From: Embleya scabrispora DSM 41855 | GTDB lineage: Bacteria; Actinomycetota; Actinomycetes; Streptomycetales; Streptomycetaceae | Length of the DNA stretch: 64,000 nucleotides | Assembly (NCBI RefSeq): GCF_000372745.1 | Contig: NZ_KB889585.1 | Location: 159,389 to 223,388 of the forward strand | Direction of reading: 5' to 3' | In this document: piece by piece, positions 1 to 64,000 of the stretch | How positions within the stretch are numbered: position 1 is the first letter of the stretch | Layout of the letters: the number at the start of each line of letters is the position of its first letter | The notes under the pieces: model-generated | Seen by the model: the letters and a program-made list of their open reading frames with translations, nothing else | What the model was told of the DNA's origin: nothing | Database searches by the model: none | Position numbers and translations under genes: made by a program

Positions 1-1
1 G

Positions 2-493
2 ACCGAGGAGTACGCGTACGCCTTGACCGCAGCCTGGGGAATGCGGGACGAAGATCGCCTTGAGGCTCATGCCGCAGTGCGCGTGAAGCGTAGCGAGAGC
101 AGGCTATTCGGTCCCGAAAGGTTGCACTTCACAGGCTTCTTCACCGAATCGGCCCTGCATATGCACGTCAAGAGCAGGGGTGCCATGATCGCGCAGTTCG
201 ATCATATGGTGAGACTTGGGAGCCTCGACAATGTCGAACTTCGTGTGATTCCGTTCGAAACGCTGGCCTCGGCAACCCTTGGATCCGGGTTCACGGTCTT
301 TCAATTCAATACCCTGAACTCGCCGAGGATCCTGCGTCAGGATGCGGTTGTCGGCCGGCGGCCCCTGAGCGAAGAGCCGCGGGATCTTCGAGAAATCGAT
401 CGCCACGTCAAACGCCTGAAGCGTGCGGCCCTGTCGGCTCAAGAAACCCTGAAATTCATCGATAGCCACGCCAGAAAAATGGAGAAAAAGTGA
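2..493 (+). CDS. XRE-family regulator, C-terminal DUF5753 part (5' truncated by window)
   Basis: This is the C-terminal part of a DUF5753 regulator; the reading frame is open back to the first bases, so the start and the N-terminal helix-turn-helix lie outside the window. The visible part has the typical DUF5753 features: a charged helix with the ARLxRQ-like pattern (here HAAVRVKRSE), a GPERLHFTGFFTESALH strand-helix, an NVELRVIPFET strand and a FTVFQFN strand. In actinomycetes these proteins pair with a small DUF397 protein, and one follows here with a 4-base GTGA overlap, so the two are translationally coupled. The family is regulatory, often in development or stress, and is sometimes described as antitoxin-like. 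The target is unknown. Confidence 0.75.
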   Translation, partial: TEEYAYALTAAWGMRDEDRLEAHAAVRVKRSESRLFGPERLHFTGFFTESALHMHVKSRGAMIAQFDHMVRLGSLDNVELRVIPFETLASATLGSGFTVFQFNTLNSPRILRQDAVVGRRPLSEEPRDLREIDRHVKRLKRAALSAQETLKFIDSHARKMEKK

Positions 494-681
494 GCACTAT
501 AAGCGGCCTTAAGCCTGTTGGCCCGTTCAGAAAAGCTTCCTACTCCAATGCCGATGACGCTTGCGTCGAAGTCGCCCCGATCGGGAGTCACGTTGTTGCG
601 CGAGACTCGAAGATTGATCAGGGGCCTGTCGTCGTGGCCAGCGGGAGCGCTTGGAGCGCTTTCCTAGGCACCTGGAAGTAG
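490..681 (+). CDS. DUF397 small protein
   Basis: A 63-residue protein with the DUF397 signature: FRKASYSNADDACVEVA, then a VVARDSK turn, then GPVVVASGSAWSAFL. The start is a GTG that overlaps the stop of the upstream DUF5753 regulator (GTGA), the standard arrangement for this pair. DUF397 proteins are thought to bind and modulate the partner regulator. No enzymatic motif is present. The length is normal for the family (about 60-70 residues). Confidence 0.85.
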   Translation: MSTISGLKPVGPFRKASYSNADDACVEVAPIGSHVVARDSKIDQGPVVVASGSAWSAFLGTWK

Positions 682-927
682 GGATATGGCTTCCGTCGGT
701 TGACCACCTCATTTGAGGTACTCGCAACATGTGTCCAACTCGGGCTTCCCCGCAGCTGACCAGTCCCGGGGAGTGGCAGTGCTGGGAGATCCGGCGGCGG
801 CGGGTTTCACCCGGCACGCCCGGAGACTTGCCCGGGTCGGACGGGCGATCACGCGATCATCGGCATCCGCGCCCCAGGCCCGCCCAGCTCCGCTCCGGGG
901 GGCGCAACCATGTGCTGTGCGGCGGCC

Positions 928-1494
928 TCAGCCCGTGACGAGCCACAGTTGGCCGGTTTCGTTCATTTTCCACTGCTGCCCCAGGGAATCGGTGAACGTA
1001 ACCTGAGGCGGGTTGTAGAAGATGTCGTTGGCAGGCCATACGCCGCTGTAAAAAACGGCCACACCTCTCGGAGCCAGGACGTCGATCGGATACTTCGATC
1101 GTGTGGCTCCGTACTGTCCTTCGAGTTGAATGGTCGCCCACTCCGGATCGCCGCCGAAGTCCACGCGAACGCCGCGTATCGGATAGTCGGTCGGGTTGGT
1201 GACCGTGACGGTGCGGGATCCATTGCCGTCGGTATTGGGATGACCGGGCACGTCGGTGAACTTGCTGTCGACCGTGATGCGGCGGGCCTGATCGGTTCGG
1301 TCTCTGGCATACGCCAGCAGTTGGTCTTGTTGGAGCCGTAGGACGCGGGTTTGTTCGGCCATGACCGACCGCTGCTCGTCGAGCTGTTGCCGCTGCTTTT
1401 GCAAAGTCCTCAACGTCGCCCAAGCCGCAGTCGCGGCGAACACGGCCCCGGCTGCGGTCAGCGCGTTGCCCCAGTCGATCCGATCCGGCTTCAT
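928..1494 (-). CDS. Hypothetical protein with one membrane segment and coiled coil
   Basis: About 188 residues, no named family recognised. A hydrophobic stretch near the N-terminus (ALTAAGAVFAATAAWATL) is followed by a Gln/Arg-rich helix likely to form a coiled coil (LQKQRQQLDEQRSV). The remainder looks like a beta-rich domain with SRTVTVTNPTDYPIRGV, resembling the Ig-like domains seen outside actinobacterial membranes. The start chosen is ATG at 1494. An earlier in-frame ATG at 1545 would lie inside a strong terminator hairpin and is unlikely. The C-terminal domain probably sits on one side of the membrane with the coiled coil next to the anchor. Function is unknown. Confidence 0.6.
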   Translation of the reverse strand: MKPDRIDWGNALTAAGAVFAATAAWATLRTLQKQRQQLDEQRSVMAEQTRVLRLQQDQLLAYARDRTDQARRITVDSKFTDVPGHPNTDGNGSRTVTVTNPTDYPIRGVRVDFGGDPEWATIQLEGQYGATRSKYPIDVLAPRGVAVFYSGVWPANDIFYNPPQVTFTDSLGQQWKMNETGQLWLVTG

Positions 1495-1522
1495 CAGGGC
1501 AGCGTAACCACATCGGCGGCGT

Positions 1523-1564
1523 GCCGGCGCGGCCCCACCGCTCACGTGGTGGGGCCGCGCCGGC
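1523..1564 (-). terminator. Intrinsic-type hairpin, 17-bp perfect stem
   Basis: A perfect 17-base-pair GC-rich stem (left arm begins GCCGGCGCGG) with an 8-base loop lies just past the stop of the leftward DUF4232 lipoprotein gene. It probably ends that transcript. It also argues that the downstream gene begins after it, at 1494. Confidence 0.75.
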
Positions 1565-1594
1565 GATCTTCATCGGTCTGCCGAGTCGTGTGGG

Positions 1595-2326
1595 TCAGCC
1601 GCCTTGGCCGGCGCTGCCGATGGGGCCGACGTTGATCGGGGAGCCGGCGCCGTCGATGACCGGCACGGTGGGGGTGCCGGGCCAGTTCAGGGTGATGGTC
1701 TTGGTCTCTCCGGGCGGGGTGACCTGCAGGCCCGTGACCTTGACGCCGTAGTCGCCGGTGGCACCGGAGGGGTAGGTGACGCCGAAGGACACCGACGTGT
1801 CGCTCTTGAGGACGAACGGGTCGGCCGGGGCGCCGACGCGCTTCGCGGACAGGGGCCCCTTGGCGGTCTGGAGGTCGACGCCCGCGAATCCGGACATCGT
1901 GCAGTTGTGGCCGATGTTCTTGAACGTCACCGCGACGGTGAGTTCGTTGTCGCCGCCGATGGTGGCGTCCTGCGCGGTGGCCCTGAGGTCGTCGGTGCGG
2001 CACTTGCCGATCGAGCTGTTGTCGCCTCCGCCTCCGCCGCCGGTGGTCGTGCCCTGTCCGCCGGAGCTCTTCCCGGCGGAGTCCTTCCCGGCGGAGACCT
2101 TCCCGGCGGGTTCGGTCCCGCCCCCGCCCCCGCTGCCACCCGGGTTGCCGCCTCCGTTGCCGCCGGTGGTCGACGCCCCGGGCGGGGCGGCCGGCGGGGC
2201 GACGGGCGAGGAGCCCTGCGCGGCCCCCGAGTTCGTCGAGTCCGTGCCCTGGCACGCCGTCGTCAACATCGCGCCGCCGAGGACGGCCGCGGAGACGAGG
2301 AGGGCGGTGCGACGGTTGCGGAACAT
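1595..2326 (-). CDS. DUF4232 lipoprotein
   Basis: About 243 residues. The N-terminus MFRNRRTALLVSAAVLGG and lipobox AMLTTAC mark an exported, lipid-anchored protein with the modified Cys near residue 24. A long Gly/Ser/Pro/Lys linker follows (residues about 30-105), then a DUF4232 beta-sandwich starting at KCRTDDL, with ELTVAVTFKNIGHNCTMSGFAGVDL (here shortened in description: two Cys around this strand probably form a disulfide). The start at 2326 is set by an AAGGGG ribosome site just upstream. A longer frame reaching 2473 has no ribosome site and would hide the signal peptide. Members are common extracytoplasmic proteins of streptomycetes with no known activity. Confidence 0.85.
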   Translation of the reverse strand: MFRNRRTALLVSAAVLGGAMLTTACQGTDSTNSGAAQGSSPVAPPAAPPGASTTGGNGGGNPGGSGGGGGTEPAGKVSAGKDSAGKSSGGQGTTTGGGGGGDNSSIGKCRTDDLRATAQDATIGGDNELTVAVTFKNIGHNCTMSGFAGVDLQTAKGPLSAKRVGAPADPFVLKSDTSVSFGVTYPSGATGDYGVKVTGLQVTPPGETKTITLNWPGTPTVPVIDGAGSPINVGPIGSAGQGG

Positions 2327-2899
2327 GAACGACCCCTTGGTATCCGGTGGTTGGGGCCGAAACACTCTCGGCCCCTCGGTGCCTGCTCGACCACTATGGC
2401 CAGGCCGCCGGCCCGGGCGATACCCGAGTCGTCGCACCACGACATCGCTGTCACAGACCGGTGACATGGTCACGAGAAGGAACGACGGCCACCCCGACCC
2501 ACCCCGCCCGACACCCCGACAACACCACGTTTGCCCAGGTCACAGCCACCACGACCCGACCCGACGGACGGTGTTACAGGAGCTTCGCGACCTGCGGCGC
2601 AGTCGCCGTTCCCATCCGTCGGCGCGGTAACACGCGGCCCCGTCGCACGCGTCCCCCCTCGACCGTCGGCCCGACGGTGGCCGGGTCGACACGAGATCGC
2701 CGGGCATACCGGCGGTGCAACACCGTCGACGGCCCGGCCCCCCGAGGTGCTCGCGACCCCGGACCGGCGCATGCCATGGCTGTTACCTTCTGCGGATGCC
2801 AAGAGGCCGGGTTTTTCCGCTCGTTGCGTCGAACGGGAGAATCCGGCGAACCGATCGTCGTCGTTCGGCTCCATCTGCGGTTCGATTCCCGAACTCGGG
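2327..2899. other. 573-bp gap without a supported gene
   Basis: This stretch carries the leftward promoter region of the DUF4232 lipoprotein and the 3' side of the AraC-type gene. Open frames exist on both strands, but their Arg/Pro/Ser-rich composition marks them as non-coding shadows. A GGTTCGATTCC segment near 2878 resembles a tRNA T-loop but has no matching stem. Nothing else is supported. Confidence 0.5.
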
Positions 2900-3775
2900 T
2901 CAGGGGGCGGTCGGTTCCACCGGGATCCACAGCGCCGCGTCCGCCGTGCTGCCGTCAGCCGACGGGCGGACCCGGAGGATCTCCGGGCCCGGGCGGCTCT
3001 GGTACGGGTTGGACGGGAACCACTGGGTGTAGATGTCGCGCCACAGGTATTGGAGCGCCTGCGGGTAGGGGCCCGAGTTCTCGAATACCGCCCACGTGCC
3101 GGCCGGCACGGTCAGCGTGTCGAGGTCCTCGGGTACGTGGACCCGAGTGCCCGTCACAACCCCGTGGTAGTAGTCGAGTTCGGTTCCCTCGGCGCGGCTG
3201 GGGTCGAGGTCGTCGGTGACCGCGACGATCCCGTCCGGGTCCTGGTCGGACAGGGCTTTGATGCGGTCGGTCGTCTCCCGGGCGATGCCCCGGACGAATT
3301 CGGCGATCGCCGGGTTCACGCCCTCGTGGACCAGCGGGACACGGGCCTTTTTGCCGACCACGTGGAACGCGTCCTTGCGTACGATCCGATATTGCATGCT
3401 GCTGCTTCCTTCCACGATGAGGCGGAAGGACATCCGTGGCTGGGAGTACAGCGCCGCCCCGGTTTGCCGGGCCGCGCCGGGACCCACGCCGTGTACGGCG
3501 CGGAACGCCCGGGCGAACGCCTCGCCGGAGGTGTAGCCGTAGCGCACCGCGATCTCCAGCAGGGTGCGCTCGCCGGCGAGTACCTCGGCGCCCGCCAGCG
3601 TGAGCCGCCTGCGTCGCACGTACTCCGACAGCGGCATCCCGGCCAGCGCGGAGAACAGCCGGCGGAAGTGGTACTCCGACGTCACCGCGATCCGGGCCGC
3701 CTCGCCGATGTCGAGCCGCTCGTCGAGATGCGCCTCGATGTGCTCCAGCGCCCGGTTCAGCCGCTCCAGCACCAC
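2900..3775 (-). CDS. AraC-family regulator with GyrI-like effector domain
   Basis: 291 residues. The AraC double helix-turn-helix occupies about residues 5-105 (LDIGEAARIAVTSEYHFRRL, then LLEIAVRYGYTSGEAFARAF), at the N-terminus as in Rob/SoxS-type fusions. Residues about 125-290 form a GyrI-like/effector-binding domain (MQYRIVRKDAFHVVGKKARV, then TVPAGTWAVFENSGPYPQAL), which usually binds a small hydrophobic ligand. The gene diverges from a dihydrofolate-reductase-like gene across about 200 bp, so it may control that neighbour and itself. The ligand is not known. Confidence 0.88.
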   Translation of the reverse strand: MVLERLNRALEHIEAHLDERLDIGEAARIAVTSEYHFRRLFSALAGMPLSEYVRRRRLTLAGAEVLAGERTLLEIAVRYGYTSGEAFARAFRAVHGVGPGAARQTGAALYSQPRMSFRLIVEGSSSMQYRIVRKDAFHVVGKKARVPLVHEGVNPAIAEFVRGIARETTDRIKALSDQDPDGIVAVTDDLDPSRAEGTELDYYHGVVTGTRVHVPEDLDTLTVPAGTWAVFENSGPYPQALQYLWRDIYTQWFPSNPYQSRPGPEILRVRPSADGSTADAALWIPVEPTAP

Positions 3776-3973
3776 GGACTCCTTCCTTTGCTTGCGAGCT
3801 CCACGTTAGGAAGGGGCACGCTTGTCGGACCCGACATTCTGTGCCCGGCTCGGTCGGGTGAATCGGCGCCACCGCGGGTCGGTCGCGGACGCGGTCGGCA
3901 TGGTCGATGCGTGTCCTGGGGAGTCGTCCCGGGAGGCAGCCCGGTTTCGGACGAGTGCGACGAGGTGCGTGTG

Positions 3974-4534
3974 ATGCGGAAGATCGTCTTCTCCATGTCG
4001 GTGTCCCTGGACGGCTTCATGGAGGGTCCTCACCACGACATCGGCTGGCATCGCGTCGACGAGGAGCTGCATCTGCACTTCAACGAGTGGCTCGGCACGA
4101 TGGGGGCGTTTCTCAGCGGGCGGGTCACCCACCAGCTCATGGCGGACTTCTGGCCGACGGCGGACGCCGATCCGGCGAGTACGCCGGCCATGGTCGAGTT
4201 CGCCGGGATCTGGCGGGACATGCCGAAGATCGTGTTCTCCCGGACCCTGGAGCGCGCGGACTGGAACACCACGATCAAGCGGGACGTGGTGGTCGAGGAG
4301 ATCAGGGCGCTGCAGGCCGAGCCGGGTGGGGATCTCGTGCTCGGCGGCGCCGATCTGGCCGCGACCTTCAGGCGGCTCGACCTGATCGACGAGTACCGGG
4401 TCTACGTGCATCCGGTGCTGATCGGACGCGGCAGGCCGATGTTCCGGCCGACGGACGGGATGACCGACCTGCGGCTCGCGGAGACCCGGGCCTTCGGCAA
4501 CGGGGTCGTGCTTTTGCGCTACGCGGCGCGGTGA
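3974..4534 (+). CDS. Dihydrofolate reductase / RibD C-terminal family protein
   Basis: 186 residues with the RibD_C/DHFR-like fold: N-terminal strand MRKIVFSMSVSLDGFMEGP, the GAFLSGRVTHQLM helix, KIVFSRTLERADWNT, a GGDLVLGGADLAATF nucleotide-binding turn, and the LIDEYRVYVHPVLIGRGRPMF segment. These proteins bind NADPH and reduce small substrates. Most are not true folate enzymes. The ATG is preceded by GAGGTG at good spacing. A GTG one codon upstream is an alternative. It diverges from the AraC/GyrI-like gene, a pairing often seen when the regulator controls the reductase. Confidence 0.85.
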   Translation: MRKIVFSMSVSLDGFMEGPHHDIGWHRVDEELHLHFNEWLGTMGAFLSGRVTHQLMADFWPTADADPASTPAMVEFAGIWRDMPKIVFSRTLERADWNTTIKRDVVVEEIRALQAEPGGDLVLGGADLAATFRRLDLIDEYRVYVHPVLIGRGRPMFRPTDGMTDLRLAETRAFGNGVVLLRYAAR

Positions 4535-4665
4535 CGGGCCCGGCCGGGGTGACCCGAGCCGGCGTGGACGGAGCGTGGGCCGCTGGGCCCGGCCCGCGCG
4601 GAGCGTGTGCCGCACGCGGGTGGACGCGGCGTCGGCCCGCACCCGGGCTCGGTGTGCGTCGTGGG

Positions 4666-5412
4666 TCAGCCCAGTTGGGTGTAGCGGGTCAGGGCGGTGC
4701 GGAAGGCGCTCGGGTGTACGGCGAGTGGGTCGGTGTACGGGTTGCGCAGTTGCAGGACGAACAGGATGCCGAAGGCGACGATCGCGCCGACGAAGGCCAG
4801 TGCGACGACGTGGCGGCGATCCGTGGTCGGGCCGACCAGCGCCGGGAAGACGATCGTGAACACGCCGGCGACGATCATGGCGACCGGTAGCACGATCGGG
4901 GTGATGGCGGCCGGATCGGCGAGCCGTACGTGGCGTTTGACGTACAGGTCGGCCACGGCCGCCTCGGTGTCGACGGCCGTGTCGTGCGCCGTGGCGGAGA
5001 CGGCGGCCACGCGGGCCGCGACCAGGTCGAGTTGCCGCCACGCGAGCGGGGTGTCGTGCTTGTCGGCCATCGCCGGCCATTCCTTGTCGATCACTGTGCG
5101 GGTGTAGTCGCGCAGTCCGGTGCGGACCGCTTCGCGGTCGGGCGCGGGAAGCCTGCCGGCCGCCGCGTAGGTCTTGGTCAGTACCCGTGCCTCGTCGCTC
5201 GCGTGCTGGCGGACCGTGGACTGGAGTTCCCACGCCCCGACGATCTGAAAGCTCGTCAGCAATACGAAGGAGGACAGCACGGCTCCGCCGCAAAAGGACA
5301 GCAGTTGACCGTCGAATCCGCTCGCCTTGGCGCTCTCGCTGCGGCTGAGGAGAACGAGGGCTCCCGCCGCGATGCCGGCGCCGAGCAGGGCGCCGAGAAT
5401 CCAGGTGATCAC
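4666..5412 (-). CDS. DUF4239 membrane protein (bestrophin-like domain)
   Basis: About 248 residues. The first hydrophobic segment (ITWILGALLGAGIAAGALVLL) and a second (FCGGAVLSSFVLLTSFQIVG) flank a short loop. A soluble helical region follows (residues about 65-170, with the HASDEARVLTKTYAAAGRLP motif typical of DUF4239), and two more membrane segments close the protein (ITPIVLPVAMIVAGVFTIVF and HVVALAFVGAIVAFGILFVL). The start is GTG at 5412, overlapping the stop of the upstream lipoprotein gene by 4 bases (GTGA), so the two are coupled. Family function is unproven; a channel-like role has been suggested from similarity to bestrophins. Confidence 0.82.
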   Translation of the reverse strand: MITWILGALLGAGIAAGALVLLSRSESAKASGFDGQLLSFCGGAVLSSFVLLTSFQIVGAWELQSTVRQHASDEARVLTKTYAAAGRLPAPDREAVRTGLRDYTRTVIDKEWPAMADKHDTPLAWRQLDLVAARVAAVSATAHDTAVDTEAAVADLYVKRHVRLADPAAITPIVLPVAMIVAGVFTIVFPALVGPTTDRRHVVALAFVGAIVAFGILFVLQLRNPYTDPLAVHPSAFRTALTRYTQLG

Positions 5413-6107
5413 GAGCGCACTCCTCTTCTCCCGGGATGGGGCAGCAGGGCCGCGAGCGCGGCGGGCAGGATCGACACGATCAGGGCCGGTCCGATCCCGT
5501 CCGCGAAGCCGGGGGATGACGGATCGTCGTCGGGCGGCGCGGCGGCGATCCGCAACGGCCGTGGCACGGGCGGGCGTTCGGCTGTGGATGCGGGGGTGCT
5601 CGGCGGCTCGGGCAGTGGGTCCGAGACTACGGGGACGTACGGGCGGGCAGGCGCGGCCGGCGGCCGGGTCGGGGGTGGTGCGATGGGGGCTCGTTCGGTC
5701 GCCTTGGTAACCACCGGTGCGGGAGCCGACGGCCGGGGCCGCGGTGGCCGCGGTGGCGGTGGCGGCCGGGTGGCGGTGGGAGTGGGCGGCGGCCCGGTCG
5801 GGCATCCGCCGCCGGGACACACGGTCACCGCGACGTCGTCGCCGATCCGGACGGAGGTCAGCACCCCGGGTTGGTACACCACATGCACCCGGTCGGTGTG
5901 TACCTCCGTGCGTGGGCCGACGGGCTCGGCCGATCCGGGCCCGGTTTCCACAGTCACCGTGACGCGCTCGTCGGCGGAGGCTTGGCCGCAGCCGGCCAGG
6001 GCCGGCAGGCCGACACACGCCACCAGCAGACACCGAGCCGCATATCGAGCCGGGTGCCGAGCCGAGTGCCGAACTGAGTGCCGAGCCGAGTGCCGAGAGT
6101 TGCCCAT
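5409..6107 (-). CDS. Proline-rich lipoprotein with C-terminal membrane segment
   Basis: About 232 residues from the only clear ATG. A hydrophobic core CLLVACVGLPALAGC supplies a lipobox with the modified Cys near residue 40. Residues about 45-100 form a small beta-rich domain (DERVTVTVETGPGSAEPVG), then a long Pro/Ala/Arg linker to about residue 195, then a hydrophobic stretch (GIGPALIVSILPAALAALLP). The first 20 residues are an unusual His/Arg/Ala repeat (RHSARHSVRHSARHPARY) encoded by a short tandem DNA repeat. No ribosome site precedes this ATG, so the true start may lie nearer the hydrophobic core. It is coupled to the DUF4239 gene, and the pair may form an envelope complex. Confidence 0.65.
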   Translation of the reverse strand: MGNSRHSARHSVRHSARHPARYAARCLLVACVGLPALAGCGQASADERVTVTVETGPGSAEPVGPRTEVHTDRVHVVYQPGVLTSVRIGDDVAVTVCPGGGCPTGPPPTPTATRPPPPPRPPRPRPSAPAPVVTKATERAPIAPPPTRPPAAPARPYVPVVSDPLPEPPSTPASTAERPPVPRPLRIAAAPPDDDPSSPGFADGIGPALIVSILPAALAALLPHPGRRGVRS

Positions 6108-6255
6108 GGCATCAGGGTGGCGACGCCGGGTCTACACGATCGGACGAATGCCTCGAAACCCCACTTTCGAGTGATCGGCGGCGAGGCGGTGTGCTGCGCG
6201 GGGGCGGAGTGGGGGGTGGGTCCGGGTGGTGAGTGATTGGCGGGGTGGGGCGTTT

Positions 6256-6327
6256 TGCTCGTCCGCTACGCGGCCGGGGCGGTGTGGGCGTGGGTCGTGT
6301 GGGTGGTGCTCGTCCGCTACGCGGCCG
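6256..6327. repeat. Two 21-bp direct repeats
   Basis: A 21-base unit beginning TGCTCGTCCGCTACG occurs at 6256-6276 and again at 6307-6327, 51 bases apart, in the gap between two gene blocks. The copies are identical. No protein is supported here. Origin and role are unknown. Confidence 0.6.
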
Positions 6328-6386
6328 TGGTCTTGGGGCGGCCTGTTGCTTGCCTGCGGCGGTGTCTGGAATCGTCCCCCCGCGAC

Positions 6387-6422
6387 GAAGGCGGCCCCCG
6401 GCCTGAGCCGGGAGCCGCCTTC
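6387..6422 (-). terminator. Terminator hairpin of the racemase/acyl-CoA dehydrogenase operon
   Basis: GAAGGCGGC pairs with GCCGCCTTC, extended by a CCCGGC/GCCGGG stem around a 4-base loop, just past the stop of the last leftward gene of the operon. Confidence 0.75.
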
Positions 6423-6444
6423 GGGGGTGCCGCGTCGTGGGGTG

Positions 6445-7584
6445 TCAGCCCTTGTCGAGGACGTCGGCTGCGATCAGGTCCTCCAGGTAGCGGTCGTCCC
6501 ACCAGTTGAGCTGGAGGGACTTGGCGCGACGGAAGTACAGCTGTACGTCGCATTCCAGGGTGAAGCCCATGCCGCCGTGCACGTGCACCGCCAGGTCGGT
6601 GACCTCGCGGTAGGTGCGGGCGGCGAAGAGCTTGGCCATCGGGGCCAGGCGCGCGGTGTCGCGGCCCTTGTCCCGGGACCAGGCGGCCTCCCAGACCAGG
6701 GTCTCGGCGCCGTCCACGGCGGTCGAGGCGTCGGCCAGGTTGTGCGCGATCGCCTGGAACGCGCCGAGCGGCTTGTCGAACTGCTTGCGGTGCTTGGCGT
6801 ATTCGACGGTGATCTCCAGCGCGCGCTTGGCGCCGCCCACGGCCTGGGCCGCGAGCAGGATCAATCCGTCGTGGAGCACGTCCGACCAGGTCGGCCAGCC
6901 GGCTCCGGCCGAGCCGACCAACTCGCCGCGTACATCCGCCAGGTCGACCCGGTACTGGGTGTCCGAGGCGATCGTGGTCTGCTGGGTCAGGGTGACCCCG
7001 GCCGCCTTCGGGTCGACCAGGAACAGCGAGACGCCCTGGGCCGGGTCGCCCGGGGTGCCCGCGGTGCCGGTGCGGGCGAGCACGAGCAGCACGTCGGCCG
7101 CCGCCGCGTACGCGACGTGCCGCTTGGTGCCGGACAGCAGGTATCCGTCGCCGTCCGCGCGGGCGGCCAGCGCGACGCCCTTGCCGCCGAAGCCGCGATC
7201 CGGCTCCAGCCACGCCACGCTCGCGATGGTGCTGCCGGCCGCGATGCCGGGCAGGTACTTCTGCCGCTGGTCGTCGGACCCGGCCGCGGCGAGTACGCCG
7301 CCGACCAGGACCGAGCTGACGAAGTGCGGAGTCGGCGCGAGCGAACGCCCGAACTCCTCGTAGACCACGGCCGCGTCGAGCGTGGTCATCTCCGACCCGC
7401 CCCACTTCTCGGGCAGGGTCAGGCCGGTCAGGCCGGACTCGCCGAGCTTCTTCCAGAAGTCCTCGGGGTACCCGACCGGGTCGTTCTCCAACTCGCGAAC
7501 GACACCGAGGTCGGCGTGCCGGGCCGTCAGGCCGCGCACGGTCTCCCGGAGGATGTCCTGTTCCTGGGTGAAATCGAGGTCCAT
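6445..7584 (-). CDS. Acyl-CoA dehydrogenase family protein
   Basis: 379 residues, full length for the acyl-CoA dehydrogenase family (FAD flavoproteins that introduce the alpha-beta double bond into acyl-CoA). It starts MDLDFTQEQDILRETVRGL, has the helical N-domain (FWKKLGESGLTGLTLPEKWG), the middle beta-domain (WLEPDRGFGGKGVALAARAD) and the C-domain (EYAKHRKQFDKPLGAFQAIA, then VHVHGGMGFTLECDVQLYFR). The FAD-contact loop of the middle domain is divergent, which resembles the partner subunits of the alpha2-beta2 steroid acyl-CoA dehydrogenases. It is the last gene of a five-gene operon and probably pairs with the other dehydrogenase at the front of the operon. The exact substrate cannot be told. 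Confidence 0.85.
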   Translation of the reverse strand: MDLDFTQEQDILRETVRGLTARHADLGVVRELENDPVGYPEDFWKKLGESGLTGLTLPEKWGGSEMTTLDAAVVYEEFGRSLAPTPHFVSSVLVGGVLAAAGSDDQRQKYLPGIAAGSTIASVAWLEPDRGFGGKGVALAARADGDGYLLSGTKRHVAYAAAADVLLVLARTGTAGTPGDPAQGVSLFLVDPKAAGVTLTQQTTIASDTQYRVDLADVRGELVGSAGAGWPTWSDVLHDGLILLAAQAVGGAKRALEITVEYAKHRKQFDKPLGAFQAIAHNLADASTAVDGAETLVWEAAWSRDKGRDTARLAPMAKLFAARTYREVTDLAVHVHGGMGFTLECDVQLYFRRAKSLQLNWWDDRYLEDLIAADVLDKG

Positions 7585-7596
7585 CGCGCGTCTCCT

Positions 7597-8070
7597 CTAG
7601 GGCTTCCAGCGCTCGCCGCGCCGGTCCCACGGGTTGTCGTCGGGGGTGGTGGGCAACGCGATTCGCGCGGTGGCCGTGGTGCGGGCCGCGCCGTCCACGG
7701 TCAGCGAGATCTCGGCGCGGACCCAGCCGCAACCGGCCTCGTCCACCGAGACGTCGTCCACCGTGCCGGTGAGCAGCATGTGGTCGCCCGGGAAGACCGG
7801 CTTGGTCATCCGGAACACCATCCGGCCGATCCGACCCTTGGGGCCGGTCCAGTCGTTGAGGTAGCGCTCGAACCAGGCGGCCTGGTTCGGCGTGTTCAGG
7901 AAGATGTCCTGCACGCCCTGGCGCTCGACCGCGAACTTGTAGTCGTGGTGCATCGGCCGCCAGTCGCGGCTGGCCAGTGCGCCCAGGATGACCGTGGTCG
8001 CGGTGACGTCCACGCCGAACGTGGGCAGCGCGTCGCCCTTGGCCAGCTGATCGAGGGTCAGGTCGCTCAT
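7597..8070 (-). CDS. MaoC-family enoyl-CoA hydratase subunit
   Basis: 157 residues with the hot-dog MaoC fold. The stretch LASRDWRPMHHDYKFAVERQ carries the conserved Asp and His of the hydratase-2 motif, so this is the likely catalytic half. It is coupled by an ATGA overlap to another MaoC-like gene. In mycobacterial cholesterol side-chain breakdown, ChsH1 and ChsH2 form such a two-subunit hydratase acting on a steroid enoyl-CoA. The gene order here suggests the same kind of heteromer. Downstream is an acyl-CoA dehydrogenase 12 bases away. Confidence 0.83.
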   Translation of the reverse strand: MSDLTLDQLAKGDALPTFGVDVTATTVILGALASRDWRPMHHDYKFAVERQGVQDIFLNTPNQAAWFERYLNDWTGPKGRIGRMVFRMTKPVFPGDHMLLTGTVDDVSVDEAGCGWVRAEISLTVDGAARTTATARIALPTTPDDNPWDRRGERWKP

Positions 8071-8594
8071 CCGGTGGCCTCCCGCCGGTAGCCGTAGCCC
8101 GTGTAGGACTCGGTGCCCAACAGGGCGCCGTCCTGGTTGTGGTACTCGACGTCGATCACCCAGAAGCGGCCGATCCCGAGCTTGGTGCGCTTTTCCGGAC
8201 TCACCGACCGAAGCACCTGACGCGACGTCACGATGTCGCCCAGGCGCACCGGTTCGTAGAACACGTTGGTGTTGTCGGTCATGATCGCCTCGGGCAGTTC
8301 GAAGCGGATCTTGAGGTCGAAGTGCACCTGGAGGGAGAGTTGCTCGCCCTCGGCGCCGGGGGCCCAGTAGTGCGGGCGCGCCCATGCGGACAGCAGGCTC
8401 AGCGGGGCGATCGGTCCGCCGGTCAGTTCCTCGGCGAGCGCCTCGTCCCAGAACAGCGGGTTGCCGTTCTGCACCGACGCGCACGAGGTCCAGATGTAAC
8501 CGCGCTCGGCGGGGAAGTCACCCCGCTTCTCGTACTGGACCTTGCCGATGAGCGCCGCCACGTCCTCGGGCAGCGCGGTGTCTTGTGCCGTCAT
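8067..8594 (-). CDS. MaoC-like dehydratase N-terminal type (FAS1-DH region) subunit
   Basis: 175 residues. Hot-dog fold of the FAS1_DH/MaoC N-terminal type: LIGKVQYEKRGDFPAERGYI at the front, then IRFELPEAIMTDNTNVFYEP and VRLGDIVTSRQVLRSVSPEK. The catalytic Asp/His pair is not obvious, as in the non-catalytic half of heteromeric hydratases. Overlaps by 4 bases with both neighbours (ATGA at each end), which implies fixed stoichiometry with the downstream MaoC and the upstream racemase-like gene. It probably holds the bulky acyl group of the substrate. Confidence 0.8.
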   Translation of the reverse strand: MTAQDTALPEDVAALIGKVQYEKRGDFPAERGYIWTSCASVQNGNPLFWDEALAEELTGGPIAPLSLLSAWARPHYWAPGAEGEQLSLQVHFDLKIRFELPEAIMTDNTNVFYEPVRLGDIVTSRQVLRSVSPEKRTKLGIGRFWVIDVEYHNQDGALLGTESYTGYGYRREATG

Positions 8595-9757
8595 GCGACC
8601 ACTCCTGAAGCACGAAGCTCGGCGATGCGGTGCGGGCCCAGCCCGGCCGCGGCGAGCAGCTCGTCGGTGTCGGTGATCCCGGACTCCCGGACCGGGTACG
8701 GGTCCGTGGGCGCCTGCTGGCCGGCCAGCACCGGGCCCACCTGGCGGAACTCGCCCTGGGCCGGGTGCTCGGCGGTGGCGAACGCGCCGCGGGCCAGGTA
8801 CTGCGGGTCGGCCAGCAGTTCCGGTACGGACAGCACCGCCGACACGCAGGTGTCGGCGGGGGCCAGCTCGGCCACCCAGTCGTCCCGGTCGCGCGTGGCG
8901 AAGGCCGCCGCCAGATCGGCCCGGATCGCGTCCTGCGCGTCGTCGTCGAGCTGACGCGGGGCCCACTTGTCCAGCCCGGTCAACCGGCACAGGTTCGCCC
9001 AGAAGCGGCCCTCGATCGCGGCCACCGCCAGCCACTTGCCGTCCCGCGCGCGGTAGGTGTCGTAGCACGCGTAGCGGCCGGTCAGGATGCCGTGCCGGGG
9101 CTCCGGTTCGACGCCGGTGGCCAGGTACTCGTCCACGCCCAGCGCCATCAGCGCGAGCATGCCGTCGGCCACCGAGACGTCGAGGCGGGCGCCCTCGCCG
9201 GTGCGCTGCCGGCGGAACAACGCGCCCATGATCGCGATCACCGCGTGCATCCCGCCGCCCGCGCTGTCCGCCACGGTCGCGCCCGGGATCGGCGGACCGC
9301 CGTTCGGACCGGGGCCGGACATGTGCAGGAAGCCGCCCACGCCCAGGTAGTTCAGGTCGTGTCCGGCCTGCTGGGCGTGCGGGCCGTCCTGGCCGAAGCC
9401 GGACGTCGAGCAGTAGACGATCGACGGATTGCGCGCCGCGACCGCCTCCGGGCCGATGCCCAGCCGGTCCACCACACCCGGGCGGAAGCTCTCGATCACC
9501 ACGTCGGCACCCTCGACCAGGGTCAGGAACGCCTCGCGGCCCTCGGGCGCCTTCATGTCGACCAGTACGCGCTTCATCCGCCGATGCGCGCTGTACGAGT
9601 AGTAGGGCGGCGCGATCTGCACGCCGCTCTTGGCCGGGACCGGGCCGACCTTGATCACCTCGGCCCCGTAGTCCGCCAACCAGCGCGAGGCGCGGGCGGC
9701 GGGGCCCACGCTCGCGAGGTCCAACACCGTGACGCCTTCCAGGAACTCTCCGGACAT
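8591..9757 (-). CDS. Alpha-methylacyl-CoA racemase-like protein (CaiB/BaiF family)
   Basis: 388 residues, family III CoA-transferase fold. The motif GHDLNYLGVGG at residues 132-142, ADSAGGG at 163-169 and AIEGRF at 247-252 line up with the racemase catalytic residues His126, Asp156 and Glu241 of bacterial MCR. The equivalents here are His133, Asp164 and Glu249, with near-identical spacing. This favours a 2-methylacyl-CoA racemase over a CoA-transferase. In cholesterol side-chain degradation such an enzyme converts the 25R acyl-CoA to the 25S form that the dehydrogenases accept. Its place between two dehydrogenases and two MaoC subunits fits that role. A CoA-transferase function cannot be excluded. 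Confidence 0.8.
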   Translation of the reverse strand: MSGEFLEGVTVLDLASVGPAARASRWLADYGAEVIKVGPVPAKSGVQIAPPYYSYSAHRRMKRVLVDMKAPEGREAFLTLVEGADVVIESFRPGVVDRLGIGPEAVAARNPSIVYCSTSGFGQDGPHAQQAGHDLNYLGVGGFLHMSGPGPNGGPPIPGATVADSAGGGMHAVIAIMGALFRRQRTGEGARLDVSVADGMLALMALGVDEYLATGVEPEPRHGILTGRYACYDTYRARDGKWLAVAAIEGRFWANLCRLTGLDKWAPRQLDDDAQDAIRADLAAAFATRDRDDWVAELAPADTCVSAVLSVPELLADPQYLARGAFATAEHPAQGEFRQVGPVLAGQQAPTDPYPVRESGITDTDELLAAAGLGPHRIAELRASGVVA

Positions 9758-9770
9758 GACCGCGGCCCCG

Positions 9771-10952
9771 TCAGAAGTTCTTGGGAAGGCCGAGACCGCG
9801 GCGGGCGATGATGTTCTTCTGCACCTCGGAGGTGCCGCCGCCGATGGTGTCGAGCACGGTGTAGCGGTAGGTCGAGTCGGCGCGACCGGTCATCGGCGCG
9901 TCCTCGGTGCCCACCCGCAGCTGGGTGCCCGGCGAGGCGATGTCCATCGACGCGTTCGCGAGCCGCTTGGACAGCTCGGTGGCGTACAGCTTGTAGCCGG
10001 ACGCCTCGACCGTGGGCGGTTTTCCGCCACCGGCCGCGGCGGCCACCACGCGCAGTCCGAGCAGACGGGCGACGGCGGCCTCGGTGACCAGCGTGGCCAA
10101 CTGCTTGCGCACGATCGGGTCCTCGCGCAGCGGCTCGTCGTCGCGGGTGGCCTCCTTGACGTACTCGGTGAGCACGTTCAGCCGCTGTTGGATCGGGGCG
10201 AACGAGAACATCGTGAAGCGTTCCAGGTCCAGTGCCTGGGAGATGTACTGGAAGCCCTTGTTCAGCTCGCCGACCACGTATTCGTCGGAGACCCAGACGT
10301 CGTCGAAGAAGACGTCGTTGGTGCGCTCGTCGCCCATCGTCCAGATGCCCCGGACGGTGATGCCCGGGTGGTCCATCGGCACCAGGAACAGCGTGATGCC
10401 GTGGTGCTTGGGCGCGTCGGGGTCGGTGCGCGCGCCGACCCAGTACCACTCGGCGAAGTGCGCGGAGGTGGTCCAGGTCTTCTGGCCGTTGAGCCGCCAG
10501 CCCTCGCCGTCGCGGACCGCGCGCAGCTTCATCGAGGCGGCGTCGGAGCCGGCTTCCGGCTCGCTGTAGCCGACCGCGAACTCGACCTCGTTGTTGAGGA
10601 TCTTGGGCAGGAACTCGGCCTTGAGCTTGTCGCTGCCGTGCGCGAGCAGGGTCTTGCCGATGATGCCGACGCCCTTGCCGATCTGCGGTCCACCGCGTCC
10701 GGCCAGGGCCTCGTTGAGGAGGTATTCGTAGACCCCGTCACCGTCCTGGCCACCCCATTCCTCGGGCCAGGTGATGCCGAGCCAGCCTTGGTCGGCCATC
10801 TTGCGCATGTATGCGCGGCGGGCGGGGGTGTCGACGACCTGGGCCATGTTCTCCCGGGTGACATCGAACACTTCAGGGTCGGGATTGGCGTCGAGAAACC
10901 GCTCGACCGTCTCGCTGAACGCGGTCTGGTCGGGGGAGAAGTCGAAGTCCAC
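9771..10952 (-). CDS. Acyl-CoA dehydrogenase family protein
   Basis: 393 residues, full-length acyl-CoA dehydrogenase. The start is GTG at 10952 with GAAAGG six bases upstream, giving the usual VDFDFSPDQTAFSETVERFL N-terminus. The FAD/substrate region VGYSEPEAGSDAASMKLRAV is canonical, and the C-terminus has TIGGGTSEVQKNIIARRGLG. First gene of the leftward operon (dehydrogenase, racemase-like, two MaoC, dehydrogenase), preceded by a hairpin and by a copy of the 15-bp palindrome shared with the steroid genes. With the shorter dehydrogenase at the operon end it may form a mixed alpha/beta enzyme for side-chain oxidation. Confidence 0.87.
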   Translation of the reverse strand: MDFDFSPDQTAFSETVERFLDANPDPEVFDVTRENMAQVVDTPARRAYMRKMADQGWLGITWPEEWGGQDGDGVYEYLLNEALAGRGGPQIGKGVGIIGKTLLAHGSDKLKAEFLPKILNNEVEFAVGYSEPEAGSDAASMKLRAVRDGEGWRLNGQKTWTTSAHFAEWYWVGARTDPDAPKHHGITLFLVPMDHPGITVRGIWTMGDERTNDVFFDDVWVSDEYVVGELNKGFQYISQALDLERFTMFSFAPIQQRLNVLTEYVKEATRDDEPLREDPIVRKQLATLVTEAAVARLLGLRVVAAAAGGGKPPTVEASGYKLYATELSKRLANASMDIASPGTQLRVGTEDAPMTGRADSTYRYTVLDTIGGGTSEVQKNIIARRGLGLPKNF

Positions 10953-10984
10953 GGGTCGCCTTTCGGGGCGCGCCCATGCCGGCA

Positions 10985-11012
10985 GCCTCACCTGTGTACG
11001 TGCAGGTGAGGC
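10985..11012. promoter_or_regulatory. 10-bp perfect inverted repeat in the leader of the racemase operon
   Basis: GCCTCACCTG and its exact complement flank an 8-base loop, between the first gene start and the 15-bp operator. It could form a leader hairpin or be a separate protein site. No function is established. Confidence 0.5.
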
Positions 11013-11026
11013 AGCCGGCACAGAAC

Positions 11027-11041
11027 CTGACGGATAGTCAG
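11027..11041. promoter_or_regulatory. Candidate TetR operator, copy 1
   Basis: CTGACGGATAGTCAG, perfect arms around a 5-base centre. It lies 75 bases upstream of the leftward dehydrogenase/racemase operon. One of eight copies of this palindrome in the window. Confidence 0.7.
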
Positions 11042-11228
11042 ATCAAAGTAACACCGGCCCGGGTTCATTTCGAGTGGCGGTCGGCAATAGATGTGTGGGC
11101 CCCGTCTCGCTCCCGCGTGCGCGCCCGGCGCGCCCGGAGCCGCGGCCGGGCGCGGCCGACGGACCGGTTCTGGACAAGTCCGGAAAAGTTACGGCGCGTC
11201 CGCGATCGACCACCTATCGTGGGTGGAC

Positions 11229-11489
11229 ATGAGCGGAAATGCTTGCCCGCAATGTGGTCGGGAACATCCGTGGTGCGACGCCGAGTGGTCGGCGTACGAT
11301 CCCGACGCGGACCGCCCGGGGCCGGTCGACGGCGACGCCGAGGGGCCGCCGTATCGGGTCGGCGAACTGCTGCCCGACATCCTCGATTTCCTCGCCCGCG
11401 GCAGCCGCGGGCCGGATTGGGCCGGGGCGCGCGAGAGCCCGGGTCGGTCCCTGCGGGGACTGATACCCGGGCCCAGGCGCCGTTATTGA
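11229..11489 (+). CDS. Small hypothetical protein with Cys-rich N-terminus
   Basis: 86 residues, not recognised. The first residues MSGNACPQCGREHPWCDAEW carry a CxxC and a third Cys near a His, as in a small zinc-knuckle. The middle is acidic (YDPDADRPGPVDGDAEGPPY), followed by a helix ELLPDILDFLARG. The ribosome site is weak. It sits between two leftward operons and runs the opposite way. The composition is plausible for a real small actinomycete protein but the gene is not certain. Confidence 0.5.
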   Translation: MSGNACPQCGREHPWCDAEWSAYDPDADRPGPVDGDAEGPPYRVGELLPDILDFLARGSRGPDWAGARESPGRSLRGLIPGPRRRY

Positions 11490-11610
11490 CGACGTGTCAG
11501 GGGACCGCGCGCGGTGCGATGGGCCGCCGTGCGAGGTGACGTGACGTCAGGATGCGCTGTGGCTTGCGGTATTGGGCGTATGAAGAGCTGTCGGGCGCGT
11601 GGCGTGACGG

Positions 11611-11633
11611 CCGTCGGGCGTACGGCCCGACGG
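11611..11633 (-). terminator. Hairpin after the ipdF-like gene
   Basis: CCGTCGGGC pairs with GCCCGACGG around a 5-base loop, about 40 bases past the stop of the leftward SDR gene. A repeated GCGCGTGGCGTGACGG block flanks it on both sides. Confidence 0.55.
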
Positions 11634-11673
11634 TCCGTCGAGCGCGTGGCGTGACGGCGACCGCCCTGTGCCG

Positions 11674-12459
11674 TCAGGCGCGCTGGGAGCTGACCGAGAC
11701 GACCTCGCCGGTCATGTACGAGGAGTAGTCCGAGGCCAGGAAGACCATCACGTTCGCGACCTCCCACGGTTCGGCGGCACGGCCGAACGCCTCGCGCGAG
11801 GAGAGCTCTTCGAGCAACTCCTCCGAGGACGCCCTGGCCAGGAACGCGTGCATCGCGATGCTCGGCGCGACCGCGTTGACCCGGACACCGAACTCGGCCG
11901 CCTCGACGGCCGAGCAACGGGTCAGCGCCATCACGCCGGCCTTGGCCGCGGCGTAGTGCGCCTGGCCCTTCTGCGCCCGCCAGCCCAGCACCGAGGCGTT
12001 GTTGACGATCACGCCCTTGCCGCGCGGCTGCATGTGCCGCAGCGCCGCCCGGGTGCAGCGGAAGGTGCCGTTCAGGGTCACGTTCATGACCAGGTCCCAC
12101 TGCGCGTCGGTCATGTCGACGAGGTTGGCCTCGCCGCCGAGCCCGGCGTTGTTGATCAGCACGTCGATGCCGCCGAGTTCGCGCGCGGCCGTGTCGATCA
12201 GGTTCTGCACGTCCTCCTCGACCGTGACGTCGCACGGGACGGCGAGCGGCCGCGATCCGATCAGCTTGGCGAGTTCGTCGGCGGCCTCGCCGAGTCGGCG
12301 CTCGTGCTTGTCGCTGATCGCGATCACGGCACCCTCCTCGGCGGCGCGCTTGGCCGCCGCGAAGCCGATCCCGGTGCCCGCCGCGGCGGTGATCAGCACG
12401 GTCTTGCCGGCCAGCAGGCCGTGTCCCTCGACGTATGCGGGGGCGGGGGTGGGGCTCAC
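11674..12459 (-). CDS. ipdF: SDR oxidoreductase, IpdF-like
   Basis: 261 residues. The Rossmann glycine loop is the unusual TAAAGTGIG (residues 24-32). NNAG, then ASVLGWRAQKGQAHYAAAKA with the catalytic Tyr and Lys, and the C-terminal YSSYMTGEVVSVSSQ complete a classical SDR. The N-terminal leader (PAYVEGHGLLAGKTVLITAA) and the tail match what I remember of the Rv3559c/IpdF group, which oxidises the 5-hydroxyl of ring-D-opened HIP intermediates. The gene is coupled (GTGA) to a FadE30-like dehydrogenase, which is also the mycobacterial neighbour of ipdF. The assignment rests on remembered family features and synteny; no alignment was run. Confidence 0.72.
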   Translation of the reverse strand: MSPTPAPAYVEGHGLLAGKTVLITAAAGTGIGFAAAKRAAEEGAVIAISDKHERRLGEAADELAKLIGSRPLAVPCDVTVEEDVQNLIDTAARELGGIDVLINNAGLGGEANLVDMTDAQWDLVMNVTLNGTFRCTRAALRHMQPRGKGVIVNNASVLGWRAQKGQAHYAAAKAGVMALTRCSAVEAAEFGVRVNAVAPSIAMHAFLARASSEELLEELSSREAFGRAAEPWEVANVMVFLASDYSSYMTGEVVSVSSQRA

Positions 12460-13640
12460 TTGGCGTCTCCTCGCGGTTCACGGGGCATGCCGAGGACGCG
12501 CTCGGCGATGATGTTGCGCTGCACCTCGTTCGACCCGCCGTAGATGGTGTCGGACTTGGTGAACAGGAACAGGCGCTGCGCGGCGGACAGTTCGTACGGG
12601 GCCTCGGCGGCCAGGGTGGCCTCGACGCCGGCCACGTCCATCGCGAGTGTGCCCAGGCGCTGATGCCAACCGGCCCACACCAGCTTGGCCACCGACGCGG
12701 CGCCGGGATCGGGCGAGCCGAGCGTGCGCAGCGCGTTGCAGCGCAGCACCTTCAGGTCGATCCAGCTCTGCAGCAGTCGATCGCGCAGTGCCGGGTCCTC
12801 GATCGCGCCGTTGGCCTTCGCCTCGGCGACGACCCGGTCCAGCTCGATCTCGAAGCCGATCTGCTGGGCCAGCGTGGACACCCCGCGCTCGAACGCGAGC
12901 AGGCCCATCGCCACGCCCCAGCCCGCGCCGACCTCGCCGACCACGTGTTCGGCGCCGGCCCGGGCGTTGTCGAAGAACACCTCGTTGAACTCGCTGGTGC
13001 CGGTGAGCTGGACGATCGGGCGGACCTCGATGCCGGGCTGGTCCATCGGCGCGAGCAGGAAGGTGATGCCCTTGTGCCGCTGCGACGCGGGATCGGTGCG
13101 GGCCAGCACGAAGCACCAGTTCGCCTCGTGCGCGAGCGAGGTCCACACCTTCTGGCCGGTGATCAGCCAGTCGCCGGTCTCGGGGTCGACGGTCGCGGTG
13201 GTGCGCAGGTTGGCCAGGTCGGAGCCGGCGCCCGGCTCGGAGTAGCCCTGGCACCACAGTTCCTCGCCGCGCGCGATGGCGGGCAGGAAGCGGGCCTTCT
13301 GCTCGTCGGTGCCGAACGCGAGCACGGTCGGGCCGAGCAGGTTCTCGCCCATGTGGTTGACCCGGCCGGGCGCCTGGGCGCGGGCGTACTCCTCGCCGAA
13401 GATCACCTGCTGCATCAGGGACGCCTCGCGGCCCCCGTACTCCCTGGGCCAGTCCAGGCCGATCCAGCCGCCCTCGCCCAGGCGCAGTTCCCAGGCCCGA
13501 CGGATCTCGAAGTGCTCGTGCTCGCTGCCGGGACCACCGGTACCGACGGCCGCGGCGAACTCACCGGAGAGGTTCTCCCGGAGCCACTCGCGGACCTCGG
13601 CCCGGAACTCCTCGTCCTCGGCGCTGTACCGGAAATCCAC
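12456..13640 (-). CDS. fadE30: Acyl-CoA dehydrogenase, FadE30-like
   Basis: 394 residues from GTG at 13640 (VDFRYSAEDEEFRAEVREWL). Full acyl-CoA dehydrogenase: GWIGLDWPREYGG in the N-domain, CQGYSEPGAGSDLANLRTTA in the middle domain, and SDTIYGGSNEVQRNIIAERV at the C-terminus. In the HIP pathway FadE30 oxidises the propanoate side chain of the CoA-activated ring C/D intermediate. The identity is inferred from sequence character and from its coupling to the IpdF-like gene. The upstream SDR (95 bases away) and lack of a separate operator suggest it is transcribed from the palindrome-bearing promoter near 14890. Confidence 0.72.
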   Translation of the reverse strand: MDFRYSAEDEEFRAEVREWLRENLSGEFAAAVGTGGPGSEHEHFEIRRAWELRLGEGGWIGLDWPREYGGREASLMQQVIFGEEYARAQAPGRVNHMGENLLGPTVLAFGTDEQKARFLPAIARGEELWCQGYSEPGAGSDLANLRTTATVDPETGDWLITGQKVWTSLAHEANWCFVLARTDPASQRHKGITFLLAPMDQPGIEVRPIVQLTGTSEFNEVFFDNARAGAEHVVGEVGAGWGVAMGLLAFERGVSTLAQQIGFEIELDRVVAEAKANGAIEDPALRDRLLQSWIDLKVLRCNALRTLGSPDPGAASVAKLVWAGWHQRLGTLAMDVAGVEATLAAEAPYELSAAQRLFLFTKSDTIYGGSNEVQRNIIAERVLGMPREPRGDAK

Positions 13641-13735
13641 AGCGTGTCCAATCTCGTCTTCCGAGGGTCGGCGGCCACGCGCGCGACGTCCGGGGACACC
13701 GGACCCCGCGCGCGTGGTGCGTGCCGAGGGCTGGG

Positions 13736-14662
13736 TCAGTTGCCGGCGGCGGCTGCGGCCTCGGCGGCCTTCTTCTTGGCCGCGGCGGCCGCGTACTCCT
13801 TGAGCTGCGCGAGCACCGGCATCGGGTCCTGGCCGATCTGGGTGGGCAGCTTCTCGGCGATCTCCTCGGCCGTCCAGCGGTCGGCCGCGTACATCGTCTT
13901 GATCTCGTGCGGCTGGTCCCACAGCGCGATCTTGGGGCCCGCGGTCGTGTACACCTGACCGGTGATGTTCTTGGCGTGGTCGGAGAGCAGGAAGACCACC
14001 AGCTCGGCGACGTCCTCGGGGTCGCCGATCTCCTTGAGCGTCTGCGGGACGCCCTCGGACATCCGGGTCCGGGCCACCGGCGCGACGCAGTTGGCGTTGA
14101 CGCCGTACTTGTTCAGGCCCAGCGCGGCGGAGCGGACGAAGGAGACGATGCCGCCCTTGGCCGCGGCGTAGTTCGCCTGGGCGACCGAGCCGAGTGCGTA
14201 CACGCCGGAGGTGAAGCCGACGATCGAGCCGAAGCCCTGGGTCTTCATCACCTTGGACGCGGCCTGCACGACGGTGAAGGTGCCCTTGAGGTGGGTCGCG
14301 ATGACGCTGTCCCACTCGTCCTCGGTCATGTTGAACAGCATGCGCTCGCGCAGGTTGCCCGCGACCGTGACGACGCCGTCGATCCGGCCCCACTTCTCGA
14401 CGCCTGCCCGCACGATCCGGGCGCCGCCCTCCATCGTGGCCACGGAGTCGGCGACCGCGACGGCCTCGCCGCCGAGCGCCTCGATCTCCTTCACCACGGC
14501 GTCGGCGACCTCGCTGGTCGGCTCGCTGCCGTCCATCGCGACGCCGTAGTCGTTGACGACCACCTTGGCGCCGTGTGCGGCGGCGGCGAGGGCGACGGCG
14601 CGGCCGATGCCCCGGCCGGCGCCGGTGACCGCGATTACCTTGCCCGTGAGGAAGTCACCCAT
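13736..14662 (-). CDS. SDR-family oxidoreductase with Ala/Lys-rich tail
   Basis: 308 residues. TGAGRGIG at residues 13-20, a long loop NDYGVAMDGSEPTSEVADAV after strand 2, and Ser152, Tyr165 and Lys169 in the catalytic positions make it an active classical SDR. The long loop and length resemble the 17-beta-dehydrogenase-4-like SDRs (Rv3548c type) found in mycobacterial steroid clusters. The last 30 residues are almost only Ala, Lys and Glu. It heads the leftward operon with the FadE30-like and IpdF-like genes, and diverges from a cyclase-family gene across a palindrome. The exact step is unknown; reduction or oxidation of a hydroxyacyl-CoA is likely. Confidence 0.82.
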   Translation of the reverse strand: MGDFLTGKVIAVTGAGRGIGRAVALAAAAHGAKVVVNDYGVAMDGSEPTSEVADAVVKEIEALGGEAVAVADSVATMEGGARIVRAGVEKWGRIDGVVTVAGNLRERMLFNMTEDEWDSVIATHLKGTFTVVQAASKVMKTQGFGSIVGFTSGVYALGSVAQANYAAAKGGIVSFVRSAALGLNKYGVNANCVAPVARTRMSEGVPQTLKEIGDPEDVAELVVFLLSDHAKNITGQVYTTAGPKIALWDQPHEIKTMYAADRWTAEEIAEKLPTQIGQDPMPVLAQLKEYAAAAAKKKAAEAAAAAGN

Positions 14663-14882
14663 GTGTTGTCCGCTCCTTGTCGGTGGCCTCGTCGGTAGGC
14701 CCCGGAAATCGAGGGCCGAGGCCCAGGTCGGGTCGGTCGTGGCGTGCTCCGCGGTCGGTGCGGCCGGGGCCGCTTCGAACGCCTGGTTCGGCCGCCCGCG
14801 CGGGACCCGCGCAGGCGTGCGCAGCCTCGCAGCCTTGCGGACGCAAGGTGCGCGGCCTGTGAGAACGCCCTCTCGACATTAT

Positions 14883-14897
14883 CTGACGATCCGTTAG
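14883..14897. promoter_or_regulatory. Candidate TetR operator, copy 2
   Basis: CTGACGATCCGTTAG, one mismatch in the right arm. Located between the divergent SDR and cyclase-family genes, so it could control both directions. Confidence 0.6.
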
Positions 14898-15042
14898 TTT
14901 TCCTGGGTAGAGTGCCGCAGCACACAGCACCATGCACAGTTCTTGACAGCACTTGACAGCGCGGTCGTCGGATTCCGAGAGTGCGCCTGTCGGTATTCGT
15001 GCCCATCGGCACGTGTCACCACCGCCTGGAGGAGGCTCCCCC

Positions 15043-15969
15043 ATGTCGCTGCCCCCCGAGTTCCATGAACTGGCCGCACGCGTGAACAACTGGGGCCGAT
15101 GGGGCCAGGACGACGAGATCGGGACGGTCAACCTGATCACGGCCGACGTGGTCAAGGCCGCGGCGGGCTGCGTACGCACCGGCAAGCGCTTCTCGCTGGC
15201 CGTGGAGCTGCGCGAGGACGGCATCCAGAACGGGATGATCCCGGGCCGGGACAACCCCAAGCGCACCACGTTCCTGGTCAACCACGAGGTCTTCGGCCCC
15301 GGCACGGTGGCCACCAGCGACGACTCGGTGGTGATGGGCATCCAGGCGGGCACGCACTGGGACGGGCTGACCCACGCGACGTACGACGACCGGCTGTACA
15401 ACGGCCACTCGGCCAAGGAGACGGTCACCGCCGAGGAGGGCGCGCGCCGGCTGGGCATCCACAACGTCAAGACCCTCGTCTCGCGCGGCGTGCTGCTGGA
15501 CGTGGCCCGATCCAAGGGTGTGGACATCCTGCCGCCGGAGTACGCGGTGACCCCCGCGGATCTGGAGGCGGCCGAGGAGTTCGGCAACGTGAAGGTGCGC
15601 GCGGGCGACATCGTGCTGGTGCGCACCGGGCAGATCCGGCAGTACTTCGCGGGCGAGAAGGACATGTACTTCTACGGCCCGGGCCTGTCGGTGCGCACGC
15701 CCGAGTGGTTCCACGCGCGCGACGTCGCGGCGGTGGCCAACGACACCGTGACGTTCGAGGTCTTCCCGCCGGAGATCGAGGACTGCTTCATGGCGGTGCA
15801 CGCGCTGCACCTGGTGGAGATGGGCATGCTCCAGGGGCAGAACTGGAACCTGGAGGAGCTGTCCGAGGACTGCGCCGCGGACGGCGTGTACGAGTTTTTC
15901 CTGGAGGCATCGCCGGAGCCCTTCGTGGGCGGCGTCGGCACACCGGTGAACCCGGTGGCGATCAAGTAG
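15043..15969 (+). CDS. Cyclase-family metal-dependent hydrolase
   Basis: 308 residues, PF04199-type (kynurenine formamidase-like) fold. The metal-binding signature is visible as GTHWDGLTH, and the N-terminus MSLPPEFHELAARVNNWGRW is typical of the larger bacterial members. A GGAGGAGG ribosome site precedes the ATG. Members hydrolyse amide or ester/lactone bonds. In this setting a ring or lactone hydrolysis of a catabolic intermediate is possible, but that is inference. The gene diverges from the SDR operon and shares its palindrome. Confidence 0.83.
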   Translation: MSLPPEFHELAARVNNWGRWGQDDEIGTVNLITADVVKAAAGCVRTGKRFSLAVELREDGIQNGMIPGRDNPKRTTFLVNHEVFGPGTVATSDDSVVMGIQAGTHWDGLTHATYDDRLYNGHSAKETVTAEEGARRLGIHNVKTLVSRGVLLDVARSKGVDILPPEYAVTPADLEAAEEFGNVKVRAGDIVLVRTGQIRQYFAGEKDMYFYGPGLSVRTPEWFHARDVAAVANDTVTFEVFPPEIEDCFMAVHALHLVEMGMLQGQNWNLEELSEDCAADGVYEFFLEASPEPFVGGVGTPVNPVAIK

Positions 15970-16497
15970 TCGCGAGTCGGGGCGGCGTGGGTCCGGGGGC
16001 ATCCGGCCCGGGTCGGGCGCGGGCCCTCGAACAGGGGCGGCGCCGATCCGGCCGGCGTCCGCCCGGATCGGCGCGGCCCTCCGACACGCGTAGACCGGAC
16101 GGCATGCGGGCCCCGGACAGGATCGCCCCGTCCCGGGGCCCGCGTGCGCTCCGGGCACCGCGACGAGGCCCGGAACGATGACGGTCCCACTTCGTCGAGG
16201 AAACCCGGGGCACTTCCCGGGCGCCTCGTCGTCCCCTCGCGAACGACCGCCACACTCAGGGTGATCAGTGTCGGACGAGGCGTCAACACCCTTCGGACAT
16301 CGATTTGGTCGCCCGGATCACGATTCGTCTGCACATGGGCCGCCGCGTCGCATCGGCCACGTGCGCCCCACCGGACTCGGGTATCTCGGGTATCGCGCCC
16401 CCACCCGTTGAGGTCGGCATCTCCGCAACCGTGGGGCTTCGGGGCCGGGTTATATAATTGAATATATGTGGATAACCTCTGCGAAGGGAGAATCCTC
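15970..16497. other. 528-bp gap, promoter region only
   Basis: No coding frame with convincing composition. The right end holds an AT-rich patch unlike its surroundings (TATATAATTGAATATATG, about 16450-16467), the likely promoter of the following XRE gene. No toxin gene is found upstream of that antitoxin-like gene. Confidence 0.5.
16450..16467 (+). promoter_or_regulatory. AT-rich promoter or operator of the XRE gene
   Basis: 18 bases with only two G residues in a genome of very high GC, about 30 bases before the ATG, with ATATA/TATAT half-sites. It fits a -10 region overlapped by an autoregulatory site. Confidence 0.45.
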
Positions 16498-16830
16498 ATG
16501 AGCCACACACGCTGGAAACTCACCCGGGACTGGAGGTTTGTGGCCGGCGACACCGAATCGCTCGAGGTCCAGGCCATGCGTGTGGAGGTCCGCATGGCTT
16601 CGGTTCTCGGCCAAGCGGTTTATGACCGGCGTACCGAACTGGGCATCTCGCAGAGCGAGCTCGGCAAGCGGGCGGATATGACGCAGCCGCAGATCTCCAA
16701 GCTCGAACTCGGCGGTACGGTGCCGACCCTCCCGCTGCTCGCCCGCCTGGCGAAGGCGCTCGACGCATCGTTGAACATCGCCCTGGACGGGGACACATCG
16801 AGCGTCGTCTTCACGCCGCACACCGCTTGA
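16498..16830 (+). CDS. XRE-family antitoxin-like protein
   Basis: 110 residues. The C-terminal two-thirds is a Cro/CI helix-turn-helix (YDRRTELGISQSELGKRADM, then TQPQISKLELGGTVPTLPLL), as in HigA-type antitoxins. GAAGGGAG gives a good ribosome site for the ATG. HigA genes normally follow a HigB/RelE toxin gene, and none is visible in the 500 bases upstream or directly downstream. It may be an orphan antitoxin or a simple repressor. Confidence 0.75.
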   Translation: MSHTRWKLTRDWRFVAGDTESLEVQAMRVEVRMASVLGQAVYDRRTELGISQSELGKRADMTQPQISKLELGGTVPTLPLLARLAKALDASLNIALDGDTSSVVFTPHTA

Positions 16831-17071
16831 GGCGGATGAACCGACTCGGGCGGGTCGGTGGCGGGGAGGAGGGTTCGGCATTCCGGTCGCGGTGAGGCCG
16901 TGGATCCCGGGCGTCGTGGGCATTCCGAGCATCGAGGCAATGGCCGCGCTTCGCCCGCTGCCCTCGGCGCCGCGGGCGGCCGAAGGTTTGCCGGGCACGA
17001 TCGTCGTGAAGCTCCGAAACGGCCCGAGCCGGCAGGCTGTTCCTTCGGCGTGTGGGGTGACGGGGGACTGA

Positions 17072-18510
17072 ATGTTCGGGACACGATCTCTCGCGGAATG
17101 CGTGATCGAGAATCCGGCGGTACCGAGCGCGGTGCTGCTTCGGGTGCTCCTGAGCGCCGAGGACGAACAACTGCGGCGGGCCTTTCGCGCCGCGCCGGGC
17201 CTGCCCCGGGACGTGGTGGAGGTGATGCTCGTGCACCCGGATCAGGGTGTGCGGGCCGCAGTCGCCGCGAATCCGTACATCGATGCCGAGCAACGAGGTC
17301 GGCTCGTGCACGATCGGCGCAGGGTGGTGCTCGCGAATCTCTTCGGTTGCCGGACGCACCCCGACGGCGAGCCGAGACCGCTGCCGGATGCCGCCTACGA
17401 GGCGTTCTTCGCCGCTCGGCAGTGGGCGAACGTCGCGCGCGAGGACCAACCCTGGGATGAACTGCGGCTGTTGGAGGCGATGAATCGGTGCGCAAGCATG
17501 CCGCATCGGTTGCGACAGGCTCTCGCCCGGCATCCCCAGCCGGGGCTGCGCCGGTTCGCGGCCCGGTTCGTGGGCGGCCTGTCGGCCGAGGACCGGGCCG
17601 CGCTGCTGACCGACCCGGACCCGGACGTGCGCGCGGAGGCTCGGGAGGTGGTCGAGGACGACGCGGAGATCTACGCCGGGATCGATATCGATTGGAATCC
17701 CGAGAACTGGGGCCACAGTTGGGTCTTCAGCAGTCGGCTCGTGGAACGGGAGGCGATGGAGCGGGTGGTTCGAGGGGAGGACTGCCCGGGCCACTACCGC
17801 AGCGCGTTGGCCGGGAACCCGCACCTGCCGCCGGACCTGGTGGCCGTCCTGGCTCGGGACGAGGACCCGTACGTCCGGGACAGGGTCTCGCTTCGGCCCG
17901 AGCTGACCGAGGAGGAGCGCGCCGCGATCGACTATCGGGTGCCGGAGTTGACCGACCTCGACGAGGTCGCGTGGTATCCGTACCCGGCCCGATCCCAATC
18001 GCCCGTCGACTACGCGCGCTCCGCGCACCCGGTGCGGCGGCGGCAGGCGGCGTGCGCTCCCGGGCTGCCACAGGACCTGCGGGATGCGCTGCTGGGCGAT
18101 CCGGACCCGGGCGTACGGGTTCTGACGTGCCGTCACCAGCCCGGCGTGCCGGCCGAGGATCTGTTGCGTGCGTACCGGGAGTTCCGAGGCCGTCATCGGT
18201 GGCGACTGACCTGTCGGCCCGGCTTCCCGACGCGCGGGCTCGCCCGGTTCGCGGACGACCCGGACCCGGCCATGCGCGAGCTTGTCGTGCTCGACCCGCA
18301 GGCGCCGGCCGCAGTGGTGGTCGGGTTGCTCGCCGACCCGGAGCGATGCGTACGCACCACACTTGCGCGACATCCGGCGGTGCCGGTCGACGACTGCTCA
18401 CGATGCTGGACGATCCCGAACTCGCGCCGTACGCCGCCCGCAACCCGTCCCTCCCGATCGAGGCGATGCACCGAATCCTGGACGCGACGGGCGTCCCGGG
18501 CCGGGGGTGA
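17072..18510 (+). CDS. Tandem helical-repeat (LRV/HEAT-like) protein, frameshifted near the 3' end
   Basis: About 479 residues if the frame is restored. Made of repeats of the leucine-rich-variant type, for example LAGNPHLPPDLVAVLARDED followed by PYVRDRVSLRPELTEEERAA. Near 18386-18394 the frame shifts. The text after RHPAVPVDD becomes Arg/Ser/Thr-rich nonsense in the old frame, while the next frame continues with LLTMLDDPELAPYAARNPSL, exactly as in the downstream paralogue. One base is missing (or misread) in the Asp-Arg-Leu position. Read in its own frame the protein would run on to 18595 with a wrong tail. Such proteins act as binding scaffolds; the partner is unknown. Confidence 0.7.
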
Positions 18511-18516
18511 CGGGCG

Positions 18517-19947
18517 ATGTCGGGGATCGACGGGCTGGTTGCGGGTGTGCTCGGGAATCCGGCGGTGCCGGGGGAGGCTTTGTTACGGGCGTTGACGGGT
18601 GAGTTGGGGCGGGTGGCCTGCAACGGGCTTGCCGAGGCGACGGCCTTGCCGCAGGACGTGATCGAGGTGATGGTCGGGCATCCCGATCGCCGGGTGCGGA
18701 TGGCGTTGGGCGGTAATCCGCATGTGGATCCGGTGCAGCGGGCGCGGTTGGTCGCCGATCCGGACCGGGTGGTGGCTACCCGTACGGTCGACGGCAAACG
18801 CCATCCGGACGGGGATCCGCGTCCGCTGCCGGATGACGGCTACGCGCGGTTTCTTTCGCATGCGATGTCGGCGGAGAGCGCTTTTGGCGATCAGATGTTG
18901 ACCCGCGACGACGTGCTGCGGTCGCTCTTGTCCTCCGGGGACACGCCGCAGCACATATACCGATCGTTTGTTGTCCGGCCGGAGCCCGAACTGCGGTTGA
19001 CGGCGTGCCAATGGTGGGAGCACCTCCCCTTTGCCGATCGGGTGGCACTGACGCTCGACCCGGTGCGCAAGATCCGTGGACGGGCCAGAAGGGGAGCGAT
19101 CGAGGTACGCCGATGCCTGACCGACATCGACTGGGCACCGACCAACCGAGGCAGTGCGTCGGCCATCTCCCGAAGCCCGCTCACGCGCGCCGACGCCGAG
19201 CGGATCGTTCGGGGTGAAGCGCCTCCGCACTACCGGTACTACGCCGCCGGGAACCCGCATCTTCCGGCCGATCTGGTTGCCTGTCTCGCCCGGGATCCCG
19301 ATCCGCGCGTTCGCTACGCGGTGTCGATCCGGGCGGAGTTGACGGAGCAACAGCGGGCGGCGATCGACTACGCGGTGCCGCCGATGGAGGATCTGGACGA
19401 CGCGATTCGGTACGTGCCACGTCCCCTCGCGGGTACGCCGGACGAGTGGGCGCGCTCGGCGCATCCCGGGCTGCGGCGGATCGCGGCGTGCTCGGGCGGG
19501 CTTTCGGCGGAGCGGCGCGATGCCTTGGCGGTGGATCCCGACCTCGGGGTGCGGGTGCTGACCTGTCGTCACCAGGCGGGTGTCGCGCCGGAGTCGCTGT
19601 TGGGTGGGTATCGGGACTTCCGTGGTTGCCATCGGAGGCGGCTGACCTGGCGTCCCGGCTTTCCGACGTACGGGCTCGCGCGGTTCGCGGGTGATTCGGA
19701 TCGCGGCATGCGGGAGCTTGTCGTGCGTGATCCGGACGCGCCGGTGGATGTGGTGGTCGGGTTGCTCGCGGATCCGGAGCGGTCTGTGCGGGCCGCGCTC
19801 GCCCGGCATCCGGCGGTGCCGGTGGATCGGTTGCTTGTGCTGCTGGACGATCCCGAACTCGGGCCGTACGCGGCGCGCAATCCGGCGCTGCCGGTCGAGG
19901 TGATGCATCGGATCCTGGATGCCGCCGGGGTGCCGCGCGGGAGGTGA
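18517..19947 (+). CDS. Tandem helical-repeat (LRV/HEAT-like) protein, intact paralogue
   Basis: 476 residues, a clear paralogue of the preceding gene over its whole length (both share HPDG-PRPLPD, the RSAHPGLRRIAACSGGLSAE region and the ending PYAARNPALPVEVMHRILDA). Repeats such as LAGNPHLPADLVACLARDPD have the LRV pattern, with helices separated by D-P turns. No signal peptide, membrane segment or catalytic motif is seen, so it is likely a cytosolic interaction protein. It starts 7 bases after the restored stop of its neighbour, so the two form one transcription unit born by tandem duplication. Confidence 0.8.
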   Translation: MSGIDGLVAGVLGNPAVPGEALLRALTGELGRVACNGLAEATALPQDVIEVMVGHPDRRVRMALGGNPHVDPVQRARLVADPDRVVATRTVDGKRHPDGDPRPLPDDGYARFLSHAMSAESAFGDQMLTRDDVLRSLLSSGDTPQHIYRSFVVRPEPELRLTACQWWEHLPFADRVALTLDPVRKIRGRARRGAIEVRRCLTDIDWAPTNRGSASAISRSPLTRADAERIVRGEAPPHYRYYAAGNPHLPADLVACLARDPDPRVRYAVSIRAELTEQQRAAIDYAVPPMEDLDDAIRYVPRPLAGTPDEWARSAHPGLRRIAACSGGLSAERRDALAVDPDLGVRVLTCRHQAGVAPESLLGGYRDFRGCHRRRLTWRPGFPTYGLARFAGDSDRGMRELVVRDPDAPVDVVVGLLADPERSVRAALARHPAVPVDRLLVLLDDPELGPYAARNPALPVEVMHRILDAAGVPRGR

Positions 19948-20057
19948 AGTCGCCCCGCCGGCACGGGTGGTGAACCGTCCGTCGATGCGACACGTGTGTG
20001 ATCGACGGGCTGCTCAGAGGCGGTTTCGGGGGGTGACGAGAGGACTGTCACAACCGG

Positions 20058-20072
20058 CTGACTGCTCATCAG
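20058..20072. promoter_or_regulatory. Candidate TetR operator, copy 3
   Basis: CTGACTGCTCATCAG, one arm mismatch. It lies about 115 bases before the zinc alcohol dehydrogenase gene and links that gene to the steroid regulon. Confidence 0.55.
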
Positions 20073-20188
20073 TTCCGGGCTAGAGTGCCGCGCGGGTACG
20101 CGTGCGCGCTTGAGCTCCGGAGCCGGTCCGGCCGGTAAGCCGTCGAGCGCCCCGGCTCGTCAGCCCATTTCCGATGGAGGAGGAACCG

Positions 20189-21256
20189 GTGAAGGGCGTT
20201 CTTTTCGACGGCAAGGAAGCCTCGATCGTCGATGACCTCGAGGTGCGTGCACCCGGGGCCAACGAGGTCTTGGTGAAGATCGGTGCGGCGGGTCTGTGCC
20301 ACAGCGACATCTCGGTGATCAACGGCACCATCCCCTTCCCGCCTCCGGTCGTGCTCGGGCACGAGGGTGCCGGCGTCGTGGAGGCCGTCGGCGAACTCGT
20401 GACCCACGTCAAGGCCGGTGACCACGTCGCGCTGTCCACGCTGGCCTCGTGTGGTGCGTGTCGCGAGTGTGACCGTGGCCGGCCGACCATGTGTGCCAAG
20501 AGCTTCGGCCAGCTCAACCAGCCGTTTACGCGTGGCGGCAAGCCGGTCTACAACTTCGCGGGCCTGTCGGTGTTCGCGGAGAGGATCGTGGTCAAGGGCG
20601 TCCAGGCGGTCAAGATCCCCAAGGACATCCCGCTCGCCTCCGCCGCGTTGATCGGGTGCGGCGTGCTGACCGGCGTGGGCGCGGTGCTGAACCGGGCGAA
20701 GGTACAGCCCGGCGACACCGTCGCGGTGATCGGCACCGGCGGCATCGGCCTCAACGTGATCCAGGGCGCGAAGCTCGCGGGCGCGGTGCGGATCGTGGCC
20801 GTGGACGCGAACCCGGCGAAGGAGGAGGTGGCGCGGCAGTTCGGCGCGACCGACTTCGTCGACGCGCGTGCGGTCGAGGACTCGGTCAAGGCGGTCCAGG
20901 CCCTGGTGCCGGGCGGCGTGGACCACGCGTTCGAGTGCGTCGGGCACGTCGCGGTGATCCGCAACGCGATCGACATGCTCGGGCGGGCCGGCCAGGCGAT
21001 CATCCTGGGCGTCGCGCCGTCGGACGCCGAGGCGTCCTTCCACGTGTCCTCGATGTTCCTGGACAAGTCGATCATGGGCTGCCGCTACGGCTCCTCCCGC
21101 CCGCAGTACGACATCGCGCGCTACGCCGACCTGTACAAGACCGGCGGCCTCAAGCTCGACGAACTGGTCACCAAGACCTACGCCCTGGACGACTTCCACC
21201 ACGCGGTCGAGGACGCCGAGGCGGGCAAGATCGCGCGCGGCGTCTTCGTCTTCTGA
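20189..21256 (+). CDS. Zinc-dependent alcohol dehydrogenase (MDR family)
   Basis: 355 residues. Catalytic zinc ligands Cys37 (GLCHSD) and His58-Glu59 (GHEGAG), structural-zinc cysteines in the CGACRECDRGRPTMC loop, and an NAD(P)-binding GTGGIGLNVIQGAKLAGA turn are all present. The GTG start at 20189 is set by the GGAGGAGG box at 20176-20183. An ATG at 20174 overlaps that box and is not the start. The enzyme oxidises alcohols to aldehydes. In steroid side-chain catabolism such enzymes act on 26-hydroxy groups, which is a possible role given the operator in front. Substrate not determined. Confidence 0.87.
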   Translation: MKGVLFDGKEASIVDDLEVRAPGANEVLVKIGAAGLCHSDISVINGTIPFPPPVVLGHEGAGVVEAVGELVTHVKAGDHVALSTLASCGACRECDRGRPTMCAKSFGQLNQPFTRGGKPVYNFAGLSVFAERIVVKGVQAVKIPKDIPLASAALIGCGVLTGVGAVLNRAKVQPGDTVAVIGTGGIGLNVIQGAKLAGAVRIVAVDANPAKEEVARQFGATDFVDARAVEDSVKAVQALVPGGVDHAFECVGHVAVIRNAIDMLGRAGQAIILGVAPSDAEASFHVSSMFLDKSIMGCRYGSSRPQYDIARYADLYKTGGLKLDELVTKTYALDDFHHAVEDAEAGKIARGVFVF

Positions 21257-21295
21257 CGCGGCATTCTTTTGGATCATCTTCCGGTCGAAGCGCGC

Positions 21296-21320
21296 TCCTC
21301 ACGCCGAGGGGCGCGCTTCG
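21296..21320 (+). terminator. Terminator hairpin after the alcohol dehydrogenase
   Basis: CGAAGCGCGC pairs with GCGCGCTTCG with an extension of three pairs after one mismatch. The remaining sequence up to the next gene at 21605 shows nothing else. Confidence 0.6.
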
Positions 21321-21604
21321 GCGTACGAGCGGCGCCCCGGCACCGGATCGGCCGACCGCCGCGTCGCCGAGGGGCGCCGAATCGCTGAGCGCCGTTCCGG
21401 ACCCCACCGGCTCGGTTACGCCGTCGAGCGCCTCGCCCTCGGCTCCCGAGCCGAGCCGGATCGGTGAGGTGTTGGCCTCCGGAAAGTGTTCCGTGTATGT
21501 CGACGCCTTCAATTGAGGCCGCCCACGGGCCGCTTCCGGGCTGCGGCACGACGGGTCGAGGCGGCCCGGCGGCGGATGGCGGTGCGGGTCGCTACATTGC
21601 GCGG

Positions 21605-22669
21605 ATGATCTTTCGCGAACGTGCCTTGAACACGGCGGTCGACCGGCTCGAGCGGGCCTTGGAGGAGCGGGACGACGCTCTGTTGAACGAGGCGTTCGGG
21701 CAACTGCGCGACGCCTTCGAGGAGGCGAAGCCGAAGAGCAGCGCCGAGGTGGGTCCGCGACTGGCGAACCTGTTGCCGCGAACCCCCTTGGGGGCTGCGG
21801 CGATCCTCGCCGTCATGATCGGCGCCTGTGTGGAGAACGGCGCGGATCCGCAGGCGTGTTCGTGGCCGGTCCTCGCCGGTGTGCGGGATGCCCTGCGCGA
21901 CGTCGCGGGCTTCCCGGCGCTGTGGGCGGAGGCGGTCGGCGAGGACCTGCCCGAGCGTGACCATCTCGCCCTGGGCGAGGTGCTCGAACGCGTTGCGGCT
22001 TCGGCGGGTGGACTGAAGGAGGGGCGATTCGCCGCCGTGTCCGCGTGGATGCAGTTGCCGCTGTGGGAGATGGCGGCCGTCGCGATGCTCTCGCGCGAGG
22101 AGATACGTCGGGCGGTGCAGGCCGACGGGACGCTCGTCGCGTTGGCCGAGGAGGTCGCGCTGGGCGACGCGGACCTCAAGTGTCTGCGCTATCTGCTCAA
22201 GATGTTCCACGACGAGCCCTTGGTCGTGCTGCATCGGCCGACCGGGACCGGCTACCGGATGCGGGTCACCCGCATCGGCGACAACTTCCAACTGCACACG
22301 TTGATCGGGCACCTCCTCATCGGCGGCGGGCACATCGCGGGCGAACCGCCGTCGGCCGAGGCGGTCGCCGCGTCTCGGGACGCGGCGGTCGATCCGGACC
22401 GGGCGCCGAAGACGACCGGCGCGTTCAACCTGGCGGGTGTGGACGGCGCGTGGCTCTGGAACGAGGGCTGCCCCGCGGACATCCCGGTCGTGGACGGCGA
22501 GCGCGTGCTCGTACTGGACCCGCCGACGTACGAAAGGACCTGGAACGCGGGCCGCTTCTATCCGCACATCACCGGCGAACTCACCCTCGAAGCGGTCCTG
22601 GACCGCGCCGAGACCGAGGCGTACCTGGCCAAGGCCGCACCGCGGCGGATGTGGCCGGACGGCGACTAG
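21605..22669 (+). CDS. Hypothetical protein
   Basis: 354 residues, family not recognised. The N-terminal 60 residues are a charged helix (RALNTAVDRLERALEERDDA). The middle (FPALWAEAVGEDLPERDHLA, then SAWMQLPLWEMAAVAMLSRE) is helical with conserved-looking Trp residues. The C-terminal part has a beta region (DEPLVVLHRPTGTGYRMRVT) and a DG-AWLWNEGCPADIPVVDGE loop. No signal peptide or membrane segment. Similar soluble proteins of unknown role occur in actinomycetes. It stands alone between a terminator and a cupin gene. Confidence 0.72.
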   Translation: MIFRERALNTAVDRLERALEERDDALLNEAFGQLRDAFEEAKPKSSAEVGPRLANLLPRTPLGAAAILAVMIGACVENGADPQACSWPVLAGVRDALRDVAGFPALWAEAVGEDLPERDHLALGEVLERVAASAGGLKEGRFAAVSAWMQLPLWEMAAVAMLSREEIRRAVQADGTLVALAEEVALGDADLKCLRYLLKMFHDEPLVVLHRPTGTGYRMRVTRIGDNFQLHTLIGHLLIGGGHIAGEPPSAEAVAASRDAAVDPDRAPKTTGAFNLAGVDGAWLWNEGCPADIPVVDGERVLVLDPPTYERTWNAGRFYPHITGELTLEAVLDRAETEAYLAKAAPRRMWPDGD

Positions 22670-22813
22670 CCGGCAGCCTCGCGGGCTGATGCGCTCATCG
22701 GTCGGCAGTTCGGCCAGGCATCACCAGACGGGGCGGAGGGGTGGCACCGAGGCACCTGCGAGACCGCGGATCATCCCGGCGAGTTCGGCACGCGGCACCT
22801 CGAGGCCGGCCGC

Positions 22814-23236
22814 GTGCAGCCGCTCGGTCAGCTGGGCCTCCAGCCGGTGCAGGATGCGCCCGGCCACGTCGTCGGTGAGACCGAGGAGCGCACCACCAGG
22901 ACCGCAGCGGCTGCGATGTTCGCGCTTGCCGGGCCGAGCCAGGGCAGTGCGGAGGTGAGCACCTGGCGTGTGGAGATCGGCGCCGACATCTCCACCCCTG
23001 TGCACATCATCGACCGGGAGCAGGTCTGGATGCCGTTGTCCGGCACATTCGAGGTCACGGTCGACGGCAAAAGCGAGGAGGTCGAGGCCGGCCGGGCGGT
23101 GATCGTCCCGGCGGGCGTCGTTCGCCGACTCAAGGCGAGCGGTGGCCCGGCCGAGGCGCTGGTCTGCATGGTGGTCGGCGGGAAGGCCATGATGCCTGGC
23201 AGCGATGCGAAGATCCCTCTCCCCTGGGCCGAGTGA
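22814..23236 (+). CDS. Small cupin-domain protein
   Basis: The cupin core is clear: VSTWRVEIGADISTPVHIID, then REQVWMPLSGTFEVTVDGK, EAGRAVIVPAGVVRRLKA. Metal ligands are not complete (one His in the first motif), so catalysis is doubtful. The segment before the ATG at 22916 (EERTTRTAAAAMFALAGPSQ) also looks like the usual start of this family, so the gene probably begins upstream; the GTG at 22814 is taken, but no good ribosome site supports it. The region just upstream may hold a remnant of another gene. Confidence 0.65.
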   Translation: MQPLGQLGLQPVQDAPGHVVGETEERTTRTAAAAMFALAGPSQGSAEVSTWRVEIGADISTPVHIIDREQVWMPLSGTFEVTVDGKSEEVEAGRAVIVPAGVVRRLKASGGPAEALVCMVVGGKAMMPGSDAKIPLPWAE

Positions 23237-23299
23237 TCCGTCGCCCCGGAGCGGCTCGCGGCACGACCGGACGCACCCCGAGGCTTGTTGGGTCGTGTA

Positions 23300-23683
23300 T
23301 CAGGAACTCGTGGTCGCCCGGTCGGACTCGCTGCGCAGGACGCAGAATTCGTTGCCTTCGGGATCGGCAAGGATTGCCCAGCCCGAACCATCGGGATTGC
23401 GGTGGTCGGCGACAAAGGTGGCACCGAGGCCCAGCAGCCGTTCCACCTCCAGGTCGCGCGAGGTCTCGGGGCGCAGGCACAGATGGATCCGGTTCTTGAT
23501 CGTCTTGGCCTCGGGCACCTGGTTGAAGTACAGCACCGGGCCGTCCGGCAGCAGCACCTGAGTTTCCGGGTCACCCGGTTTGTCCTCCGGATGCAGCGGA
23601 CGGCCTGTCACACCGCTCCAGAACCGAGCCAGCTCGTAGGCATCCGCACAGTCGATCGCCACGTTCTGCAATACCGAGACCAT
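23300..23683 (-). CDS. VOC-family (glyoxalase-like) protein
   Basis: 127 residues with the paired beta-alpha-beta-beta-beta modules of the vicinal-oxygen-chelate fold: LQNVAIDCADAYELARFWSG in the first half and IHLCLRPETSRDLEVERLLG in the second, ending WAILADPEGNEFCVLRSESD. The start is ATG at 23683 with GGGAAGG upstream. A longer frame lacks a ribosome site. Proteins like this bind a metal or act in resistance and small-molecule modification. Substrate unknown. Confidence 0.82.
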   Translation of the reverse strand: MVSVLQNVAIDCADAYELARFWSGVTGRPLHPEDKPGDPETQVLLPDGPVLYFNQVPEAKTIKNRIHLCLRPETSRDLEVERLLGLGATFVADHRNPDGSGWAILADPEGNEFCVLRSESDRATTSS

Positions 23684-23894
23684 GCGCGTGAGCCTTCCCG
23701 ATCTCGACGCCGAACGCCACCTGGTTGCGCCGGCCTTCGCGCACACGGCTCAGGCTCCTGGCAGCACTTTTGATACACGCCGTTGGCCGTTCTCTTCGGA
23801 TCAGCCGATCGCTGGATGGCGTGCGGTGGTGCGTGGTCGGCCCACGAGCGGGCGTGGGACGCCTCACGGCGCGATCCGGCAAGCTCCGACGCCC

Positions 23895-24086
23895 CTAAAG
23901 AAGATGGTCGGCCTTGCCGGCTTTGATGTCGCGGATGAGGGTGCGCAGGGCGTCCGTGGTGTCGGTGAGGTAGTGGTCTTCCTGGCCGTTGACGGCGATG
24001 TAGGCGTTTCCGTCCGTGTCAGTGCCGAGACGGAAACAGTTTCCGGAGTCCTGGCAGAAGGGGTCTTCCCAGGTGATGTCAGGCAC
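23895..24086 (-). CDS. Small partner protein of the XRE/DUF5753 regulator
   Basis: 63 residues beginning MPDITWEDPFCQDSGNCFRL and ending with a helix ALRTLIRDIKAGKADHLL. It lies 8 bases after the XRE/DUF5753 gene, where the DUF397-type partner is usually found, but the sequence is not typical DUF397. The Cys pair (positions 11 and 17) may bind metal or form a disulfide. It probably modulates the regulator. Confidence 0.7.
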   Translation of the reverse strand: MPDITWEDPFCQDSGNCFRLGTDTDGNAYIAVNGQEDHYLTDTTDALRTLIRDIKAGKADHLL

Positions 24087-24094
24087 GTGCGCTC

Positions 24095-24946
24095 CTAGAG
24101 CTGCTGCATGATCGACTGGATCAGATCGCGTGTCCGAGATTCGCTGAGTGCGATCCGCTCCATCTGGTCGAGTTGGAGGCTGAACTTGCGAAGCTGTGTG
24201 CTCGTGTGTAGGAACTCGGCGACGCTGGTGCGATCCAGCTGGACCGTGTCCAGGCTCGGCACCTCGCCGTAGGCATACAGGAAGGACTGACCGGAGCCGG
24301 GGAACGCTCCTGCGGAGAACGGAATGGCCCGGATGGTGATGTTGCGCTTGTCCGCCAAGTCCAGGAGGTGCGCGAGTTGTTCGTGCAGAACGGTGCGACC
24401 GCCAACCTCGATGCGGAGCGCGGCCTCATGGATCGTGGCCATGTATGTAGGGCCACCCGGCCGGTCGAGTGCCCGGTGGCGTTGGATGCGATGGGATACG
24501 CGAGCCTCGAACTCGTCCTCGGGTAGCTGCGGAATCGCGGCCTCGAAGAGGGCGCGGGCGAAGGACTCCGTCTGGAAGGGGCCGGGGATGTGGGCAAGCG
24601 TGGTCATTCGCAACCCTCTGGCGAACCACTCCATCTCGGCGATGTCGAGGAACGTCGGTGGCAGAAGGTCTCGGAAGTCTTCCCACCAGCCCTTCGTGCG
24701 TTCGGCACCCATGCCGGCAAGGACCTCGATCAATTCCTTGTCCGTGCAGTCGTAGTGGTAGGCCATCCGCCGTACGCGCTCCGGGCTGATTCCGTGCCGA
24801 CCGGCTTCCGTGCTCGTGATGACGGTTCGGTTTGTCGCCAAGACCGCAGCCGCCTGCTCTGTGGACAGACCGGCACCTTCGCGTAGCTTGCGAAGTTCGG
24901 CGCCCAATCGTTGCTGGCGGGCGGTCGGGTTACTCCTCGGCGCCAC
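24095..24946 (-). CDS. XRE-family regulator with DUF5753 domain
   Basis: 283 residues. Helix-turn-helix at residues about 12-70 (ELRKLREGAGLSTEQAAAVL, then NRTVITSTEAGRHGISPERV). DUF5753 spans about residues 100-275, with AEMEWFARGLRMTTLAHIPG, FQTESFARALFEAAIPQ and NITIRAIPFSAGAFPGSGQ. It is a complete copy of the type truncated at the left window edge. It diverges from an anti-sigma-like ATPase gene and is followed by a small partner protein, the common arrangement of these actinomycete regulatory sets. Confidence 0.9.
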   Translation of the reverse strand: MAPRSNPTARQQRLGAELRKLREGAGLSTEQAAAVLATNRTVITSTEAGRHGISPERVRRMAYHYDCTDKELIEVLAGMGAERTKGWWEDFRDLLPPTFLDIAEMEWFARGLRMTTLAHIPGPFQTESFARALFEAAIPQLPEDEFEARVSHRIQRHRALDRPGGPTYMATIHEAALRIEVGGRTVLHEQLAHLLDLADKRNITIRAIPFSAGAFPGSGQSFLYAYGEVPSLDTVQLDRTSVAEFLHTSTQLRKFSLQLDQMERIALSESRTRDLIQSIMQQL

Positions 24947-25216
24947 TCGAACCCCTTGCGTACATGTTGCTCAGTTTGCCTCGCCCGCGGATTGCGGTCC
25001 ACCGCCCTTGGATGACTAGGTGGCACATGTGCCCCCGAAGCCCTACGGTGAGTATCGCATCATCCACGCAAAGCGATGCCGGAAGTGCACCGCGCGAGCA
25101 TGCCCGCCCACTCGGGGCGGGTGTGTCCGTGCTCGGGGAGGTAGGCCACCGGCGCCGTCGCGCGACGCGTTCACCGCGTACGTGCCCATCGAGCCCGCGC
25201 TGTCCAGGAGTTGCCC

Positions 25217-25666
25217 ATGCCCGGATCCCTTTGCCCTGCCGGCGAACCGACGCCCGCCGTCCCCGCCATCCCTGTCATCCCGTCCCACTGGAGCTTTCCC
25301 GCCGAGCCCGCCTCCGTGAAGCGCGCTCGAAGTGCCGTGGTGGGTGCCCTTCCGCGCGGCTGTCGGGCCGAACTCGCCGACGAACTCGTGTTGGTGACCT
25401 CCGAGCTCGTCACCAACGCGCTGCGGTACGGCACTTGCCCGGCCGACGGCTGCCCGATCGAACTCGTGCTCTGGCCCGCCGACGGCTACTGCTGGCTCGC
25501 CGTCTCCGACCCCGGCGCAGCCCTACCCGCACCTGCCTCCCCCGGCCCGCAGGCATGCGGAGGGCGAGGGCTGCTCCTGGTGAGCGCACTCACCGCCACC
25601 TGGGCGGTGGTGCCCCGCCACGAATACGGCAAGTCCGTGGTCGTGGGACTGAGGCTCGCCGGCTGA
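25217..25666 (+). CDS. GHKL ATP-binding protein (anti-sigma regulatory type)
   Basis: 149 residues. HATPase_c_2 fold with N-box ELVLVTSELVTNALRYG and a G-box GGRGLLLVSALTATW. Such proteins are SpoIIAB/RsbW-like kinases or ATP-binding switches. The ATG at 25217 is 6 bases after CAGGAG; an in-frame TTG before it has no room for a ribosome site. It diverges from the XRE/DUF5753 regulator, and in streptomycetes these three gene types are regularly clustered as conservon-like regulatory modules. Confidence 0.85.
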   Translation: MPGSLCPAGEPTPAVPAIPVIPSHWSFPAEPASVKRARSAVVGALPRGCRAELADELVLVTSELVTNALRYGTCPADGCPIELVLWPADGYCWLAVSDPGAALPAPASPGPQACGGRGLLLVSALTATWAVVPRHEYGKSVVVGLRLAG

Positions 25667-26136
25667 CGGGCACTTCGGCGACGAGCCGGGCGTGGAAGCG
25701 TCCCGGAGCGTGCGCGGGTCGGTCGCGGCGCCCTCGCCGAAGTCGCCGTGTCCGAGGGTGAATCCACGGCATTTCGATCTTGAGCGTGGATTCGGCGTCA
25801 GGCGCGAATCCGGCCCGGAGCGGTGGTGATCGAGTTGCTTCGGATGTGGTGAGGATTGGTCGTAGCGGACTTGTGCGGGCGACTTCGACGGTGGTTCGGT
25901 CGAGAATGATGAACTCGTGGACGGTTTTGATCAATTCCATGGTGGGTGGGAAATCGTGGGTTATCCGCGTAACCCGTCAGTCCCGCTTTCAGTTGATCGG
26001 ATAGGTTCCGCGCGTCCCGGCGGCACCTCTAAACTCGCTCCGCTGCGGCCCCAGGTCCCACGGACCGCGGTCAGGTACCCGATCGGCGCCTCGGGCCACG
26101 CGCGGGGTGTCCGCTGGAGAGGAGCCCTACCGCCCC
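25667..26136. other. 470-bp gap before the symporter genes
   Basis: The central part (about 25770-26010) is less GC-rich than its neighbours and contains no convincing gene. It is the likely promoter region of the DUF485/symporter operon, whose ribosome site GGAGAGGAG begins near 26114. No known operator was recognised. Confidence 0.5.
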
Positions 26137-26562
26137 ATGCCGACTCCGCACGTTGACCCGCACGATCGTCCTCCCGAGCCCGAGCCGGGGTCCGAGCTTC
26201 ACTCCGCGTCGGAGAGCGGGGTGGCCTCCGTCCCGGCCCCGCGCGCCCCCTACGTCGACGACCGCACCGGATATCTGGAAATGGAGCAGGACCCGAGATT
26301 CGGGGGGCTCAAGAAGCGCCAGCGGTCCTTCATCTTCCCGGTCACCGCCGCCTTCCTCGGGTGGTTCCTGCTGTACGTGGTCATGTCCGCCTACGCGCGC
26401 GACTTCATGGCCAAGGAAGTGATGAACCACATCAACGTCGCGCTCGTGTTCGGGCTTCTCCAGTTCGTCTCGACGTTCGTGATCGCCTGGGCCTATTCAC
26501 GATTCGCGCGCACCCGGCTCGACCCCGTCGCCACCGAACTGCGAGAGGAACTCGAAGCGTGA
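26137..26562 (+). CDS. DUF485 membrane protein, symporter partner
   Basis: 141 residues. A long hydrophilic N-terminus precedes two membrane segments (FIFPVTAAFLGWFLLYVVMS and NVALVFGLLQFVSTFVIAWA) and ends with AYSRFARTRLDPVATELREE, the standard DUF485 (YjcH) tail. YjcH accompanies the acetate permease ActP in E. coli. The gene overlaps the symporter gene by 4 bases (GTGA). It is probably an accessory subunit of that transporter. Confidence 0.9.
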   Translation: MPTPHVDPHDRPPEPEPGSELHSASESGVASVPAPRAPYVDDRTGYLEMEQDPRFGGLKKRQRSFIFPVTAAFLGWFLLYVVMSAYARDFMAKEVMNHINVALVFGLLQFVSTFVIAWAYSRFARTRLDPVATELREELEA

Positions 26563-28277
26563 ACCTTTCTCTCGAACTCGCCGCGAAGTCCAGCAACCGA
26601 GGCTGGACCTTCGCGATGTTCGCCGTGCTGGTCGTGGTGACCCTCGGCATCACCTTCTGGGCCGGCCGCAAGAACCGGACGGCGTCGGACTTCTACGCCG
26701 GTGGCCGTTCGTTCTCCGCCCTCCAGAACGGCATGGCGATCGGCGGCGACTACATGTCGGCCGCGTCCTTCCTCGGCATCGCGGGCATCCTGGCACTGTC
26801 CGGCTACGACGGATTCCTGTACTCCATCGGCTTCCTGGTCGCCTGGCTGGTGGCCCTGCTCCTGGTCGCCGAACCGATGCGCAACTCCGGCCGGTTCACG
26901 ATGGCCGACGTACTGGCGAATCGCATGCGCGAACGCCCGGTACGGATGGCCGCGAGCGTGTCCACGATCGTCGTGTCGATCTTCTACCTGCTGGCCCAGA
27001 TGGTCGGCGCGGCCTCGGTCGTCTCGCTTCTGCTCGACGTCAAGAGCGACACCGCCCAGATCTCGGTCATCGCCGCGGTGGGCGCGCTGATGATCGTGTA
27101 CGTCACCGTGGGCGGGATGAAGGGCACCTCCTGGGTGCAGATCGTCAAGGCCGGGCTGTTGATGGTCGGCGCGTTCGTGATGTGCGTGTGGGTGTTGGCG
27201 AAGTTCCACTTCAATGTCGCCGACCTGCTCGGCACCGCGGCGAGCAAGTCCGGTTCGGGCGAGTCGTTCCTCCAACCCGGGCTCAAGTACGGTGCCACGG
27301 ACGGCTGGTCGAAGATCGACCTGATCTCGCTCGGACTCGCGCTGGTGCTGGGTACGGCCGGCCTCCCGCACATCCTGGTGCGCTTTTACACCGTGCCCAA
27401 CGCCCGCGTCGCGCGCAGGTCGGTGACCTGGGCGATCGGCATCATCGGCGTGTTCTACCTGATGACGCTGATCCTCGGCTTCGGCGCGGCCGCGCTGATC
27501 GGCAGCAAGGAGATCAAGAAGGCCGACCCGACCGGCAACACGGCCGCGACCCGGCTCGCCGAACACCTGGGCGGCGGCGCGGGCACCACCGGCGGCGCGC
27601 TGATGCTCGCCTTCATCGCGGCCGTGGCCTTCGCGACCATCCTGGCCGTGGTGGCCGGCCTGACGCTGGCCTCGTCCTCGTCGTTCGCGCACGACCTGTA
27701 CGCGAACGTGTTCCGCAAGGGCCGCACCACCGACGCCGACGAGGTCAAGGTCGCCCGGATCGCGGCGCTGGTGATCGGCACGGCGGCGATCATCCTGTCG
27801 GTGTTCGCCCGCGAGTTGAACGTGGCGTTCCTGGTCGCGCTCGCGTTCGCCATCGCGGCCTCGGCCAACCTCCCGGCCATCGTGTTCTCGCTGTTCTGGA
27901 AGAACTTCAACACGCGCGGCGCGGTGTTCGGCATCTACGGCGGCCTGGTCACCTCGGTCCTGGTGGTCGCGCTGTCGCCGATCTGCTGGGGCGGGGCCAC
28001 CGACACCAAACCGGCGATCAAGCAGCTCACCGCCAAGCAGGCGGACGACTGCAACGTGTCCAAGGACCGCAAGGACGTGGGCAACGCGACGGCGTTGTTC
28101 AGCTGTACGACGCCGGCACCCATTCCGCTGGAGAATCCGGGGATCATCTCGATCCCGGTCGGCTTCGCGTGTGCCGCGATCGGCGCGATGTCCGCACGCC
28201 GTCGCCGGAGCGACGACGACGACCGCAAGTTCGCCGAGTTGGAGGTCAGGGCACTGACCGGCGCCGGCGCGCACTGA
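26559..28277 (+). CDS. actP: Sodium:solute symporter, acetate/short-chain acid type
   Basis: 572 residues, SSS family with about 13 membrane helices. Typical sites: FYAGGRSFSALQNGMAIGGD with GDYMSAASFLG (first sodium-site helix), then GTAGLPHILVRFYTVPNAR, and ASSSSFAHDLYANVFRKG. This is the ActP subfamily pattern, which imports acetate, propionate, pyruvate or similar acids with sodium. An extracytoplasmic loop with two Cys (DDCNVSKD and LFSCTTP) lies near the C-terminus. It may feed, or recover acids from, the neighbouring acyl-CoA pathway. Substrate is inferred only. Confidence 0.87.
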   Translation: MNLSLELAAKSSNRGWTFAMFAVLVVVTLGITFWAGRKNRTASDFYAGGRSFSALQNGMAIGGDYMSAASFLGIAGILALSGYDGFLYSIGFLVAWLVALLLVAEPMRNSGRFTMADVLANRMRERPVRMAASVSTIVVSIFYLLAQMVGAASVVSLLLDVKSDTAQISVIAAVGALMIVYVTVGGMKGTSWVQIVKAGLLMVGAFVMCVWVLAKFHFNVADLLGTAASKSGSGESFLQPGLKYGATDGWSKIDLISLGLALVLGTAGLPHILVRFYTVPNARVARRSVTWAIGIIGVFYLMTLILGFGAAALIGSKEIKKADPTGNTAATRLAEHLGGGAGTTGGALMLAFIAAVAFATILAVVAGLTLASSSSFAHDLYANVFRKGRTTDADEVKVARIAALVIGTAAIILSVFARELNVAFLVALAFAIAASANLPAIVFSLFWKNFNTRGAVFGIYGGLVTSVLVVALSPICWGGATDTKPAIKQLTAKQADDCNVSKDRKDVGNATALFSCTTPAPIPLENPGIISIPVGFACAAIGAMSARRRRSDDDDRKFAELEVRALTGAGAH

Positions 28278-28293
28278 GCGGGCACGGCAGGCA

Positions 28294-28332
28294 CCGATTC
28301 GGACTCGCGGCCTCGGCCCGGGTCCGAATCGG
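28294..28332. terminator. Bidirectional terminator hairpin
   Basis: An 11-base perfect stem (CCGATTCGGAC with GTCCGAATCGG) around a 17-base loop lies between the convergent symporter and flavin-reductase genes. Confidence 0.7.
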
Positions 28333-28334
28333 CG

Positions 28335-28889
28335 TCACGCGTTGGCGCTGGGGTGGCCGAACCGACCCTTGTAGAACAGCAGCGGAGCACACTCCACCCG
28401 CGGCGCGTCCAGGGCCTGGACCCGGCCGATCACTATCTCGTGGTCGCCGCCGTCGACCACGCTCTCCAGCGTGCAGTCGATCCAGGCGAGTACGTCGTCC
28501 AGCTTCGGCGAACCGGTCGGCGCCGGGCTGTGTGCGACGCCGGCGAACTTGTCCGCGCCGCTGACCGCGAAGCCCCGGCACAGTTGTTCCTGGTCCTCGG
28601 CGAGCACGTTCACGCAGAACCGGCCGCCCGGTCGGATCCGCGGCCAGGTGGTGGACGTCTTCGCCACGAAGAAGGTCACCAGCGGCGGGTCCAGCGAGAG
28701 CGACGCGAACGACTGGCAGGCGAAACCCACCGGGGTGTCGCCGTCGAGCGCGGTGATCACCGTGACGCCGCTGGCGAAGTGACCGAGGACATGCCGGAAC
28801 GTGGCCGCCTCGACGATGCCTTCACCCTCCGGCAGGGCAATGGCCGCGGGATCCGCGGGCTTCGTGCTCGCTGCGTCGATCTGGCCCAT
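28335..28889 (-). CDS. Flavin reductase (HsaB-like)
   Basis: 184 residues, flavin-reductase domain: TFRHVLGHFASGVTVITALD, VGFACQSFASLSLDPPLVTF and the DHEIVIGRVQALD strand. Such enzymes supply reduced flavin to a separate two-component monooxygenase. HsaB does this for HsaA in steroid ring A opening, and the length agrees. No oxygenase gene is visible in this window, so the partner is elsewhere. Start at 28889 follows a GAGGAAG box; an upstream ATG at 28964 has no such box. The 15-bp palindrome at 28989 lies before it. Confidence 0.8.
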   Translation of the reverse strand: MGQIDAASTKPADPAAIALPEGEGIVEAATFRHVLGHFASGVTVITALDGDTPVGFACQSFASLSLDPPLVTFFVAKTSTTWPRIRPGGRFCVNVLAEDQEQLCRGFAVSGADKFAGVAHSPAPTGSPKLDDVLAWIDCTLESVVDGGDHEIVIGRVQALDAPRVECAPLLFYKGRFGHPSANA

Positions 28890-28988
28890 GGTGGACTTCC
28901 TCGCAGGTGTCTTGGGGCGTCGGGTCTGTGACGCTACGTCACCCGTTTTCCTTGCGTCAATCAAAGGAGAGGGGGTCCTTCGTCACAC

Positions 28989-29003
28989 CTGACGACTCGT
29001 CAG
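28989..29003. promoter_or_regulatory. Candidate TetR operator, copy 4
   Basis: CTGACGACTCGTCAG, perfect arms, 100 bases upstream of the leftward flavin-reductase gene. A second inverted repeat GTGACGctaCGTCAC lies about 60 bases closer to the gene (near 28927). Confidence 0.7.
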
Positions 29004-29040
29004 TTGCCTTGTGGCGTAAGGCACAACGCTCGAACAAGGT

Positions 29041-29073
29041 CCGAGCGGCGGGCCGTTGTGCCCCGCCGCTCGG
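29041..29073 (-). terminator. Terminator hairpin after the leftward enoyl-CoA hydratase
   Basis: CCGAGCGGCGGG pairs exactly with CCCGCCGCTCGG around a 9-base loop just past the hydratase stop. Confidence 0.75.
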
Positions 29074-29083
29074 GCGAGTGCGG

Positions 29084-29938
29084 CTACCAGCCGTAGTACT
29101 CCGGCTTGCGGCGCTCCATCAGCGACGCAACCCCCTCGTTCGCGTCGCGCGAGGTCATGTTCAGCTCGACGATCCGCGCCTCCTCGTCGAAGGCCGCCAC
29201 CCGGTCGCTCTCCAGCGAGTGGTTGACCAGCTGCTTGGTGAACGCGTACGCCCGGGTCGGCCCGGTCGCCAGTCGCTCGGCCCACTCCCTGGTCACCGCC
29301 TCCAGCTCGTCGGCGGCGACCACCTTGTTCACGACGCCGATGCGCAGCGCCTCGGCGGCGGGCAGGTCGTCGCCGAAGAACATCAGCTCCTTGGCCTTCT
29401 GCGGGCCGACCAGGCGCGGCAGCAGGTACGCGCTGCCGCCGTCCGGCACCAGGCCGCGCCGGGTGAAGATCTGGATGAAGCGGGCGCTGTCGGCGGCGAT
29501 CACCAGGTCGCACGCGAGCGCGAGGCTCATTCCGTAGCCGGCGGTGGTGCCGTTGATCGCCGCGATCACCGGCTTCTCGCAGTCCAGGACGGCATTGGTC
29601 AGGCGCTGTACGCCGGTCTTCATCATTCGGGTGGCGTAGCCGGTGGGCCGGACCGGGGGCTTGGGCGAGGCGTCGTCGTCGGGCGTCTCGGCGGCGGCCA
29701 GCAGCGACTTCGTGCCGGGGGAGCTGCGCAGGTCCATACCGGTACAGAAGTGCTTTTGGCCTGCGGCGGTGAGGACTACGGCGCGGACCGACTCGGTCGC
29801 GGATGCCTCGGTGAGGAGCTCGATCAGGAGTTCGCGTTGGGCCCAGGTGAGGGAGTTGCTGGCGGCGGGGCGGTTCAGGGTGAGCCAGAGGACACCGTTT
29901 TCGATGCGGTGGAGCAGTTCCTGCTCGGTGGTGGTCAT
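29084..29938 (-). CDS. Enoyl-CoA hydratase/isomerase family protein
   Basis: 284 residues, crotonase fold. GVLWLTLNRPAASNSLTWAQ at the front; oxyanion-hole loops around KHFCTGMDL and INGTTAGYGMSLALACDL; then RFIQIFTRRGLVPDGGSAYL. The Gly-Asp pair at the second loop (PDGG) and Glu pattern differ from strict hydratases, so isomerase or hydrolase activity is possible. A Pro/Ser-rich insert (residues about 73-100) is unusual. It follows the NDP-type CoA synthetase gene in the same direction after a repeat-filled gap, and may share its regulation. Confidence 0.83.
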   Translation of the reverse strand: MTTTEQELLHRIENGVLWLTLNRPAASNSLTWAQRELLIELLTEASATESVRAVVLTAAGQKHFCTGMDLRSSPGTKSLLAAAETPDDDASPKPPVRPTGYATRMMKTGVQRLTNAVLDCEKPVIAAINGTTAGYGMSLALACDLVIAADSARFIQIFTRRGLVPDGGSAYLLPRLVGPQKAKELMFFGDDLPAAEALRIGVVNKVVAADELEAVTREWAERLATGPTRAYAFTKQLVNHSLESDRVAAFDEEARIVELNMTSRDANEGVASLMERRKPEYYGW

Positions 29939-29969
29939 GTGTGCGTGGCTCCTTGGTGGGGTTGGCCGT

Positions 29970-30160
29970 CCTCAAGCGCCGGACGGGCTGTTGGGTGCGT
30001 CCGGCGTTGAGCGTTGGTCGATTCGGGTCGGCCTCAAACGCCGGCCGGGCTGAACGGCGGCCTCGAACGCCGGCCGGGCTGTCGGTTGTCCGGCCGGGCT
30101 GTCGGGTTGCCCGGCCCGGGCCGGAGGGTGCCTCGAACGCCGGGCCGGGGCCGAACCCGC
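29970..30160. repeat. Intergenic GC-rich direct repeats (CCTCAAACGCCGG-type)
   Basis: Four or more copies of a unit like CCTCAAACGCCGGCCGGGCT (variants CCTCAAGCGCCGGACGGGCT, CCTCGAACGCCGGCCGGGCT and CCTCGAACGCCGGGCCGGGG) fill this gap between two leftward genes. Units of this kind are scattered between genes in many streptomycete genomes and can fold into hairpins. A similar unit forms part of the terminator near 35484-35528. Confidence 0.65.
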
Positions 30161-30181
30161 CTGCCCGGCCGGTGACCGGCC

Positions 30182-32380
30182 CTAGCGGGCCACCGCGAGT
30201 GCGTCCAGTGCGACCGTGCCGCCGCCGCGCGGCATCACCATCAGCGGGTTGATGTCCAACTCGGCGAGTTCGTCGCCCAGTTCGAGCGCCATGCGCTGTA
30301 CCCGCATGACCACGTCGACGAGCGCGTCCAGGTCGGCGGGCGGCTGGCCGCGCATGCCCTGGAGGCACTTGAGGCCGCGGAGTTCGCCGAGCATGCGCTT
30401 GACCTCGTACGCGCCGAACGGCGGCACCCCGATCGCGATGTCGTCGAAGACCTCGACGAAGATGCCGCCCAGGCCGACCGAGACGGTCGGACCGAACAGG
30501 TCGTCGTGCGAGATGCCGACCACCATCTCGACGCCGCGATCGACCTGCTGGCACACCAGGACGCCTTCGAGCCGACCCGCACCCGCCTCCTTGGCCGCGT
30601 CGGTGATCTCGCGGTACGCGTCCCGTACCTGGCTCGCCGAGCGCAGGCCCAGCTTGACCAGGCCCAGGTCGCTCTTGTGCGGCAGTTGCGGGCCGCACGC
30701 CTTCATCACCACGGGGTAGCCGATCAGCCCGGCCGCGCGCACCGCGGCGGCGGCCGAGGTGACCAGTTGCTCGCGCGGCACCCGGATCCCGTACGTGCGC
30801 AGCAGTTGCTTCGCCGAGTGCTCGGACAGTGGCTTGCCCGACGAGAGCAGCCGCTTGGCCTTCGCCGCGGCCGGCGACGCGGTGCGCGGGACATCCTCGA
30901 ACGGCGACGAGTACTGGGTACGGAAGCGGTGATAGTCGAAGTACGCCCGCAGCGCCCGCACGCAGTTGCCGAATGTGCGGAAGACCACCACCTTGCTCGA
31001 CTTGAGCAGGATCTCGCGGTAGGCGCTCTCGTCGCCCACCGGCGAGCCCCAGACCACGCAGACCACCTTGTCGCTCGCCTCCGCGGCGTCCACCAGGTCC
31101 TGCGCGAGGCGGTCGCTCATCGGCGGGAACGCGCCGGTGATCGGACACACCAGCACGCCGATCGCGGGGTCGGCCAGGATCGCGTCGATGATCTTGCGGC
31201 CACGCTCGTCGCCGGCCGGGTGGCCGCCGTTGTCCACGGGGTTGGACACGGTCAGGTACGGCGGTATCCACGCGTGCAGCCTCTCCTGCGTGGACCGGTC
31301 CAGCTGAGGCACCGTCAGGCCCTCGGCGGCGGCGAGGTCGGCCATGTGCGCGCCGGTGCCGCCGGAGATCGAGTACACGCAGACCCCCTGCGCGAGTGGG
31401 GTGCTGGTGCGCGCGAACAGCTGGGACGTGTCGATCAGTTCGTCGAGGCCGTCCACCCGGGTGACCCCGTACTGGCGGAACACCGCCGACGCGGTGCGGT
31501 CGCCGCCGGTCAGCTTGCCGGTGTGCGACTGGGCCATCCGTGCGCCGGTCTCGGTCCGCCCGACCTTGACCACCACCACCGGTACGCCCTGCCGGGCCGC
31601 GTGGTCGGCCGCCAGGGCGAAGGTGCGGCCGTCCTTGAACCCCTCGACGTACGCGGCGATCACGCCGACCTCCTCCTGATCGGAGAAGTGCCTCACGAAG
31701 TCCGCGATTTCCAGGTCCGCCTCGTTGCCGACCGGGGCCCAGTGGGACACCCGGATACCGATCTCCTGGGCGGCGAAGACCGGGCGGCCCTGGTGTCCGC
31801 TCTGGGTGATCAGTGCGATGGCGGGGCCTTCGAGGTCGGTGCGGAACTCCTCGAACGCGTTGAGGTTGGTGTTCGGCCCGAGCAGGCGCAGCGAGCCGCC
31901 CGACGTGAGCTGGGCCAGCCGGGCCTGGGCTTCGGCTCCGGCGGCCCCCGCCTCGGCGAAGCCGGACGCGAACACGACCGCGAAACTCACACCCGCGCCC
32001 GCGAGTTGCTCCAGTACCTCGGCCGGATCGCCGACCAGGACGACGGCGAGGTCGACCGGCTCGGGGACGGCCGAAATGTCCGGGTGACACGGTCTGCCGG
32101 CGATGCGCTCGTGCTTGGGGTTGACCGGGAACAACCGCGCGCCCACCCGATCGGCCCACGCGATCAGTTGCGCGGTGATGCGGGCACCGGGTCGGCCCTC
32201 GGTGTCCGAGGCGCCGATCACGGCGACCGTGCGAGGTCGGAAGAAGCGGTCCAGGTCGGCGGGGCGGAGCGCGAGTGGTCGGCCGGTCACGTCGAGTTCG
32301 GCCGACGGATCCGCGTTCACGGTGACGCTGGTTCGAGTGTGCCCCGGGAAGTGGTGTCCTCTGCTGTCGTGAAGCATCAT
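30182..32380 (-). CDS. Acyl-CoA synthetase, NDP-forming (acetate-CoA ligase family)
   Basis: 732 residues. Order of domains: CoA-binding Rossmann domain (residues about 42-165, RPRTVAVIGASDTEGRPG), succinyl-CoA-ligase-like flavodoxin domains (about 175-480, with LITQSGHQGRPVF, where a His follows the usual Gly-Ser/Gly pattern), and an ATP-grasp domain (about 510-730, GYPVVMKACGPQLPHKSDLG). The enzyme makes acyl-CoA from acid, CoA and NTP through a phospho-His. A palindrome operator precedes it, so it probably activates a carboxylic acid of the steroid route or recycles short acids. The ATG is preceded by AAAGGGACG. Confidence 0.85.
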   Translation of the reverse strand: MMLHDSRGHHFPGHTRTSVTVNADPSAELDVTGRPLALRPADLDRFFRPRTVAVIGASDTEGRPGARITAQLIAWADRVGARLFPVNPKHERIAGRPCHPDISAVPEPVDLAVVLVGDPAEVLEQLAGAGVSFAVVFASGFAEAGAAGAEAQARLAQLTSGGSLRLLGPNTNLNAFEEFRTDLEGPAIALITQSGHQGRPVFAAQEIGIRVSHWAPVGNEADLEIADFVRHFSDQEEVGVIAAYVEGFKDGRTFALAADHAARQGVPVVVVKVGRTETGARMAQSHTGKLTGGDRTASAVFRQYGVTRVDGLDELIDTSQLFARTSTPLAQGVCVYSISGGTGAHMADLAAAEGLTVPQLDRSTQERLHAWIPPYLTVSNPVDNGGHPAGDERGRKIIDAILADPAIGVLVCPITGAFPPMSDRLAQDLVDAAEASDKVVCVVWGSPVGDESAYREILLKSSKVVVFRTFGNCVRALRAYFDYHRFRTQYSSPFEDVPRTASPAAAKAKRLLSSGKPLSEHSAKQLLRTYGIRVPREQLVTSAAAAVRAAGLIGYPVVMKACGPQLPHKSDLGLVKLGLRSASQVRDAYREITDAAKEAGAGRLEGVLVCQQVDRGVEMVVGISHDDLFGPTVSVGLGGIFVEVFDDIAIGVPPFGAYEVKRMLGELRGLKCLQGMRGQPPADLDALVDVVMRVQRMALELGDELAELDINPLMVMPRGGGTVALDALAVAR

Positions 32381-32440
32381 CGCGCCCGTCCCTTTTTCGA
32401 TCTTTCGTCGCCGCCAGATCCGATCGACACTGGAATCGAG

Positions 32441-32455
32441 CTGACGGTTAGTCAG
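32441..32455. promoter_or_regulatory. Candidate TetR operator, copy 5
   Basis: CTGACGGTTAGTCAG, perfect arms, 60 bases upstream of the leftward acyl-CoA synthetase gene. Confidence 0.7.
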
Positions 32456-32587
32456 TTAGCTTGCTGATGGGACGTCAGGGCTGTCCACTGTCTCACCGGC
32501 CCGGTCCCGACGCATCTGTCCGATCACCTGGACATTTGCTGACTTGGTCAAACATGTTGCGGATATCTGCTGGTCATCGCGCGGTTA

Positions 32588-34102
32588 CTAAACGTCCCCG
32601 AAAGACTTCTCACGTTCGGTCAAGGATCTGCGGTCCACTTTGTCCATCCCGGTGAGCGGCAACTCGGGCACGATCCGGATCGCTTCGGGGAGCTTGTGTG
32701 CGGACAGTCGCGAGGCCGCGAACTCGCGCAATGCGGCGAGTGACGGCTCGGATGCTGCACGTGACACCACGACCGCGACGCCGATCTCGCCCATCACCCG
32801 ACTGGGTCGAGGGACCACCGCCACCGAGGCCACGTCGGGATGGTCGAGCAACACCGCTTCCACCTCCTGCGGATACACGTTGTATCCGCCGCGGATGTAC
32901 ATCTCCGTCATCCGCCCGGTGATCCGTAGGCAGCCGGCCTCGTCGATCCGGCCGAGGTCGCCGGTGTACAGCCGGCCGTCGCCGTCGAGGGCGGCGCCGG
33001 CTTCGGGGTCGCGCCAGTAGCCCGCCATCACGGCGGGCGAGCGCAGGCAGATCTGCCCCTCCTCGCCGACCGGCAGGACGGTGCCGGTCCGCGGGTGGCG
33101 GATCTCCAACTCGGTGCCCGGTCGGGGACGGCCGACCGTGTGCAGCGCCTCCGAGTCGGGGGCGTCGAACGCGGTGAGGGTGCCCAACCCCCCGGACTCG
33201 GTGGAGGAGTAGCGAATCGAGTAGCCCGCCCCGAATCGGGTCCGGGCCTCGTGCACGAGCGGGGCGGGGGACGGCCCGCCGCCGACGATCAGTCCGCGTA
33301 CGTGGGTGAGGTCGTAGCGGTCGAACTCGGGTCGGCCGAGCAGGAGGGAAACCTGCGCGGCCACGCCGCCGAGGTAGGGGATCTTCTCGCGGGCGACCAG
33401 GCGCAGTGCGTCCTGGGCCCGCCAGCGGCCGAGCAGGTGCAGGGTCGCGCCCATCTTGAGGTAGCCGGCCAGCTTGGTCATGAAGCCGACGTGCGGCAGG
33501 CCGGTGGCGATCAGTTGCGGTCCGCCCTCGCCCCAGCGGTCGCCGGTGTCCATCGCGGTGATCGCGGTGATCTGCCGGGACGTGAACAGGGCGCCCTTGG
33601 GGGTGCCCGTGGTGCCCGAGGTGAACACCACCGTCTCGGGCAGATCCGGGTCCCGATCCCCGGTCACCGGCGGTGCGGGCGGGACCTCGTCGCGCCGAAG
33701 TGCGGCCCAGACGTCGTGCGCGGCCGCGGCCGGCACGCAGCGGATGTGCTCGGGGCCGGCCGGGACGCCCTCGGTCAGTTCCTCGGTGGCCAGCACCAGA
33801 TCCGGCGCGGCGCGGTCCAGGATCGCGGCGCGTTCGGTGGGGGTGTAGCGCGGTCCCACGCCGGTGGTGACCGCGCCGAGCCGGGCCAGCGCGGTGTAGG
33901 CGACCACGTACTCGAGCCCGGACGGGAGCACGAGTGCGACCAGGTGACCGGGGCGGACACCGCGCCGGGCCAGTCCGGCGGCGACCTGATCGGTCACCGC
34001 GTCCAGCCCGCCATAGGTGAACCCGCTTCCGCCGTGCACGAGGGCCCGCCGCTCGGGAAAGCGTCGGGCGGCCTCACGAAGCACCTGGGCGAGAACGGTC
34101 AC
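32588..34102 (-). CDS. AMP-forming acyl-CoA ligase
   Basis: 504 residues, adenylate-forming family. P-loop VVFTSGTTGTPKGALFTSRQ, the RYSSTESGGLGTL substrate motif, YTGDLGRIDEAGCLRITGRM hinge, MYIRGGYNVYPQEVEAVLLD, and a terminal Lys in PLTGMDKVDRRSL. The GTG at 34102 has GAAGGGA upstream. FadD3 occupies this place in the mycobacterial HIP cluster (HIP-CoA ligase), and the length is close. Similarity to FadD3 in detail is not evident, so the symbol is withheld. It diverges from an acyl-CoA dehydrogenase gene across a palindrome. Confidence 0.85.
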   Translation of the reverse strand: MTVLAQVLREAARRFPERRALVHGGSGFTYGGLDAVTDQVAAGLARRGVRPGHLVALVLPSGLEYVVAYTALARLGAVTTGVGPRYTPTERAAILDRAAPDLVLATEELTEGVPAGPEHIRCVPAAAAHDVWAALRRDEVPPAPPVTGDRDPDLPETVVFTSGTTGTPKGALFTSRQITAITAMDTGDRWGEGGPQLIATGLPHVGFMTKLAGYLKMGATLHLLGRWRAQDALRLVAREKIPYLGGVAAQVSLLLGRPEFDRYDLTHVRGLIVGGGPSPAPLVHEARTRFGAGYSIRYSSTESGGLGTLTAFDAPDSEALHTVGRPRPGTELEIRHPRTGTVLPVGEEGQICLRSPAVMAGYWRDPEAGAALDGDGRLYTGDLGRIDEAGCLRITGRMTEMYIRGGYNVYPQEVEAVLLDHPDVASVAVVPRPSRVMGEIGVAVVVSRAASEPSLAALREFAASRLSAHKLPEAIRIVPELPLTGMDKVDRRSLTEREKSFGDV

Positions 34103-34222
34103 AACGGGTCCCTTCGGCCTGCGCGCGAAGTATCGGCGTGGGGGTGGTGTATGCCACACAACACGACACGCCCGGGGTAAGGCGACGTTTCGGGGGTGTG
34201 ACGAAAGCAATGTTCCAAGGGT

Positions 34223-34237
34223 ATGACGGTGTGTCAG
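34223..34237. promoter_or_regulatory. Candidate TetR operator, copy 6
   Basis: ATGACGGTGTGTCAG, one arm change, between the divergent CoA ligase and acyl-CoA dehydrogenase genes. Confidence 0.6.
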
Positions 34238-34341
34238 ATACTGGTGCTCGCGGGCTGCCGGATCGTCAATGGGGCCGACCGGAACTCGGGCCGGGCAACC
34301 GTCCCGACCCGCACGACATGAGTGCCAAGGAGTTGCGGTAC

Positions 34342-35472
34342 GTGGACGTCGAGTTCAGCGATGAGCAGCAGGAGATCCGCAGAGCACTCCGGGACGTGTT
34401 CGACAAACACAGCGACTCGCCCGCCGTCCGGGCCGTGATGGCCACCGAGACGGGTTACGACGCCACGGTGTGGCGGCGCGTGTGCGAACAGACCGGGCTG
34501 GCCGGTCTCGCGATTCCGGAGGAGTACGGCGGGGTCGGTTTCGGCTTCACCGAGTTGGTCGTGGCCCTGGAGGAGATGGGCCGGTCGCTTTTCCCCTCAC
34601 CGTTCCTGGCGTCGTCGGTGCTGACGGCGTACGCGCTCGTGCACGCGGGCGACGAGGGTGCGCGGGCCGACCACCTGCCGGGCATCGCGGCGGGTGACAC
34701 GCTCGGCGCGCTCGCGCTGGCCGAGCCGGGGCACCGGGACGTGCGTGTGGTGGAGACGACCGCGCGGGCCGACGGCGACGGGTGGCGCCTGGACGGCGTC
34801 AAGACGCACGTGATCGACGGCCTGATCGCGGATCTGATCGTGGTGGTGGCACGGGTCAATGGCGACCTCGCGCTGTTCACCGTGGACAAGGACGCCGCCG
34901 GGCTGACCCGGACGGCGCTGCCGACTTTGGACCAGACGCGCAAGCAGGCCCGGCTGACCTTCGCGGACACCCCCGCCAGGCTGCTGGGCACCCCCGGCGC
35001 GGACGCGGCCCTGGAGCGGGTCCTGGCGCTCGCCGAGATCGCGGTGGCCGCGGAGGCGGTCGGCGGCGCGGCACGCTGCCTGGAGGCGACCGTCGAGTAC
35101 ACCAGGGGGCGGGTGCAGTTCGGCCGGCCGATCGGCTCGTTCCAGGCGATCAAGCACCGCTGCGCCGACCTGTACGTCGAGGTCGAGACGGCTCGTTCGG
35201 CGCTGTACTACGCGGCCTGGGCGGCCACCGAGGCGGAGGCGGCGGGACTTGCCACGCCGGGCGAACTGGCGGTGATGGCACCGCTGGCGATGACGACGGC
35301 GACCGCCGCGTACCGGCATGTCGCCGAGGAGATGATCCAACTGCACGGCGGGGTCGGCTTCACCTGGGAGTACGACTGCCACCTGTACCTGAAGCGGGCC
35401 ATAACGTCCGCGCACCTGTTCGGTGACCGGGGCGCGCAGCGCGAGCGCATCGCGGAGTTGGCCGGGATCTAG
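34342..35472 (+). CDS. Acyl-CoA dehydrogenase family protein
   Basis: 376 residues from GTG at 34342, which follows an AAGGAG box and yields VDVEFSDEQQEIRRALRDVF. N-domain LAGLAIPEEYGGVGFGFTEL, middle domain ALALAEPGHRDVRVVETTAR, C-domain VEYTRGRVQFGRPIGSFQAI and MIQLHGGVGFTWEYDCHLYL. The middle domain lacks the full GSD motif seen in catalytic FadE subunits, which suggests a partner subunit of an alpha-beta enzyme or a relaxed FAD site. It diverges from the CoA ligase, and a convergent terminator separates it from the TetR gene. Upstream ATG codons (34138, 34318) lack good ribosome sites. Confidence 0.85.
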   Translation: MDVEFSDEQQEIRRALRDVFDKHSDSPAVRAVMATETGYDATVWRRVCEQTGLAGLAIPEEYGGVGFGFTELVVALEEMGRSLFPSPFLASSVLTAYALVHAGDEGARADHLPGIAAGDTLGALALAEPGHRDVRVVETTARADGDGWRLDGVKTHVIDGLIADLIVVVARVNGDLALFTVDKDAAGLTRTALPTLDQTRKQARLTFADTPARLLGTPGADAALERVLALAEIAVAAEAVGGAARCLEATVEYTRGRVQFGRPIGSFQAIKHRCADLYVEVETARSALYYAAWAATEAEAAGLATPGELAVMAPLAMTTATAAYRHVAEEMIQLHGGVGFTWEYDCHLYLKRAITSAHLFGDRGAQRERIAELAGI

Positions 35473-35483
35473 AAAAGCGTGTC

Positions 35484-35528
35484 CTGGAACGCCGGATGGG
35501 CCGAATATCGGCCCGTCCGGCGTTCCAG
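35484..35528. terminator. Bidirectional terminator, 20-bp stem
   Basis: A 20-base stem (one T opposite G) around an AATAT loop lies between the convergent acyl-CoA dehydrogenase and TetR genes. Its arms contain the CTGGAACGCCGG unit also seen in the repeat block near 30 kb. Confidence 0.85.
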
Positions 35529-35539
35529 GCGGTGTGCCG

Positions 35540-36190
35540 CTAACGCGTCGGGGGCTTCTTCCCCGTGACGCCCATGAAGACCAGCGTGGACAGCGCCGGA
35601 CGGACGTCCTTCATCTTGATGTTCCAGGATTCGAAGCCCTTCTGGTGCCCGGCCACCGCCGCCAGCATCGCGACCAGGGTGCCCGCCATGGCGTTCGGCT
35701 GCACCTCGTCGCCGACCTTGCCCTTGGCCTGCATGTTCTCGATGGCCTCGGTGAGCGAGCCGGTGACCGCCGTCAGAATCTTCTGACGCACCTTGTAGAA
35801 GCGCTTGTCGCCCTCGGCCGAGGCCAGGTCGACGACGCGAAGGATCGGCTCGTAGTCCCGCCAGAATTCGAGGAAGCCGTCGGCCAGGGCCTCGGCGGCG
35901 GCGAAACCGCCCTTGCCGGCCCAGTTCTGGTCCTCGGCGAGAGTCTTCAGACGCTGGCCGTCCTTGGCCATGTCGTTCGCGATCTCGAGGATCGCACTCT
36001 CGACGTCCTGAAAGTACTGGTAGAAGGTGGCGGGAGAGGTGCCTGCCATACGGGCGACGTCGATGACCTTGACGTCCCGGTACGGAGACGTGTCGAGCAT
36101 CTCGCGGAGGCAGTCGAGCAGCTTTTGCCGCGTCGCCTGTCCGCGTCGCCCGGCGACGCGGCCGTCGACGGTGCGAACTTGTCCTGTCAT
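35540..36190 (-). CDS. TetR-family transcriptional regulator
   Basis: 216 residues. TetR helix-turn-helix at about residues 20-66 (TRQKLLDCLREMLDTSPYRD, VKVIDVARMAGTSPATFYQY, FQDVESAI). The C-terminal ligand domain is about 140 residues, and the protein ends in a basic tail. It lies 4 bases after an SDR gene, which puts it under the palindrome at 37088 and makes autoregulation likely. Its sequence does not resemble what I remember of KstR or KstR2, although it sits in a KstR2-type gene set. Ligand is probably a CoA-thioester of a steroid intermediate, by analogy. Confidence 0.86.
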   Translation of the reverse strand: MTGQVRTVDGRVAGRRGQATRQKLLDCLREMLDTSPYRDVKVIDVARMAGTSPATFYQYFQDVESAILEIANDMAKDGQRLKTLAEDQNWAGKGGFAAAEALADGFLEFWRDYEPILRVVDLASAEGDKRFYKVRQKILTAVTGSLTEAIENMQAKGKVGDEVQPNAMAGTLVAMLAAVAGHQKGFESWNIKMKDVRPALSTLVFMGVTGKKPPTR

Positions 36191-36194
36191 GCCG

Positions 36195-36998
36195 TCAGTT
36201 TACGGGCGCATGATCGGTCTCGCTGTCCGCCGCACGGAGGAAAGCGGGCATTTCCCCGCCGCCGTGCATGAGTAGTTCCGCTCCGCTGACATACCGTGAC
36301 ATCGGCGAGGCGAGGAACAGGCATACGTCCGCGACGTCGGAGGGATCCGCCATCCGACCGAGCGGAATCGTGTCGGCCACACGCTGCACGCCCGCCTCGT
36401 CCCCGTAGTGCAGGTGGGCCTGTTCGGTCCGAACCAGGCCCACGATCACCGAGTTGAGTCGGATCTTGGGTGCCCACTCGACGGCCAGCGAGCGGGTGAG
36501 CGAGTTCATCCCGGCCTTGGCCGCGCCGTAGGCGGCGGTGCCCGGCGAGGGGCGCACGCCGCTCACGCTGGAGATGTTCACGATCACCCCGCCGGAATCC
36601 TGACGGTGCATCAAGCGGTGGGCGGCCTGCGCGAAATACAGCGGACCGAGCAGGTTCAGCTCGATGATCGCCTTGGAGAACCGAGGTGACGCGGTGGCCG
36701 CGTCGGTCTGCGGCGCGCCGCCCGCGTTGTTCACCAGCACATCCAGTCGACCGAAGCGTTCCTCGACGAACTCCACGGCGGCGAAGGCCGTGTCGGGGTC
36801 GCGCACGTCCGCCGGGGTGTACACCGCGGTGCGCGCGCCGGCGGCGGGCAGTGTCTCCGGCTCGCGGCGCGAACACACCACCACATCGGCGCCGGCCGCC
36901 AGGAAGCGCTCGCTGATGCCCCGTCCGATCCCCTTGCCGCCACCGGTGACGAGAACGACGCGTCCACTCATGTCGAGCGGGTTGGGGGAGGACGTCAT
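36195..36998 (-). CDS. SDR-family oxidoreductase (Rv3549c-like)
   Basis: 267 residues. TGGGKGIG at residues 18-25, NNAG, Ser143/Ser144, Tyr157 and Lys161 make a complete active SDR, with SRYVSGAELLMHGGGEMPAF at the end. Position next to an enoyl-CoA hydratase of the EchA20 type and diverging from it is the same as Rv3549c/Rv3550 in mycobacteria, where the SDR belongs to the HIP regulon. It is followed at once by the TetR gene. The reaction is not established. Confidence 0.82.
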   Translation of the reverse strand: MTSSPNPLDMSGRVVLVTGGGKGIGRGISERFLAAGADVVVCSRREPETLPAAGARTAVYTPADVRDPDTAFAAVEFVEERFGRLDVLVNNAGGAPQTDAATASPRFSKAIIELNLLGPLYFAQAAHRLMHRQDSGGVIVNISSVSGVRPSPGTAAYGAAKAGMNSLTRSLAVEWAPKIRLNSVIVGLVRTEQAHLHYGDEAGVQRVADTIPLGRMADPSDVADVCLFLASPMSRYVSGAELLMHGGGEMPAFLRAADSETDHAPVN

Positions 36999-37087
36999 GG
37001 CCTGCTCCTGACGGGCTGCGGTGTCGTGGGCGCCACGCTCGCTTCGTCTGGCGTGGGTCGCTCGGGGTCAACTATGGTGGCAGAAAT

Positions 37088-37102
37088 CTGACGATCAGTC
37101 AG
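37088..37102. promoter_or_regulatory. Candidate TetR operator, copy 7
   Basis: CTGACGATCAGTCAG, perfect arms, between the divergent SDR-TetR and echA20-ipdABC units, which it could control together. Confidence 0.72.
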
Positions 37103-37213
37103 ATCGGGTGGTGATGTGCCTCTCACGACCGGACGGCCGCGTCGGCCGCACCCGCCGGTACATGGGACGTCGCCGGCCGATCCGACGCACGCGGCCGAAT
37201 GGATCTGGTTGCC

Positions 37214-37972
37214 ATGGCTATCCGTTACGAGGTGCGTGAGGGCATCGCCGAGGTGGTGCTGGACGCACCCCCCGTCAACGCGCTCACCGTCGCCGGCTGG
37301 TTCGAGCTCGCGGACCGACTCCGCGAGGCGAGCCGCGACCCGCAGGTCCGGGCCGTGGTGCTCCGGGCCGAGGGTCGCGGCTTCAACGCCGGCGTGGACA
37401 TCAAGGAAATGTCGAACACCGAGGGCTTCGATGCGCTCGTCGCGGCCAACAAGGGCTGCTTCGACGCGTTCGCCGCGGTGTACGACTGCGAGGTGCCGGT
37501 CATCGCGGCGGTGCACGGGTTCTGCGTCGGCGGCGGGATCGGTCTGGTCGGCAACGCGGACATCATCGTCGCGTCGCACGACGCGTTCTTCGGCCTGCCC
37601 GAGGTGGACCGCGGCGCGCTCGGCGCGGCCACCCACCTGGCCCGGCTGGTTCCGCAACACCGGATGCGACAGATGGTCTACACGTCGGAGAACGCCCCGG
37701 CGGCCGAACTCCACGCCTACGGCTCGATCTACAAGCTGGTGGACCGGGACAAGCTGGTCGAGACCGCGTTCGAGGTGGCCCGCACCATCGCCACGAAGAG
37801 CCCGACCGTCATCCGCGCCGCGAAGGCGTCGCTGAACGGCATCGACCCGGTCGACGTCAAGCGCTCGTACCGCTACGAGCAGGGCTTCACGTTCGAGCTG
37901 AACCTGACCGGCGTATCGGACGAACTGCGCGACGCTTTTACTGAGGGTCGCGAAGCGGACACGTCCAAGTGA
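37214..37972 (+). CDS. echA20: EchA20: ring-D hydrolysing enoyl-CoA hydratase-family enzyme
   Basis: 252 residues from the ATG at 37214 (an in-frame ATG lies 15 bases earlier; neither has a strong ribosome site). The key stretch VVLRAEGRGFNAGVDIKEMS, then VHGFCVGGGIGLVGNADIIV and FGLPEVDRGALGAATHLARL, is close to what is known of mycobacterial EchA20. That enzyme opens the last cyclopentane ring of the steroid by hydrolysing HIEC-CoA to COCHEA-CoA. The C-terminal YEQGFTFELNLTGVSDELRD also matches. First gene of a rightward operon with ipdA, ipdB and ipdC, the order found in actinobacterial HIP clusters. Confidence 0.9.
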   Translation: MAIRYEVREGIAEVVLDAPPVNALTVAGWFELADRLREASRDPQVRAVVLRAEGRGFNAGVDIKEMSNTEGFDALVAANKGCFDAFAAVYDCEVPVIAAVHGFCVGGGIGLVGNADIIVASHDAFFGLPEVDRGALGAATHLARLVPQHRMRQMVYTSENAPAAELHAYGSIYKLVDRDKLVETAFEVARTIATKSPTVIRAAKASLNGIDPVDVKRSYRYEQGFTFELNLTGVSDELRDAFTEGREADTSK

Positions 37973-38059
37973 GCGCCACCGCCGCCTTGCCGGGGGTCCG
38001 GGGGTTGCCCCCCGGGCGAGCACAGTACCGAGGGTCGCGAAGCGGACACCTCCAAGTGA
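37939..38059 (+). repeat. Duplicated 3' end of echA20
   Basis: The last 34 bases of echA20 (encoding TEGREADTSK and the stop) recur at 38026-38059 with two mismatches, 87 bases downstream, and a third fragment GCGGACACCTCGAAG follows. The segment between holds a GGGGGTCCGGGGG/CCCCCCGGG element of the streptomycete intergenic type. It is probably a small local duplication in the gap before ipdA. Confidence 0.7.
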
Positions 38060-38095
38060 TGCGGACACCTCGAAGCAGAGACGGAGCAACCATCC

Positions 38096-38965
38096 ATGGC
38101 TGACAAGCGCATGACGCCCGATCAGGTCGTCGCACAGCTCTCCGACGGGATGACCGTCGGCATCGGCGGGTGGGGTTCGCGGCGCAAGCCGATGGCCCTG
38201 GTGCGAGCCATCCTGCGATCCGACCTCAAGGACCTGACGGTCGTCTCCTACGGCGGGCCCGACGTCGGGCTGCTGGCCCGGGCCGGCAAGGCGAGCAAGC
38301 TCGTCTACGCGTTCGTGTCGCTCGACTCGATCCCGCTGGAGCCCAACTTCCGCCACGTCCGCGAGAACGGTCTGGTCGAGGCGGTCGAGTACGACGAGGG
38401 CATGTTCCTCACCGGCCTGCGCGCCGCCGCCCAGCGGTTGCCGTTCCTGCCCACCCGCGCGGGCCTGGGCTCGGACATCCTCAAGGTCTCACCGCACCTG
38501 AAGACGATCGAATCGCCCTACGGCGACGAGACGTTGGTCGCGATGCCGGCCCTGAACCTGGACGTCGCGCTGATCCACGCGAACGTCGCCGACGAACGCG
38601 GCAACGCCGCGCTGACCGGCCCGGACCAGTTCATGGACGACCTGTTCTGCCTCGCGGCCGAGAAGGCGTACGTCTCGGCCGAGCGCATCGTGCCCAGCGA
38701 GGAACTGCTCAAGGCGGCCGGCTGCGTACACACGCTGACCGTGCACCGCTACATGACGCACGGCGTGGTCGAGGCGCCCAACGGCGCGCACTTCACCGAG
38801 TGTCCGCCGGAGTACGGCCGGGACGAGGCGTTCCAGAAGGCGTATGTTACCGCTGCTGCCGACCCCGAGGCGTGGGCCGCGTTCGAGCGGCGATTCCTCA
38901 AGGTCGAGAGCGAAGCGGCGTACCAGGCCGCCGTCGAGGAGTTCAAGAAGGAGACGGCCAAGTGA
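38096..38965 (+). CDS. ipdA: IpdA, alpha subunit of the ring-C hydrolase COCHEA-CoA hydrolase
   Basis: 289 residues, class I CoA-transferase alpha fold: MTPDQVVAQLSDGMTVGIGG, then GGPDVGLLARAGKASKLVYA and PALNLDVALIHANVADERGN. In mycobacteria IpdA and IpdB together hydrolyse COCHEA-CoA to open ring C rather than transferring CoA. The start is ATG at 38096. The stop overlaps the ipdB GTG by 4 bases, so the subunits are coupled. Position between echA20 and ipdC confirms the identity. Confidence 0.92.
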   Translation: MADKRMTPDQVVAQLSDGMTVGIGGWGSRRKPMALVRAILRSDLKDLTVVSYGGPDVGLLARAGKASKLVYAFVSLDSIPLEPNFRHVRENGLVEAVEYDEGMFLTGLRAAAQRLPFLPTRAGLGSDILKVSPHLKTIESPYGDETLVAMPALNLDVALIHANVADERGNAALTGPDQFMDDLFCLAAEKAYVSAERIVPSEELLKAAGCVHTLTVHRYMTHGVVEAPNGAHFTECPPEYGRDEAFQKAYVTAAADPEAWAAFERRFLKVESEAAYQAAVEEFKKETAK

Positions 38966-39735
38966 GCACCGAGACCCTGACCGAGGCCACCCGGGCCGAT
39001 GTGTGCGTCGCCGCGGTCGCGGACTGCTTCCGCGGTGACGGCGAGATCATCGGCAGCCCGATGGGTGCCGTGCCCACGATCGGCGCCCGGCTGGCCCGCG
39101 CGACGTTCGAACCCGACCTGATGCTCTCCAACGGGGAGTCGTACTTCTTCGAGGGCGACGCCCGACTGGGCGCCCGACCCGACGAGTTCGCCGTGGTCGG
39201 CTGGATTCCCTACCGCCAGGTGCTGGACGTACTCGCCTCGGGGCGGCGGCACGTGATGATGGGCCCCGTGCAGATCGACGCGCACGGCAACGCCAACATC
39301 TCGGCGATCGGCGACTGGGCCAAACCCAAGCGCCAGGTGCTCGGCTCGCGCGGCGGTCCGGGCAACACGATCAACCACACCACCAGCTACTGGATCCCCA
39401 AGCACTCGGCGCGCGTGCTCACGCCGAAGGTGGACATGGTCTCCTGCGTCGGGTACGACCGGGCCGCCGCGGTGGGCTCGGCCGGGCGCTTCCACGAGGT
39501 CCGACGGGTCGTCACCAACCTGTGCGTGCTGGACTTCGAGACCGAGGCGAAGGTCATGCGGCTGCGCTCGCTGCACCCGGGCGTCACCGTCGAGGAGGTC
39601 GTCGAGGCGACCGGCTTCGAACTGGTGATCCCGGCCGAGGTGCCCACGTCGCGGGTGCCCTCGGACGAGGAACTGCGGATCGTGCGCGACGTGCTCGACC
39701 CGCGCGGCATGCGGCTGCGCGAGGTGCCGGCGTGA
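38962..39735 (+). CDS. ipdB: IpdB, beta subunit of the ring-C hydrolase
   Basis: 257 residues from GTG at 38962 (the mycobacterial subunit is about 250). CoA-transferase beta fold: FEPDLMLSNGESYFFEGDAR, MMGPVQIDAHGNANISAIGD, RGGPGNTINHTTSYWIPKHS and VDMVSCVGYDRAAAVGSAGR. It forms the heteromeric active site with IpdA. The gene is tied to ipdA and ipdC by GTGA overlaps on both sides, giving a tight translational block. Confidence 0.92.
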   Translation: MSTETLTEATRADVCVAAVADCFRGDGEIIGSPMGAVPTIGARLARATFEPDLMLSNGESYFFEGDARLGARPDEFAVVGWIPYRQVLDVLASGRRHVMMGPVQIDAHGNANISAIGDWAKPKRQVLGSRGGPGNTINHTTSYWIPKHSARVLTPKVDMVSCVGYDRAAAVGSAGRFHEVRRVVTNLCVLDFETEAKVMRLRSLHPGVTVEEVVEATGFELVIPAEVPTSRVPSDEELRIVRDVLDPRGMRLREVPA

Positions 39736-40820
39736 GCGCGGGCGGGCCGCACCCGGCGCTGCGCAACGGGTTCACCGAGAAGTTCGGCGTCGACCACCCG
39801 ATCGTGCAGACCGGGATGGGCTACGTGTCCTACCCCCGGCTGGTCGCGGCGACCGCGGAGGCCGGCGGTCTGGGCATCCTGGCCTCGGCCACGATGACCT
39901 ACGAGGAACTGGTCGCGGCGATCGCGGCGGTGAAGAAGAGCACCACCAGGGCGTTCGCGGTCAACCTGCGCGCGGACGCCCCGGACGCGGCCGAGCGGAT
40001 CGACCTGATGGGCCGCGAGGGCATCCGGGTCGCCTCGTTCGCGCAGGCGCCGAAGAAGGACCTGATCAAACGCGCGCACGACCTGGGCATGCTGGTGGTG
40101 CCCTCGATCGGTGCCAAGCGGCACGCGCAGAAGGTCGCCGAGTGGGGCGTCGACGGCGTGATCGTGCAGGGCGGCGAGGGCGGCGGGCACACCGGCTCGA
40201 TCCCGACCACGCTGCTGCTGCCGCAGGTGACCGACGTATTGCGCGGCAGCGACGTCACGGTGATCGCGGCCGGCGGCTTCTTCGACGGGCGCGGCCTGGT
40301 CGCCGCGCTGGCGTACGGCGCGGACGCGATCGCGATGGGCACCCGCTTCCTGCTCACCTCGGACAGCCCGGTGGGCCGCGCGGTCAAGGACGTCTACCTG
40401 GCCACCGACGTGAACGGCACGATCGTGTCCAAGGAGGTCGACGGCGTCCCGCACCGGGTGCTGGCGACCGACTTCGTCAAGCGGCTCGAACAGCGCTCGG
40501 TGCTCGCCCGCTATCCGCGTTCGATCGCCAACGCGATGAGGTTCCAAAAGCTCAGCGGCACCAAGCTGACCGACATGGTCCGCGAGGGCCTGGCGATGAA
40601 GAAGTCGCAGGGGCTGAGCTGGCCGCAGGTGCTGATGGCGGCGAACACCCCGATGTTGCTCAAGGCCGCGATGGTGGACGGGCGTCCGGACCTGGGCGTG
40701 ATGGCCTCGGGCCAGGTGGTCGGCGTGATCGAGGACCTGCCCTCGTGCGCCGAGCTGATCACCCGGATCACCGAGCAGGCGAGCGCGATCCTCTACGACC
40801 TGGAGTCCGCCCGGGTCTGA
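39732..40820 (+). CDS. ipdC: IpdC, flavin-dependent nitronate-monooxygenase-family dehydrogenase
   Basis: 362 residues. TIM-barrel of the 2-nitropropane-dioxygenase family: DHPIVQTGMGYVSYPRLVAA, ILASATMTYEELVAAIAAVK, WGVDGVIVQGGEGGGHTGSI (FMN-phosphate loop) and AAGGFFDGRGLVAALAYGAD. In the HIP pathway IpdC uses flavin to put the double bond into the oxidised ring intermediate before EchA20 acts. The last gene of the echA20-ipdABC unit, with a hairpin terminator after it. Other family members act on nitronates, but context makes that unlikely. Confidence 0.9.
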   Translation: MSAGGPHPALRNGFTEKFGVDHPIVQTGMGYVSYPRLVAATAEAGGLGILASATMTYEELVAAIAAVKKSTTRAFAVNLRADAPDAAERIDLMGREGIRVASFAQAPKKDLIKRAHDLGMLVVPSIGAKRHAQKVAEWGVDGVIVQGGEGGGHTGSIPTTLLLPQVTDVLRGSDVTVIAAGGFFDGRGLVAALAYGADAIAMGTRFLLTSDSPVGRAVKDVYLATDVNGTIVSKEVDGVPHRVLATDFVKRLEQRSVLARYPRSIANAMRFQKLSGTKLTDMVREGLAMKKSQGLSWPQVLMAANTPMLLKAAMVDGRPDLGVMASGQVVGVIEDLPSCAELITRITEQASAILYDLESARV

Positions 40821-40842
40821 CCGCTCCGCGCCGCACTCGAAC

Positions 40843-40873
40843 GCCGGCATCGCCCCTTTCGGGCGGTGCCGGC
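40843..40873 (+). terminator. Terminator of the echA20-ipdABC operon
   Basis: GCCGGCATCGCCC pairs with GGGCGGTGCCGGC (one T-G) around a CTTTC loop just past the ipdC stop. Confidence 0.8.
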
Positions 40874-40997
40874 GCCGTGTTCGCGCCGTGTTCGCGCCGG
40901 GTCTTCGCTGCGCCCTCGGGTGTGCGCCCACCCGAGGGGTGGGTCTGGACCCACCCCGGATCGGGGGTTCGGCGCAGTGTTCCGCGACCGTCGCGCC

Positions 40998-41014
40998 GAC
41001 AGACTCGAACTGTC
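40998..41014. promoter_or_regulatory. Inverted repeat before the MMPL gene
   Basis: GACAG-N7-CTGTC, 34 bases upstream of the transporter start. It differs from the 15-bp steroid palindrome, so the transporter may have its own regulator. Function not shown. Confidence 0.4.
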
Positions 41015-41048
41015 AGCGGGACACAGTGGATCACGAGGGGACCTGACA

Positions 41049-43250
41049 ATGACCAAGCAGCCGGCGACCGTTCGCGTCGCACGATGGAGCGCCACCCACC
41101 CGTGGCGGGCGATCACCATGTGGATCGCCTTCGTCGTCATCTGCCTGGTCGTCGGGGGCATGGTGGGCACCGAGAAGACCACCCCTGCGGACATGGGCAC
41201 CGGCCAGTCCGGCCGGGCCGACGAGATCTCCCGGCAGTACGGTCTCGACGGCGCGGCGAGCGAGAACGTACTGATCACCGCCAAGAACGGCACGCTGGAC
41301 CGGGCCGCGGCGGACAAGGTCGCCGCCGAGGTCACCGCGAAGCTGCGGGCCCTGCCCGAGGTGGCCGACGTCGCCGCGCCGGTCCCGTCCGACAACGGCC
41401 GCGCGCTGCTGGTCCCGCTCACCATGAAGGGATCCGCCGACAAGGCGCAGGACCACATCGACCCGTTGCTGAAGGCGACGGCGAGTGTCCGGAAGGCGCA
41501 CCCCGAGCTGCGGGTCGAGGAGATCGGCGACGCGTCGATCGGCAAGGGCATCCAGGACCAGATCGGCAAGGACCTCGGCCAGGCCGAACTCTTCAGCCTG
41601 CCGGTGACGTTGATCATCCTTATGGTCGCGTTCGGCGCGATGATCGCCGCCGCCGTACCGGTGCTGCTGGCCATCTCCGCGGTCGGCGCCTCGATCGGCC
41701 TGTACGGCCTCGCCTCCGCCGTCTTCCCGGACTCGGGCACCGTCGCCAGCGTGATCACCATGATGGGCATGGCGGTCGGCGTCGACTACTCGCTCTTCTA
41801 CGTCAAGCGTGAGCGCGAGGAGCGGGCCAAGGGCCGCAGCCGGATCGACGCGATCGAGATCGCCGCCGCCACCTCCGGGCACGCCGTGGTGGTCTCCGCG
41901 ATCGCGGTGGCCGTCTCGATGGCCGGCATGTACATCGCCGACGACGCGGTCTTCTCCAGCCTGGCCACCGGCGGCATCATCGTGGTCGCGGTCGCCATGA
42001 TCGGCTCGCTCACCGTGCTGCCCGCGCTGCTGGCCAAGCTGGGCAACCGGATCGACCGGCCGCGGATTCCGATCCTGTGGCGGCTGACCGCCCGCGAGGA
42101 CCGCGAGCCGCGCATGTGGAAGGCGCTGCTGCGTCCCGCGCTGAACCACCCCGCGATCACCCTCGCGGTCTCGGTGATCGCCCTGGGCGCGCTGGCCCTG
42201 CCCGCCTTCGGGATGAAGTTGCAGAACACCTCCAGCGACGACTTCCCGCGCTCGATGTCCACGATGCAGACCTACGACCGGATGACCGACGCCTACCCGA
42301 GCAAGCACAACCCGTACAACCTGGTCGCGCTGGCTCCGGTCGGCAAGGAGAAGGAGACCCGCGCCGCGTTGGACAAGGCGGTCGCACAGACCCGCGGCAA
42401 CCCGCTGTTCGCCCAGGACCCGGTCGAGGTGTTGGTCTCGAAGGACGGGCGCGCGTTCAAGGCCGACGTCATCACGCCGCACATCTCCAGCTCCGAGGAA
42501 GCCAAGACGGCGCTGAAGCAACTGCGCGAGAGCGTGTTGCCGAACACCGTCGGCAAGGTGGCGGGCGCCGAGTTCGCGGTCTCGGGTGAGACGGCCCAGA
42601 ACAAGGACTTCGCCGACCACGTACAGGACAAGCTGCCGCTGGTGATCGCCTTCGTGCTGCTGCTGACCTTCGTGATGATGTCGGTGACCTTCCGCTCGGT
42701 GGTCGTCGCGCTCACCGCGATCGCGATCAACCTGCTCTCCGCGCTGGCCTCCTTCGGCTTCCTGGTCGTGGTCTTCCAGCACACCTGGGCCGAGGGGATC
42801 CTGGACTTCAACTCCAGCGGCGCGATCATCTCCTGGCTGCCGCTGTTCCTGTTCGTGGTCCTGTTCGGCCTCTCGATGGACTACCACGTCTTCGTGGTCA
42901 GCCGGATCCGCGAGGCGGCCATGCAGGGGATGTCCACCAAGGCCGCGGTCGAGAAGGGCATCACCGGTTCGGCCGGCGTGATCACCAGCGCGGCGCTCGT
43001 GATGGTCTCGGTGTTCGTGGTCTTCGGCACGCTGAGCATGCTGGACATGAAGCAGATGGGCATCGGCCTGGCCGCCGCGGTCCTGATCGACGCGATCGTG
43101 GTCCGCATCGTGATCCTGCCCTCGCTGATGACGCTCCTGGGCCGAGCCAACTGGTGGCCCAGCCGGATCCCGCGCATCCACGCCCCGCAGCACGCGGCGC
43201 GGCAGTACCCCGCCGACTACGAGCCGCACGTCTACGAGCGCCAACTCTGA
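41049..43250 (+). CDS. MMPL/RND-family membrane transporter
   Basis: 733 residues with two six-helix halves, each after a large extracytoplasmic domain. Signature stretches include VITMMGMAVGVDYSLFYVKR with its conserved GxxxDY motif in the first half and LFVVLFGLSMDYHVFVVSRI in the second. RND pumps of this type move lipids, steroids or drugs using the proton gradient. ATG at 41049 follows GAGGGG. It sits between ipdC and a block of cell-wall proteins, and could import or export steroid-related lipids, but no direct evidence ties it to the pathway. Confidence 0.9.
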   Translation: MTKQPATVRVARWSATHPWRAITMWIAFVVICLVVGGMVGTEKTTPADMGTGQSGRADEISRQYGLDGAASENVLITAKNGTLDRAAADKVAAEVTAKLRALPEVADVAAPVPSDNGRALLVPLTMKGSADKAQDHIDPLLKATASVRKAHPELRVEEIGDASIGKGIQDQIGKDLGQAELFSLPVTLIILMVAFGAMIAAAVPVLLAISAVGASIGLYGLASAVFPDSGTVASVITMMGMAVGVDYSLFYVKREREERAKGRSRIDAIEIAAATSGHAVVVSAIAVAVSMAGMYIADDAVFSSLATGGIIVVAVAMIGSLTVLPALLAKLGNRIDRPRIPILWRLTAREDREPRMWKALLRPALNHPAITLAVSVIALGALALPAFGMKLQNTSSDDFPRSMSTMQTYDRMTDAYPSKHNPYNLVALAPVGKEKETRAALDKAVAQTRGNPLFAQDPVEVLVSKDGRAFKADVITPHISSSEEAKTALKQLRESVLPNTVGKVAGAEFAVSGETAQNKDFADHVQDKLPLVIAFVLLLTFVMMSVTFRSVVVALTAIAINLLSALASFGFLVVVFQHTWAEGILDFNSSGAIISWLPLFLFVVLFGLSMDYHVFVVSRIREAAMQGMSTKAAVEKGITGSAGVITSAALVMVSVFVVFGTLSMLDMKQMGIGLAAAVLIDAIVVRIVILPSLMTLLGRANWWPSRIPRIHAPQHAARQYPADYEPHVYERQL

Positions 43251-43278
43251 GTCTCGGCAGACCACTTCCGCCCCGAAA

Positions 43279-43323
43279 CCCGAAGGGCGCGACCACCGAA
43301 CCCGGTGGCCGCGCCCTTTCGGG
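43279..43323 (+). terminator. Terminator hairpin after the MMPL gene
   Basis: CCCGAAGGGCGCG and CGCGCCCTTTCGGG form a long stem with one bulge, extended inward by CCACC/GGTGG. Confidence 0.8.
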
Positions 43324-43563
43324 CGTTTCGCTTTTGCAGATGGACGAACCCAGTTGTCCCACAACGGAGTTGAGGTTCCGTCAGGGTGTTGGGAAACGCA
43401 CTGTCGCGGCTGCGGTGCGGGCGCTACGCTCGGCGCGGGCCGGTCCGGCTGGTTGGGGGTGTCGATGTCGGCCCGTTGTGCCAATGTGCGGCACCGGGTT
43501 CGCCGCGATCCGTTGGGGGACGTGATCGGATTCATCGCCGGCCGGAATTCACCTTTGCGAAAG

Positions 43564-45537
43564 ATGATTGCTTTGACCTTGAAAAAAGCTTCCTTCAGGA
43601 CCGTCGGTGCCGTGTGCACCACGGCTACGCTCGCCCTCGCGGCGAGCGTGTTGGTCGCGCCTGCGGCGCACGCGGAGCGGCCGACGCCGGCTGCGCCGGG
43701 TGATCCGGTGGAGTTGGTCTATGCGTCGGAGGCGGGATCCGGCCCCATTCGGCTGCTCCGTGCGGACGGCGGTGTCGGGCAGGCTCCGGTCGCCGACAGC
43801 GGGATCGGTGTCCTTCGCGCCGCGTCCAAGGACGGCAAGCGACTCGCGGGCCTCCCAAGCGCAAGCGGCGACCGTCGGGTCCGCACGATCAATGCCGACG
43901 GGACCAACCCCGCGCACATTGTGATACCGGGCATTTTCGGTACGGCTACGGCCTTCTCGCCGGACGGTTCAACCCTCTATCTGCAGGGCGACTTCGCCGA
44001 CGACGAGACCCAGACCCAGTCCCGCCTGCTGGTGGCCCCCGCGGATCGGGACGGGACCGCCCAGCCGCTGTTGCCGCCGCAGCCGGTCTCCTGTGACGGC
44101 GCCCTGTCCACGTCGACCGGTCGGTACGCCTTCGCTCGTAGGCAACAGGTCGGCGCCGGCTGCGGAGACACGCAGTCGGTGATGCTCTACAACCCGGGAA
44201 CAGGCGAGGTCGAGCCTGCCGTCGAACTCGACGAGGCGGGTGTGGAGGTTCCCGTCATGGGGCTCCCGCAAATCTCCCCGGACGGGACGCGCCTGGTCTA
44301 CGTGCGAACGTTGCCCGGCCCCGAGTCACGCCCCGAGATACGCGTTCTCGATCTGGCCACCAAGCGTGGCAAGACCGTGAATGTGGACAGCGCCCCCTGG
44401 TTCGCGAGGTGGTCGCCCGACGGTCGTTACCTCGCCTTCGGCGCCTACCAGTCCGTCAAGCGCGTCGATCTGGTGACGGGGCGAATCAACGACATGGGGA
44501 AGGCCTACCGGGACGTCAGCGCGATCTGGGCGAACCGCACCGTGACGCCGTCGGTGGGCGTGCGGGTGTACGGCTCGGACGCGATCGGCACCGGTGTGGC
44601 GACGTCGCGGTTCAAGTTCGACGCGGCTTCGACCGCCGTGGGGGCCCGCAAGGCCGATGTGGCGGTGTTGACCCGATCGGACGAGTTCTACGACGGACTG
44701 GCCGGTGCGGGGTTGGCCGGGCTGAAGAACGGGCCGATGTTGTTGACCCCCGGCGGCGGGTTGCCGGCGGCGGTCTCGATCGAGTTGGCCCGTGTGTTGT
44801 CGCCCGGCGCGACCGTGTACGTGCTCGGCGGCCGGGATGTCGTCTCGGCGACGGTGGACAACCAGGTTCGCGCGTTGGGCCTGGTGCCCAAGCGACTCGA
44901 AGGCGCGGCGGTCGCGGACACCGGTGTGGCCATCGCGAACGAGATGTCCAAGACGCCCAAGCGGGTGCTGGTCGCGACGGCCGAGGAGTACTACGACGCC
45001 CTCGCGGCGGGGGCGGCCGCGGGTTCCAGCCCGGATACCACGGTGATCTTCTCGTGGGGCGCGACCCTGCCCCCGGCAAGTGCCGCCTACCTGCGGGGAC
45101 TCGACCGTGCCAAGACCACGGTGACGGCCGTGGGCGGGCCGGCCGTAAGTGCGTTGGCGGCCGCGGGCATCCGTACCGATGCCGAGGCGAACGGCGATGA
45201 CGCCGCCGACACCGCGCGGTTGATCGCCGCCCGGTCCTTCGTCGAGCCCAAGGCGGTCGGGCTGGTGACGCTGGAGACCTGGCAGGACGCCCTGACGGGT
45301 GGGGCGTTGGTCTCCGGGCACGGGCCACTGCTGCTGACGGCCCGAGCCGGACTGCCCGATGCCACCACCGAGTACCTCGCGTCCACGGCTGTGTCCGTGG
45401 ATCGGGTGGTCACCGTCGGCGGGCCGTCGGCCGTCGACCCGGAGCAGGAGAAGACCGCGGTGCGCCTCACCGGTCCGTACGGCTTCCACGATCTCGTCGA
45501 CTCGCCGAACGGCGACGTCAAGGTGCCGCTCGGCTGA
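43564..45537 (+). CDS. Secreted beta-propeller protein with cell-wall-binding repeats (paralogue 1)
   Basis: About 657 residues. Signal peptide ending AHA at about residue 38 (hydrophobic core TTATLALAASVLVAPAAHA). PD40/WD40-like blades follow, recognisable by FSPDGSTLY, ISPDGTRLVYV and WSPDGRYLAFG (residues about 130-315). The C-terminal half (from RVYGSDAIGTGVATSRFKFD) holds three cell-wall-binding type-2 (PF04122) repeats with YVLGGRDVVS and TVGGPSAV hallmarks. It is likely held on the outer wall by the repeats while the propeller binds a ligand. A nearby TTG at 43573 could be the true start, as in paralogue 3. Confidence 0.85.
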   Translation: MIALTLKKASFRTVGAVCTTATLALAASVLVAPAAHAERPTPAAPGDPVELVYASEAGSGPIRLLRADGGVGQAPVADSGIGVLRAASKDGKRLAGLPSASGDRRVRTINADGTNPAHIVIPGIFGTATAFSPDGSTLYLQGDFADDETQTQSRLLVAPADRDGTAQPLLPPQPVSCDGALSTSTGRYAFARRQQVGAGCGDTQSVMLYNPGTGEVEPAVELDEAGVEVPVMGLPQISPDGTRLVYVRTLPGPESRPEIRVLDLATKRGKTVNVDSAPWFARWSPDGRYLAFGAYQSVKRVDLVTGRINDMGKAYRDVSAIWANRTVTPSVGVRVYGSDAIGTGVATSRFKFDAASTAVGARKADVAVLTRSDEFYDGLAGAGLAGLKNGPMLLTPGGGLPAAVSIELARVLSPGATVYVLGGRDVVSATVDNQVRALGLVPKRLEGAAVADTGVAIANEMSKTPKRVLVATAEEYYDALAAGAAAGSSPDTTVIFSWGATLPPASAAYLRGLDRAKTTVTAVGGPAVSALAAAGIRTDAEANGDDAADTARLIAARSFVEPKAVGLVTLETWQDALTGGALVSGHGPLLLTARAGLPDATTEYLASTAVSVDRVVTVGGPSAVDPEQEKTAVRLTGPYGFHDLVDSPNGDVKVPLG

Positions 45538-45551
45538 TCCGTGCACCCCTG

Positions 45552-45589
45552 CTCGGGGCCGGCCCGATCGCTCGTCGGGCCGCCCCGAG
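45552..45589 (+). terminator. Terminator hairpin between paralogues 1 and 2
   Basis: CTCGGGGCCGGCCCGA pairs with TCGGGCCGCCCCGAG (one bulge) just past the first stop. Confidence 0.7.
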
Positions 45590-45636
45590 CGGTTCCGTGC
45601 GAACGCGCGGCCACTATTTATCCGATTATGTGAAAG

Positions 45637-47595
45637 GTGATTGCTTTGACCTTGAGGAAAGCTTCCCTCAGGTCCGTCGGTGCCGTGTGCACCACGGCCA
45701 CGTTGGCACTCGCGGCGAGCGTGCTGCTCGCGCCCGCGGCGCACGCGGAGCGGCCAGCGCCGGCCGCTCCGGGTGATCCGGTGGAATTGATCTACACCGA
45801 GGGGTGGGTCGATGGCTCCAGTGTGGTCCGAGCGGATGGCACCGGCTCGGCCCCGTTCACGCCCAACGGGATCTCCGCCGTCGATGCGGTGTCCAGGGAC
45901 GGCAAGCGGCTCGCCGGCCGTTCCAGCGATGTCAACGATCGTCGGTACCGCACGGTCGACGTCGACGGGACCAAGCCCGTGAACATCGTGGTTCCGGGTA
46001 CCTCCAGCGGGGACCCGGCCTTCTCGCCGGACGGTTCGAAGCTGTACATGCAGGGCTCCGTTCCCGACGATCACGGGAACCAGTCCCGACTGATGGTGGC
46101 TCCTGCGGATCGGAATTCGACCGCGGAGCCGCTGTTGCCGGCGCAGACGGTCTCCTGCGACGGTTTCCTGTCCACGTCGACCGACCGGTATGCCTTCTCC
46201 CGGAAGGCTCCGATCGGCAACCGTTGTGACGGTGCGTCGTCGGTCATGCTCTACACCCCGGGAACGGGCGCGGTCGAGCCTGCGGTCGAGCTGAACGACG
46301 CGGATGTGGAGAGTCCGGTCACGGGGCTCTTCCCGAGCATCTCCCCGGATGGGACGCGTCTGGTCTACATGCGCATGTTGCCCACCGGTGACCGTGCCGA
46401 GTTGCGGGTCCTCGACCTGGCCACCAAGCGCGGCAAGGCCGTGTACGAGGACACCAACGTCTGGCCGGCCCGGTGGTCGCCCGACGGCCGCTACCTCGCC
46501 TTCGGCGTCTTCAACACAAGTAAGCGCCTCGACCTGGTGACCGGCGGAGTCAACTCCCTCGGGGCCGGGCAGACCGTGCCGATCTGGGCGAACCGCACCG
46601 TGACGCCGTCGGTGGGCGTGCGGGTGCACGGCTCGGACGCGATCGGTACCGGTGTGGCGACGTCGCGGTTCAAGTTCGACGCGGCGGGGTCGGCGACGGG
46701 TGCGCGCAAGGCGAACGTCGCGGTGTTGACCCGCTCCGACGCCTTCTACGACGGTCTCGCGGGCGCGGGTCTGGCGGGGGCCAAGGGCGGGCCGATGTTG
46801 CTCACCCCGAAGGCGGGCCTGGCGCCGGTCGTCTCCGCGGAGTTGACGCGGGTTCTCGCACCGGGGGCGACGGTGTACGTGCTCGGCGGCGGCGACGTCG
46901 TGTCCGTTGCGGTCGACAACCAGGTGCGGGCGCTGGGCTTCGTGCCCAAGCGGCTGGAGGGCGACGCGGTCGCGGACACCGGGGTGGTGATCGCGAACGA
47001 GATGACCACGTCGCCGAAGCGGGTGCTGGTCGCGACGGCCGAGGAGTACTACGACGCCCTCGCCGCGGGTGCCGCCGCCGGGTCGCGCTCGGACACCACG
47101 GTGGTGTTCACGTGGGGCACCACGCTGCCGGGCGCGACCGAGAACTACCTGCGTGCGCTGGATCGTTCGGTCACCGAGGTGACCGCCGTCGGCGGACCCG
47201 CCGTGACGGCGTTGCGGACGGCGGGCATCCCCGCCGATCGCACCGCGGACGGCACGGACGCGGCGGATACCGCGCGTCTGCTCGCGACCCGGTTCATGGA
47301 CCGGCCCAAGGCGGCCGCGCTGGTGTCCCAGGAGTCCTGGCAGGACGCGCTGACCGGAGGCGCGTTGATCGCCGGTCGCGGCCCGCTGCTGCTGACCACC
47401 GGGGACGGGCTGCCGGGGGCGACGGCCGACTACCTCACCGCGACGGCGCCCTCTCTCGATCGGCTCGTGACCGTCGGCGGGCCGCTCGCGGTGAGCGACG
47501 CCCAGGTCCGCGAGGCGACCGCGCTGACCGAGCCGAACGGCATGTACGACTTCGTGGACTCGCCGAACGGCGACGTGCAGGTGCCGATCGGCTGA
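45637..47595 (+). CDS. Secreted beta-propeller protein with cell-wall-binding repeats (paralogue 2)
   Basis: About 652 residues, close to paralogue 1 along its length, with a nearly identical signal peptide and three PF04122 repeats (for example VYVLGGGDVVSVAVDNQVRA, and TVGGPLAV near the end). Blades with FSPDGSKLYM, ISPDGTRLVYM and WSPDGRYLAFG precede them. Start GTG at 45637; a TTG at 45646 lies after a GAAAGGTGA box and may be the real one. Recent tandem duplication is clear from the conserved leader DNA. The differences concentrate in the propeller part, as if that part is evolving to bind different ligands. Confidence 0.85.
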   Translation: MIALTLRKASLRSVGAVCTTATLALAASVLLAPAAHAERPAPAAPGDPVELIYTEGWVDGSSVVRADGTGSAPFTPNGISAVDAVSRDGKRLAGRSSDVNDRRYRTVDVDGTKPVNIVVPGTSSGDPAFSPDGSKLYMQGSVPDDHGNQSRLMVAPADRNSTAEPLLPAQTVSCDGFLSTSTDRYAFSRKAPIGNRCDGASSVMLYTPGTGAVEPAVELNDADVESPVTGLFPSISPDGTRLVYMRMLPTGDRAELRVLDLATKRGKAVYEDTNVWPARWSPDGRYLAFGVFNTSKRLDLVTGGVNSLGAGQTVPIWANRTVTPSVGVRVHGSDAIGTGVATSRFKFDAAGSATGARKANVAVLTRSDAFYDGLAGAGLAGAKGGPMLLTPKAGLAPVVSAELTRVLAPGATVYVLGGGDVVSVAVDNQVRALGFVPKRLEGDAVADTGVVIANEMTTSPKRVLVATAEEYYDALAAGAAAGSRSDTTVVFTWGTTLPGATENYLRALDRSVTEVTAVGGPAVTALRTAGIPADRTADGTDAADTARLLATRFMDRPKAAALVSQESWQDALTGGALIAGRGPLLLTTGDGLPGATADYLTATAPSLDRLVTVGGPLAVSDAQVREATALTEPNGMYDFVDSPNGDVQVPIG

Positions 47596-47603
47596 GCCGA
47601 CCG

Positions 47604-47638
47604 GACCGGACGCGCGGGCTCACCCCGCGCGTCCGGTC
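47604..47638 (+). terminator. Terminator hairpin between paralogues 2 and 3
   Basis: A perfect 15-base stem (GACCGGACGCGCGGG and its complement) around a 5-base loop. Confidence 0.85.
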
Positions 47639-47733
47639 GGTTCCCGAGCCACCGCGATTCCCATTGAAGCGAGTGCGGTCGGTTGGCCGTCTGCTCCGAT
47701 TTCCTGATTCCCAATGACTTAGGAGCGTAGGAC

Positions 47734-49704
47734 TTGACGCATCCCATCAAGCGTCGATGGGCTGGTGGAGTTACCCTCTCGGCGATGACGCTGGCCATGT
47801 GCAGCGTAATGACTCCCGCCAAGGCGACGCCGGCGCAGCCTCCGCCCCCTATGGAGATGCTCTACACATACGCGACAGATGCCAACGGTGGATACCTGAC
47901 CGTTGCGCAGGCCGATAATGATCTCATGGGGTGGTATACGCCGATTCGGGATTTCTATCCGAGCAGCGCCTCCCCGGATGGAAGCCGTCTCGTCGGGAAT
48001 GGCGGTTCCGGTAACGGCTACAGCATGGTCAGGTCCATCGAAGTGAACGGCTCGGCTCCGATCGATATCAAGGATCCCCACGCGTCGTTGGTGGATCCGG
48101 AGTACTCGTCCGACGGCACGCGGTTGTTCATGACCAGGGATCCTCGTCTGGCGACCCAAGGGGCCACCGGCCTCTATGTCGCGCCGTCCGACGGCAGCGC
48201 GCCCCCGACACCCTTGTTCTCCGAGGCCGAGGCGGCCTGTGATTCCCACATGTCGGCATCGAGGATCGGGCTCTACGCCTTCACGCGTCGCGACAAGGAC
48301 GTCGACGGGAACTGCGACGGCGAGCAATCTCCTAGGGTCATGCTCTACAACGAGCAGACCGGAGCCACGACGTCTGTCACCTGGACCAACCAGGATGGCG
48401 AAGTTCTTCCGCTTTGGGACCGGGCCCCCGACATCTCGCCGGATGGGACCAGGATTGCCATCTCGGGTTGGCTGGATGGACACGGGGCGATCGGTGTCCA
48501 CGAATTGGCTACCGGCAAGCAGACCTGGACCGGGTCCGGTTATCAGGCTCCGATCGATCCCGACTGGTCTCCCAGCGGCCAATCGATTGCCTATGAGGAT
48601 TACTTGGGCGTGGCTGTCAAAAACTTCGAAACCGGGGGCGGAGGCAGGCGCGGTCCCAAGTTGAGTTCGCGACCGGTATGGCGGCCCCGTCCGGTTTCCC
48701 CGGCCACGGCCGTGAGGGTCTACGGGGAGAATGCGATCGACACGTCCATCGCGGCGTCGCGTTTCAAGTACGACGCGGCGGCATCCACCGAAACGGGAGC
48801 GCGCAAAGCCAGGACCGCCGTCCTGACCCGCGCCGACTCGTTCTACGACGGCCTGGCCGGCTCGGGCCTCGCGGGGGCCAAGGGCGGCCCGATGCTGTTG
48901 ACGCCGGGCAGCGGAATGACTCCGGAACTCTCGGCCGAGTTGAGCCGGGCTCTGGCGCCGGGTTCCACCGTGTATCTGCTCGGCGGTCGGGATGTACTCG
49001 GTGCTTCGATCGAGACCCAGGTGCGCTCGTTGGGCCTGGTGCCCCGGCGACTCGCGGGCAATGCCGTCGAGGACACCGCCATCGAGATTGCCGGCGAGAT
49101 GACCGCGACTCCCGAGAAGGTGCTCGTGGCCACCGCCGAGGAGTACTACGACGCCTTGGCCGCAGGCGCCGTCACCGGCACAGCAACGAACACGACGCTC
49201 GTGCTTACCTGGGGCGCCAACCTACCGACCGCTACCGCCGGATACCTGAACCGACTGAACCGATCACGGACGAAGGTGATCACCGTGGGTGGTCCCGCAC
49301 AGCGTGCCCTGGCGACAGCCGGAATCGCGGTCGATACGGCGCTCACGGGGCAGGACGCCACCGACACGGCCCGTCTGGTGGCCGATCGAGAGTTCTCCGC
49401 ACCTGCGTCGGTGGCCCTGGCCACCACGGAATCGTGGCAGGACGCGCTCACCGGTGGGGCGCTGATCTCGGGATACGGCCCGCTGCTGCTCTCGGCGCGG
49501 GCGCAACTGAGCAGTCCCGCACAGGAGTACTTGGCCGCGCATCAGGCATCACTGCGTCAAGCCGTGCTGTTGGGCGGCATGTACGCCCTTGCTCTGCCGA
49601 TGGACGACGCCGTCGGAAGGCTCATCGCGGACGGGCCGGGCGAGTACCGAACGTTCCATTCCCGCAACGGTGACGTTCGCGTCGCGTTGGACTGGCGGGG
49701 CTGA
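47734..49704 (+). CDS. Secreted beta-propeller protein with cell-wall-binding repeats (paralogue 3)
   Basis: 656 residues from a TTG start, with TAGGAG eight bases upstream. Signal peptide MTHPIKRRWAGGVTLSAMTL and beyond. The propeller half is diverged and less GC-rich (blades with SPDGSRLVGNG, SSDGTRLFMT and ISPDGTRIAIS). The C-terminal PF04122 half is closely related to the other two (VYLLGGRDVLGASIETQVRS). It has the same overall architecture, so it is the older member of the tandem family. Probably a wall-associated binding protein. No catalytic motif is visible. Confidence 0.84.
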   Translation: MTHPIKRRWAGGVTLSAMTLAMCSVMTPAKATPAQPPPPMEMLYTYATDANGGYLTVAQADNDLMGWYTPIRDFYPSSASPDGSRLVGNGGSGNGYSMVRSIEVNGSAPIDIKDPHASLVDPEYSSDGTRLFMTRDPRLATQGATGLYVAPSDGSAPPTPLFSEAEAACDSHMSASRIGLYAFTRRDKDVDGNCDGEQSPRVMLYNEQTGATTSVTWTNQDGEVLPLWDRAPDISPDGTRIAISGWLDGHGAIGVHELATGKQTWTGSGYQAPIDPDWSPSGQSIAYEDYLGVAVKNFETGGGGRRGPKLSSRPVWRPRPVSPATAVRVYGENAIDTSIAASRFKYDAAASTETGARKARTAVLTRADSFYDGLAGSGLAGAKGGPMLLTPGSGMTPELSAELSRALAPGSTVYLLGGRDVLGASIETQVRSLGLVPRRLAGNAVEDTAIEIAGEMTATPEKVLVATAEEYYDALAAGAVTGTATNTTLVLTWGANLPTATAGYLNRLNRSRTKVITVGGPAQRALATAGIAVDTALTGQDATDTARLVADREFSAPASVALATTESWQDALTGGALISGYGPLLLSARAQLSSPAQEYLAAHQASLRQAVLLGGMYALALPMDDAVGRLIADGPGEYRTFHSRNGDVRVALDWRG

Positions 49705-50041
49705 TCACGACCGAACGCATCGAGGAGCGCCCACGGCGGGCGATTCCCATGGGGCCGCCGGGATGACATCGGCGGACCCAGGGCACCGGTACCCGAGCCG
49801 GTCGAGCGCGTCGGTCGGTGGGCGCGGCAACGGGCTCGGTGGCCGCGCATTCGCGGGGCGGCGGATCCCTTCCCGCTGCGGGTAGGCGGGTCGGGCGCGA
49901 GGGTGGTGGTTATCCTCCGCGCATGCTTGGATGGGCCGCGACCCGGCGGGTACGGGCCCGGCGTGTGGATGTGAAGGTCCTTCCGGGGCGCATCGGATGC
50001 GGGTGACGTACGGGCCTTGGGCCGACGAAAGAGGTGGCGTC
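49705..50041. other. 337-bp gap between paralogues 3 and 4
   Basis: No coding frame or strong hairpin. An AGAGGTGG ribosome site lies near the right end for the following GTG start. Nothing else supported. Confidence 0.45.
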
Positions 50042-51184
50042 GTGCCCTTGCGAACCGCTGCGGGAAAGATCCGTCCGGTGTGGTTTCTCGCCGTCGCGCT
50101 GATCGTGGTGGCGGGTGCCATCGCCGCTTGGACGCTCGGTCGGGGCGATCACGACTCCCGAGGCCGAGCCGCCCCCGGCGAGACGGCCGCGCCCTCGAAC
50201 GGGCGGCAGGCGGACGGACCCGGGCCGACCGATCCCCCGTCCGACGGTCCCGAGACCGCTGCGGCGACCGACCTGGAGAACCCCCGCCTGATCCTGTACA
50301 TCGACGGTCGCCCGGTGCTCACCGATCACCGGGGCACCGATGCACCACAGGTCGAGATCGCCGTGCGGGACATCCGGATCGAGGCGATCTCCCCGGACGC
50401 CCACCGGGTCGTGGGCAATGTACTGAAGGCCGACGGCGCTGCCGGGACCGGGCTGCGCGTGGAGTCCCTGGACGGATCCGATCCGGTGGACTTCACGCCG
50501 AAGGACGGCGCGTTCATCCAGCCGGCGTTCTCCTCCGACGGCCACACGCTGTTCTTCACCCAGACGGCCGACTCGGCCGGCGTCACCCACTTCGGCGCCC
50601 GGATCATGTCCGTTCCGGTGGACGGTGGCTCGGCGCCCAAGCAACTCTTCGACGACGCCGACCAGTTCTGTGATTCGACGTTCTCCGCGTCCCGAGTCGG
50701 GCTGTACTCCTTCTCGCGCGCGGCGAAGATCACCGACGGCGAGGGTTGGCCGGATTCGCCACCGATGTGCTCGAGCACCGGGGGCATTCTCGTGCTGTAC
50801 AACGAGCACGACGGCTCGACCAAGGACCTACCGCGCCCGACGGAACTCGCGCCGGTGGACCCGCTCTCGGCCATCTCGCCGGACGGCAAGCGCCTCGCGG
50901 TGGTCTCGGTCGTCACGCACTCGACGCTGGTGTACGTCATGGATGCGGGAACCGGCGAGCTGACCAAGATTCCCACCAGGGCGCAGAGCGGTGGCGGGGG
51001 CGGCGCCCAACTCTGGGTCTTCGGCTGGTCCCCCGATGGCCGGGAGATCGCGATCGACTGGCAGAACGCGGAAAACTCGCAGGTCCCGCGCACAGTGGCC
51101 TACGACAGCCGGACCGGTGAGGCGACCACCATCTGGCCGGAAGACAGCAAGAAACCGCTCTGGGTGCCGGAACAGTCCGCGTAG
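50042..51184 (+). CDS. Membrane-anchored beta-propeller protein without wall-binding repeats
   Basis: 380 residues from GTG at 50042. A single membrane helix (VWFLAVALIVVAGAIAAWTL) near residue 15-35, a Pro/Gly/Asp linker, and then propeller blades including FSSDGHTLFFT, ISPDGKRLAVV and WSPDGREIAID. The propeller resembles that of the three upstream proteins (shared motif FCDSTFSASRVGLYSFSR). The PF04122 part is missing, so this member is held by the membrane instead of the wall. It may be the sensor partner of the secreted set. Confidence 0.8.
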   Translation: MPLRTAAGKIRPVWFLAVALIVVAGAIAAWTLGRGDHDSRGRAAPGETAAPSNGRQADGPGPTDPPSDGPETAAATDLENPRLILYIDGRPVLTDHRGTDAPQVEIAVRDIRIEAISPDAHRVVGNVLKADGAAGTGLRVESLDGSDPVDFTPKDGAFIQPAFSSDGHTLFFTQTADSAGVTHFGARIMSVPVDGGSAPKQLFDDADQFCDSTFSASRVGLYSFSRAAKITDGEGWPDSPPMCSSTGGILVLYNEHDGSTKDLPRPTELAPVDPLSAISPDGKRLAVVSVVTHSTLVYVMDAGTGELTKIPTRAQSGGGGGAQLWVFGWSPDGREIAIDWQNAENSQVPRTVAYDSRTGEATTIWPEDSKKPLWVPEQSA

Positions 51185-51414
51185 GCCCGAGCGTCGGTCG
51201 TAGCGGCTGCGACGAGGTCCCACCGCTTCCGAACGGTGGTCAGGCGGGCAAGGTCTCCGCGGGCCGACCGACCGGGTCGGGTACCGCGGGGCGCGACCAT
51301 CGGTGATACCGGTCGCGCCCTGCGTTTCTTCGATGACCGGTCCTCGGTCGCGGCCTGCGTTTCTTCGACCCCGGTCACCGCCGTCGTGCCCCGCGCTTCT
51401 TCGGGTACTTCCGG

Positions 51415-52581
51415 TCAGCCCAGGCGCTCGATGATGGTCACGTTGGCCTGGCCGCCGCCCTCGCACATGGTCTGGAGGCCGTAGCGGCCTCCCGTGCGCT
51501 CCAGGTGGTGGAGCAGGGTGGTCATCAGGCGGGCGCCGGTGGCGCCGAGCGGGTGGCCCAGGGCGATCGCGCCGCCGTTGGGGTTGACCTTCTCGTGCGG
51601 GGCCTTGATGTCCTTCATCCAGGACAGCACCACCGGCGCGAACGCCTCGTTGATCTCGACCGCGTCGATGTCGTCGATGCCCAGGCCGGACTTGGCGAAG
51701 GCGTACTCCGTGGCCGGGATCGGCGCGGAGAGCATCTCGATCGGCGACGCGCCGCGCACGCTCATGTGGTGGATCCGGGCGCGCGGGGTGAGGCCGTACC
51801 GCTTCAGCGCGCGCTCGGAGACGATCAGCAGCGCCGCCGCCCCGTCGGAGATCTGCGACGCGACGGCGGCGGTCATCCGGCCGCCCTCCATCAGCACCTT
51901 CAGCTCGGCCATCTTCTCCAGGGTGGTGCCTCGGCGCGGCGGCTCGTCGACCGAGACCGGCGTGCCGTCCACGTCGATCGGCGCGATCTCCTTCTCGAAC
52001 CACCCGTTGTCGATCGCGTGCAGGGCGCGCTCGTGCGACGCGAGCGCGAAGCGCTCCATCTCCTCGCGGGAGATGTCCCACCGCTTGGCGATCAGCTCGG
52101 CGCCGTAGAACTGGTCGACCGGCTCGTCACCGTAGCGCGCCACCCAGCCCTTGGAACCGGAGAACGGGTCGGAGAAGCCGAGCGGCACGGCCGAGGTCAT
52201 CGCCGATCCGATCGGGATCTGGTTCATGTTCTGCACGCCGCCGGCCACCACCACGTCCTGGGTGCCGGACATCACGCCCTGCGCCGCGAAGTGGATCGCC
52301 TGCTGCGACGAGCCGCACTGCCGGTCGATGGTGACCCCGGGCACCGCCTCGCTGTAGCCGGCGGCCAGCCACGCCGTGCGGGCGATGTCGCCGGCCTGCG
52401 GGCCGATGGTGTCCACACAGCCGAACACCACGTCCTCGACCACGTCCGGGTCGATCCCGCTGCGCTCGACCAGGGCCTTGATCGCGTGGGCGCCCAGGTC
52501 GGCCGGGTGCACCCCGGCCAGGCTGCCCTTCTTGCGGCCGACCGGCGTGCGGACCGCGTCGACGATGTATGCCTCGGCCAC
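51415..52581 (-). CDS. fadA6: FadA6-like thiolase
   Basis: 388 residues from GTG at 52581 (AAGGGGG box before it). Thiolase fold with VRTPVGRKKGSLAGVHPADL, the nucleophile Cys in IDRQCGSSQQAI, VNPNGGAIALGHPLGATGAR with the active His, and CEGGGQANVTIIERL at the end with the second Cys. In mycobacteria FadA6 thiolyses the ring-opened product MOODA-CoA-derived beta-keto thioester. Located near FadE31 as in actinobacterial clusters. The palindrome at 52685 precedes it. Other thiolases would look similar, so the number 6 relies on context. Confidence 0.82.
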   Translation of the reverse strand: MAEAYIVDAVRTPVGRKKGSLAGVHPADLGAHAIKALVERSGIDPDVVEDVVFGCVDTIGPQAGDIARTAWLAAGYSEAVPGVTIDRQCGSSQQAIHFAAQGVMSGTQDVVVAGGVQNMNQIPIGSAMTSAVPLGFSDPFSGSKGWVARYGDEPVDQFYGAELIAKRWDISREEMERFALASHERALHAIDNGWFEKEIAPIDVDGTPVSVDEPPRRGTTLEKMAELKVLMEGGRMTAAVASQISDGAAALLIVSERALKRYGLTPRARIHHMSVRGASPIEMLSAPIPATEYAFAKSGLGIDDIDAVEINEAFAPVVLSWMKDIKAPHEKVNPNGGAIALGHPLGATGARLMTTLLHHLERTGGRYGLQTMCEGGGQANVTIIERLG

Positions 52582-52684
52582 TGGGGCCCCCTTGATCCTC
52601 GATTGTTCGACTGACGATTTCCCTCGCCCGCGTGTCCGATCGCACGCCGCCCACGGTGTCGCCACACCGTACGGAACGGTTAAC

Positions 52685-52699
52685 CTGACGACCCGTCAG
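52685..52699. promoter_or_regulatory. Candidate TetR operator, copy 8
   Basis: CTGACGACCCGTCAG, perfect arms, between the divergent fadA6 and fadE31-like genes, which it could control together. Confidence 0.72.
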
Positions 52700-52771
52700 T
52701 TATGCTACCCGTGTCCGACCGGGTTTCGACCTGTGTGTCCTCGGTCTCACACCCGTCGAGGGAGTCGCCCA

Positions 52772-53914
52772 GTGGATCTCGAATTCACCGAGCAGGAGCA
52801 GGAGTTCCGCCGGGAGGTGCGCGCTTGGCTGGCCGCCAACGTGCCCGCCGAGCCACTGCCGTCGATGGACACGCGGGAGGGCTTCCTGGCCCACCAGGCG
52901 TGGGAGCGCAAGCTCTTCGACGCGCGCTGGGCGGTGGTGTCCTGGCCGAAGGAGTACGGCGGGCGCGAGGCGGGCCTGACCGAATGGCTGATCTTCGAGG
53001 AGGAGTACTACCGCGCGGGCGCCCCGGGCCGGGTCAGCCAGAACGGCATCTTCCTGTTCGCGCCGACGGTCTTCGAATTCGGCAGCAAGGAGCAGCAGGA
53101 CCGTTACCTGCCGAAGATGGCCTCCGGTGAGGAGATCTGGGTCCAGGGCTGGTCGGAGCCGGAGGCCGGCTCCGACCTGGCCAACGTGCGCTCGCGCGCC
53201 GACCGCGACGACGAGCGCGGCGGGTGGCTGCTGAACGGGCAGAAGATCTGGAGCTCGCGCGGCACGTACGGGCACCGCCTGTTCGGCCTGTTCCGCACCG
53301 ATCCCGAGGCCCAGCGGCACCGCGGCCTCACCTACTTCATGGTCGACCTCGCCGCCGCGGGCGTGACCGTACGGCCGATCCCGCAGCTCGACGGGGAGCC
53401 GGGCTTCGCCGAGGTCTTCCTGGACGACGTCTTCGTACCGGACGCCGACGTACTCGGCGGGGTGAACGAGGGCTGGAAGATCATGATCGCCACCACCGGC
53501 AGCGAGCGCGGGCTCAACCTGCGCAGCCCGGGCCGCTTCGTGGCACCCGCGAACAAGCTGATCGACCTGTACAAGCGGGACCCGCGCCCGGCCGAGCGGG
53601 ACGCGGTGGTGCGCGCGTGGATGGACGCCGAGGCGTACCGGCTGTTCACCTTCGGCACCGTCACCAAGCTCCAGGCGGGCGGCGCGATCGGCGCGGACTC
53701 CTCGATCAACAAGGTCTTCTGGTCCGAGATGGACGTCGAGCTGCACGCGACCGCGTTGCGCCTGCTCGGCGAGGCGGGCGAGCTGGACGACGGCGACGGC
53801 GGCTGGCTGGACGGCTACCTCTTCGCGCTCGGCGGGCCGATCTACGCGGGCACCAACGAGATCCAGCGGAACACGATCGCCGAACGCATCCTCGGCCTGC
53901 CCCGAGCGAAGTAG
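52772..53914 (+). CDS. fadE31: FadE31-like acyl-CoA dehydrogenase
   Basis: 380 residues from GTG at 52772 (VDLEFTEQEQEFRREVRAWL). Middle and C-domain motifs are canonical: VQGWSEPEAGSDLANVRSRA, WLLNGQKIWSSRGTYGHRLF, and GGPIYAGTNEIQRNTIAERI. Segments such as LIFEEEYYRAGAPGRVSQNG and ERGLNLRSPGRF match what is remembered of mycobacterial FadE31. It acts late in breakdown of the ring-opened steroid chain, probably as a heteromer with the next gene (13 bases downstream). Confidence 0.82.
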   Translation: MDLEFTEQEQEFRREVRAWLAANVPAEPLPSMDTREGFLAHQAWERKLFDARWAVVSWPKEYGGREAGLTEWLIFEEEYYRAGAPGRVSQNGIFLFAPTVFEFGSKEQQDRYLPKMASGEEIWVQGWSEPEAGSDLANVRSRADRDDERGGWLLNGQKIWSSRGTYGHRLFGLFRTDPEAQRHRGLTYFMVDLAAAGVTVRPIPQLDGEPGFAEVFLDDVFVPDADVLGGVNEGWKIMIATTGSERGLNLRSPGRFVAPANKLIDLYKRDPRPAERDAVVRAWMDAEAYRLFTFGTVTKLQAGGAIGADSSINKVFWSEMDVELHATALRLLGEAGELDDGDGGWLDGYLFALGGPIYAGTNEIQRNTIAERILGLPRAK

Positions 53915-53927
53915 AAGGATTCCGACG

Positions 53928-54956
53928 ATGCGCCTCGCATACACCGAAGACCAGGAATTGTTCCGCGACACGGTCCGCGACTTCCTCGCCGACCGGTGCA
54001 CCGGTACGGACGTACGCGCCGCCTGGGCCGCCGACAGCGCGATCTCCACGCGCTGGGCCGAACTCGCCAAGGTCGGCGTGACCGGCATCGTGGTCCCCGA
54101 GGAGCACGACGGCCTGGGCATGGGCGACGAGGAATTGGCCGCCGTGCTCGTCGAGACCGGCTACGCCGCGCTGCCCGAACCGCTGCTCGAATCGGCGGTC
54201 GCGGTCGGCCTGCTCGCCGAGTTCGCGGCCGACGCCGGGTGGTTGGCCGAGATCGCCGCCGGTCGGGCCACCGCCTCGGTACTGCTGCCCGGCCGGCGGC
54301 TCGCGGTCGAGGCCGCCGCCGCCGACGTGCTGGTGATCGGGCTGGACAACGGCGACCTGCATGTGACCGACCCGGGCGCCTGCGAACTCACCGCACACCG
54401 TTCCGTCGACCGCAGCCGCAAGCTCTACACCGTCGGCTTCCAACCGACTCCGGAAACCCTGGTGGCCTCCGGCGCACAGCGGGCGTTGGCCCGGGCGTCC
54501 AACCGCGGCGCGCTCGGCGCGGCGGCGCAACTGCTGGGCCTGACCCGGCGGATGCTCGACATGACGGTGGACTACGCCAAGCAGCGGGTCCAGCGCGGCG
54601 TGCGGATCGGCACCCATCAGTCGGTCCAGCACCACCTGGCCAACGTGCTGATCAAGCTGGAGTTCGCCCGCCCGGTGGTGCTGCGTGCGGCCTACTCGCT
54701 CGCCCGCGACCTGCCCTCGGCGGACCGCGACGTGTCGATGGCGAAGATCTACGCGGGCGAGGCGGCCGACCTCGCGGCCCGCAACTGCCTCCAGGTACAC
54801 GGCGCGATCGGCTACACCGAGGAGCACGACCTCCAGCTGTTCATGAAGCGAGCCTGGGCACTGGGCACCGCGTGGGGCGACGCGGGCGAACACCGCGACC
54901 GGATCGCGACCGACCTGCTCGGCGACGCCCCGGCACCCTCGACTCCGTCCTTCTGA
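53928..54956 (+). CDS. Short acyl-CoA dehydrogenase subunit (FadE32/FadE33-like)
   Basis: 342 residues, shorter than typical FadE proteins, as are FadE32 and FadE33 of mycobacteria (about 320). N-domain MRLAYTEDQELFRDTVRDFL and C-domain with VDYAKQRVQRGVRIGTHQSV and LQVHGAIGYTEEHDLQLFMK are present, while the middle beta-domain is reduced. This is the pattern of the non-FAD-binding-type half of the steroid alpha-beta dehydrogenases. Mycobacteria have two such partners after FadE31; only one is found here. The symbol is withheld because the two cannot be told apart by eye. Confidence 0.8.
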   Translation: MRLAYTEDQELFRDTVRDFLADRCTGTDVRAAWAADSAISTRWAELAKVGVTGIVVPEEHDGLGMGDEELAAVLVETGYAALPEPLLESAVAVGLLAEFAADAGWLAEIAAGRATASVLLPGRRLAVEAAAADVLVIGLDNGDLHVTDPGACELTAHRSVDRSRKLYTVGFQPTPETLVASGAQRALARASNRGALGAAAQLLGLTRRMLDMTVDYAKQRVQRGVRIGTHQSVQHHLANVLIKLEFARPVVLRAAYSLARDLPSADRDVSMAKIYAGEAADLAARNCLQVHGAIGYTEEHDLQLFMKRAWALGTAWGDAGEHRDRIATDLLGDAPAPSTPSF

Positions 54957-55004
54957 CCCCCCGAGAACCGGACGACGCAACAGGGCGGCCGTCGTCCGAC
55001 CGGG

Positions 55005-55032
55005 CCCCCGACCCGCATCCGTGGGTCGGGGG
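55005..55032 (+). terminator. Terminator hairpin after the FadE32/33-like gene
   Basis: CCCCCGACCC and GGGTCGGGGG form a perfect 10-base stem with an 8-base loop, followed by TTT. The remaining 300 bases up to the DUF4259 gene show no gene. Confidence 0.85.
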
Positions 55033-55357
55033 TTTGGGCTCTCCGCGCGATGACGCGCTGGGAGCGTCCCCCGCTCCTCGGCCGCGCTGGTTGTCCGGCT
55101 GGCGAGCCCGTCAGGATGTGGTCTGGACCGGGCCCTACAGACGCCGCGAGACGTCGTCGCCGTGATGCGCGAACGACGTGTACGGGGGAGAGAACGGACT
55201 CCCGGAAAGCGGCGCTCCCTTCGCGAGGCCGCTCAAGTCTTGTTCGCCTGGAGTACACGCCACGACGCGATCGGCGAGATGCCAAACGACCACATCCGCG
55301 TGAACGGCGACTCACGAGCTATGCGTGTTGGCGTGGCCCCCAGGCGTTTTGTCATCC

Positions 55358-55801
55358 TCATGCGCCCTCGTTCGCTGCTTCGGTCAAGGAGTCGCGCAAC
55401 ATCCTGACGGAGGTCCTCCACGCTTCGTGCTCGTTGGTTTCGGCCCATAGCGTGTCCAATTCCGAGTCTTCGGCGATCACTCGTTCCAGGGCTCGTGCCG
55501 CGAGTTGGGGCACCGTGGTCGGGATGGATTCGAGCCCCTCTCCGGTGAGAGAGCCGGGTTCGAAGGCGACCTGAAACGGTGTGCCTCCGGGCAGGCTCGC
55601 CGCGATGATCGCCGCAGCCGCGACCGCGACGGCTGCCTCGTCGTGATCCAGAAAGCCTTCGCTGGGATCGGCGGAAGCCTCAAGGGCCCGTTCGATCATT
55701 ACGATTCGTTCGGACCCCGGGGAGTTGTCGAGGTCCCTGACGAAGTCTGTCGCCATGTCGTTGTCGAACGGGCCGACGCCCCAACTGCCCACGCGTGTCA
55801 C
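55358..55801 (-). CDS. DUF4259 protein
   Basis: 147 residues. The N-terminal WGVGPFDNDMATDFVRDLDN is the DUF4259 signature, followed by helices (AAVAVAAAAIIAASLPG, AARALERVIAEDSELDTLW). Function unknown; family members are small cytosolic proteins sometimes found beside defence or toxin genes. It lies at the left border of the restriction-modification island. Confidence 0.85.
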   Translation of the reverse strand: MTRVGSWGVGPFDNDMATDFVRDLDNSPGSERIVMIERALEASADPSEGFLDHDEAAVAVAAAAIIAASLPGGTPFQVAFEPGSLTGEGLESIPTTVPQLAARALERVIAEDSELDTLWAETNEHEAWRTSVRMLRDSLTEAANEGA

Positions 55802-56377
55802 CTCTCTCGCCGATCAGCGTCTTGCCGCTGCGTCATGGTGCTCGGAGTCAGCTTGGCAGTGGGGATTTCGTCGACGTTGGCCGCCCTCCCACCGCGCGGT
55901 CCGACTGGGCCGGGCGTGAGCGATCTTGCTGCGTCTCCTGCGGCGCGCGGGATAGCGCGAGCTTTTGATGCCACGGCCAAGTGCGTCGGAGATGGTCCCA
56001 CGTTGATGCCGGAGGCGGGATGGTGGCAGCCCGCGCGGCGGTCGGATCGGCGGTACTCCGGGGTGACGGCGAACTGTTTGAGGGAGTGATCACCCTGCGG
56101 CTCGACCGGCGGGGCTGCTACCCGCGAAGCGCCGGGGTGTCGCTGGATATCCCGGACCTGGGTGAGGGATCTTGGGAGTGGGTGTTGGTCGCGGATCCCA
56201 CGCCGGAGCGTTGCTCCTGGTTGTCTGGGCGCGTCGGCCTCGGCGCCGCTTGCGCGGCGTGGATGACCGGCGGGGCTGACCGTCGACGATATCTGGCCAC
56301 GTGATGGAGTCAGCTATCGTGGGCGGTTGGCGATCCCGCGGTATTGTTTCGCTCCGATTCCGCGGTATGGTTTGACT
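55802..56377. other. 576-bp gap with one doubtful small frame
   Basis: It holds the promoter region of the methyltransferase operon. A possible rightward frame, 55981-56304 (107 codons from GTG, with a stretch VSLDIPDLGEGSWEWVLVAD), looks partly protein-like but has no ribosome site and no recognised family, and may be a remnant. No controller-protein gene is recognised. Confidence 0.4.
56331..56373 (+). repeat. Two 19-bp direct repeats containing CCGCGG before the methyltransferase
   Basis: CGATCCCGCGGTATTGTTT at 56331-56349 and CGATTCCGCGGTATGGTTT at 56355-56373 differ at two places and are 24 bases apart. Both contain CCGCGG, the site known for Eco29kI, the closest known relative of the island's restriction enzyme. 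The second copy ends 4 bases before the ATG and takes the place of a ribosome site. Likely a regulatory site; alternatively a coding N-terminal extension from a TTG at 56327. Confidence 0.6.
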
Positions 56378-57730
56378 ATGGTTGAGCAGCCAAACGACTC
56401 CAAGAGGGTCCGCACGAGTGTCGAACTGTTCGCGGGCGGGGGCGGCTTGGCCATGGCGGTGCATCGCGCTGGCTTTCGGCCACTGCTGTTCAACGAGTTC
56501 AACGCCCGCGCGTGCGAGACGCTGGAGGCGAGTGCCACCAGGACGCTGGGCGTGGACGGTGTCAAGCGTGTGGAGGACACCGCGCCCCAGCCGCCTGCGG
56601 AGGGGCAGCCGGCGCCGTTGTATCCCGGTGATGTGCGAGATCTGGACCTCAGTGCCCTGCGCGGCGGGGTGGACGTGCTCGCGGGGGGGCCGCCGTGTCA
56701 GCCGTTCAGCGCTGGTGGTGTTGCCAAGGGGGACGAGGACAAGCGGAACATGTTCCCCGCGATGTTCAAGGCGGTCCGCGAGACGCGCCCCAAGGCGGTG
56801 ATTTGTGAGAACGTCCGCGGCCTAATGAGGCCCTCCTTCGCGGAGTACTTCGAGTACATCCAACGCGAGTTGTCGCTGCCGTTCCTGGAGCGGGAGGCCG
56901 AGGTCGCGTGGCAGGTCCACGACAAGCAGTTGGCCCGAGAGCTCGCCGCGCGTCCACGGGAAGACGACGACGACCAGCGATACCGCGTGATCCGGGTTAT
57001 CGTGAATGCCGCCAACTACGGTGTCCCACAGGTGCGTCACCGTGTCGTGCTCGTGGCGTTCCGAGCCGACCTTGGTGTGGACGTCGACGCGTTCGAGAAG
57101 GACGTCAATACGCAGCGGTTCTCCGAAGCCGCGTTGTTCCGGTCGATGCGTGACGAGGACGGCCCCTATTGGCGGAATCATCCCGAGGTTCCCGGGCGTG
57201 TGCGGGAAAGGGTGCGCGCGAGTCTGCCGAAGGTCATCAAGGAAGACGACTACTACCCGTGGCGCACTACGCGCGACGCGCTCGAAGGTCGTGGCACGGA
57301 CTCCCGGCTGCCGGCCCTCCCAGCCATCGATCTCGACTTGCTCGACCGCAGGACTGAGCAAGCGGCGGCGCTCGGCATCACCGACCACGTTGGCTGGCCC
57401 AACGCGCGCATCTATAAGGGGCACACGCCAAACGAGCTCGACAGACCCGCCAAAACCGTGAAGGCTGGTGTGCACGGTGTGCCCGGCGGAGAGTCCGTGC
57501 TGCTTCTGGACGACCAGGTCAAGGACTCGGGGTCTCCGGACGGTTGGCGGCGGCTGCACCGCTATCTGACCGTGCGGGAGACCGCCCGCCTCATGACCTT
57601 CCCTGACGAGTGGCAGGGCGCCGGCCCTCGAGGAGAGAAGATGCGGCAGCTTGGTAACGCCGTGCCCGTGGTCCTCGGCGAGTTTTTCGCCAGAGCCGTC
57701 GCTGACGCTCTCACCCATGTGGGGCAATGA
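56378..57730 (+). CDS. DNA (cytosine-5) methyltransferase
   Basis: 450 residues. Motif I LFAGGGGLAMAVHRAG (about residues 17-32), catalytic PCQ at 106-108 with Cys107, ENV at 144-146, and a QVRHRVVLVAF stretch (motif VIII) before the target-recognition region. The C-terminal LGNAVPVVLGEFFARAV closes the cofactor site. It methylates C5 of cytosine with S-adenosylmethionine. Longer than M.Eco29kI (about 380). It heads the rightward part of the island and overlaps the Vsr gene by ATGA. It should protect host DNA from the Eco29kI-like nuclease. Confidence 0.92.
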   Translation: MVEQPNDSKRVRTSVELFAGGGGLAMAVHRAGFRPLLFNEFNARACETLEASATRTLGVDGVKRVEDTAPQPPAEGQPAPLYPGDVRDLDLSALRGGVDVLAGGPPCQPFSAGGVAKGDEDKRNMFPAMFKAVRETRPKAVICENVRGLMRPSFAEYFEYIQRELSLPFLEREAEVAWQVHDKQLARELAARPREDDDDQRYRVIRVIVNAANYGVPQVRHRVVLVAFRADLGVDVDAFEKDVNTQRFSEAALFRSMRDEDGPYWRNHPEVPGRVRERVRASLPKVIKEDDYYPWRTTRDALEGRGTDSRLPALPAIDLDLLDRRTEQAAALGITDHVGWPNARIYKGHTPNELDRPAKTVKAGVHGVPGGESVLLLDDQVKDSGSPDGWRRLHRYLTVRETARLMTFPDEWQGAGPRGEKMRQLGNAVPVVLGEFFARAVADALTHVGQ

Positions 57731-58509
57731 CCGTGACGGCGACGCGGAGTGGCCGGGTTTGGAAGGAACGACTCCCGCCCGAGCGCGCGTATAAGCGGCG
57801 GGCGGGGATACTCTCGCCTGCGGTCGAGCAGGACCGCGCTGCGGGGGGACGCCATCGCCGTTCCGTTGCGCTCGGCGACGGATCCTTCGCGCGGGCTTCG
57901 ATCAGTCTGCGCCTCTACCGGCGGACCCGCAGGGTTCGTGCCTACCTCCGTTGGTACCAGGACGGCGGAACGCAGGAGCGCTACATCGGCGAGGTTGGGT
58001 ACGACACACGAGGCGCGAACCTCGCCGAGGCGTGGCGGCGAGCGTGGGCGGAGGGGTTGCTGGCGGAGGAACCGTTGCCTTCCGGGTCAAGGGCGTCTTC
58101 CCGAGCCGCTCGCGCGGTCATGCTGGCCAACCGCAGCCGGGATACCGGGCCAGAGTTGGCACTGCGTTCCCTCATCCACGCGAGAGGCTTGCGCTATCGC
58201 GTGGACGTGCGTCCCCTCGCGGGCATCCGTCGGCGCGCGGACGTGGTGTTTCCCAAGGAACGGATCGCGGTGTTCGTAGATGGGTGTTTCTGGCACGGCT
58301 GCCCCGAACATTGCCGCCCCGCTAGGACGAACGCCGAGGCGTGGGCGACCAAAATCGAGGCGAATCGCGCTCGGGACACCGATACGAACGAGCTGTTGCG
58401 CACCGCCGGGTGGACGGTTATCCGCGTTTGGGAGCATGAGGACCTACCGCTAGCAGCCGATATGATCGAGAGAACCGTCCAAGCAGTCCGGAGGACGGTG
58501 GGTCAATAG
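57727..58509 (+). CDS. vsr: Vsr-type very short patch repair endonuclease with an N-terminal extension
   Basis: 260 residues, about 100 longer than E. coli Vsr. The Vsr core is residues about 132-245: SRDTGPELALRSLIHARGLR, then RADVVFPK with Asp172 (equivalent of catalytic Asp51), DGCFWHGCPEHC with His190 and His195, and LLRTAGWTVIRVWEHE. The first 125 residues include SISLRLYRRTRRVRAYLRWY and QERYIGEV, a small basic beta domain like the DNA-contacting parts of some recombinases. Vsr repairs T:G mismatches left by deamination of 5-methylcytosine, so it fits beside a cytosine methyltransferase. The extra domain may give specificity for the new site. Confidence 0.88.
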   Translation: MTVTATRSGRVWKERLPPERAYKRRAGILSPAVEQDRAAGGRHRRSVALGDGSFARASISLRLYRRTRRVRAYLRWYQDGGTQERYIGEVGYDTRGANLAEAWRRAWAEGLLAEEPLPSGSRASSRAARAVMLANRSRDTGPELALRSLIHARGLRYRVDVRPLAGIRRRADVVFPKERIAVFVDGCFWHGCPEHCRPARTNAEAWATKIEANRARDTDTNELLRTAGWTVIRVWEHEDLPLAADMIERTVQAVRRTVGQ

Positions 58510-58757
58510 CGTTCTCGGCGACGTGGTGGTCCTTGCCGCCAGCACCCCGCCGAGGGCTTCTCGCCGGTGAGACGACGGTAGCGCCCAGAGATTACGACCC
58601 TATAAAGGTATTGCGGTTCCTGCCATAATCCGCCGTTGGAATGGCCAGTGAAGATGCCGCCCGTGGGCCTCGGTGCGACCGACACGACCATCGTGCGTTT
58701 GCGGGCGTATTGGCCGAATCCTTGCCAACGCAATGGAGTTTGACGTCGGGGCGCGGC

Positions 58758-59477
58758 TCACTCGTTTATCAGATCGCTCCCGAGGTCCAACTGTTCGTCC
58801 TCCAAGGCCAGTTGTGCGAGGTCTCTCGCGAAGTGAGCTTCGATCCGCCGGGCCGACTCCGCCGCAGAGATCTTGCTGGCAGTGGGCATCTTGTCGGGCT
58901 CGGCCCACCAGCGTCCCGGGTGGAGTTCGTCCCAAGGCGGACGGAAGCTGTCTTTGCGGCGGTTGGCGCCTGGGTCATGGTTGCCGAACCCGTCTACGAC
59001 ACTGTTCCAGACGGGGCGTTCGCGCTTGATCATGAGCTGCTCGGCGAGTGAGACGAAAACCTCCACAGCCACCAGGTAACGCACCTCGAAGTCGGCGACG
59101 TTCAAGTCGCGCGCTTGGGTGATCGACTCGTGGTGCTCGGCGATTCGGTCCCACAGCGGTGTCGCGAATTCGTCGACGGCAGCCGACCCTTTGCGTGCGC
59201 CGGCGGAGCGGGCCTGACCCACGTAGATGGGATTGGAGCTGGCGCTTATCGGCTCGTAGAGCGGGTGGCCGCCCTTGTAGTAGATGGCGTAGATACCCGC
59301 CCCGGTCATGAGCTCGACGCTGTCGAGCGGTTCGGGAGCATGGGATACCAGGGCGGCCTCGACACTGCGTCCGAGATTGTCGAGATCGAGGGGATTATAG
59401 GGAGTTGGGCGTTTCGCGCTGCCTCGCCAGTTCCGTGGTTTGCTCGGTGTGGGGACGCGCTCAGGGCGGGGGGACAC
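58758..59477 (-). CDS. Eco29kI-family GIY-YIG restriction endonuclease
   Basis: 239 residues. GIY at 61-63 in GIYAIYYKGG, YVG at 85-87 (the YIG equivalent) in NPIYVGQARS, Arg111 and His115 in DRIAEHHESI, Glu146 in SLAEQLMI and Asn158 in PVWNSVV. Spacing Arg-4-His and Glu-12-Asn equals that of Eco29kI (Arg104-His108, Glu142-Asn154), whose recognition site is CCGCGG. All catalytic positions are kept, so it should be active. It is convergent with vsr and diverges from the ATPase gene across about 450 bp. Specificity is inferred, not shown. Confidence 0.9.
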   Translation of the reverse strand: MSPRPERVPTPSKPRNWRGSAKRPTPYNPLDLDNLGRSVEAALVSHAPEPLDSVELMTGAGIYAIYYKGGHPLYEPISASSNPIYVGQARSAGARKGSAAVDEFATPLWDRIAEHHESITQARDLNVADFEVRYLVAVEVFVSLAEQLMIKRERPVWNSVVDGFGNHDPGANRRKDSFRPPWDELHPGRWWAEPDKMPTASKISAAESARRIEAHFARDLAQLALEDEQLDLGSDLINE

Positions 59478-59933
59478 TCGGCCTCCGTCGAAATCGTGGA
59501 TCGGGAAGGAAGGGCAACACGCCGATGGTGAAGCGTGGTTCCCCTCGCTTCGTACCGTGGACCTCAGCGGGATCGCGGAGAGTCCGACCGGCAGCCAACA
59601 CCTACGAGGAGCGATATCTTCTGTGGATCGCTGGGCCGTCGATGCGATGGGTAACTACCTTGACCCGACGACGAGGGAGCGTACCGGGCCCGACGTTGCC
59701 AGGGGAACGTTCCGGGGTCAGCCGTGCTTTGGAGAGCCCCGTGGGTATGGGATTCCGAGGGCTTTGCCCAGGAGCGTCACCCGCGAGGTCGCTCGACTCT
59801 CGGTGACGGCCTCTAACCTGTACTCCACGCGCGTGACTCCCGGCGGAGTCGGGTCGCGACGTGCTGCCCGCGACTGGGGCTGATTCGCCGTGTCCGCGCG
59901 AAGGATGGGGACAGATGAGGGGACGTCCGCATT
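59478..59933. other. 456-bp divergent promoter region with doubtful frames
   Basis: It separates the leftward restriction gene from the rightward ATPase-helicase genes and may contain the promoters for both. Two overlapping rightward frames (from 59405 and 59440) run through it; one, ending at 59883, has a plausible polar stretch (SSVDRWAVDAMGNYLDPTTR), but no family or ribosome site was recognised. Possible small gene, not accepted. Confidence 0.4.
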
Positions 59934-62285
59934 ATGAAAATTACTCCTTCCGCGCGCGTACTACGCATGTTGGGCGAGATCGAGTTCGACGAATGGCAGT
60001 GCGTTGCTGAGTTGATCGATAATGCCTTCGATGACTTTACGGAGATTTATCGTTCGGAGATCCCGTGGGTTGGCGGATTCCGTGTCAGCGTGCAGCTGCC
60101 CGGCTCGGCTGACGGAGAGCTCGTGATCGCCGATACAGGCAGGGGCATGGATTACGAGCGGCTCGAACGGGCCGTCCGCGCGGGCTGGACCGGCAATGAC
60201 ATGCACGACAAGCTCGGCTTGTTCGGGATGGGGTTCAATGTCTCCACGGCCCGGCTGGGTCGGCGCACGCGTGTACTGACGACCCGACAAGGCGACCCTG
60301 AGTGGATCGGCGTAGAGATCGACCTCGATCGGATCGGGGACGACTTCGAGGCAGATGACATTACCGAGCCAAAAAGCGACCCGAACGAACACGGCACACG
60401 CATTGTGGTCAGCCGCTTGCACCGTCCCCGTGCGGAGTGGCTGCGCAGGAATAAGGCTGCTCTTCGCACCGTACTTGGTGGCGTCTACTCCTGGATGCTG
60501 GAGAACCGACCCTTCGAGTTGTGGATCGGCGGACTGAGAGTCCAGCCGGTGCGCCATTGCCGCTGGGGTGATAACCGGTCCGTTCTCTACAACAACAAAG
60601 AACGCATCCCCGCGTATATCGAGATCGACCAGAAATTGGAGGATGGGATCGCTTGCTCGGAATGTGGCCAGTGGCAGCTCCCAGGCCGGGAAGTCTGCGA
60701 GGACTGTGGCAGCACCCGGCTAGCGGTACGTGCCCGCCGAGTGCACGGATGGTTGGGCATTCAGCGCTACCTGGACAAGCGCCAGTACGGCATCGACTTC
60801 TTGCGCAACGGTCGCAAGATCCTTCGGTGGGACAAACAGCTGTTCACCTGGCGCAACCCCGACGGTGGAGCCGGCAACGAGGAGCCCGAGTACCCGGTGG
60901 AACTTGCCCACCAAGGCGGTCGGATCATCGGCGAGATTCATCTCGACCATGTGCCGGTGACCTACCAAAAGGATGCCTTCGAGTACGGAGACCGCAGTTG
61001 GCGCGCGGTTGTCGAGATCCTGCGGGGCGTCGGCCCACTGCTGCCTCAGCGTGCCGTTTCCCTGGGGTATGAAGAGAACACCAGTCCTCTCGCCCGTCTG
61101 TTCAAGGGATACCGTCGCAACGACGCGGGTGAGAGATACCTGGTCCCCGGTGACGGTAGGAAGCCCATTCACGAGGACACCCGGCGTTGGGGGCTGGAGT
61201 TCCAAAAGGGCAACCCCGACTACCAGATCGACGAGCGCTGGTGGCGGGCCGTCTTGGACCATGAGGAGGCGAAGGGGCGGGGCAAGGCCGACCGGGCTGC
61301 CGTGAGCACTCCCGGCAGGCCTGACGAGACCGCCGTAATGGAGGCCCTCGGATTCGGCGCCACCATTGAGGCATCGGCGGACGCCCTCGCCGGTGAACAG
61401 CCCGCTACTCCGCAGGTCGAGCCAGCCAAGTCGGCCGTGCCTGCGCCGCACGCGAGCCGACGGGATACCTGGCAGGAGCGTATTGAGCGCTATACCACGA
61501 ACTCCGTTGTGTACCCGGAACTATGCCGTGCTATCGGGCACTCACGCGTGGGGTTCGTCGAGATCGAGGCCCGTCGGTTGACCGCAGGTCCGCTGCTGGA
61601 CGAGCAGCACAACATCACTCCCCTGCTGATCGACCAGCGGCGCGGCAATGCCTGCGTCGTCTTCCTGGACCTGGATCATGAGGTCTTCCGCCGGTTTGGC
61701 ACGGAGCCAGCCGATCTGTTGTTGGTCGAGGTTGCTGTTCAGCTGAAGGTGCAGACGGACAGTTCTTGGAGTCATTCCCAGCTTGTTGCCATGTTGCGCG
61801 CCGAGTCGCTACCCGGCACCGCACTCGACCCTCAGACGATTAGCGCGGAGGCGAGGGAGTTGCTCGCCGAGATCCGTTCCCGCATGGCTGCCTCGTTGGA
61901 TGGAACCGAAGAGCCGCAGCGGGCGTTCCAGTACCTGTCGCCGGACGAACTGACCGCGACCGAGCACGCGATGATCGCCAACGGCAATGTGACCAGGACC
62001 GCCGATTTGGGCGCGCGCGGCGACTTCCTCCTCCACGTGCCTGCGCTATTCCTGATCCGACTACTGGAAGCCTGGCCGGAGGCGTTCATGGATGGCCAGG
62101 TGTTCCTGGGCGTCTACCAGGGCGTTACCTCCGCCTCTGCGCAGCGGCTCAGCCTGGCTCGCACGGTTGGCTACCTTACGGACATCGCTACCCAAGCCAG
62201 TTTCGACGGGGCCGCCCTGCCCGCACAGCTTCTGCGGACCCGCCTCAGTATCCGACTACTCGCGGACGAACTGGCGGACGAATAG
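59934..62285 (+). CDS. GHKL ATPase (MORC/Hsp90-like) with inserted zinc ribbon
   Basis: 783 residues. N-terminal GHKL ATPase domain: N-box ELIDNA with the likely catalytic Glu26, DTGRG from Asp67, and the GLFGMGFN lid from Gly95. The domain carries a zinc ribbon at residues about 241-258 (CSECG ... CEDCG). The middle resembles the S5-fold transducer. The C-terminal 320 residues are helical with an uncharacterised region. MORC and MutL-like ATPases of this type occur in several restriction-modification contexts. It overlaps the helicase-nuclease gene by one base, so the two work together. It should couple ATP-driven clamping on DNA to the effector. Confidence 0.88.
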   Translation: MKITPSARVLRMLGEIEFDEWQCVAELIDNAFDDFTEIYRSEIPWVGGFRVSVQLPGSADGELVIADTGRGMDYERLERAVRAGWTGNDMHDKLGLFGMGFNVSTARLGRRTRVLTTRQGDPEWIGVEIDLDRIGDDFEADDITEPKSDPNEHGTRIVVSRLHRPRAEWLRRNKAALRTVLGGVYSWMLENRPFELWIGGLRVQPVRHCRWGDNRSVLYNNKERIPAYIEIDQKLEDGIACSECGQWQLPGREVCEDCGSTRLAVRARRVHGWLGIQRYLDKRQYGIDFLRNGRKILRWDKQLFTWRNPDGGAGNEEPEYPVELAHQGGRIIGEIHLDHVPVTYQKDAFEYGDRSWRAVVEILRGVGPLLPQRAVSLGYEENTSPLARLFKGYRRNDAGERYLVPGDGRKPIHEDTRRWGLEFQKGNPDYQIDERWWRAVLDHEEAKGRGKADRAAVSTPGRPDETAVMEALGFGATIEASADALAGEQPATPQVEPAKSAVPAPHASRRDTWQERIERYTTNSVVYPELCRAIGHSRVGFVEIEARRLTAGPLLDEQHNITPLLIDQRRGNACVVFLDLDHEVFRRFGTEPADLLLVEVAVQLKVQTDSSWSHSQLVAMLRAESLPGTALDPQTISAEARELLAEIRSRMAASLDGTEEPQRAFQYLSPDELTATEHAMIANGNVTRTADLGARGDFLLHVPALFLIRLLEAWPEAFMDGQVFLGVYQGVTSASAQRLSLARTVGYLTDIATQASFDGAALPAQLLRTRLSIRLLADELADE

Positions 62286-63955
62286 TGAGCGCCGTTTTCT
62301 TGACCGCCGCCGAACTCCTGGCCGGGGGGCCGGCTGGGCTTCCCCATGCCCTCGAGCGGGCGCTTTGGCATCTCGGGTTCAATGACGTCCGAGTCGTTGA
62401 CGGAGCTGGCGATGGGGGAGCCGACCTACTTGCGGTCCGCGACCGCGAGCAGTGGGTCTTCCAGTGCAAGTGGAAGGCCCATGGCACGGTAGACCGCGCT
62501 GGCATCGACGACTTGGAGCGAGCCCGCACCCGCTATCGCGCGGACAAAGCAATTCTGGCTACCAACACCGACATCAACCACGCTGCTGAAGCAAGACGTC
62601 GGGCGCTCGCCGGTGTAGGTATCCGGACATCGGTTTGGCACGGCGCCACACTTGCGGAGATCGGCGGCCGCATGTCGGATACCGTCGTGGGCGAGTACGC
62701 GCTGCGCCCGTACCAGCGCGTTGCCGTCGATGCGATCATCGGAGACCTCGACAGGCGGGGAACATCCCTACTCGTCTTGGCCACCGGTTTGGGCAAGACC
62801 GTGGTCGGCGGGGAGGTTATCCGCCGCCACCTGGAATGCCATCGGGACGCGCGCGTCTTGGTCGTCGCGCACGTGAAGAACCTGGTCGAGCAGTTGGAGC
62901 GAGCCATGTGGCGACACATCGACAAGTCTGTCCCTACCCGACTGCTCACAGGTGAGTCGAAGCCGCCCGCGCTGGACGGGGTAGTCGTTGGCACAGTCGA
63001 ATCCGTGCTGGGATCGGTGCGGGCGGGTTACCGACCGAACCTCATTATGATCGATGAGACTCACCACGTCGCCGAGACCGGCAGGTATGCAGAATTGCTC
63101 GATCTGTGCGGCGATGCAGCGCAGCTGGGAGTCACCGCGACGCCCTGGCGCGGTGATAAGTTCGACATTACCGCCCGCTTTGGCTATCCAAGCTTCAAGA
63201 TGGGCATCGCCGAGGGAATGTCGGCTGGATATTTGTCCGCTGTCGACTATCGCCTGTACGTCGACAACATCGACTGGGAGATCGTCAAGGACGCCAGCCT
63301 GCACGGTTATTCGGTCAAGGATCTCAATCGTTCCCTCTTCCTGCCTCAGCGGGACGTGGAGATTGCCGAGCACTTCCGGGAAGCCTGGCGTAGTACCCCG
63401 AACCCGCGGGCGATTGTCTTTTGTCAGACCATCGAACATGCCGAACACATGGCGAGACTTTTCGCGACCTCCGACAGCGGGTGGGCCAATGCCTCGTTCC
63501 TGCACAGCGGACTTCCTCGACAGCGGCGCCAGATTCTCCTCAACGAGTTCAGACTAGGGAGAGTTCCCATCATCACCTGCGTCGACGTCTTCAACGAGGG
63601 CGTCGATGTCCCAGACGTTAATCTTATTGCCTTCTTGCGAGTCACCCACAGTCGGCGCGTTTTCGTACAGCAACTCGGTCGTGGTCTCCGCTTGAGCGAG
63701 GGCAAACGTGCATTGCGAGTCCTGGACTTCGTGACCGACATTCGCCGCGTCGCGGCGACCCTCGACCTCAAGCGCGCTCTTGAGACGGAGGAGAGTGAGC
63801 ACCTCAACGTGCGTATGCCACACGCCTCCCGTATCGAGTTCAGCGACGATACTGTCGGCTCCCTCATGGACCACTGGATCCGTGACGCTGCGGATCTCGA
63901 GACCGCTGCGGACGAGGTCCGCCTCCAGTTCCCCTCCGCGAGAGGCATCGAATGA
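62285..63955 (+). CDS. SF2 helicase with N-terminal restriction-endonuclease-like domain
   Basis: 556 residues from GTG, overlapping the ATPase stop. Residues about 20-120 form a PD-(D/E)XK fold (Mrr-like): GADLL with Asp47, then WVFQCKWKA with Gln60-x-Lys62. The helicase follows: TGLGKT at 167-172, DETHH from 257, GVTATPWRG, and QQLGRGLRLSEGKRALRVLD near the end (motif VI). The nuclease is therefore fused to a translocase and should cut after ATP-driven movement. It overlaps a further gene start at its end (ATGA). Confidence 0.9.
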   Translation: MSAVFLTAAELLAGGPAGLPHALERALWHLGFNDVRVVDGAGDGGADLLAVRDREQWVFQCKWKAHGTVDRAGIDDLERARTRYRADKAILATNTDINHAAEARRRALAGVGIRTSVWHGATLAEIGGRMSDTVVGEYALRPYQRVAVDAIIGDLDRRGTSLLVLATGLGKTVVGGEVIRRHLECHRDARVLVVAHVKNLVEQLERAMWRHIDKSVPTRLLTGESKPPALDGVVVGTVESVLGSVRAGYRPNLIMIDETHHVAETGRYAELLDLCGDAAQLGVTATPWRGDKFDITARFGYPSFKMGIAEGMSAGYLSAVDYRLYVDNIDWEIVKDASLHGYSVKDLNRSLFLPQRDVEIAEHFREAWRSTPNPRAIVFCQTIEHAEHMARLFATSDSGWANASFLHSGLPRQRRQILLNEFRLGRVPIITCVDVFNEGVDVPDVNLIAFLRVTHSRRVFVQQLGRGLRLSEGKRALRVLDFVTDIRRVAATLDLKRALETEESEHLNVRMPHASRIEFSDDTVGSLMDHWIRDAADLETAADEVRLQFPSARGIE

Positions 63956-64000
63956 CCACCTACTCCCTACCCCGCGATCTTGAGGAACAGGTTGTCCGTC
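63952..64000 (+). CDS. Start of a further island gene (truncated by window)
   Basis: An ATG overlaps the helicase stop by 4 bases and opens a frame reading MTTYSLPRDLEEQVVR before the window ends. The coupling implies another component of the same operon. No function can be assigned. Confidence 0.55.
   Translation, partial: MTTYSLPRDLEEQVVR

What the first reader, a model, noticed from the sequence alone, without database searches (positions are those of the whole stretch)
11027..52699. Eight copies of one 15-bp palindrome define a steroid regulon
CTGAC-N5-GTCAG (with up to one arm change) occurs at 11027, 14883, 20058, 28989, 32441, 34223, 37088 and 52685. Every copy is in a promoter gap of a catabolic gene and four sit between divergent gene pairs, while none was noticed inside the catabolic genes. 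It links the racemase operon, SDR/FadE30 operon, alcohol dehydrogenase, flavin reductase and all ring C/D genes. It differs from the published KstR and KstR2 sites I know.
Basis: seen in the sequence. Interest (0 to 1): 0.75.

Follow-up and report, generated by a model that had tools for sequence, protein, structure and literature searches.

The report
Genome-wide operator of an orphan TetR
The repeated 15-base palindrome is real and is very probably the landing site of the TetR-type regulator encoded beside it, but that regulator reaches far beyond steroid genes: the site occurs more than a hundred times in this genome, and the same protein and site recur in distant Actinobacteria, including Streptomyces, where the gene has had no known function.

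Summary
The palindrome is confirmed: five exact copies in the window (0.06 expected), all between genes; 18 with at most one change (2.7 expected). All eight listed sites are identical in a congener. It does not define a steroid-only regulon. The genome holds 126 exact copies (reversed pattern: 3), 87 upstream of genes, many unrelated to steroids; the fuller consensus is ANCTGACGNNNCGTCAGNT. The binder is very probably the TetR at 35540-36190, the genome's only PF19352 (TetR_C_38) protein. Among 396 genomes of the phylum, all 18 with 12 or more sites carry a strong PF19352 gene, against 9 of the other 378. In some distant families sites precede orthologues of the window's steroid operons. A one-change site overlaps the likely TetR start codon here, in Streptomyces and in Actinomadura. 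By synteny the Streptomyces orthologue is SCO4421, beside afsK, function unassigned. The operator differs from those of KstR and KstR2 yet occupies the divergent promoter that KstR2 controls in mycobacteria: apparently a different TetR on the same operons. Binding is inferred from co-occurrence and footprints; repression and ligand are inferred.

The parts
11027..11041 (.). Exact operator, 82 bp (centre) before acyl-CoA dehydrogenase 9771-10952 (-), first gene of the ACAD/CoA-transferase III/MaoC operon
   Evidence: in L156, L160 and L185 an exact site precedes the orthologous operon
14883..14897 (.). Operator with one arm change between SDR 13736 (-) and cyclase-family 15043 (+)
   Evidence: sixth of all window positions by matrix; identical in G397 and G396
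20058..20072 (.). Weakest of the eight: one change, before zinc alcohol dehydrogenase 20174 (+)
   Evidence: rank 14, background-like score; identical in G397 and G396
28989..29003 (.). Exact operator before flavin reductase 28335-28889 (-), HsaB-like (below the curated cut-off)
   Evidence: an exact site also precedes the G023 orthologue (L271)
32441..32455 (.). Exact operator before ATP-grasp acyl-CoA synthetase 30182-32320 (-); half of a tandem pair
   Evidence: 22 of 24 related loci (mostly Streptomyces) have at least one exact site at this promoter, 12 have two spaced 24 bp
32464..32478 (.).
34223..34237 (.). Operator with one change (A at position 1) between FadD3-like ligase 32588 (-) and IpdE2-like acyl-CoA dehydrogenase 34318 (+)
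   Evidence: the same A variant precedes the 34318-like dehydrogenase in L145, L146, L147, L148 and L149
35540..36190 (-). TetR-family regulator, 216 aa, TetR_C_38 (PF19352), the only one found in the genome; proposed binder of the sites
36184..36198 (-). One-change operator CTGACGGCATGACAG overlapping the likely TetR start codon (first ATG of the longest frame); candidate autoregulatory site
   Evidence: same letters at the start of the match in Streptomyces L182, L206 and L224
36195..36998 (-). SDR upstream of and probably co-transcribed with tetR
37088..37102 (.). Exact operator in the divergent promoter SDR 36195 (-) / EchA20-like 37199 (+); highest matrix score in the window
   Evidence: identical in Yinghuangia soli L183
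37199..40820 (+). EchA20-like hydratase, IpdA-like, IpdB-like, IpdC-like NMO: steroid ring C/D operon
   Evidence: Ipd names by order and family, no Ipd-specific model was hit for these
52685..52699 (.). Exact operator between FadA6-like thiolase 51415-52581 (-) and acyl-CoA dehydrogenases 52772-54956 (+)
   Evidence: exact site before the orthologous dehydrogenases in L127 and L131

Best explanation
CTGAC-N5-GTCAG (fuller form ANCTGACGNNNCGTCAGNT) is the operator of the TetR_C_38-family regulator encoded at 35540-36190. Shown by computation: the motif is about 40 times as frequent as its reversed control genome-wide, concentrated in promoter gaps, tracks the presence of this one protein family across the phylum, and lies at or near the regulator's own gene in many lineages. 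Inferred: a dimer of the TetR binds each palindrome near promoters and represses transcription, autoregulates, and is released by a small ligand, most likely a CoA thioester or alicyclic acid from steroid ring C/D or similar catabolism. Its setting among orthologues of steroid operons in several distant families suggests an old link with steroid catabolism. In Streptomycetales it has many more sites: a core cluster around its own gene plus dozens of dispersed CoA-linked, F420-linked and other genes. In this organism it sits where KstR2 sits in mycobacteria, with a different operator.
For: Enrichment: 126 exact sites against 3 reversed-pattern sites in the genome; in the fetched 1.13 Mb, chosen around these sites, any other spacer from 0 to 20 gives 0-2 (mean near 0.8, so about 8 genome-wide). 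Position: 80 of 126 outside genes though about 82% of that DNA is coding. Conserved A two bases out and G/C beside the arms, stronger in the intergenic set. Binder: one PF19352 gene in the genome; all 18 of 396 genomes with at least 12 sites carry a strong hit, 9 of the other 378 do; in 61 close relatives all 51 carriers have 5-312 sites, the ten others 2-8. Adjacency: exact sites just upstream of tetR in L131, L167 and L176; one-change site over the likely start codon in Streptomyces, Actinomadura and the window. Orthologous operons with sites in distant lineages. Footprints: 19 of the first 30 G397 sites fall within 60 bp of the projected place of a G000 site, 13 with a changed spacer. Nearly invariant recognition helix.
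Against: No binding was measured. The sign of regulation is not shown; no -10 or -35 element was found at a fixed distance from the site. 31 of 126 sites lie inside genes, more than either control predicts; three sites classed as inside recur near the same place in G397. Some strong carriers have little excess (G016 2 against 3, G040 6 against 3, G050 6 against 1). In 9 of 15 other Streptomycetales loci fetched around tetR (9-13 kb each) there is no exact site (L314-L316, L318, L320-L324). In the 16 best non-streptomycete titled loci few strong orthologues of the window's catabolic genes lie near tetR: 6 of 16 have any at 50% identity or more. The genomes are related, so the Fisher p value overstates the number of independent events. 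SCO4421 deletion had no visible phenotype (PMC3878966, passages).
Confidence: 0.85

Rival explanations
1. A steroid-specific regulon: the TetR controls only steroid ring C/D genes and the other genomic sites are chance or inert.
For: In the window and in some distant lineages the sites sit at steroid gene promoters; sites are concentrated around tetR, 11 of 126 in 88 kb.
Against: 126 sites against 3 in the reversed control; dispersed intergenic sites recur in G397 (16 of the 19 recurring sites); G023 of genus g2, Streptomyces by DNA match, has 48 sites, and 55 of 57 Streptomyces genomes lacked a steroid pathway in PMC4810484 (passages).
Confidence: 0.07
2. The sites are bound by a different regulator, or by several paralogous TetR/MarR proteins sharing a half-site, and PF19352 merely co-occurs.
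For: MarR genes (4 of 81 scanned neighbours) and a TetR_C_20 gene lie next to some sites.
Against: Motif excess follows PF19352 across six families; one PF19352 gene goes with 126 sites; MarR-adjacent sites are a small minority; sites lie at tetR itself.
Confidence: 0.06
3. The TetR acts mainly as an activator, or as both activator and repressor, rather than as a classical repressor.
For: Site-to-start distances are broad (from inside the start to nearly 500 bp) and no fixed overlap with promoter elements was found.
Against: Kinship in fold to the repressor EthR; a site over the likely start codon fits repression; KstR and KstR2 repress the equivalent genes (PMC1995591, PMC3068626, passages).
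Confidence: 0.15
4. The palindrome is an RNA hairpin or another repeat element rather than a protein site.
For: CTGACG-N3-CGTCAG could form a six-pair stem.
Against: Position 6 is G in only about 70% of sites; 27 sites lie between divergent genes; no flanking repeat beyond the A/T two bases out; co-occurrence with one DNA-binding protein family.
Confidence: 0.02

Closest known systems
KstR2 (Mycobacterium, Rhodococcus)
   Same: TetR-type regulator encoded within the steroid ring C/D gene cluster; a palindrome in the divergent promoter SDR/echA20 (Rv3549c-Rv3550 there, 37088 here) and before its own operon (PMC3068626, passages).
   Different: KstR2 site is AnCAAGnnCTTGnT; the window has none exact and two one-change hits, both inside genes. 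KstR2: a 15-gene regulon with three motifs per genome; here 126 exact sites, 80 of them intergenic. No solved-structure hit is named KstR2, though several hits carry only generic names.
SCO4421 (Streptomyces coelicolor TetR beside afsK)
   Same: By synteny the orthologue: 57 of 59 Streptomyces-titled tetR loci and 7 of 7 genus-g2 loci carry an AfsK-like kinase gene (kinase plus PQQ repeats by Pfam in L145); the paper places TetR gene SCO4421 close to afsK SCO4423 (PMC3878966, passages).
   Different: Genus-g2 genomes have 11-48 sites rather than 126. The window has no AfsK-like gene. SCO4421's function was reported as unclear. I did not read the SCO4421 sequence itself.
EthR (Mycobacterium tuberculosis)
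   Same: Nearest solved structure by sequence profile (E 2e-10) and by fold (TM normalised to the query 0.74-0.80).
   Different: About 19% identity; EthR's known target and operator are different (recalled).
KstR
   Same: TetR-type, large lipid/steroid regulon, represses itself, short palindrome (PMC1995591, abstract and passages).
   Different: Motif TnnAACnnGTTnnA; one match in the window at 56489, where 12 of 100 shuffles give as many.
SRTF1 (Nocardioides simplex KR76_27130)
   Same: Another TetR steroid-responsive regulator outside KstR/KstR2 (PMC7807495, section 15).
   Different: Linked to kstD2; not compared by sequence here.

Membership tests
TetR family of regulators | N-terminal TetR helix-turn-helix and all-helical ligand domain | tested here: met
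   TetR_N E 5.8e-5 (23.2 bits, just under the cut-off of 24) in the window protein and 26.8 bits in L145; AF2 model mean pLDDT 93.5, ten helices, best folds EthR
TetR_C_38 (PF19352) | C-terminal domain above the curated cut-off | tested here: met
   218.1 bits against 23.9
KstR2 | Binds AnCAAGnnCTTGnT | tested here: not met
   sequence test only: 0 exact in the window; 2 one-change hits, both inside genes; the window operons carry another palindrome instead
KstR2 | Encoded in and controlling ring C/D genes (ipdAB, ipdC, echA20, fadA6, fadE) | tested here: met
   gene content and sites; control itself inferred
KstR2 | Orthology to Rv3557c | tested here: inconclusive
   no hit named KstR2 at E up to 1 or in the profile search, but some names are generic; no direct alignment with Rv3557c; PF17932, recalled as its family, proved unspecific
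KstR | TnnAACnnGTTnnA sites at steroid promoters | tested here: not met
   one match, near chance
Steroid-specific regulon | Sites confined to steroid genes | tested here: not met
   126 sites genome-wide, varied neighbours
SCO4421 orthologue group | afsK-linked TetR in Streptomyces with the same domain and operator | tested here: met
   for the Streptomyces relatives: PF19352 in 11 of 11 genus-g2 genomes; AfsK-like neighbour in 57 of 59 Streptomyces-titled loci; motif above control in all 11, weakest in G171 (11 against 4). The window copy is not beside an afsK-like gene
TetR repressor | Represses target promoters; released by ligand | not testable with these tools
   needs expression and binding assays

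The most novel reading that the evidence does not exclude
A phylum-wide family of TetR regulators (TetR_C_38, including by synteny the orphan SCO4421 beside afsK in Streptomyces) uses one strictly conserved operator. It replaced KstR2 on the steroid ring C/D operons in Streptomycetales such as this genus and Yinghuangia, and in Streptomycetaceae grew from a pathway regulator to a global regulator with tens to about 300 sites that links alicyclic and CoA-ester catabolism to the afsK developmental locus.
Probability: 0.5. Interest if true: 0.75.

Novelty: new member of a known kind. Interest (0 to 1): 0.63.

Why it matters
It gives a testable operator, and a predicted regulon that can be listed genome by genome, to a regulator family found in all 51 sampled genomes of the two Streptomycetales families f1 and f77, whose function has been unassigned in the one paper found. 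It suggests that the same steroid ring C/D operons are wired to different operators in different Actinobacteria, so KstR2 sites cannot be assumed everywhere. The strong single palindrome also makes it a sensor or switch candidate once the ligand is known.

Tried and rejected
Promoter geometry: looked for -10/-35 elements at a fixed distance from the site; nothing convincing.

Literature for the motif: literal strings gave no paper. A broader search for half-sites with Streptomyces/TetR gave 22 papers, ten listed, which look incidental from the listing; none was opened. PF19352 or TetR_C_38 gave no paper. SCO4421 gave one paper. A search for afsK with TetR and sterol terms gave none. The library is open-access only, so papers elsewhere on this regulator could be missed.

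KstR2 presence elsewhere in the genome: tried PF17932, recalled as the KstR2 domain; it matches 10 places here and 7 of 14 control genomes, so it says nothing. Whether the genome also has a KstR2 is therefore open.

Several paralogous regulators sharing the operator: considered because MarR and TetR genes lie by some sites; rejected as the main cause.

Target-gene enrichment: among 75 non-window neighbour genes 19 match eight catabolic families, against 3 to 9 of 81 control genes (the control table shows only the 25 commonest families, hence the range). Fisher p is 0.0001 to 0.02. Suggestive only; the eight families were chosen after seeing the result, and some control proteins are cut by locus ends. 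Of 90 adjacent genes (60-700 aa, within 350 bp) 81 were scanned; nine short or edge-cut ones were dropped, and genes over 700 aa were excluded beforehand, among them the window's ATP-grasp synthetase.

A slip corrected: and in one note I counted 12 of 48 G023 sites near tetR; the list gives 11 in 61.6 kb (0.3 expected). Another: a draft placed the ring C/D orthologues in named Acidimicrobiia; one search shows they lie mainly in unnamed families, and the text now says so.
Full report
WHAT WAS CHECKED. The eight listed copies are in the sequence as stated: five exact and three with one arm change. Exact copies are far above chance (5 against 0.06; 0 of 100 shuffles reach 5), and so is the one-change set (18 against 2.72). 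With two changes allowed the excess is weak (49 against 37.7; 8 of 100 shuffles reach it). All eight lie outside called genes and four sit between divergent genes. The statement that none lies inside catabolic genes holds for exact copies only: one-change hits occur inside genes at 5245, 8047, 8217, 18122 and 31304.

GENOME-WIDE. The window is C25:159389-223388 of an 11.39-Mb, 190-contig assembly (98.3% complete, 3.4% contamination). That genome has 126 exact copies, and 3 of the reversed pattern. I listed all 126 and fetched their surroundings (plus the window itself). In those 1.13 Mb, chosen because they hold the sites, arms separated by any spacer of 0 to 20 other than 5 occur 0 to 2 times (about 0.8 on average, so roughly 8 per genome); 80 of the 126 are outside genes in DNA that is 82% coding. 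By gene context 60 are upstream of one gene, 27 between divergent genes, 31 inside genes and 8 other (home-made gene caller). The intergenic set shows extra conservation, A two bases before the palindrome and G/C next to the arms, giving ANCTGACGNNNCGTCAGNT; the A is weaker and the G/C preference absent in the intragenic set. A matrix built from 67 sites outside the window ranks the window's five exact sites, 14883 and 34223 as its top seven positions; 20058 comes 14th.

WHAT THE TARGETS ARE. Genes next to sites are varied: SDRs, luciferase-like oxidoreductases, crotonases, SnoaL-like proteins, CoA-transferases, thiolases, amidohydrolases, acyl-CoA dehydrogenases, a ChsH2-like protein followed by a lipid-transfer thiolase, but also ALAD, UreF, ribulose-phosphate epimerase, ABC transporters, MarR regulators and a sigma factor. 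Catabolic families are over-represented against distant control genes, moderately. So the motif does not define a steroid regulon; the steroid ring C/D genes are part of a wider set. Sites are nevertheless concentrated around the TetR gene: 11 of 126 within 88 kb (about 1 expected, stretch chosen after the fact), and in genome G023 11 of 48 within 62 kb (0.3 expected).

WHO BINDS. The TetR at 35540-36190 has the domain TetR_C_38 (PF19352, 218 bits) and is the only such protein found in the genome. I counted the motif and searched PF19352 over the same 396 genomes of the phylum. Every one of the 18 genomes with at least 12 exact sites has a strong PF19352 hit (E below 1e-20); of the other 378 only 9 do (Fisher p 8e-25, not corrected for relatedness). 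The 18 fall in six families (f1, f16, f17, f44, f70, f74). Weak points: G016 (2 against 3 control), G040 (6 against 3), G050 (6 against 1) carry the family with little excess. In the 61 nearest genomes, 51 carry PF19352 (all of f1 and f77) with 5 to 312 sites, and the ten without it have 2 to 8. The recognition-helix segment TSPATFYQYF is nearly invariant.

SETTING IN OTHER LINEAGES. In unnamed distant families, exact sites precede orthologues of the window's genes: acyl-CoA dehydrogenases 52772/53928 and thiolase 51415 (L127 of f17, L131 of f44), the 9771-8591-8067-7597-6445 operon (L156, L160 of f70), and the 12456-11674 pair (L132 of f44); a one-change site lies between EchA20-IpdA-IpdB-IpdC and SDR 36195 (L132). 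The TetR gene (42-54% identical, one second copy 35%) lies in the same stretch in G134 (f44), G374 (f74), G322 and G294 (f70); in G025 it is on another contig, and in G284 one copy is far away and a diverged one is nearby. A scan of titled genomes, best 80 of 524 relatives, gave Acidimicrobiia (Ilumatobacteraceae, Aquihabitans, Microthrix), Actinomadura, Yinghuangia and many Streptomyces. In the 16 best, non-streptomycete loci there are 26 exact sites in 242 kb and no reversed ones; in the other 64 loci, 143 against 2. Only 6 of those 16 loci have a strong (50% or more) orthologue of the window's catabolic genes, mostly the FadD3-like ligase and crotonase 29084, and none has IpdA or IpdB; so the old link with ring C/D rests mainly on f44, f17 and f70. 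Yinghuangia soli has the same IpdC-IpdB-IpdA-EchA20 / SDR-TetR order, a 91% identical TetR and an exact site in the divergent gap.

STREPTOMYCES. Genus g2 is Streptomyces to judge from 82-88% DNA identity of its seven fetched tetR loci to Streptomyces-titled records. There the TetR (65-71% identical) lies beside a Ser/Thr kinase with PQQ repeats and a glyoxalase-like gene (Pfam in L145); an AfsK-like gene is present in 57 of 59 Streptomyces-titled loci and 7 of 7 g2 loci, and absent from the window. That is the afsK neighbourhood, where PMC3878966 places the TetR gene SCO4421: developmentally regulated, no deletion phenotype, function unclear (passages read). Equating the two is synteny, not a sequence comparison with SCO4421. 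In two of three f77 loci (Catenulispora-like, name inferred) the TetR is in a flavin reductase-crotonase-ATP-grasp-ligase-TetR-SDR cluster; in L318 only the TetR was recognised. In 9 of the 15 further Streptomycetales loci no exact site lies within the fetched 9-13 kb.

FOOTPRINTS. In front of the ATP-grasp acyl-CoA synthetase, 22 of 24 related loci (mostly Streptomyces) have at least one exact site and 12 have two spaced exactly 24 bp, with arms kept and the five central bases largely different; the window has the pair at 32441 and 32464 (23 bp, the second with one change). A site with at most one change lies within about 330 bp upstream of tetR, or over its start, in 68 of 80 loci; in the window and in Streptomyces L182, L206 and L224 it reads CTGACGGCATGACAG and contains the ATG. 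In the congener G397, 19 of the first 30 sites fall within 60 bp of the projected place of a site in the window's genome, 16 of them intergenic, 13 with a changed spacer. All eight reader sites plus 32464 and 36184 are identical in G397; in G396 nine are identical and one did not align. G023 and the window's genome share site-bearing promoters for the ATP-grasp synthetase, the flavin reductase, a ChsH2-like gene and an AMP-ligase/amidohydrolase pair (30 of 48 G023 sites examined).

HOW IT PROBABLY WORKS. A TetR dimer sits on each palindrome near promoters and, like its fold relative EthR and the functional counterparts KstR and KstR2, blocks transcription until a ligand releases it; it controls its own operon through 37088 and 36184. 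Binding is strongly supported indirectly; repression, ligand and autoregulation are inferences. The ligand guess (CoA esters or alicyclic acids of ring C/D type) rests on the genes it sits among.

AGAINST THE KNOWN. KstR2's motif AnCAAGnnCTTGnT (PMC3068626, passages) has no exact copy in the window, and KstR's TnnAACnnGTTnnA (PMC1995591, abstract and passages) only one near-chance match. KstR2 controls the divergent Rv3549c/Rv3550 promoter; site 37088 is in the equivalent gap here (gene roles of Rv3549c and EchA20 also in PMC5380842, passages). This looks like replacement of one TetR and operator by another on the same operons; a KstR2 elsewhere in the genome was not excluded. PMC4810484 (passages) found steroid pathways absent from 55 of 57 Streptomyces genomes, so in most of these the regulator must serve something else. 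No paper in the open library held the motif string or the Pfam family; one held SCO4421. Other literature could not be searched.

ORGANISM. The window's genus is not named by the tools. It shares a family with genus g2 (Streptomyces) and its TetR is 91% identical to that of Yinghuangia soli, which places it in Streptomycetaceae; Embleya is my guess from memory.

Noticed in passing
G421 and G401: Some relatives in the family have very many sites: 312 exact (14 control) in 8.3 Mb and 260 (2 control) in 7.8 Mb, far more than the window's genome.
   Followed up: partly
window 10953-11673: The long gap between 10952 and 11674 holds one exact site and two one-change sites (11027, 11486, 11536); in the congener G397 11486 keeps a TTGAC-GTCAG form with a different spacer, 11536 did not align.
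   Followed up: partly
L023:5001 and L251: An exact site lies about 46 bp inside the called start of a gene conserved at 77% between the window's genome and G023, at the same position in both.
   Followed up: no
L033 (C25:132621-148555), outside the window to its left: Four exact sites within 6 kb, including one 52 bp before a delta-aminolevulinate dehydratase gene and one between an isochorismatase-family gene and an amidohydrolase.
   Followed up: partly
L035 (end of C25) and L103 (end of C190): The same site sequence lies 352 bp from both contig ends, with a ligase fragment; a repeat or assembly overlap, so the count of 126 may include a few duplicates.
   Followed up: no
G284: L130 and L157: Two TetR_C_38 copies in one genome, both with a changed recognition segment (SPAAFYQYF); the second, 35% identical, lies in another catabolic stretch.
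   Followed up: no
window 43708-51184: Proteins with cell-wall-binding-2 and PD40 repeats interrupt the catabolic region between the IpdC-like/MMPL genes and the thiolase.
   Followed up: no
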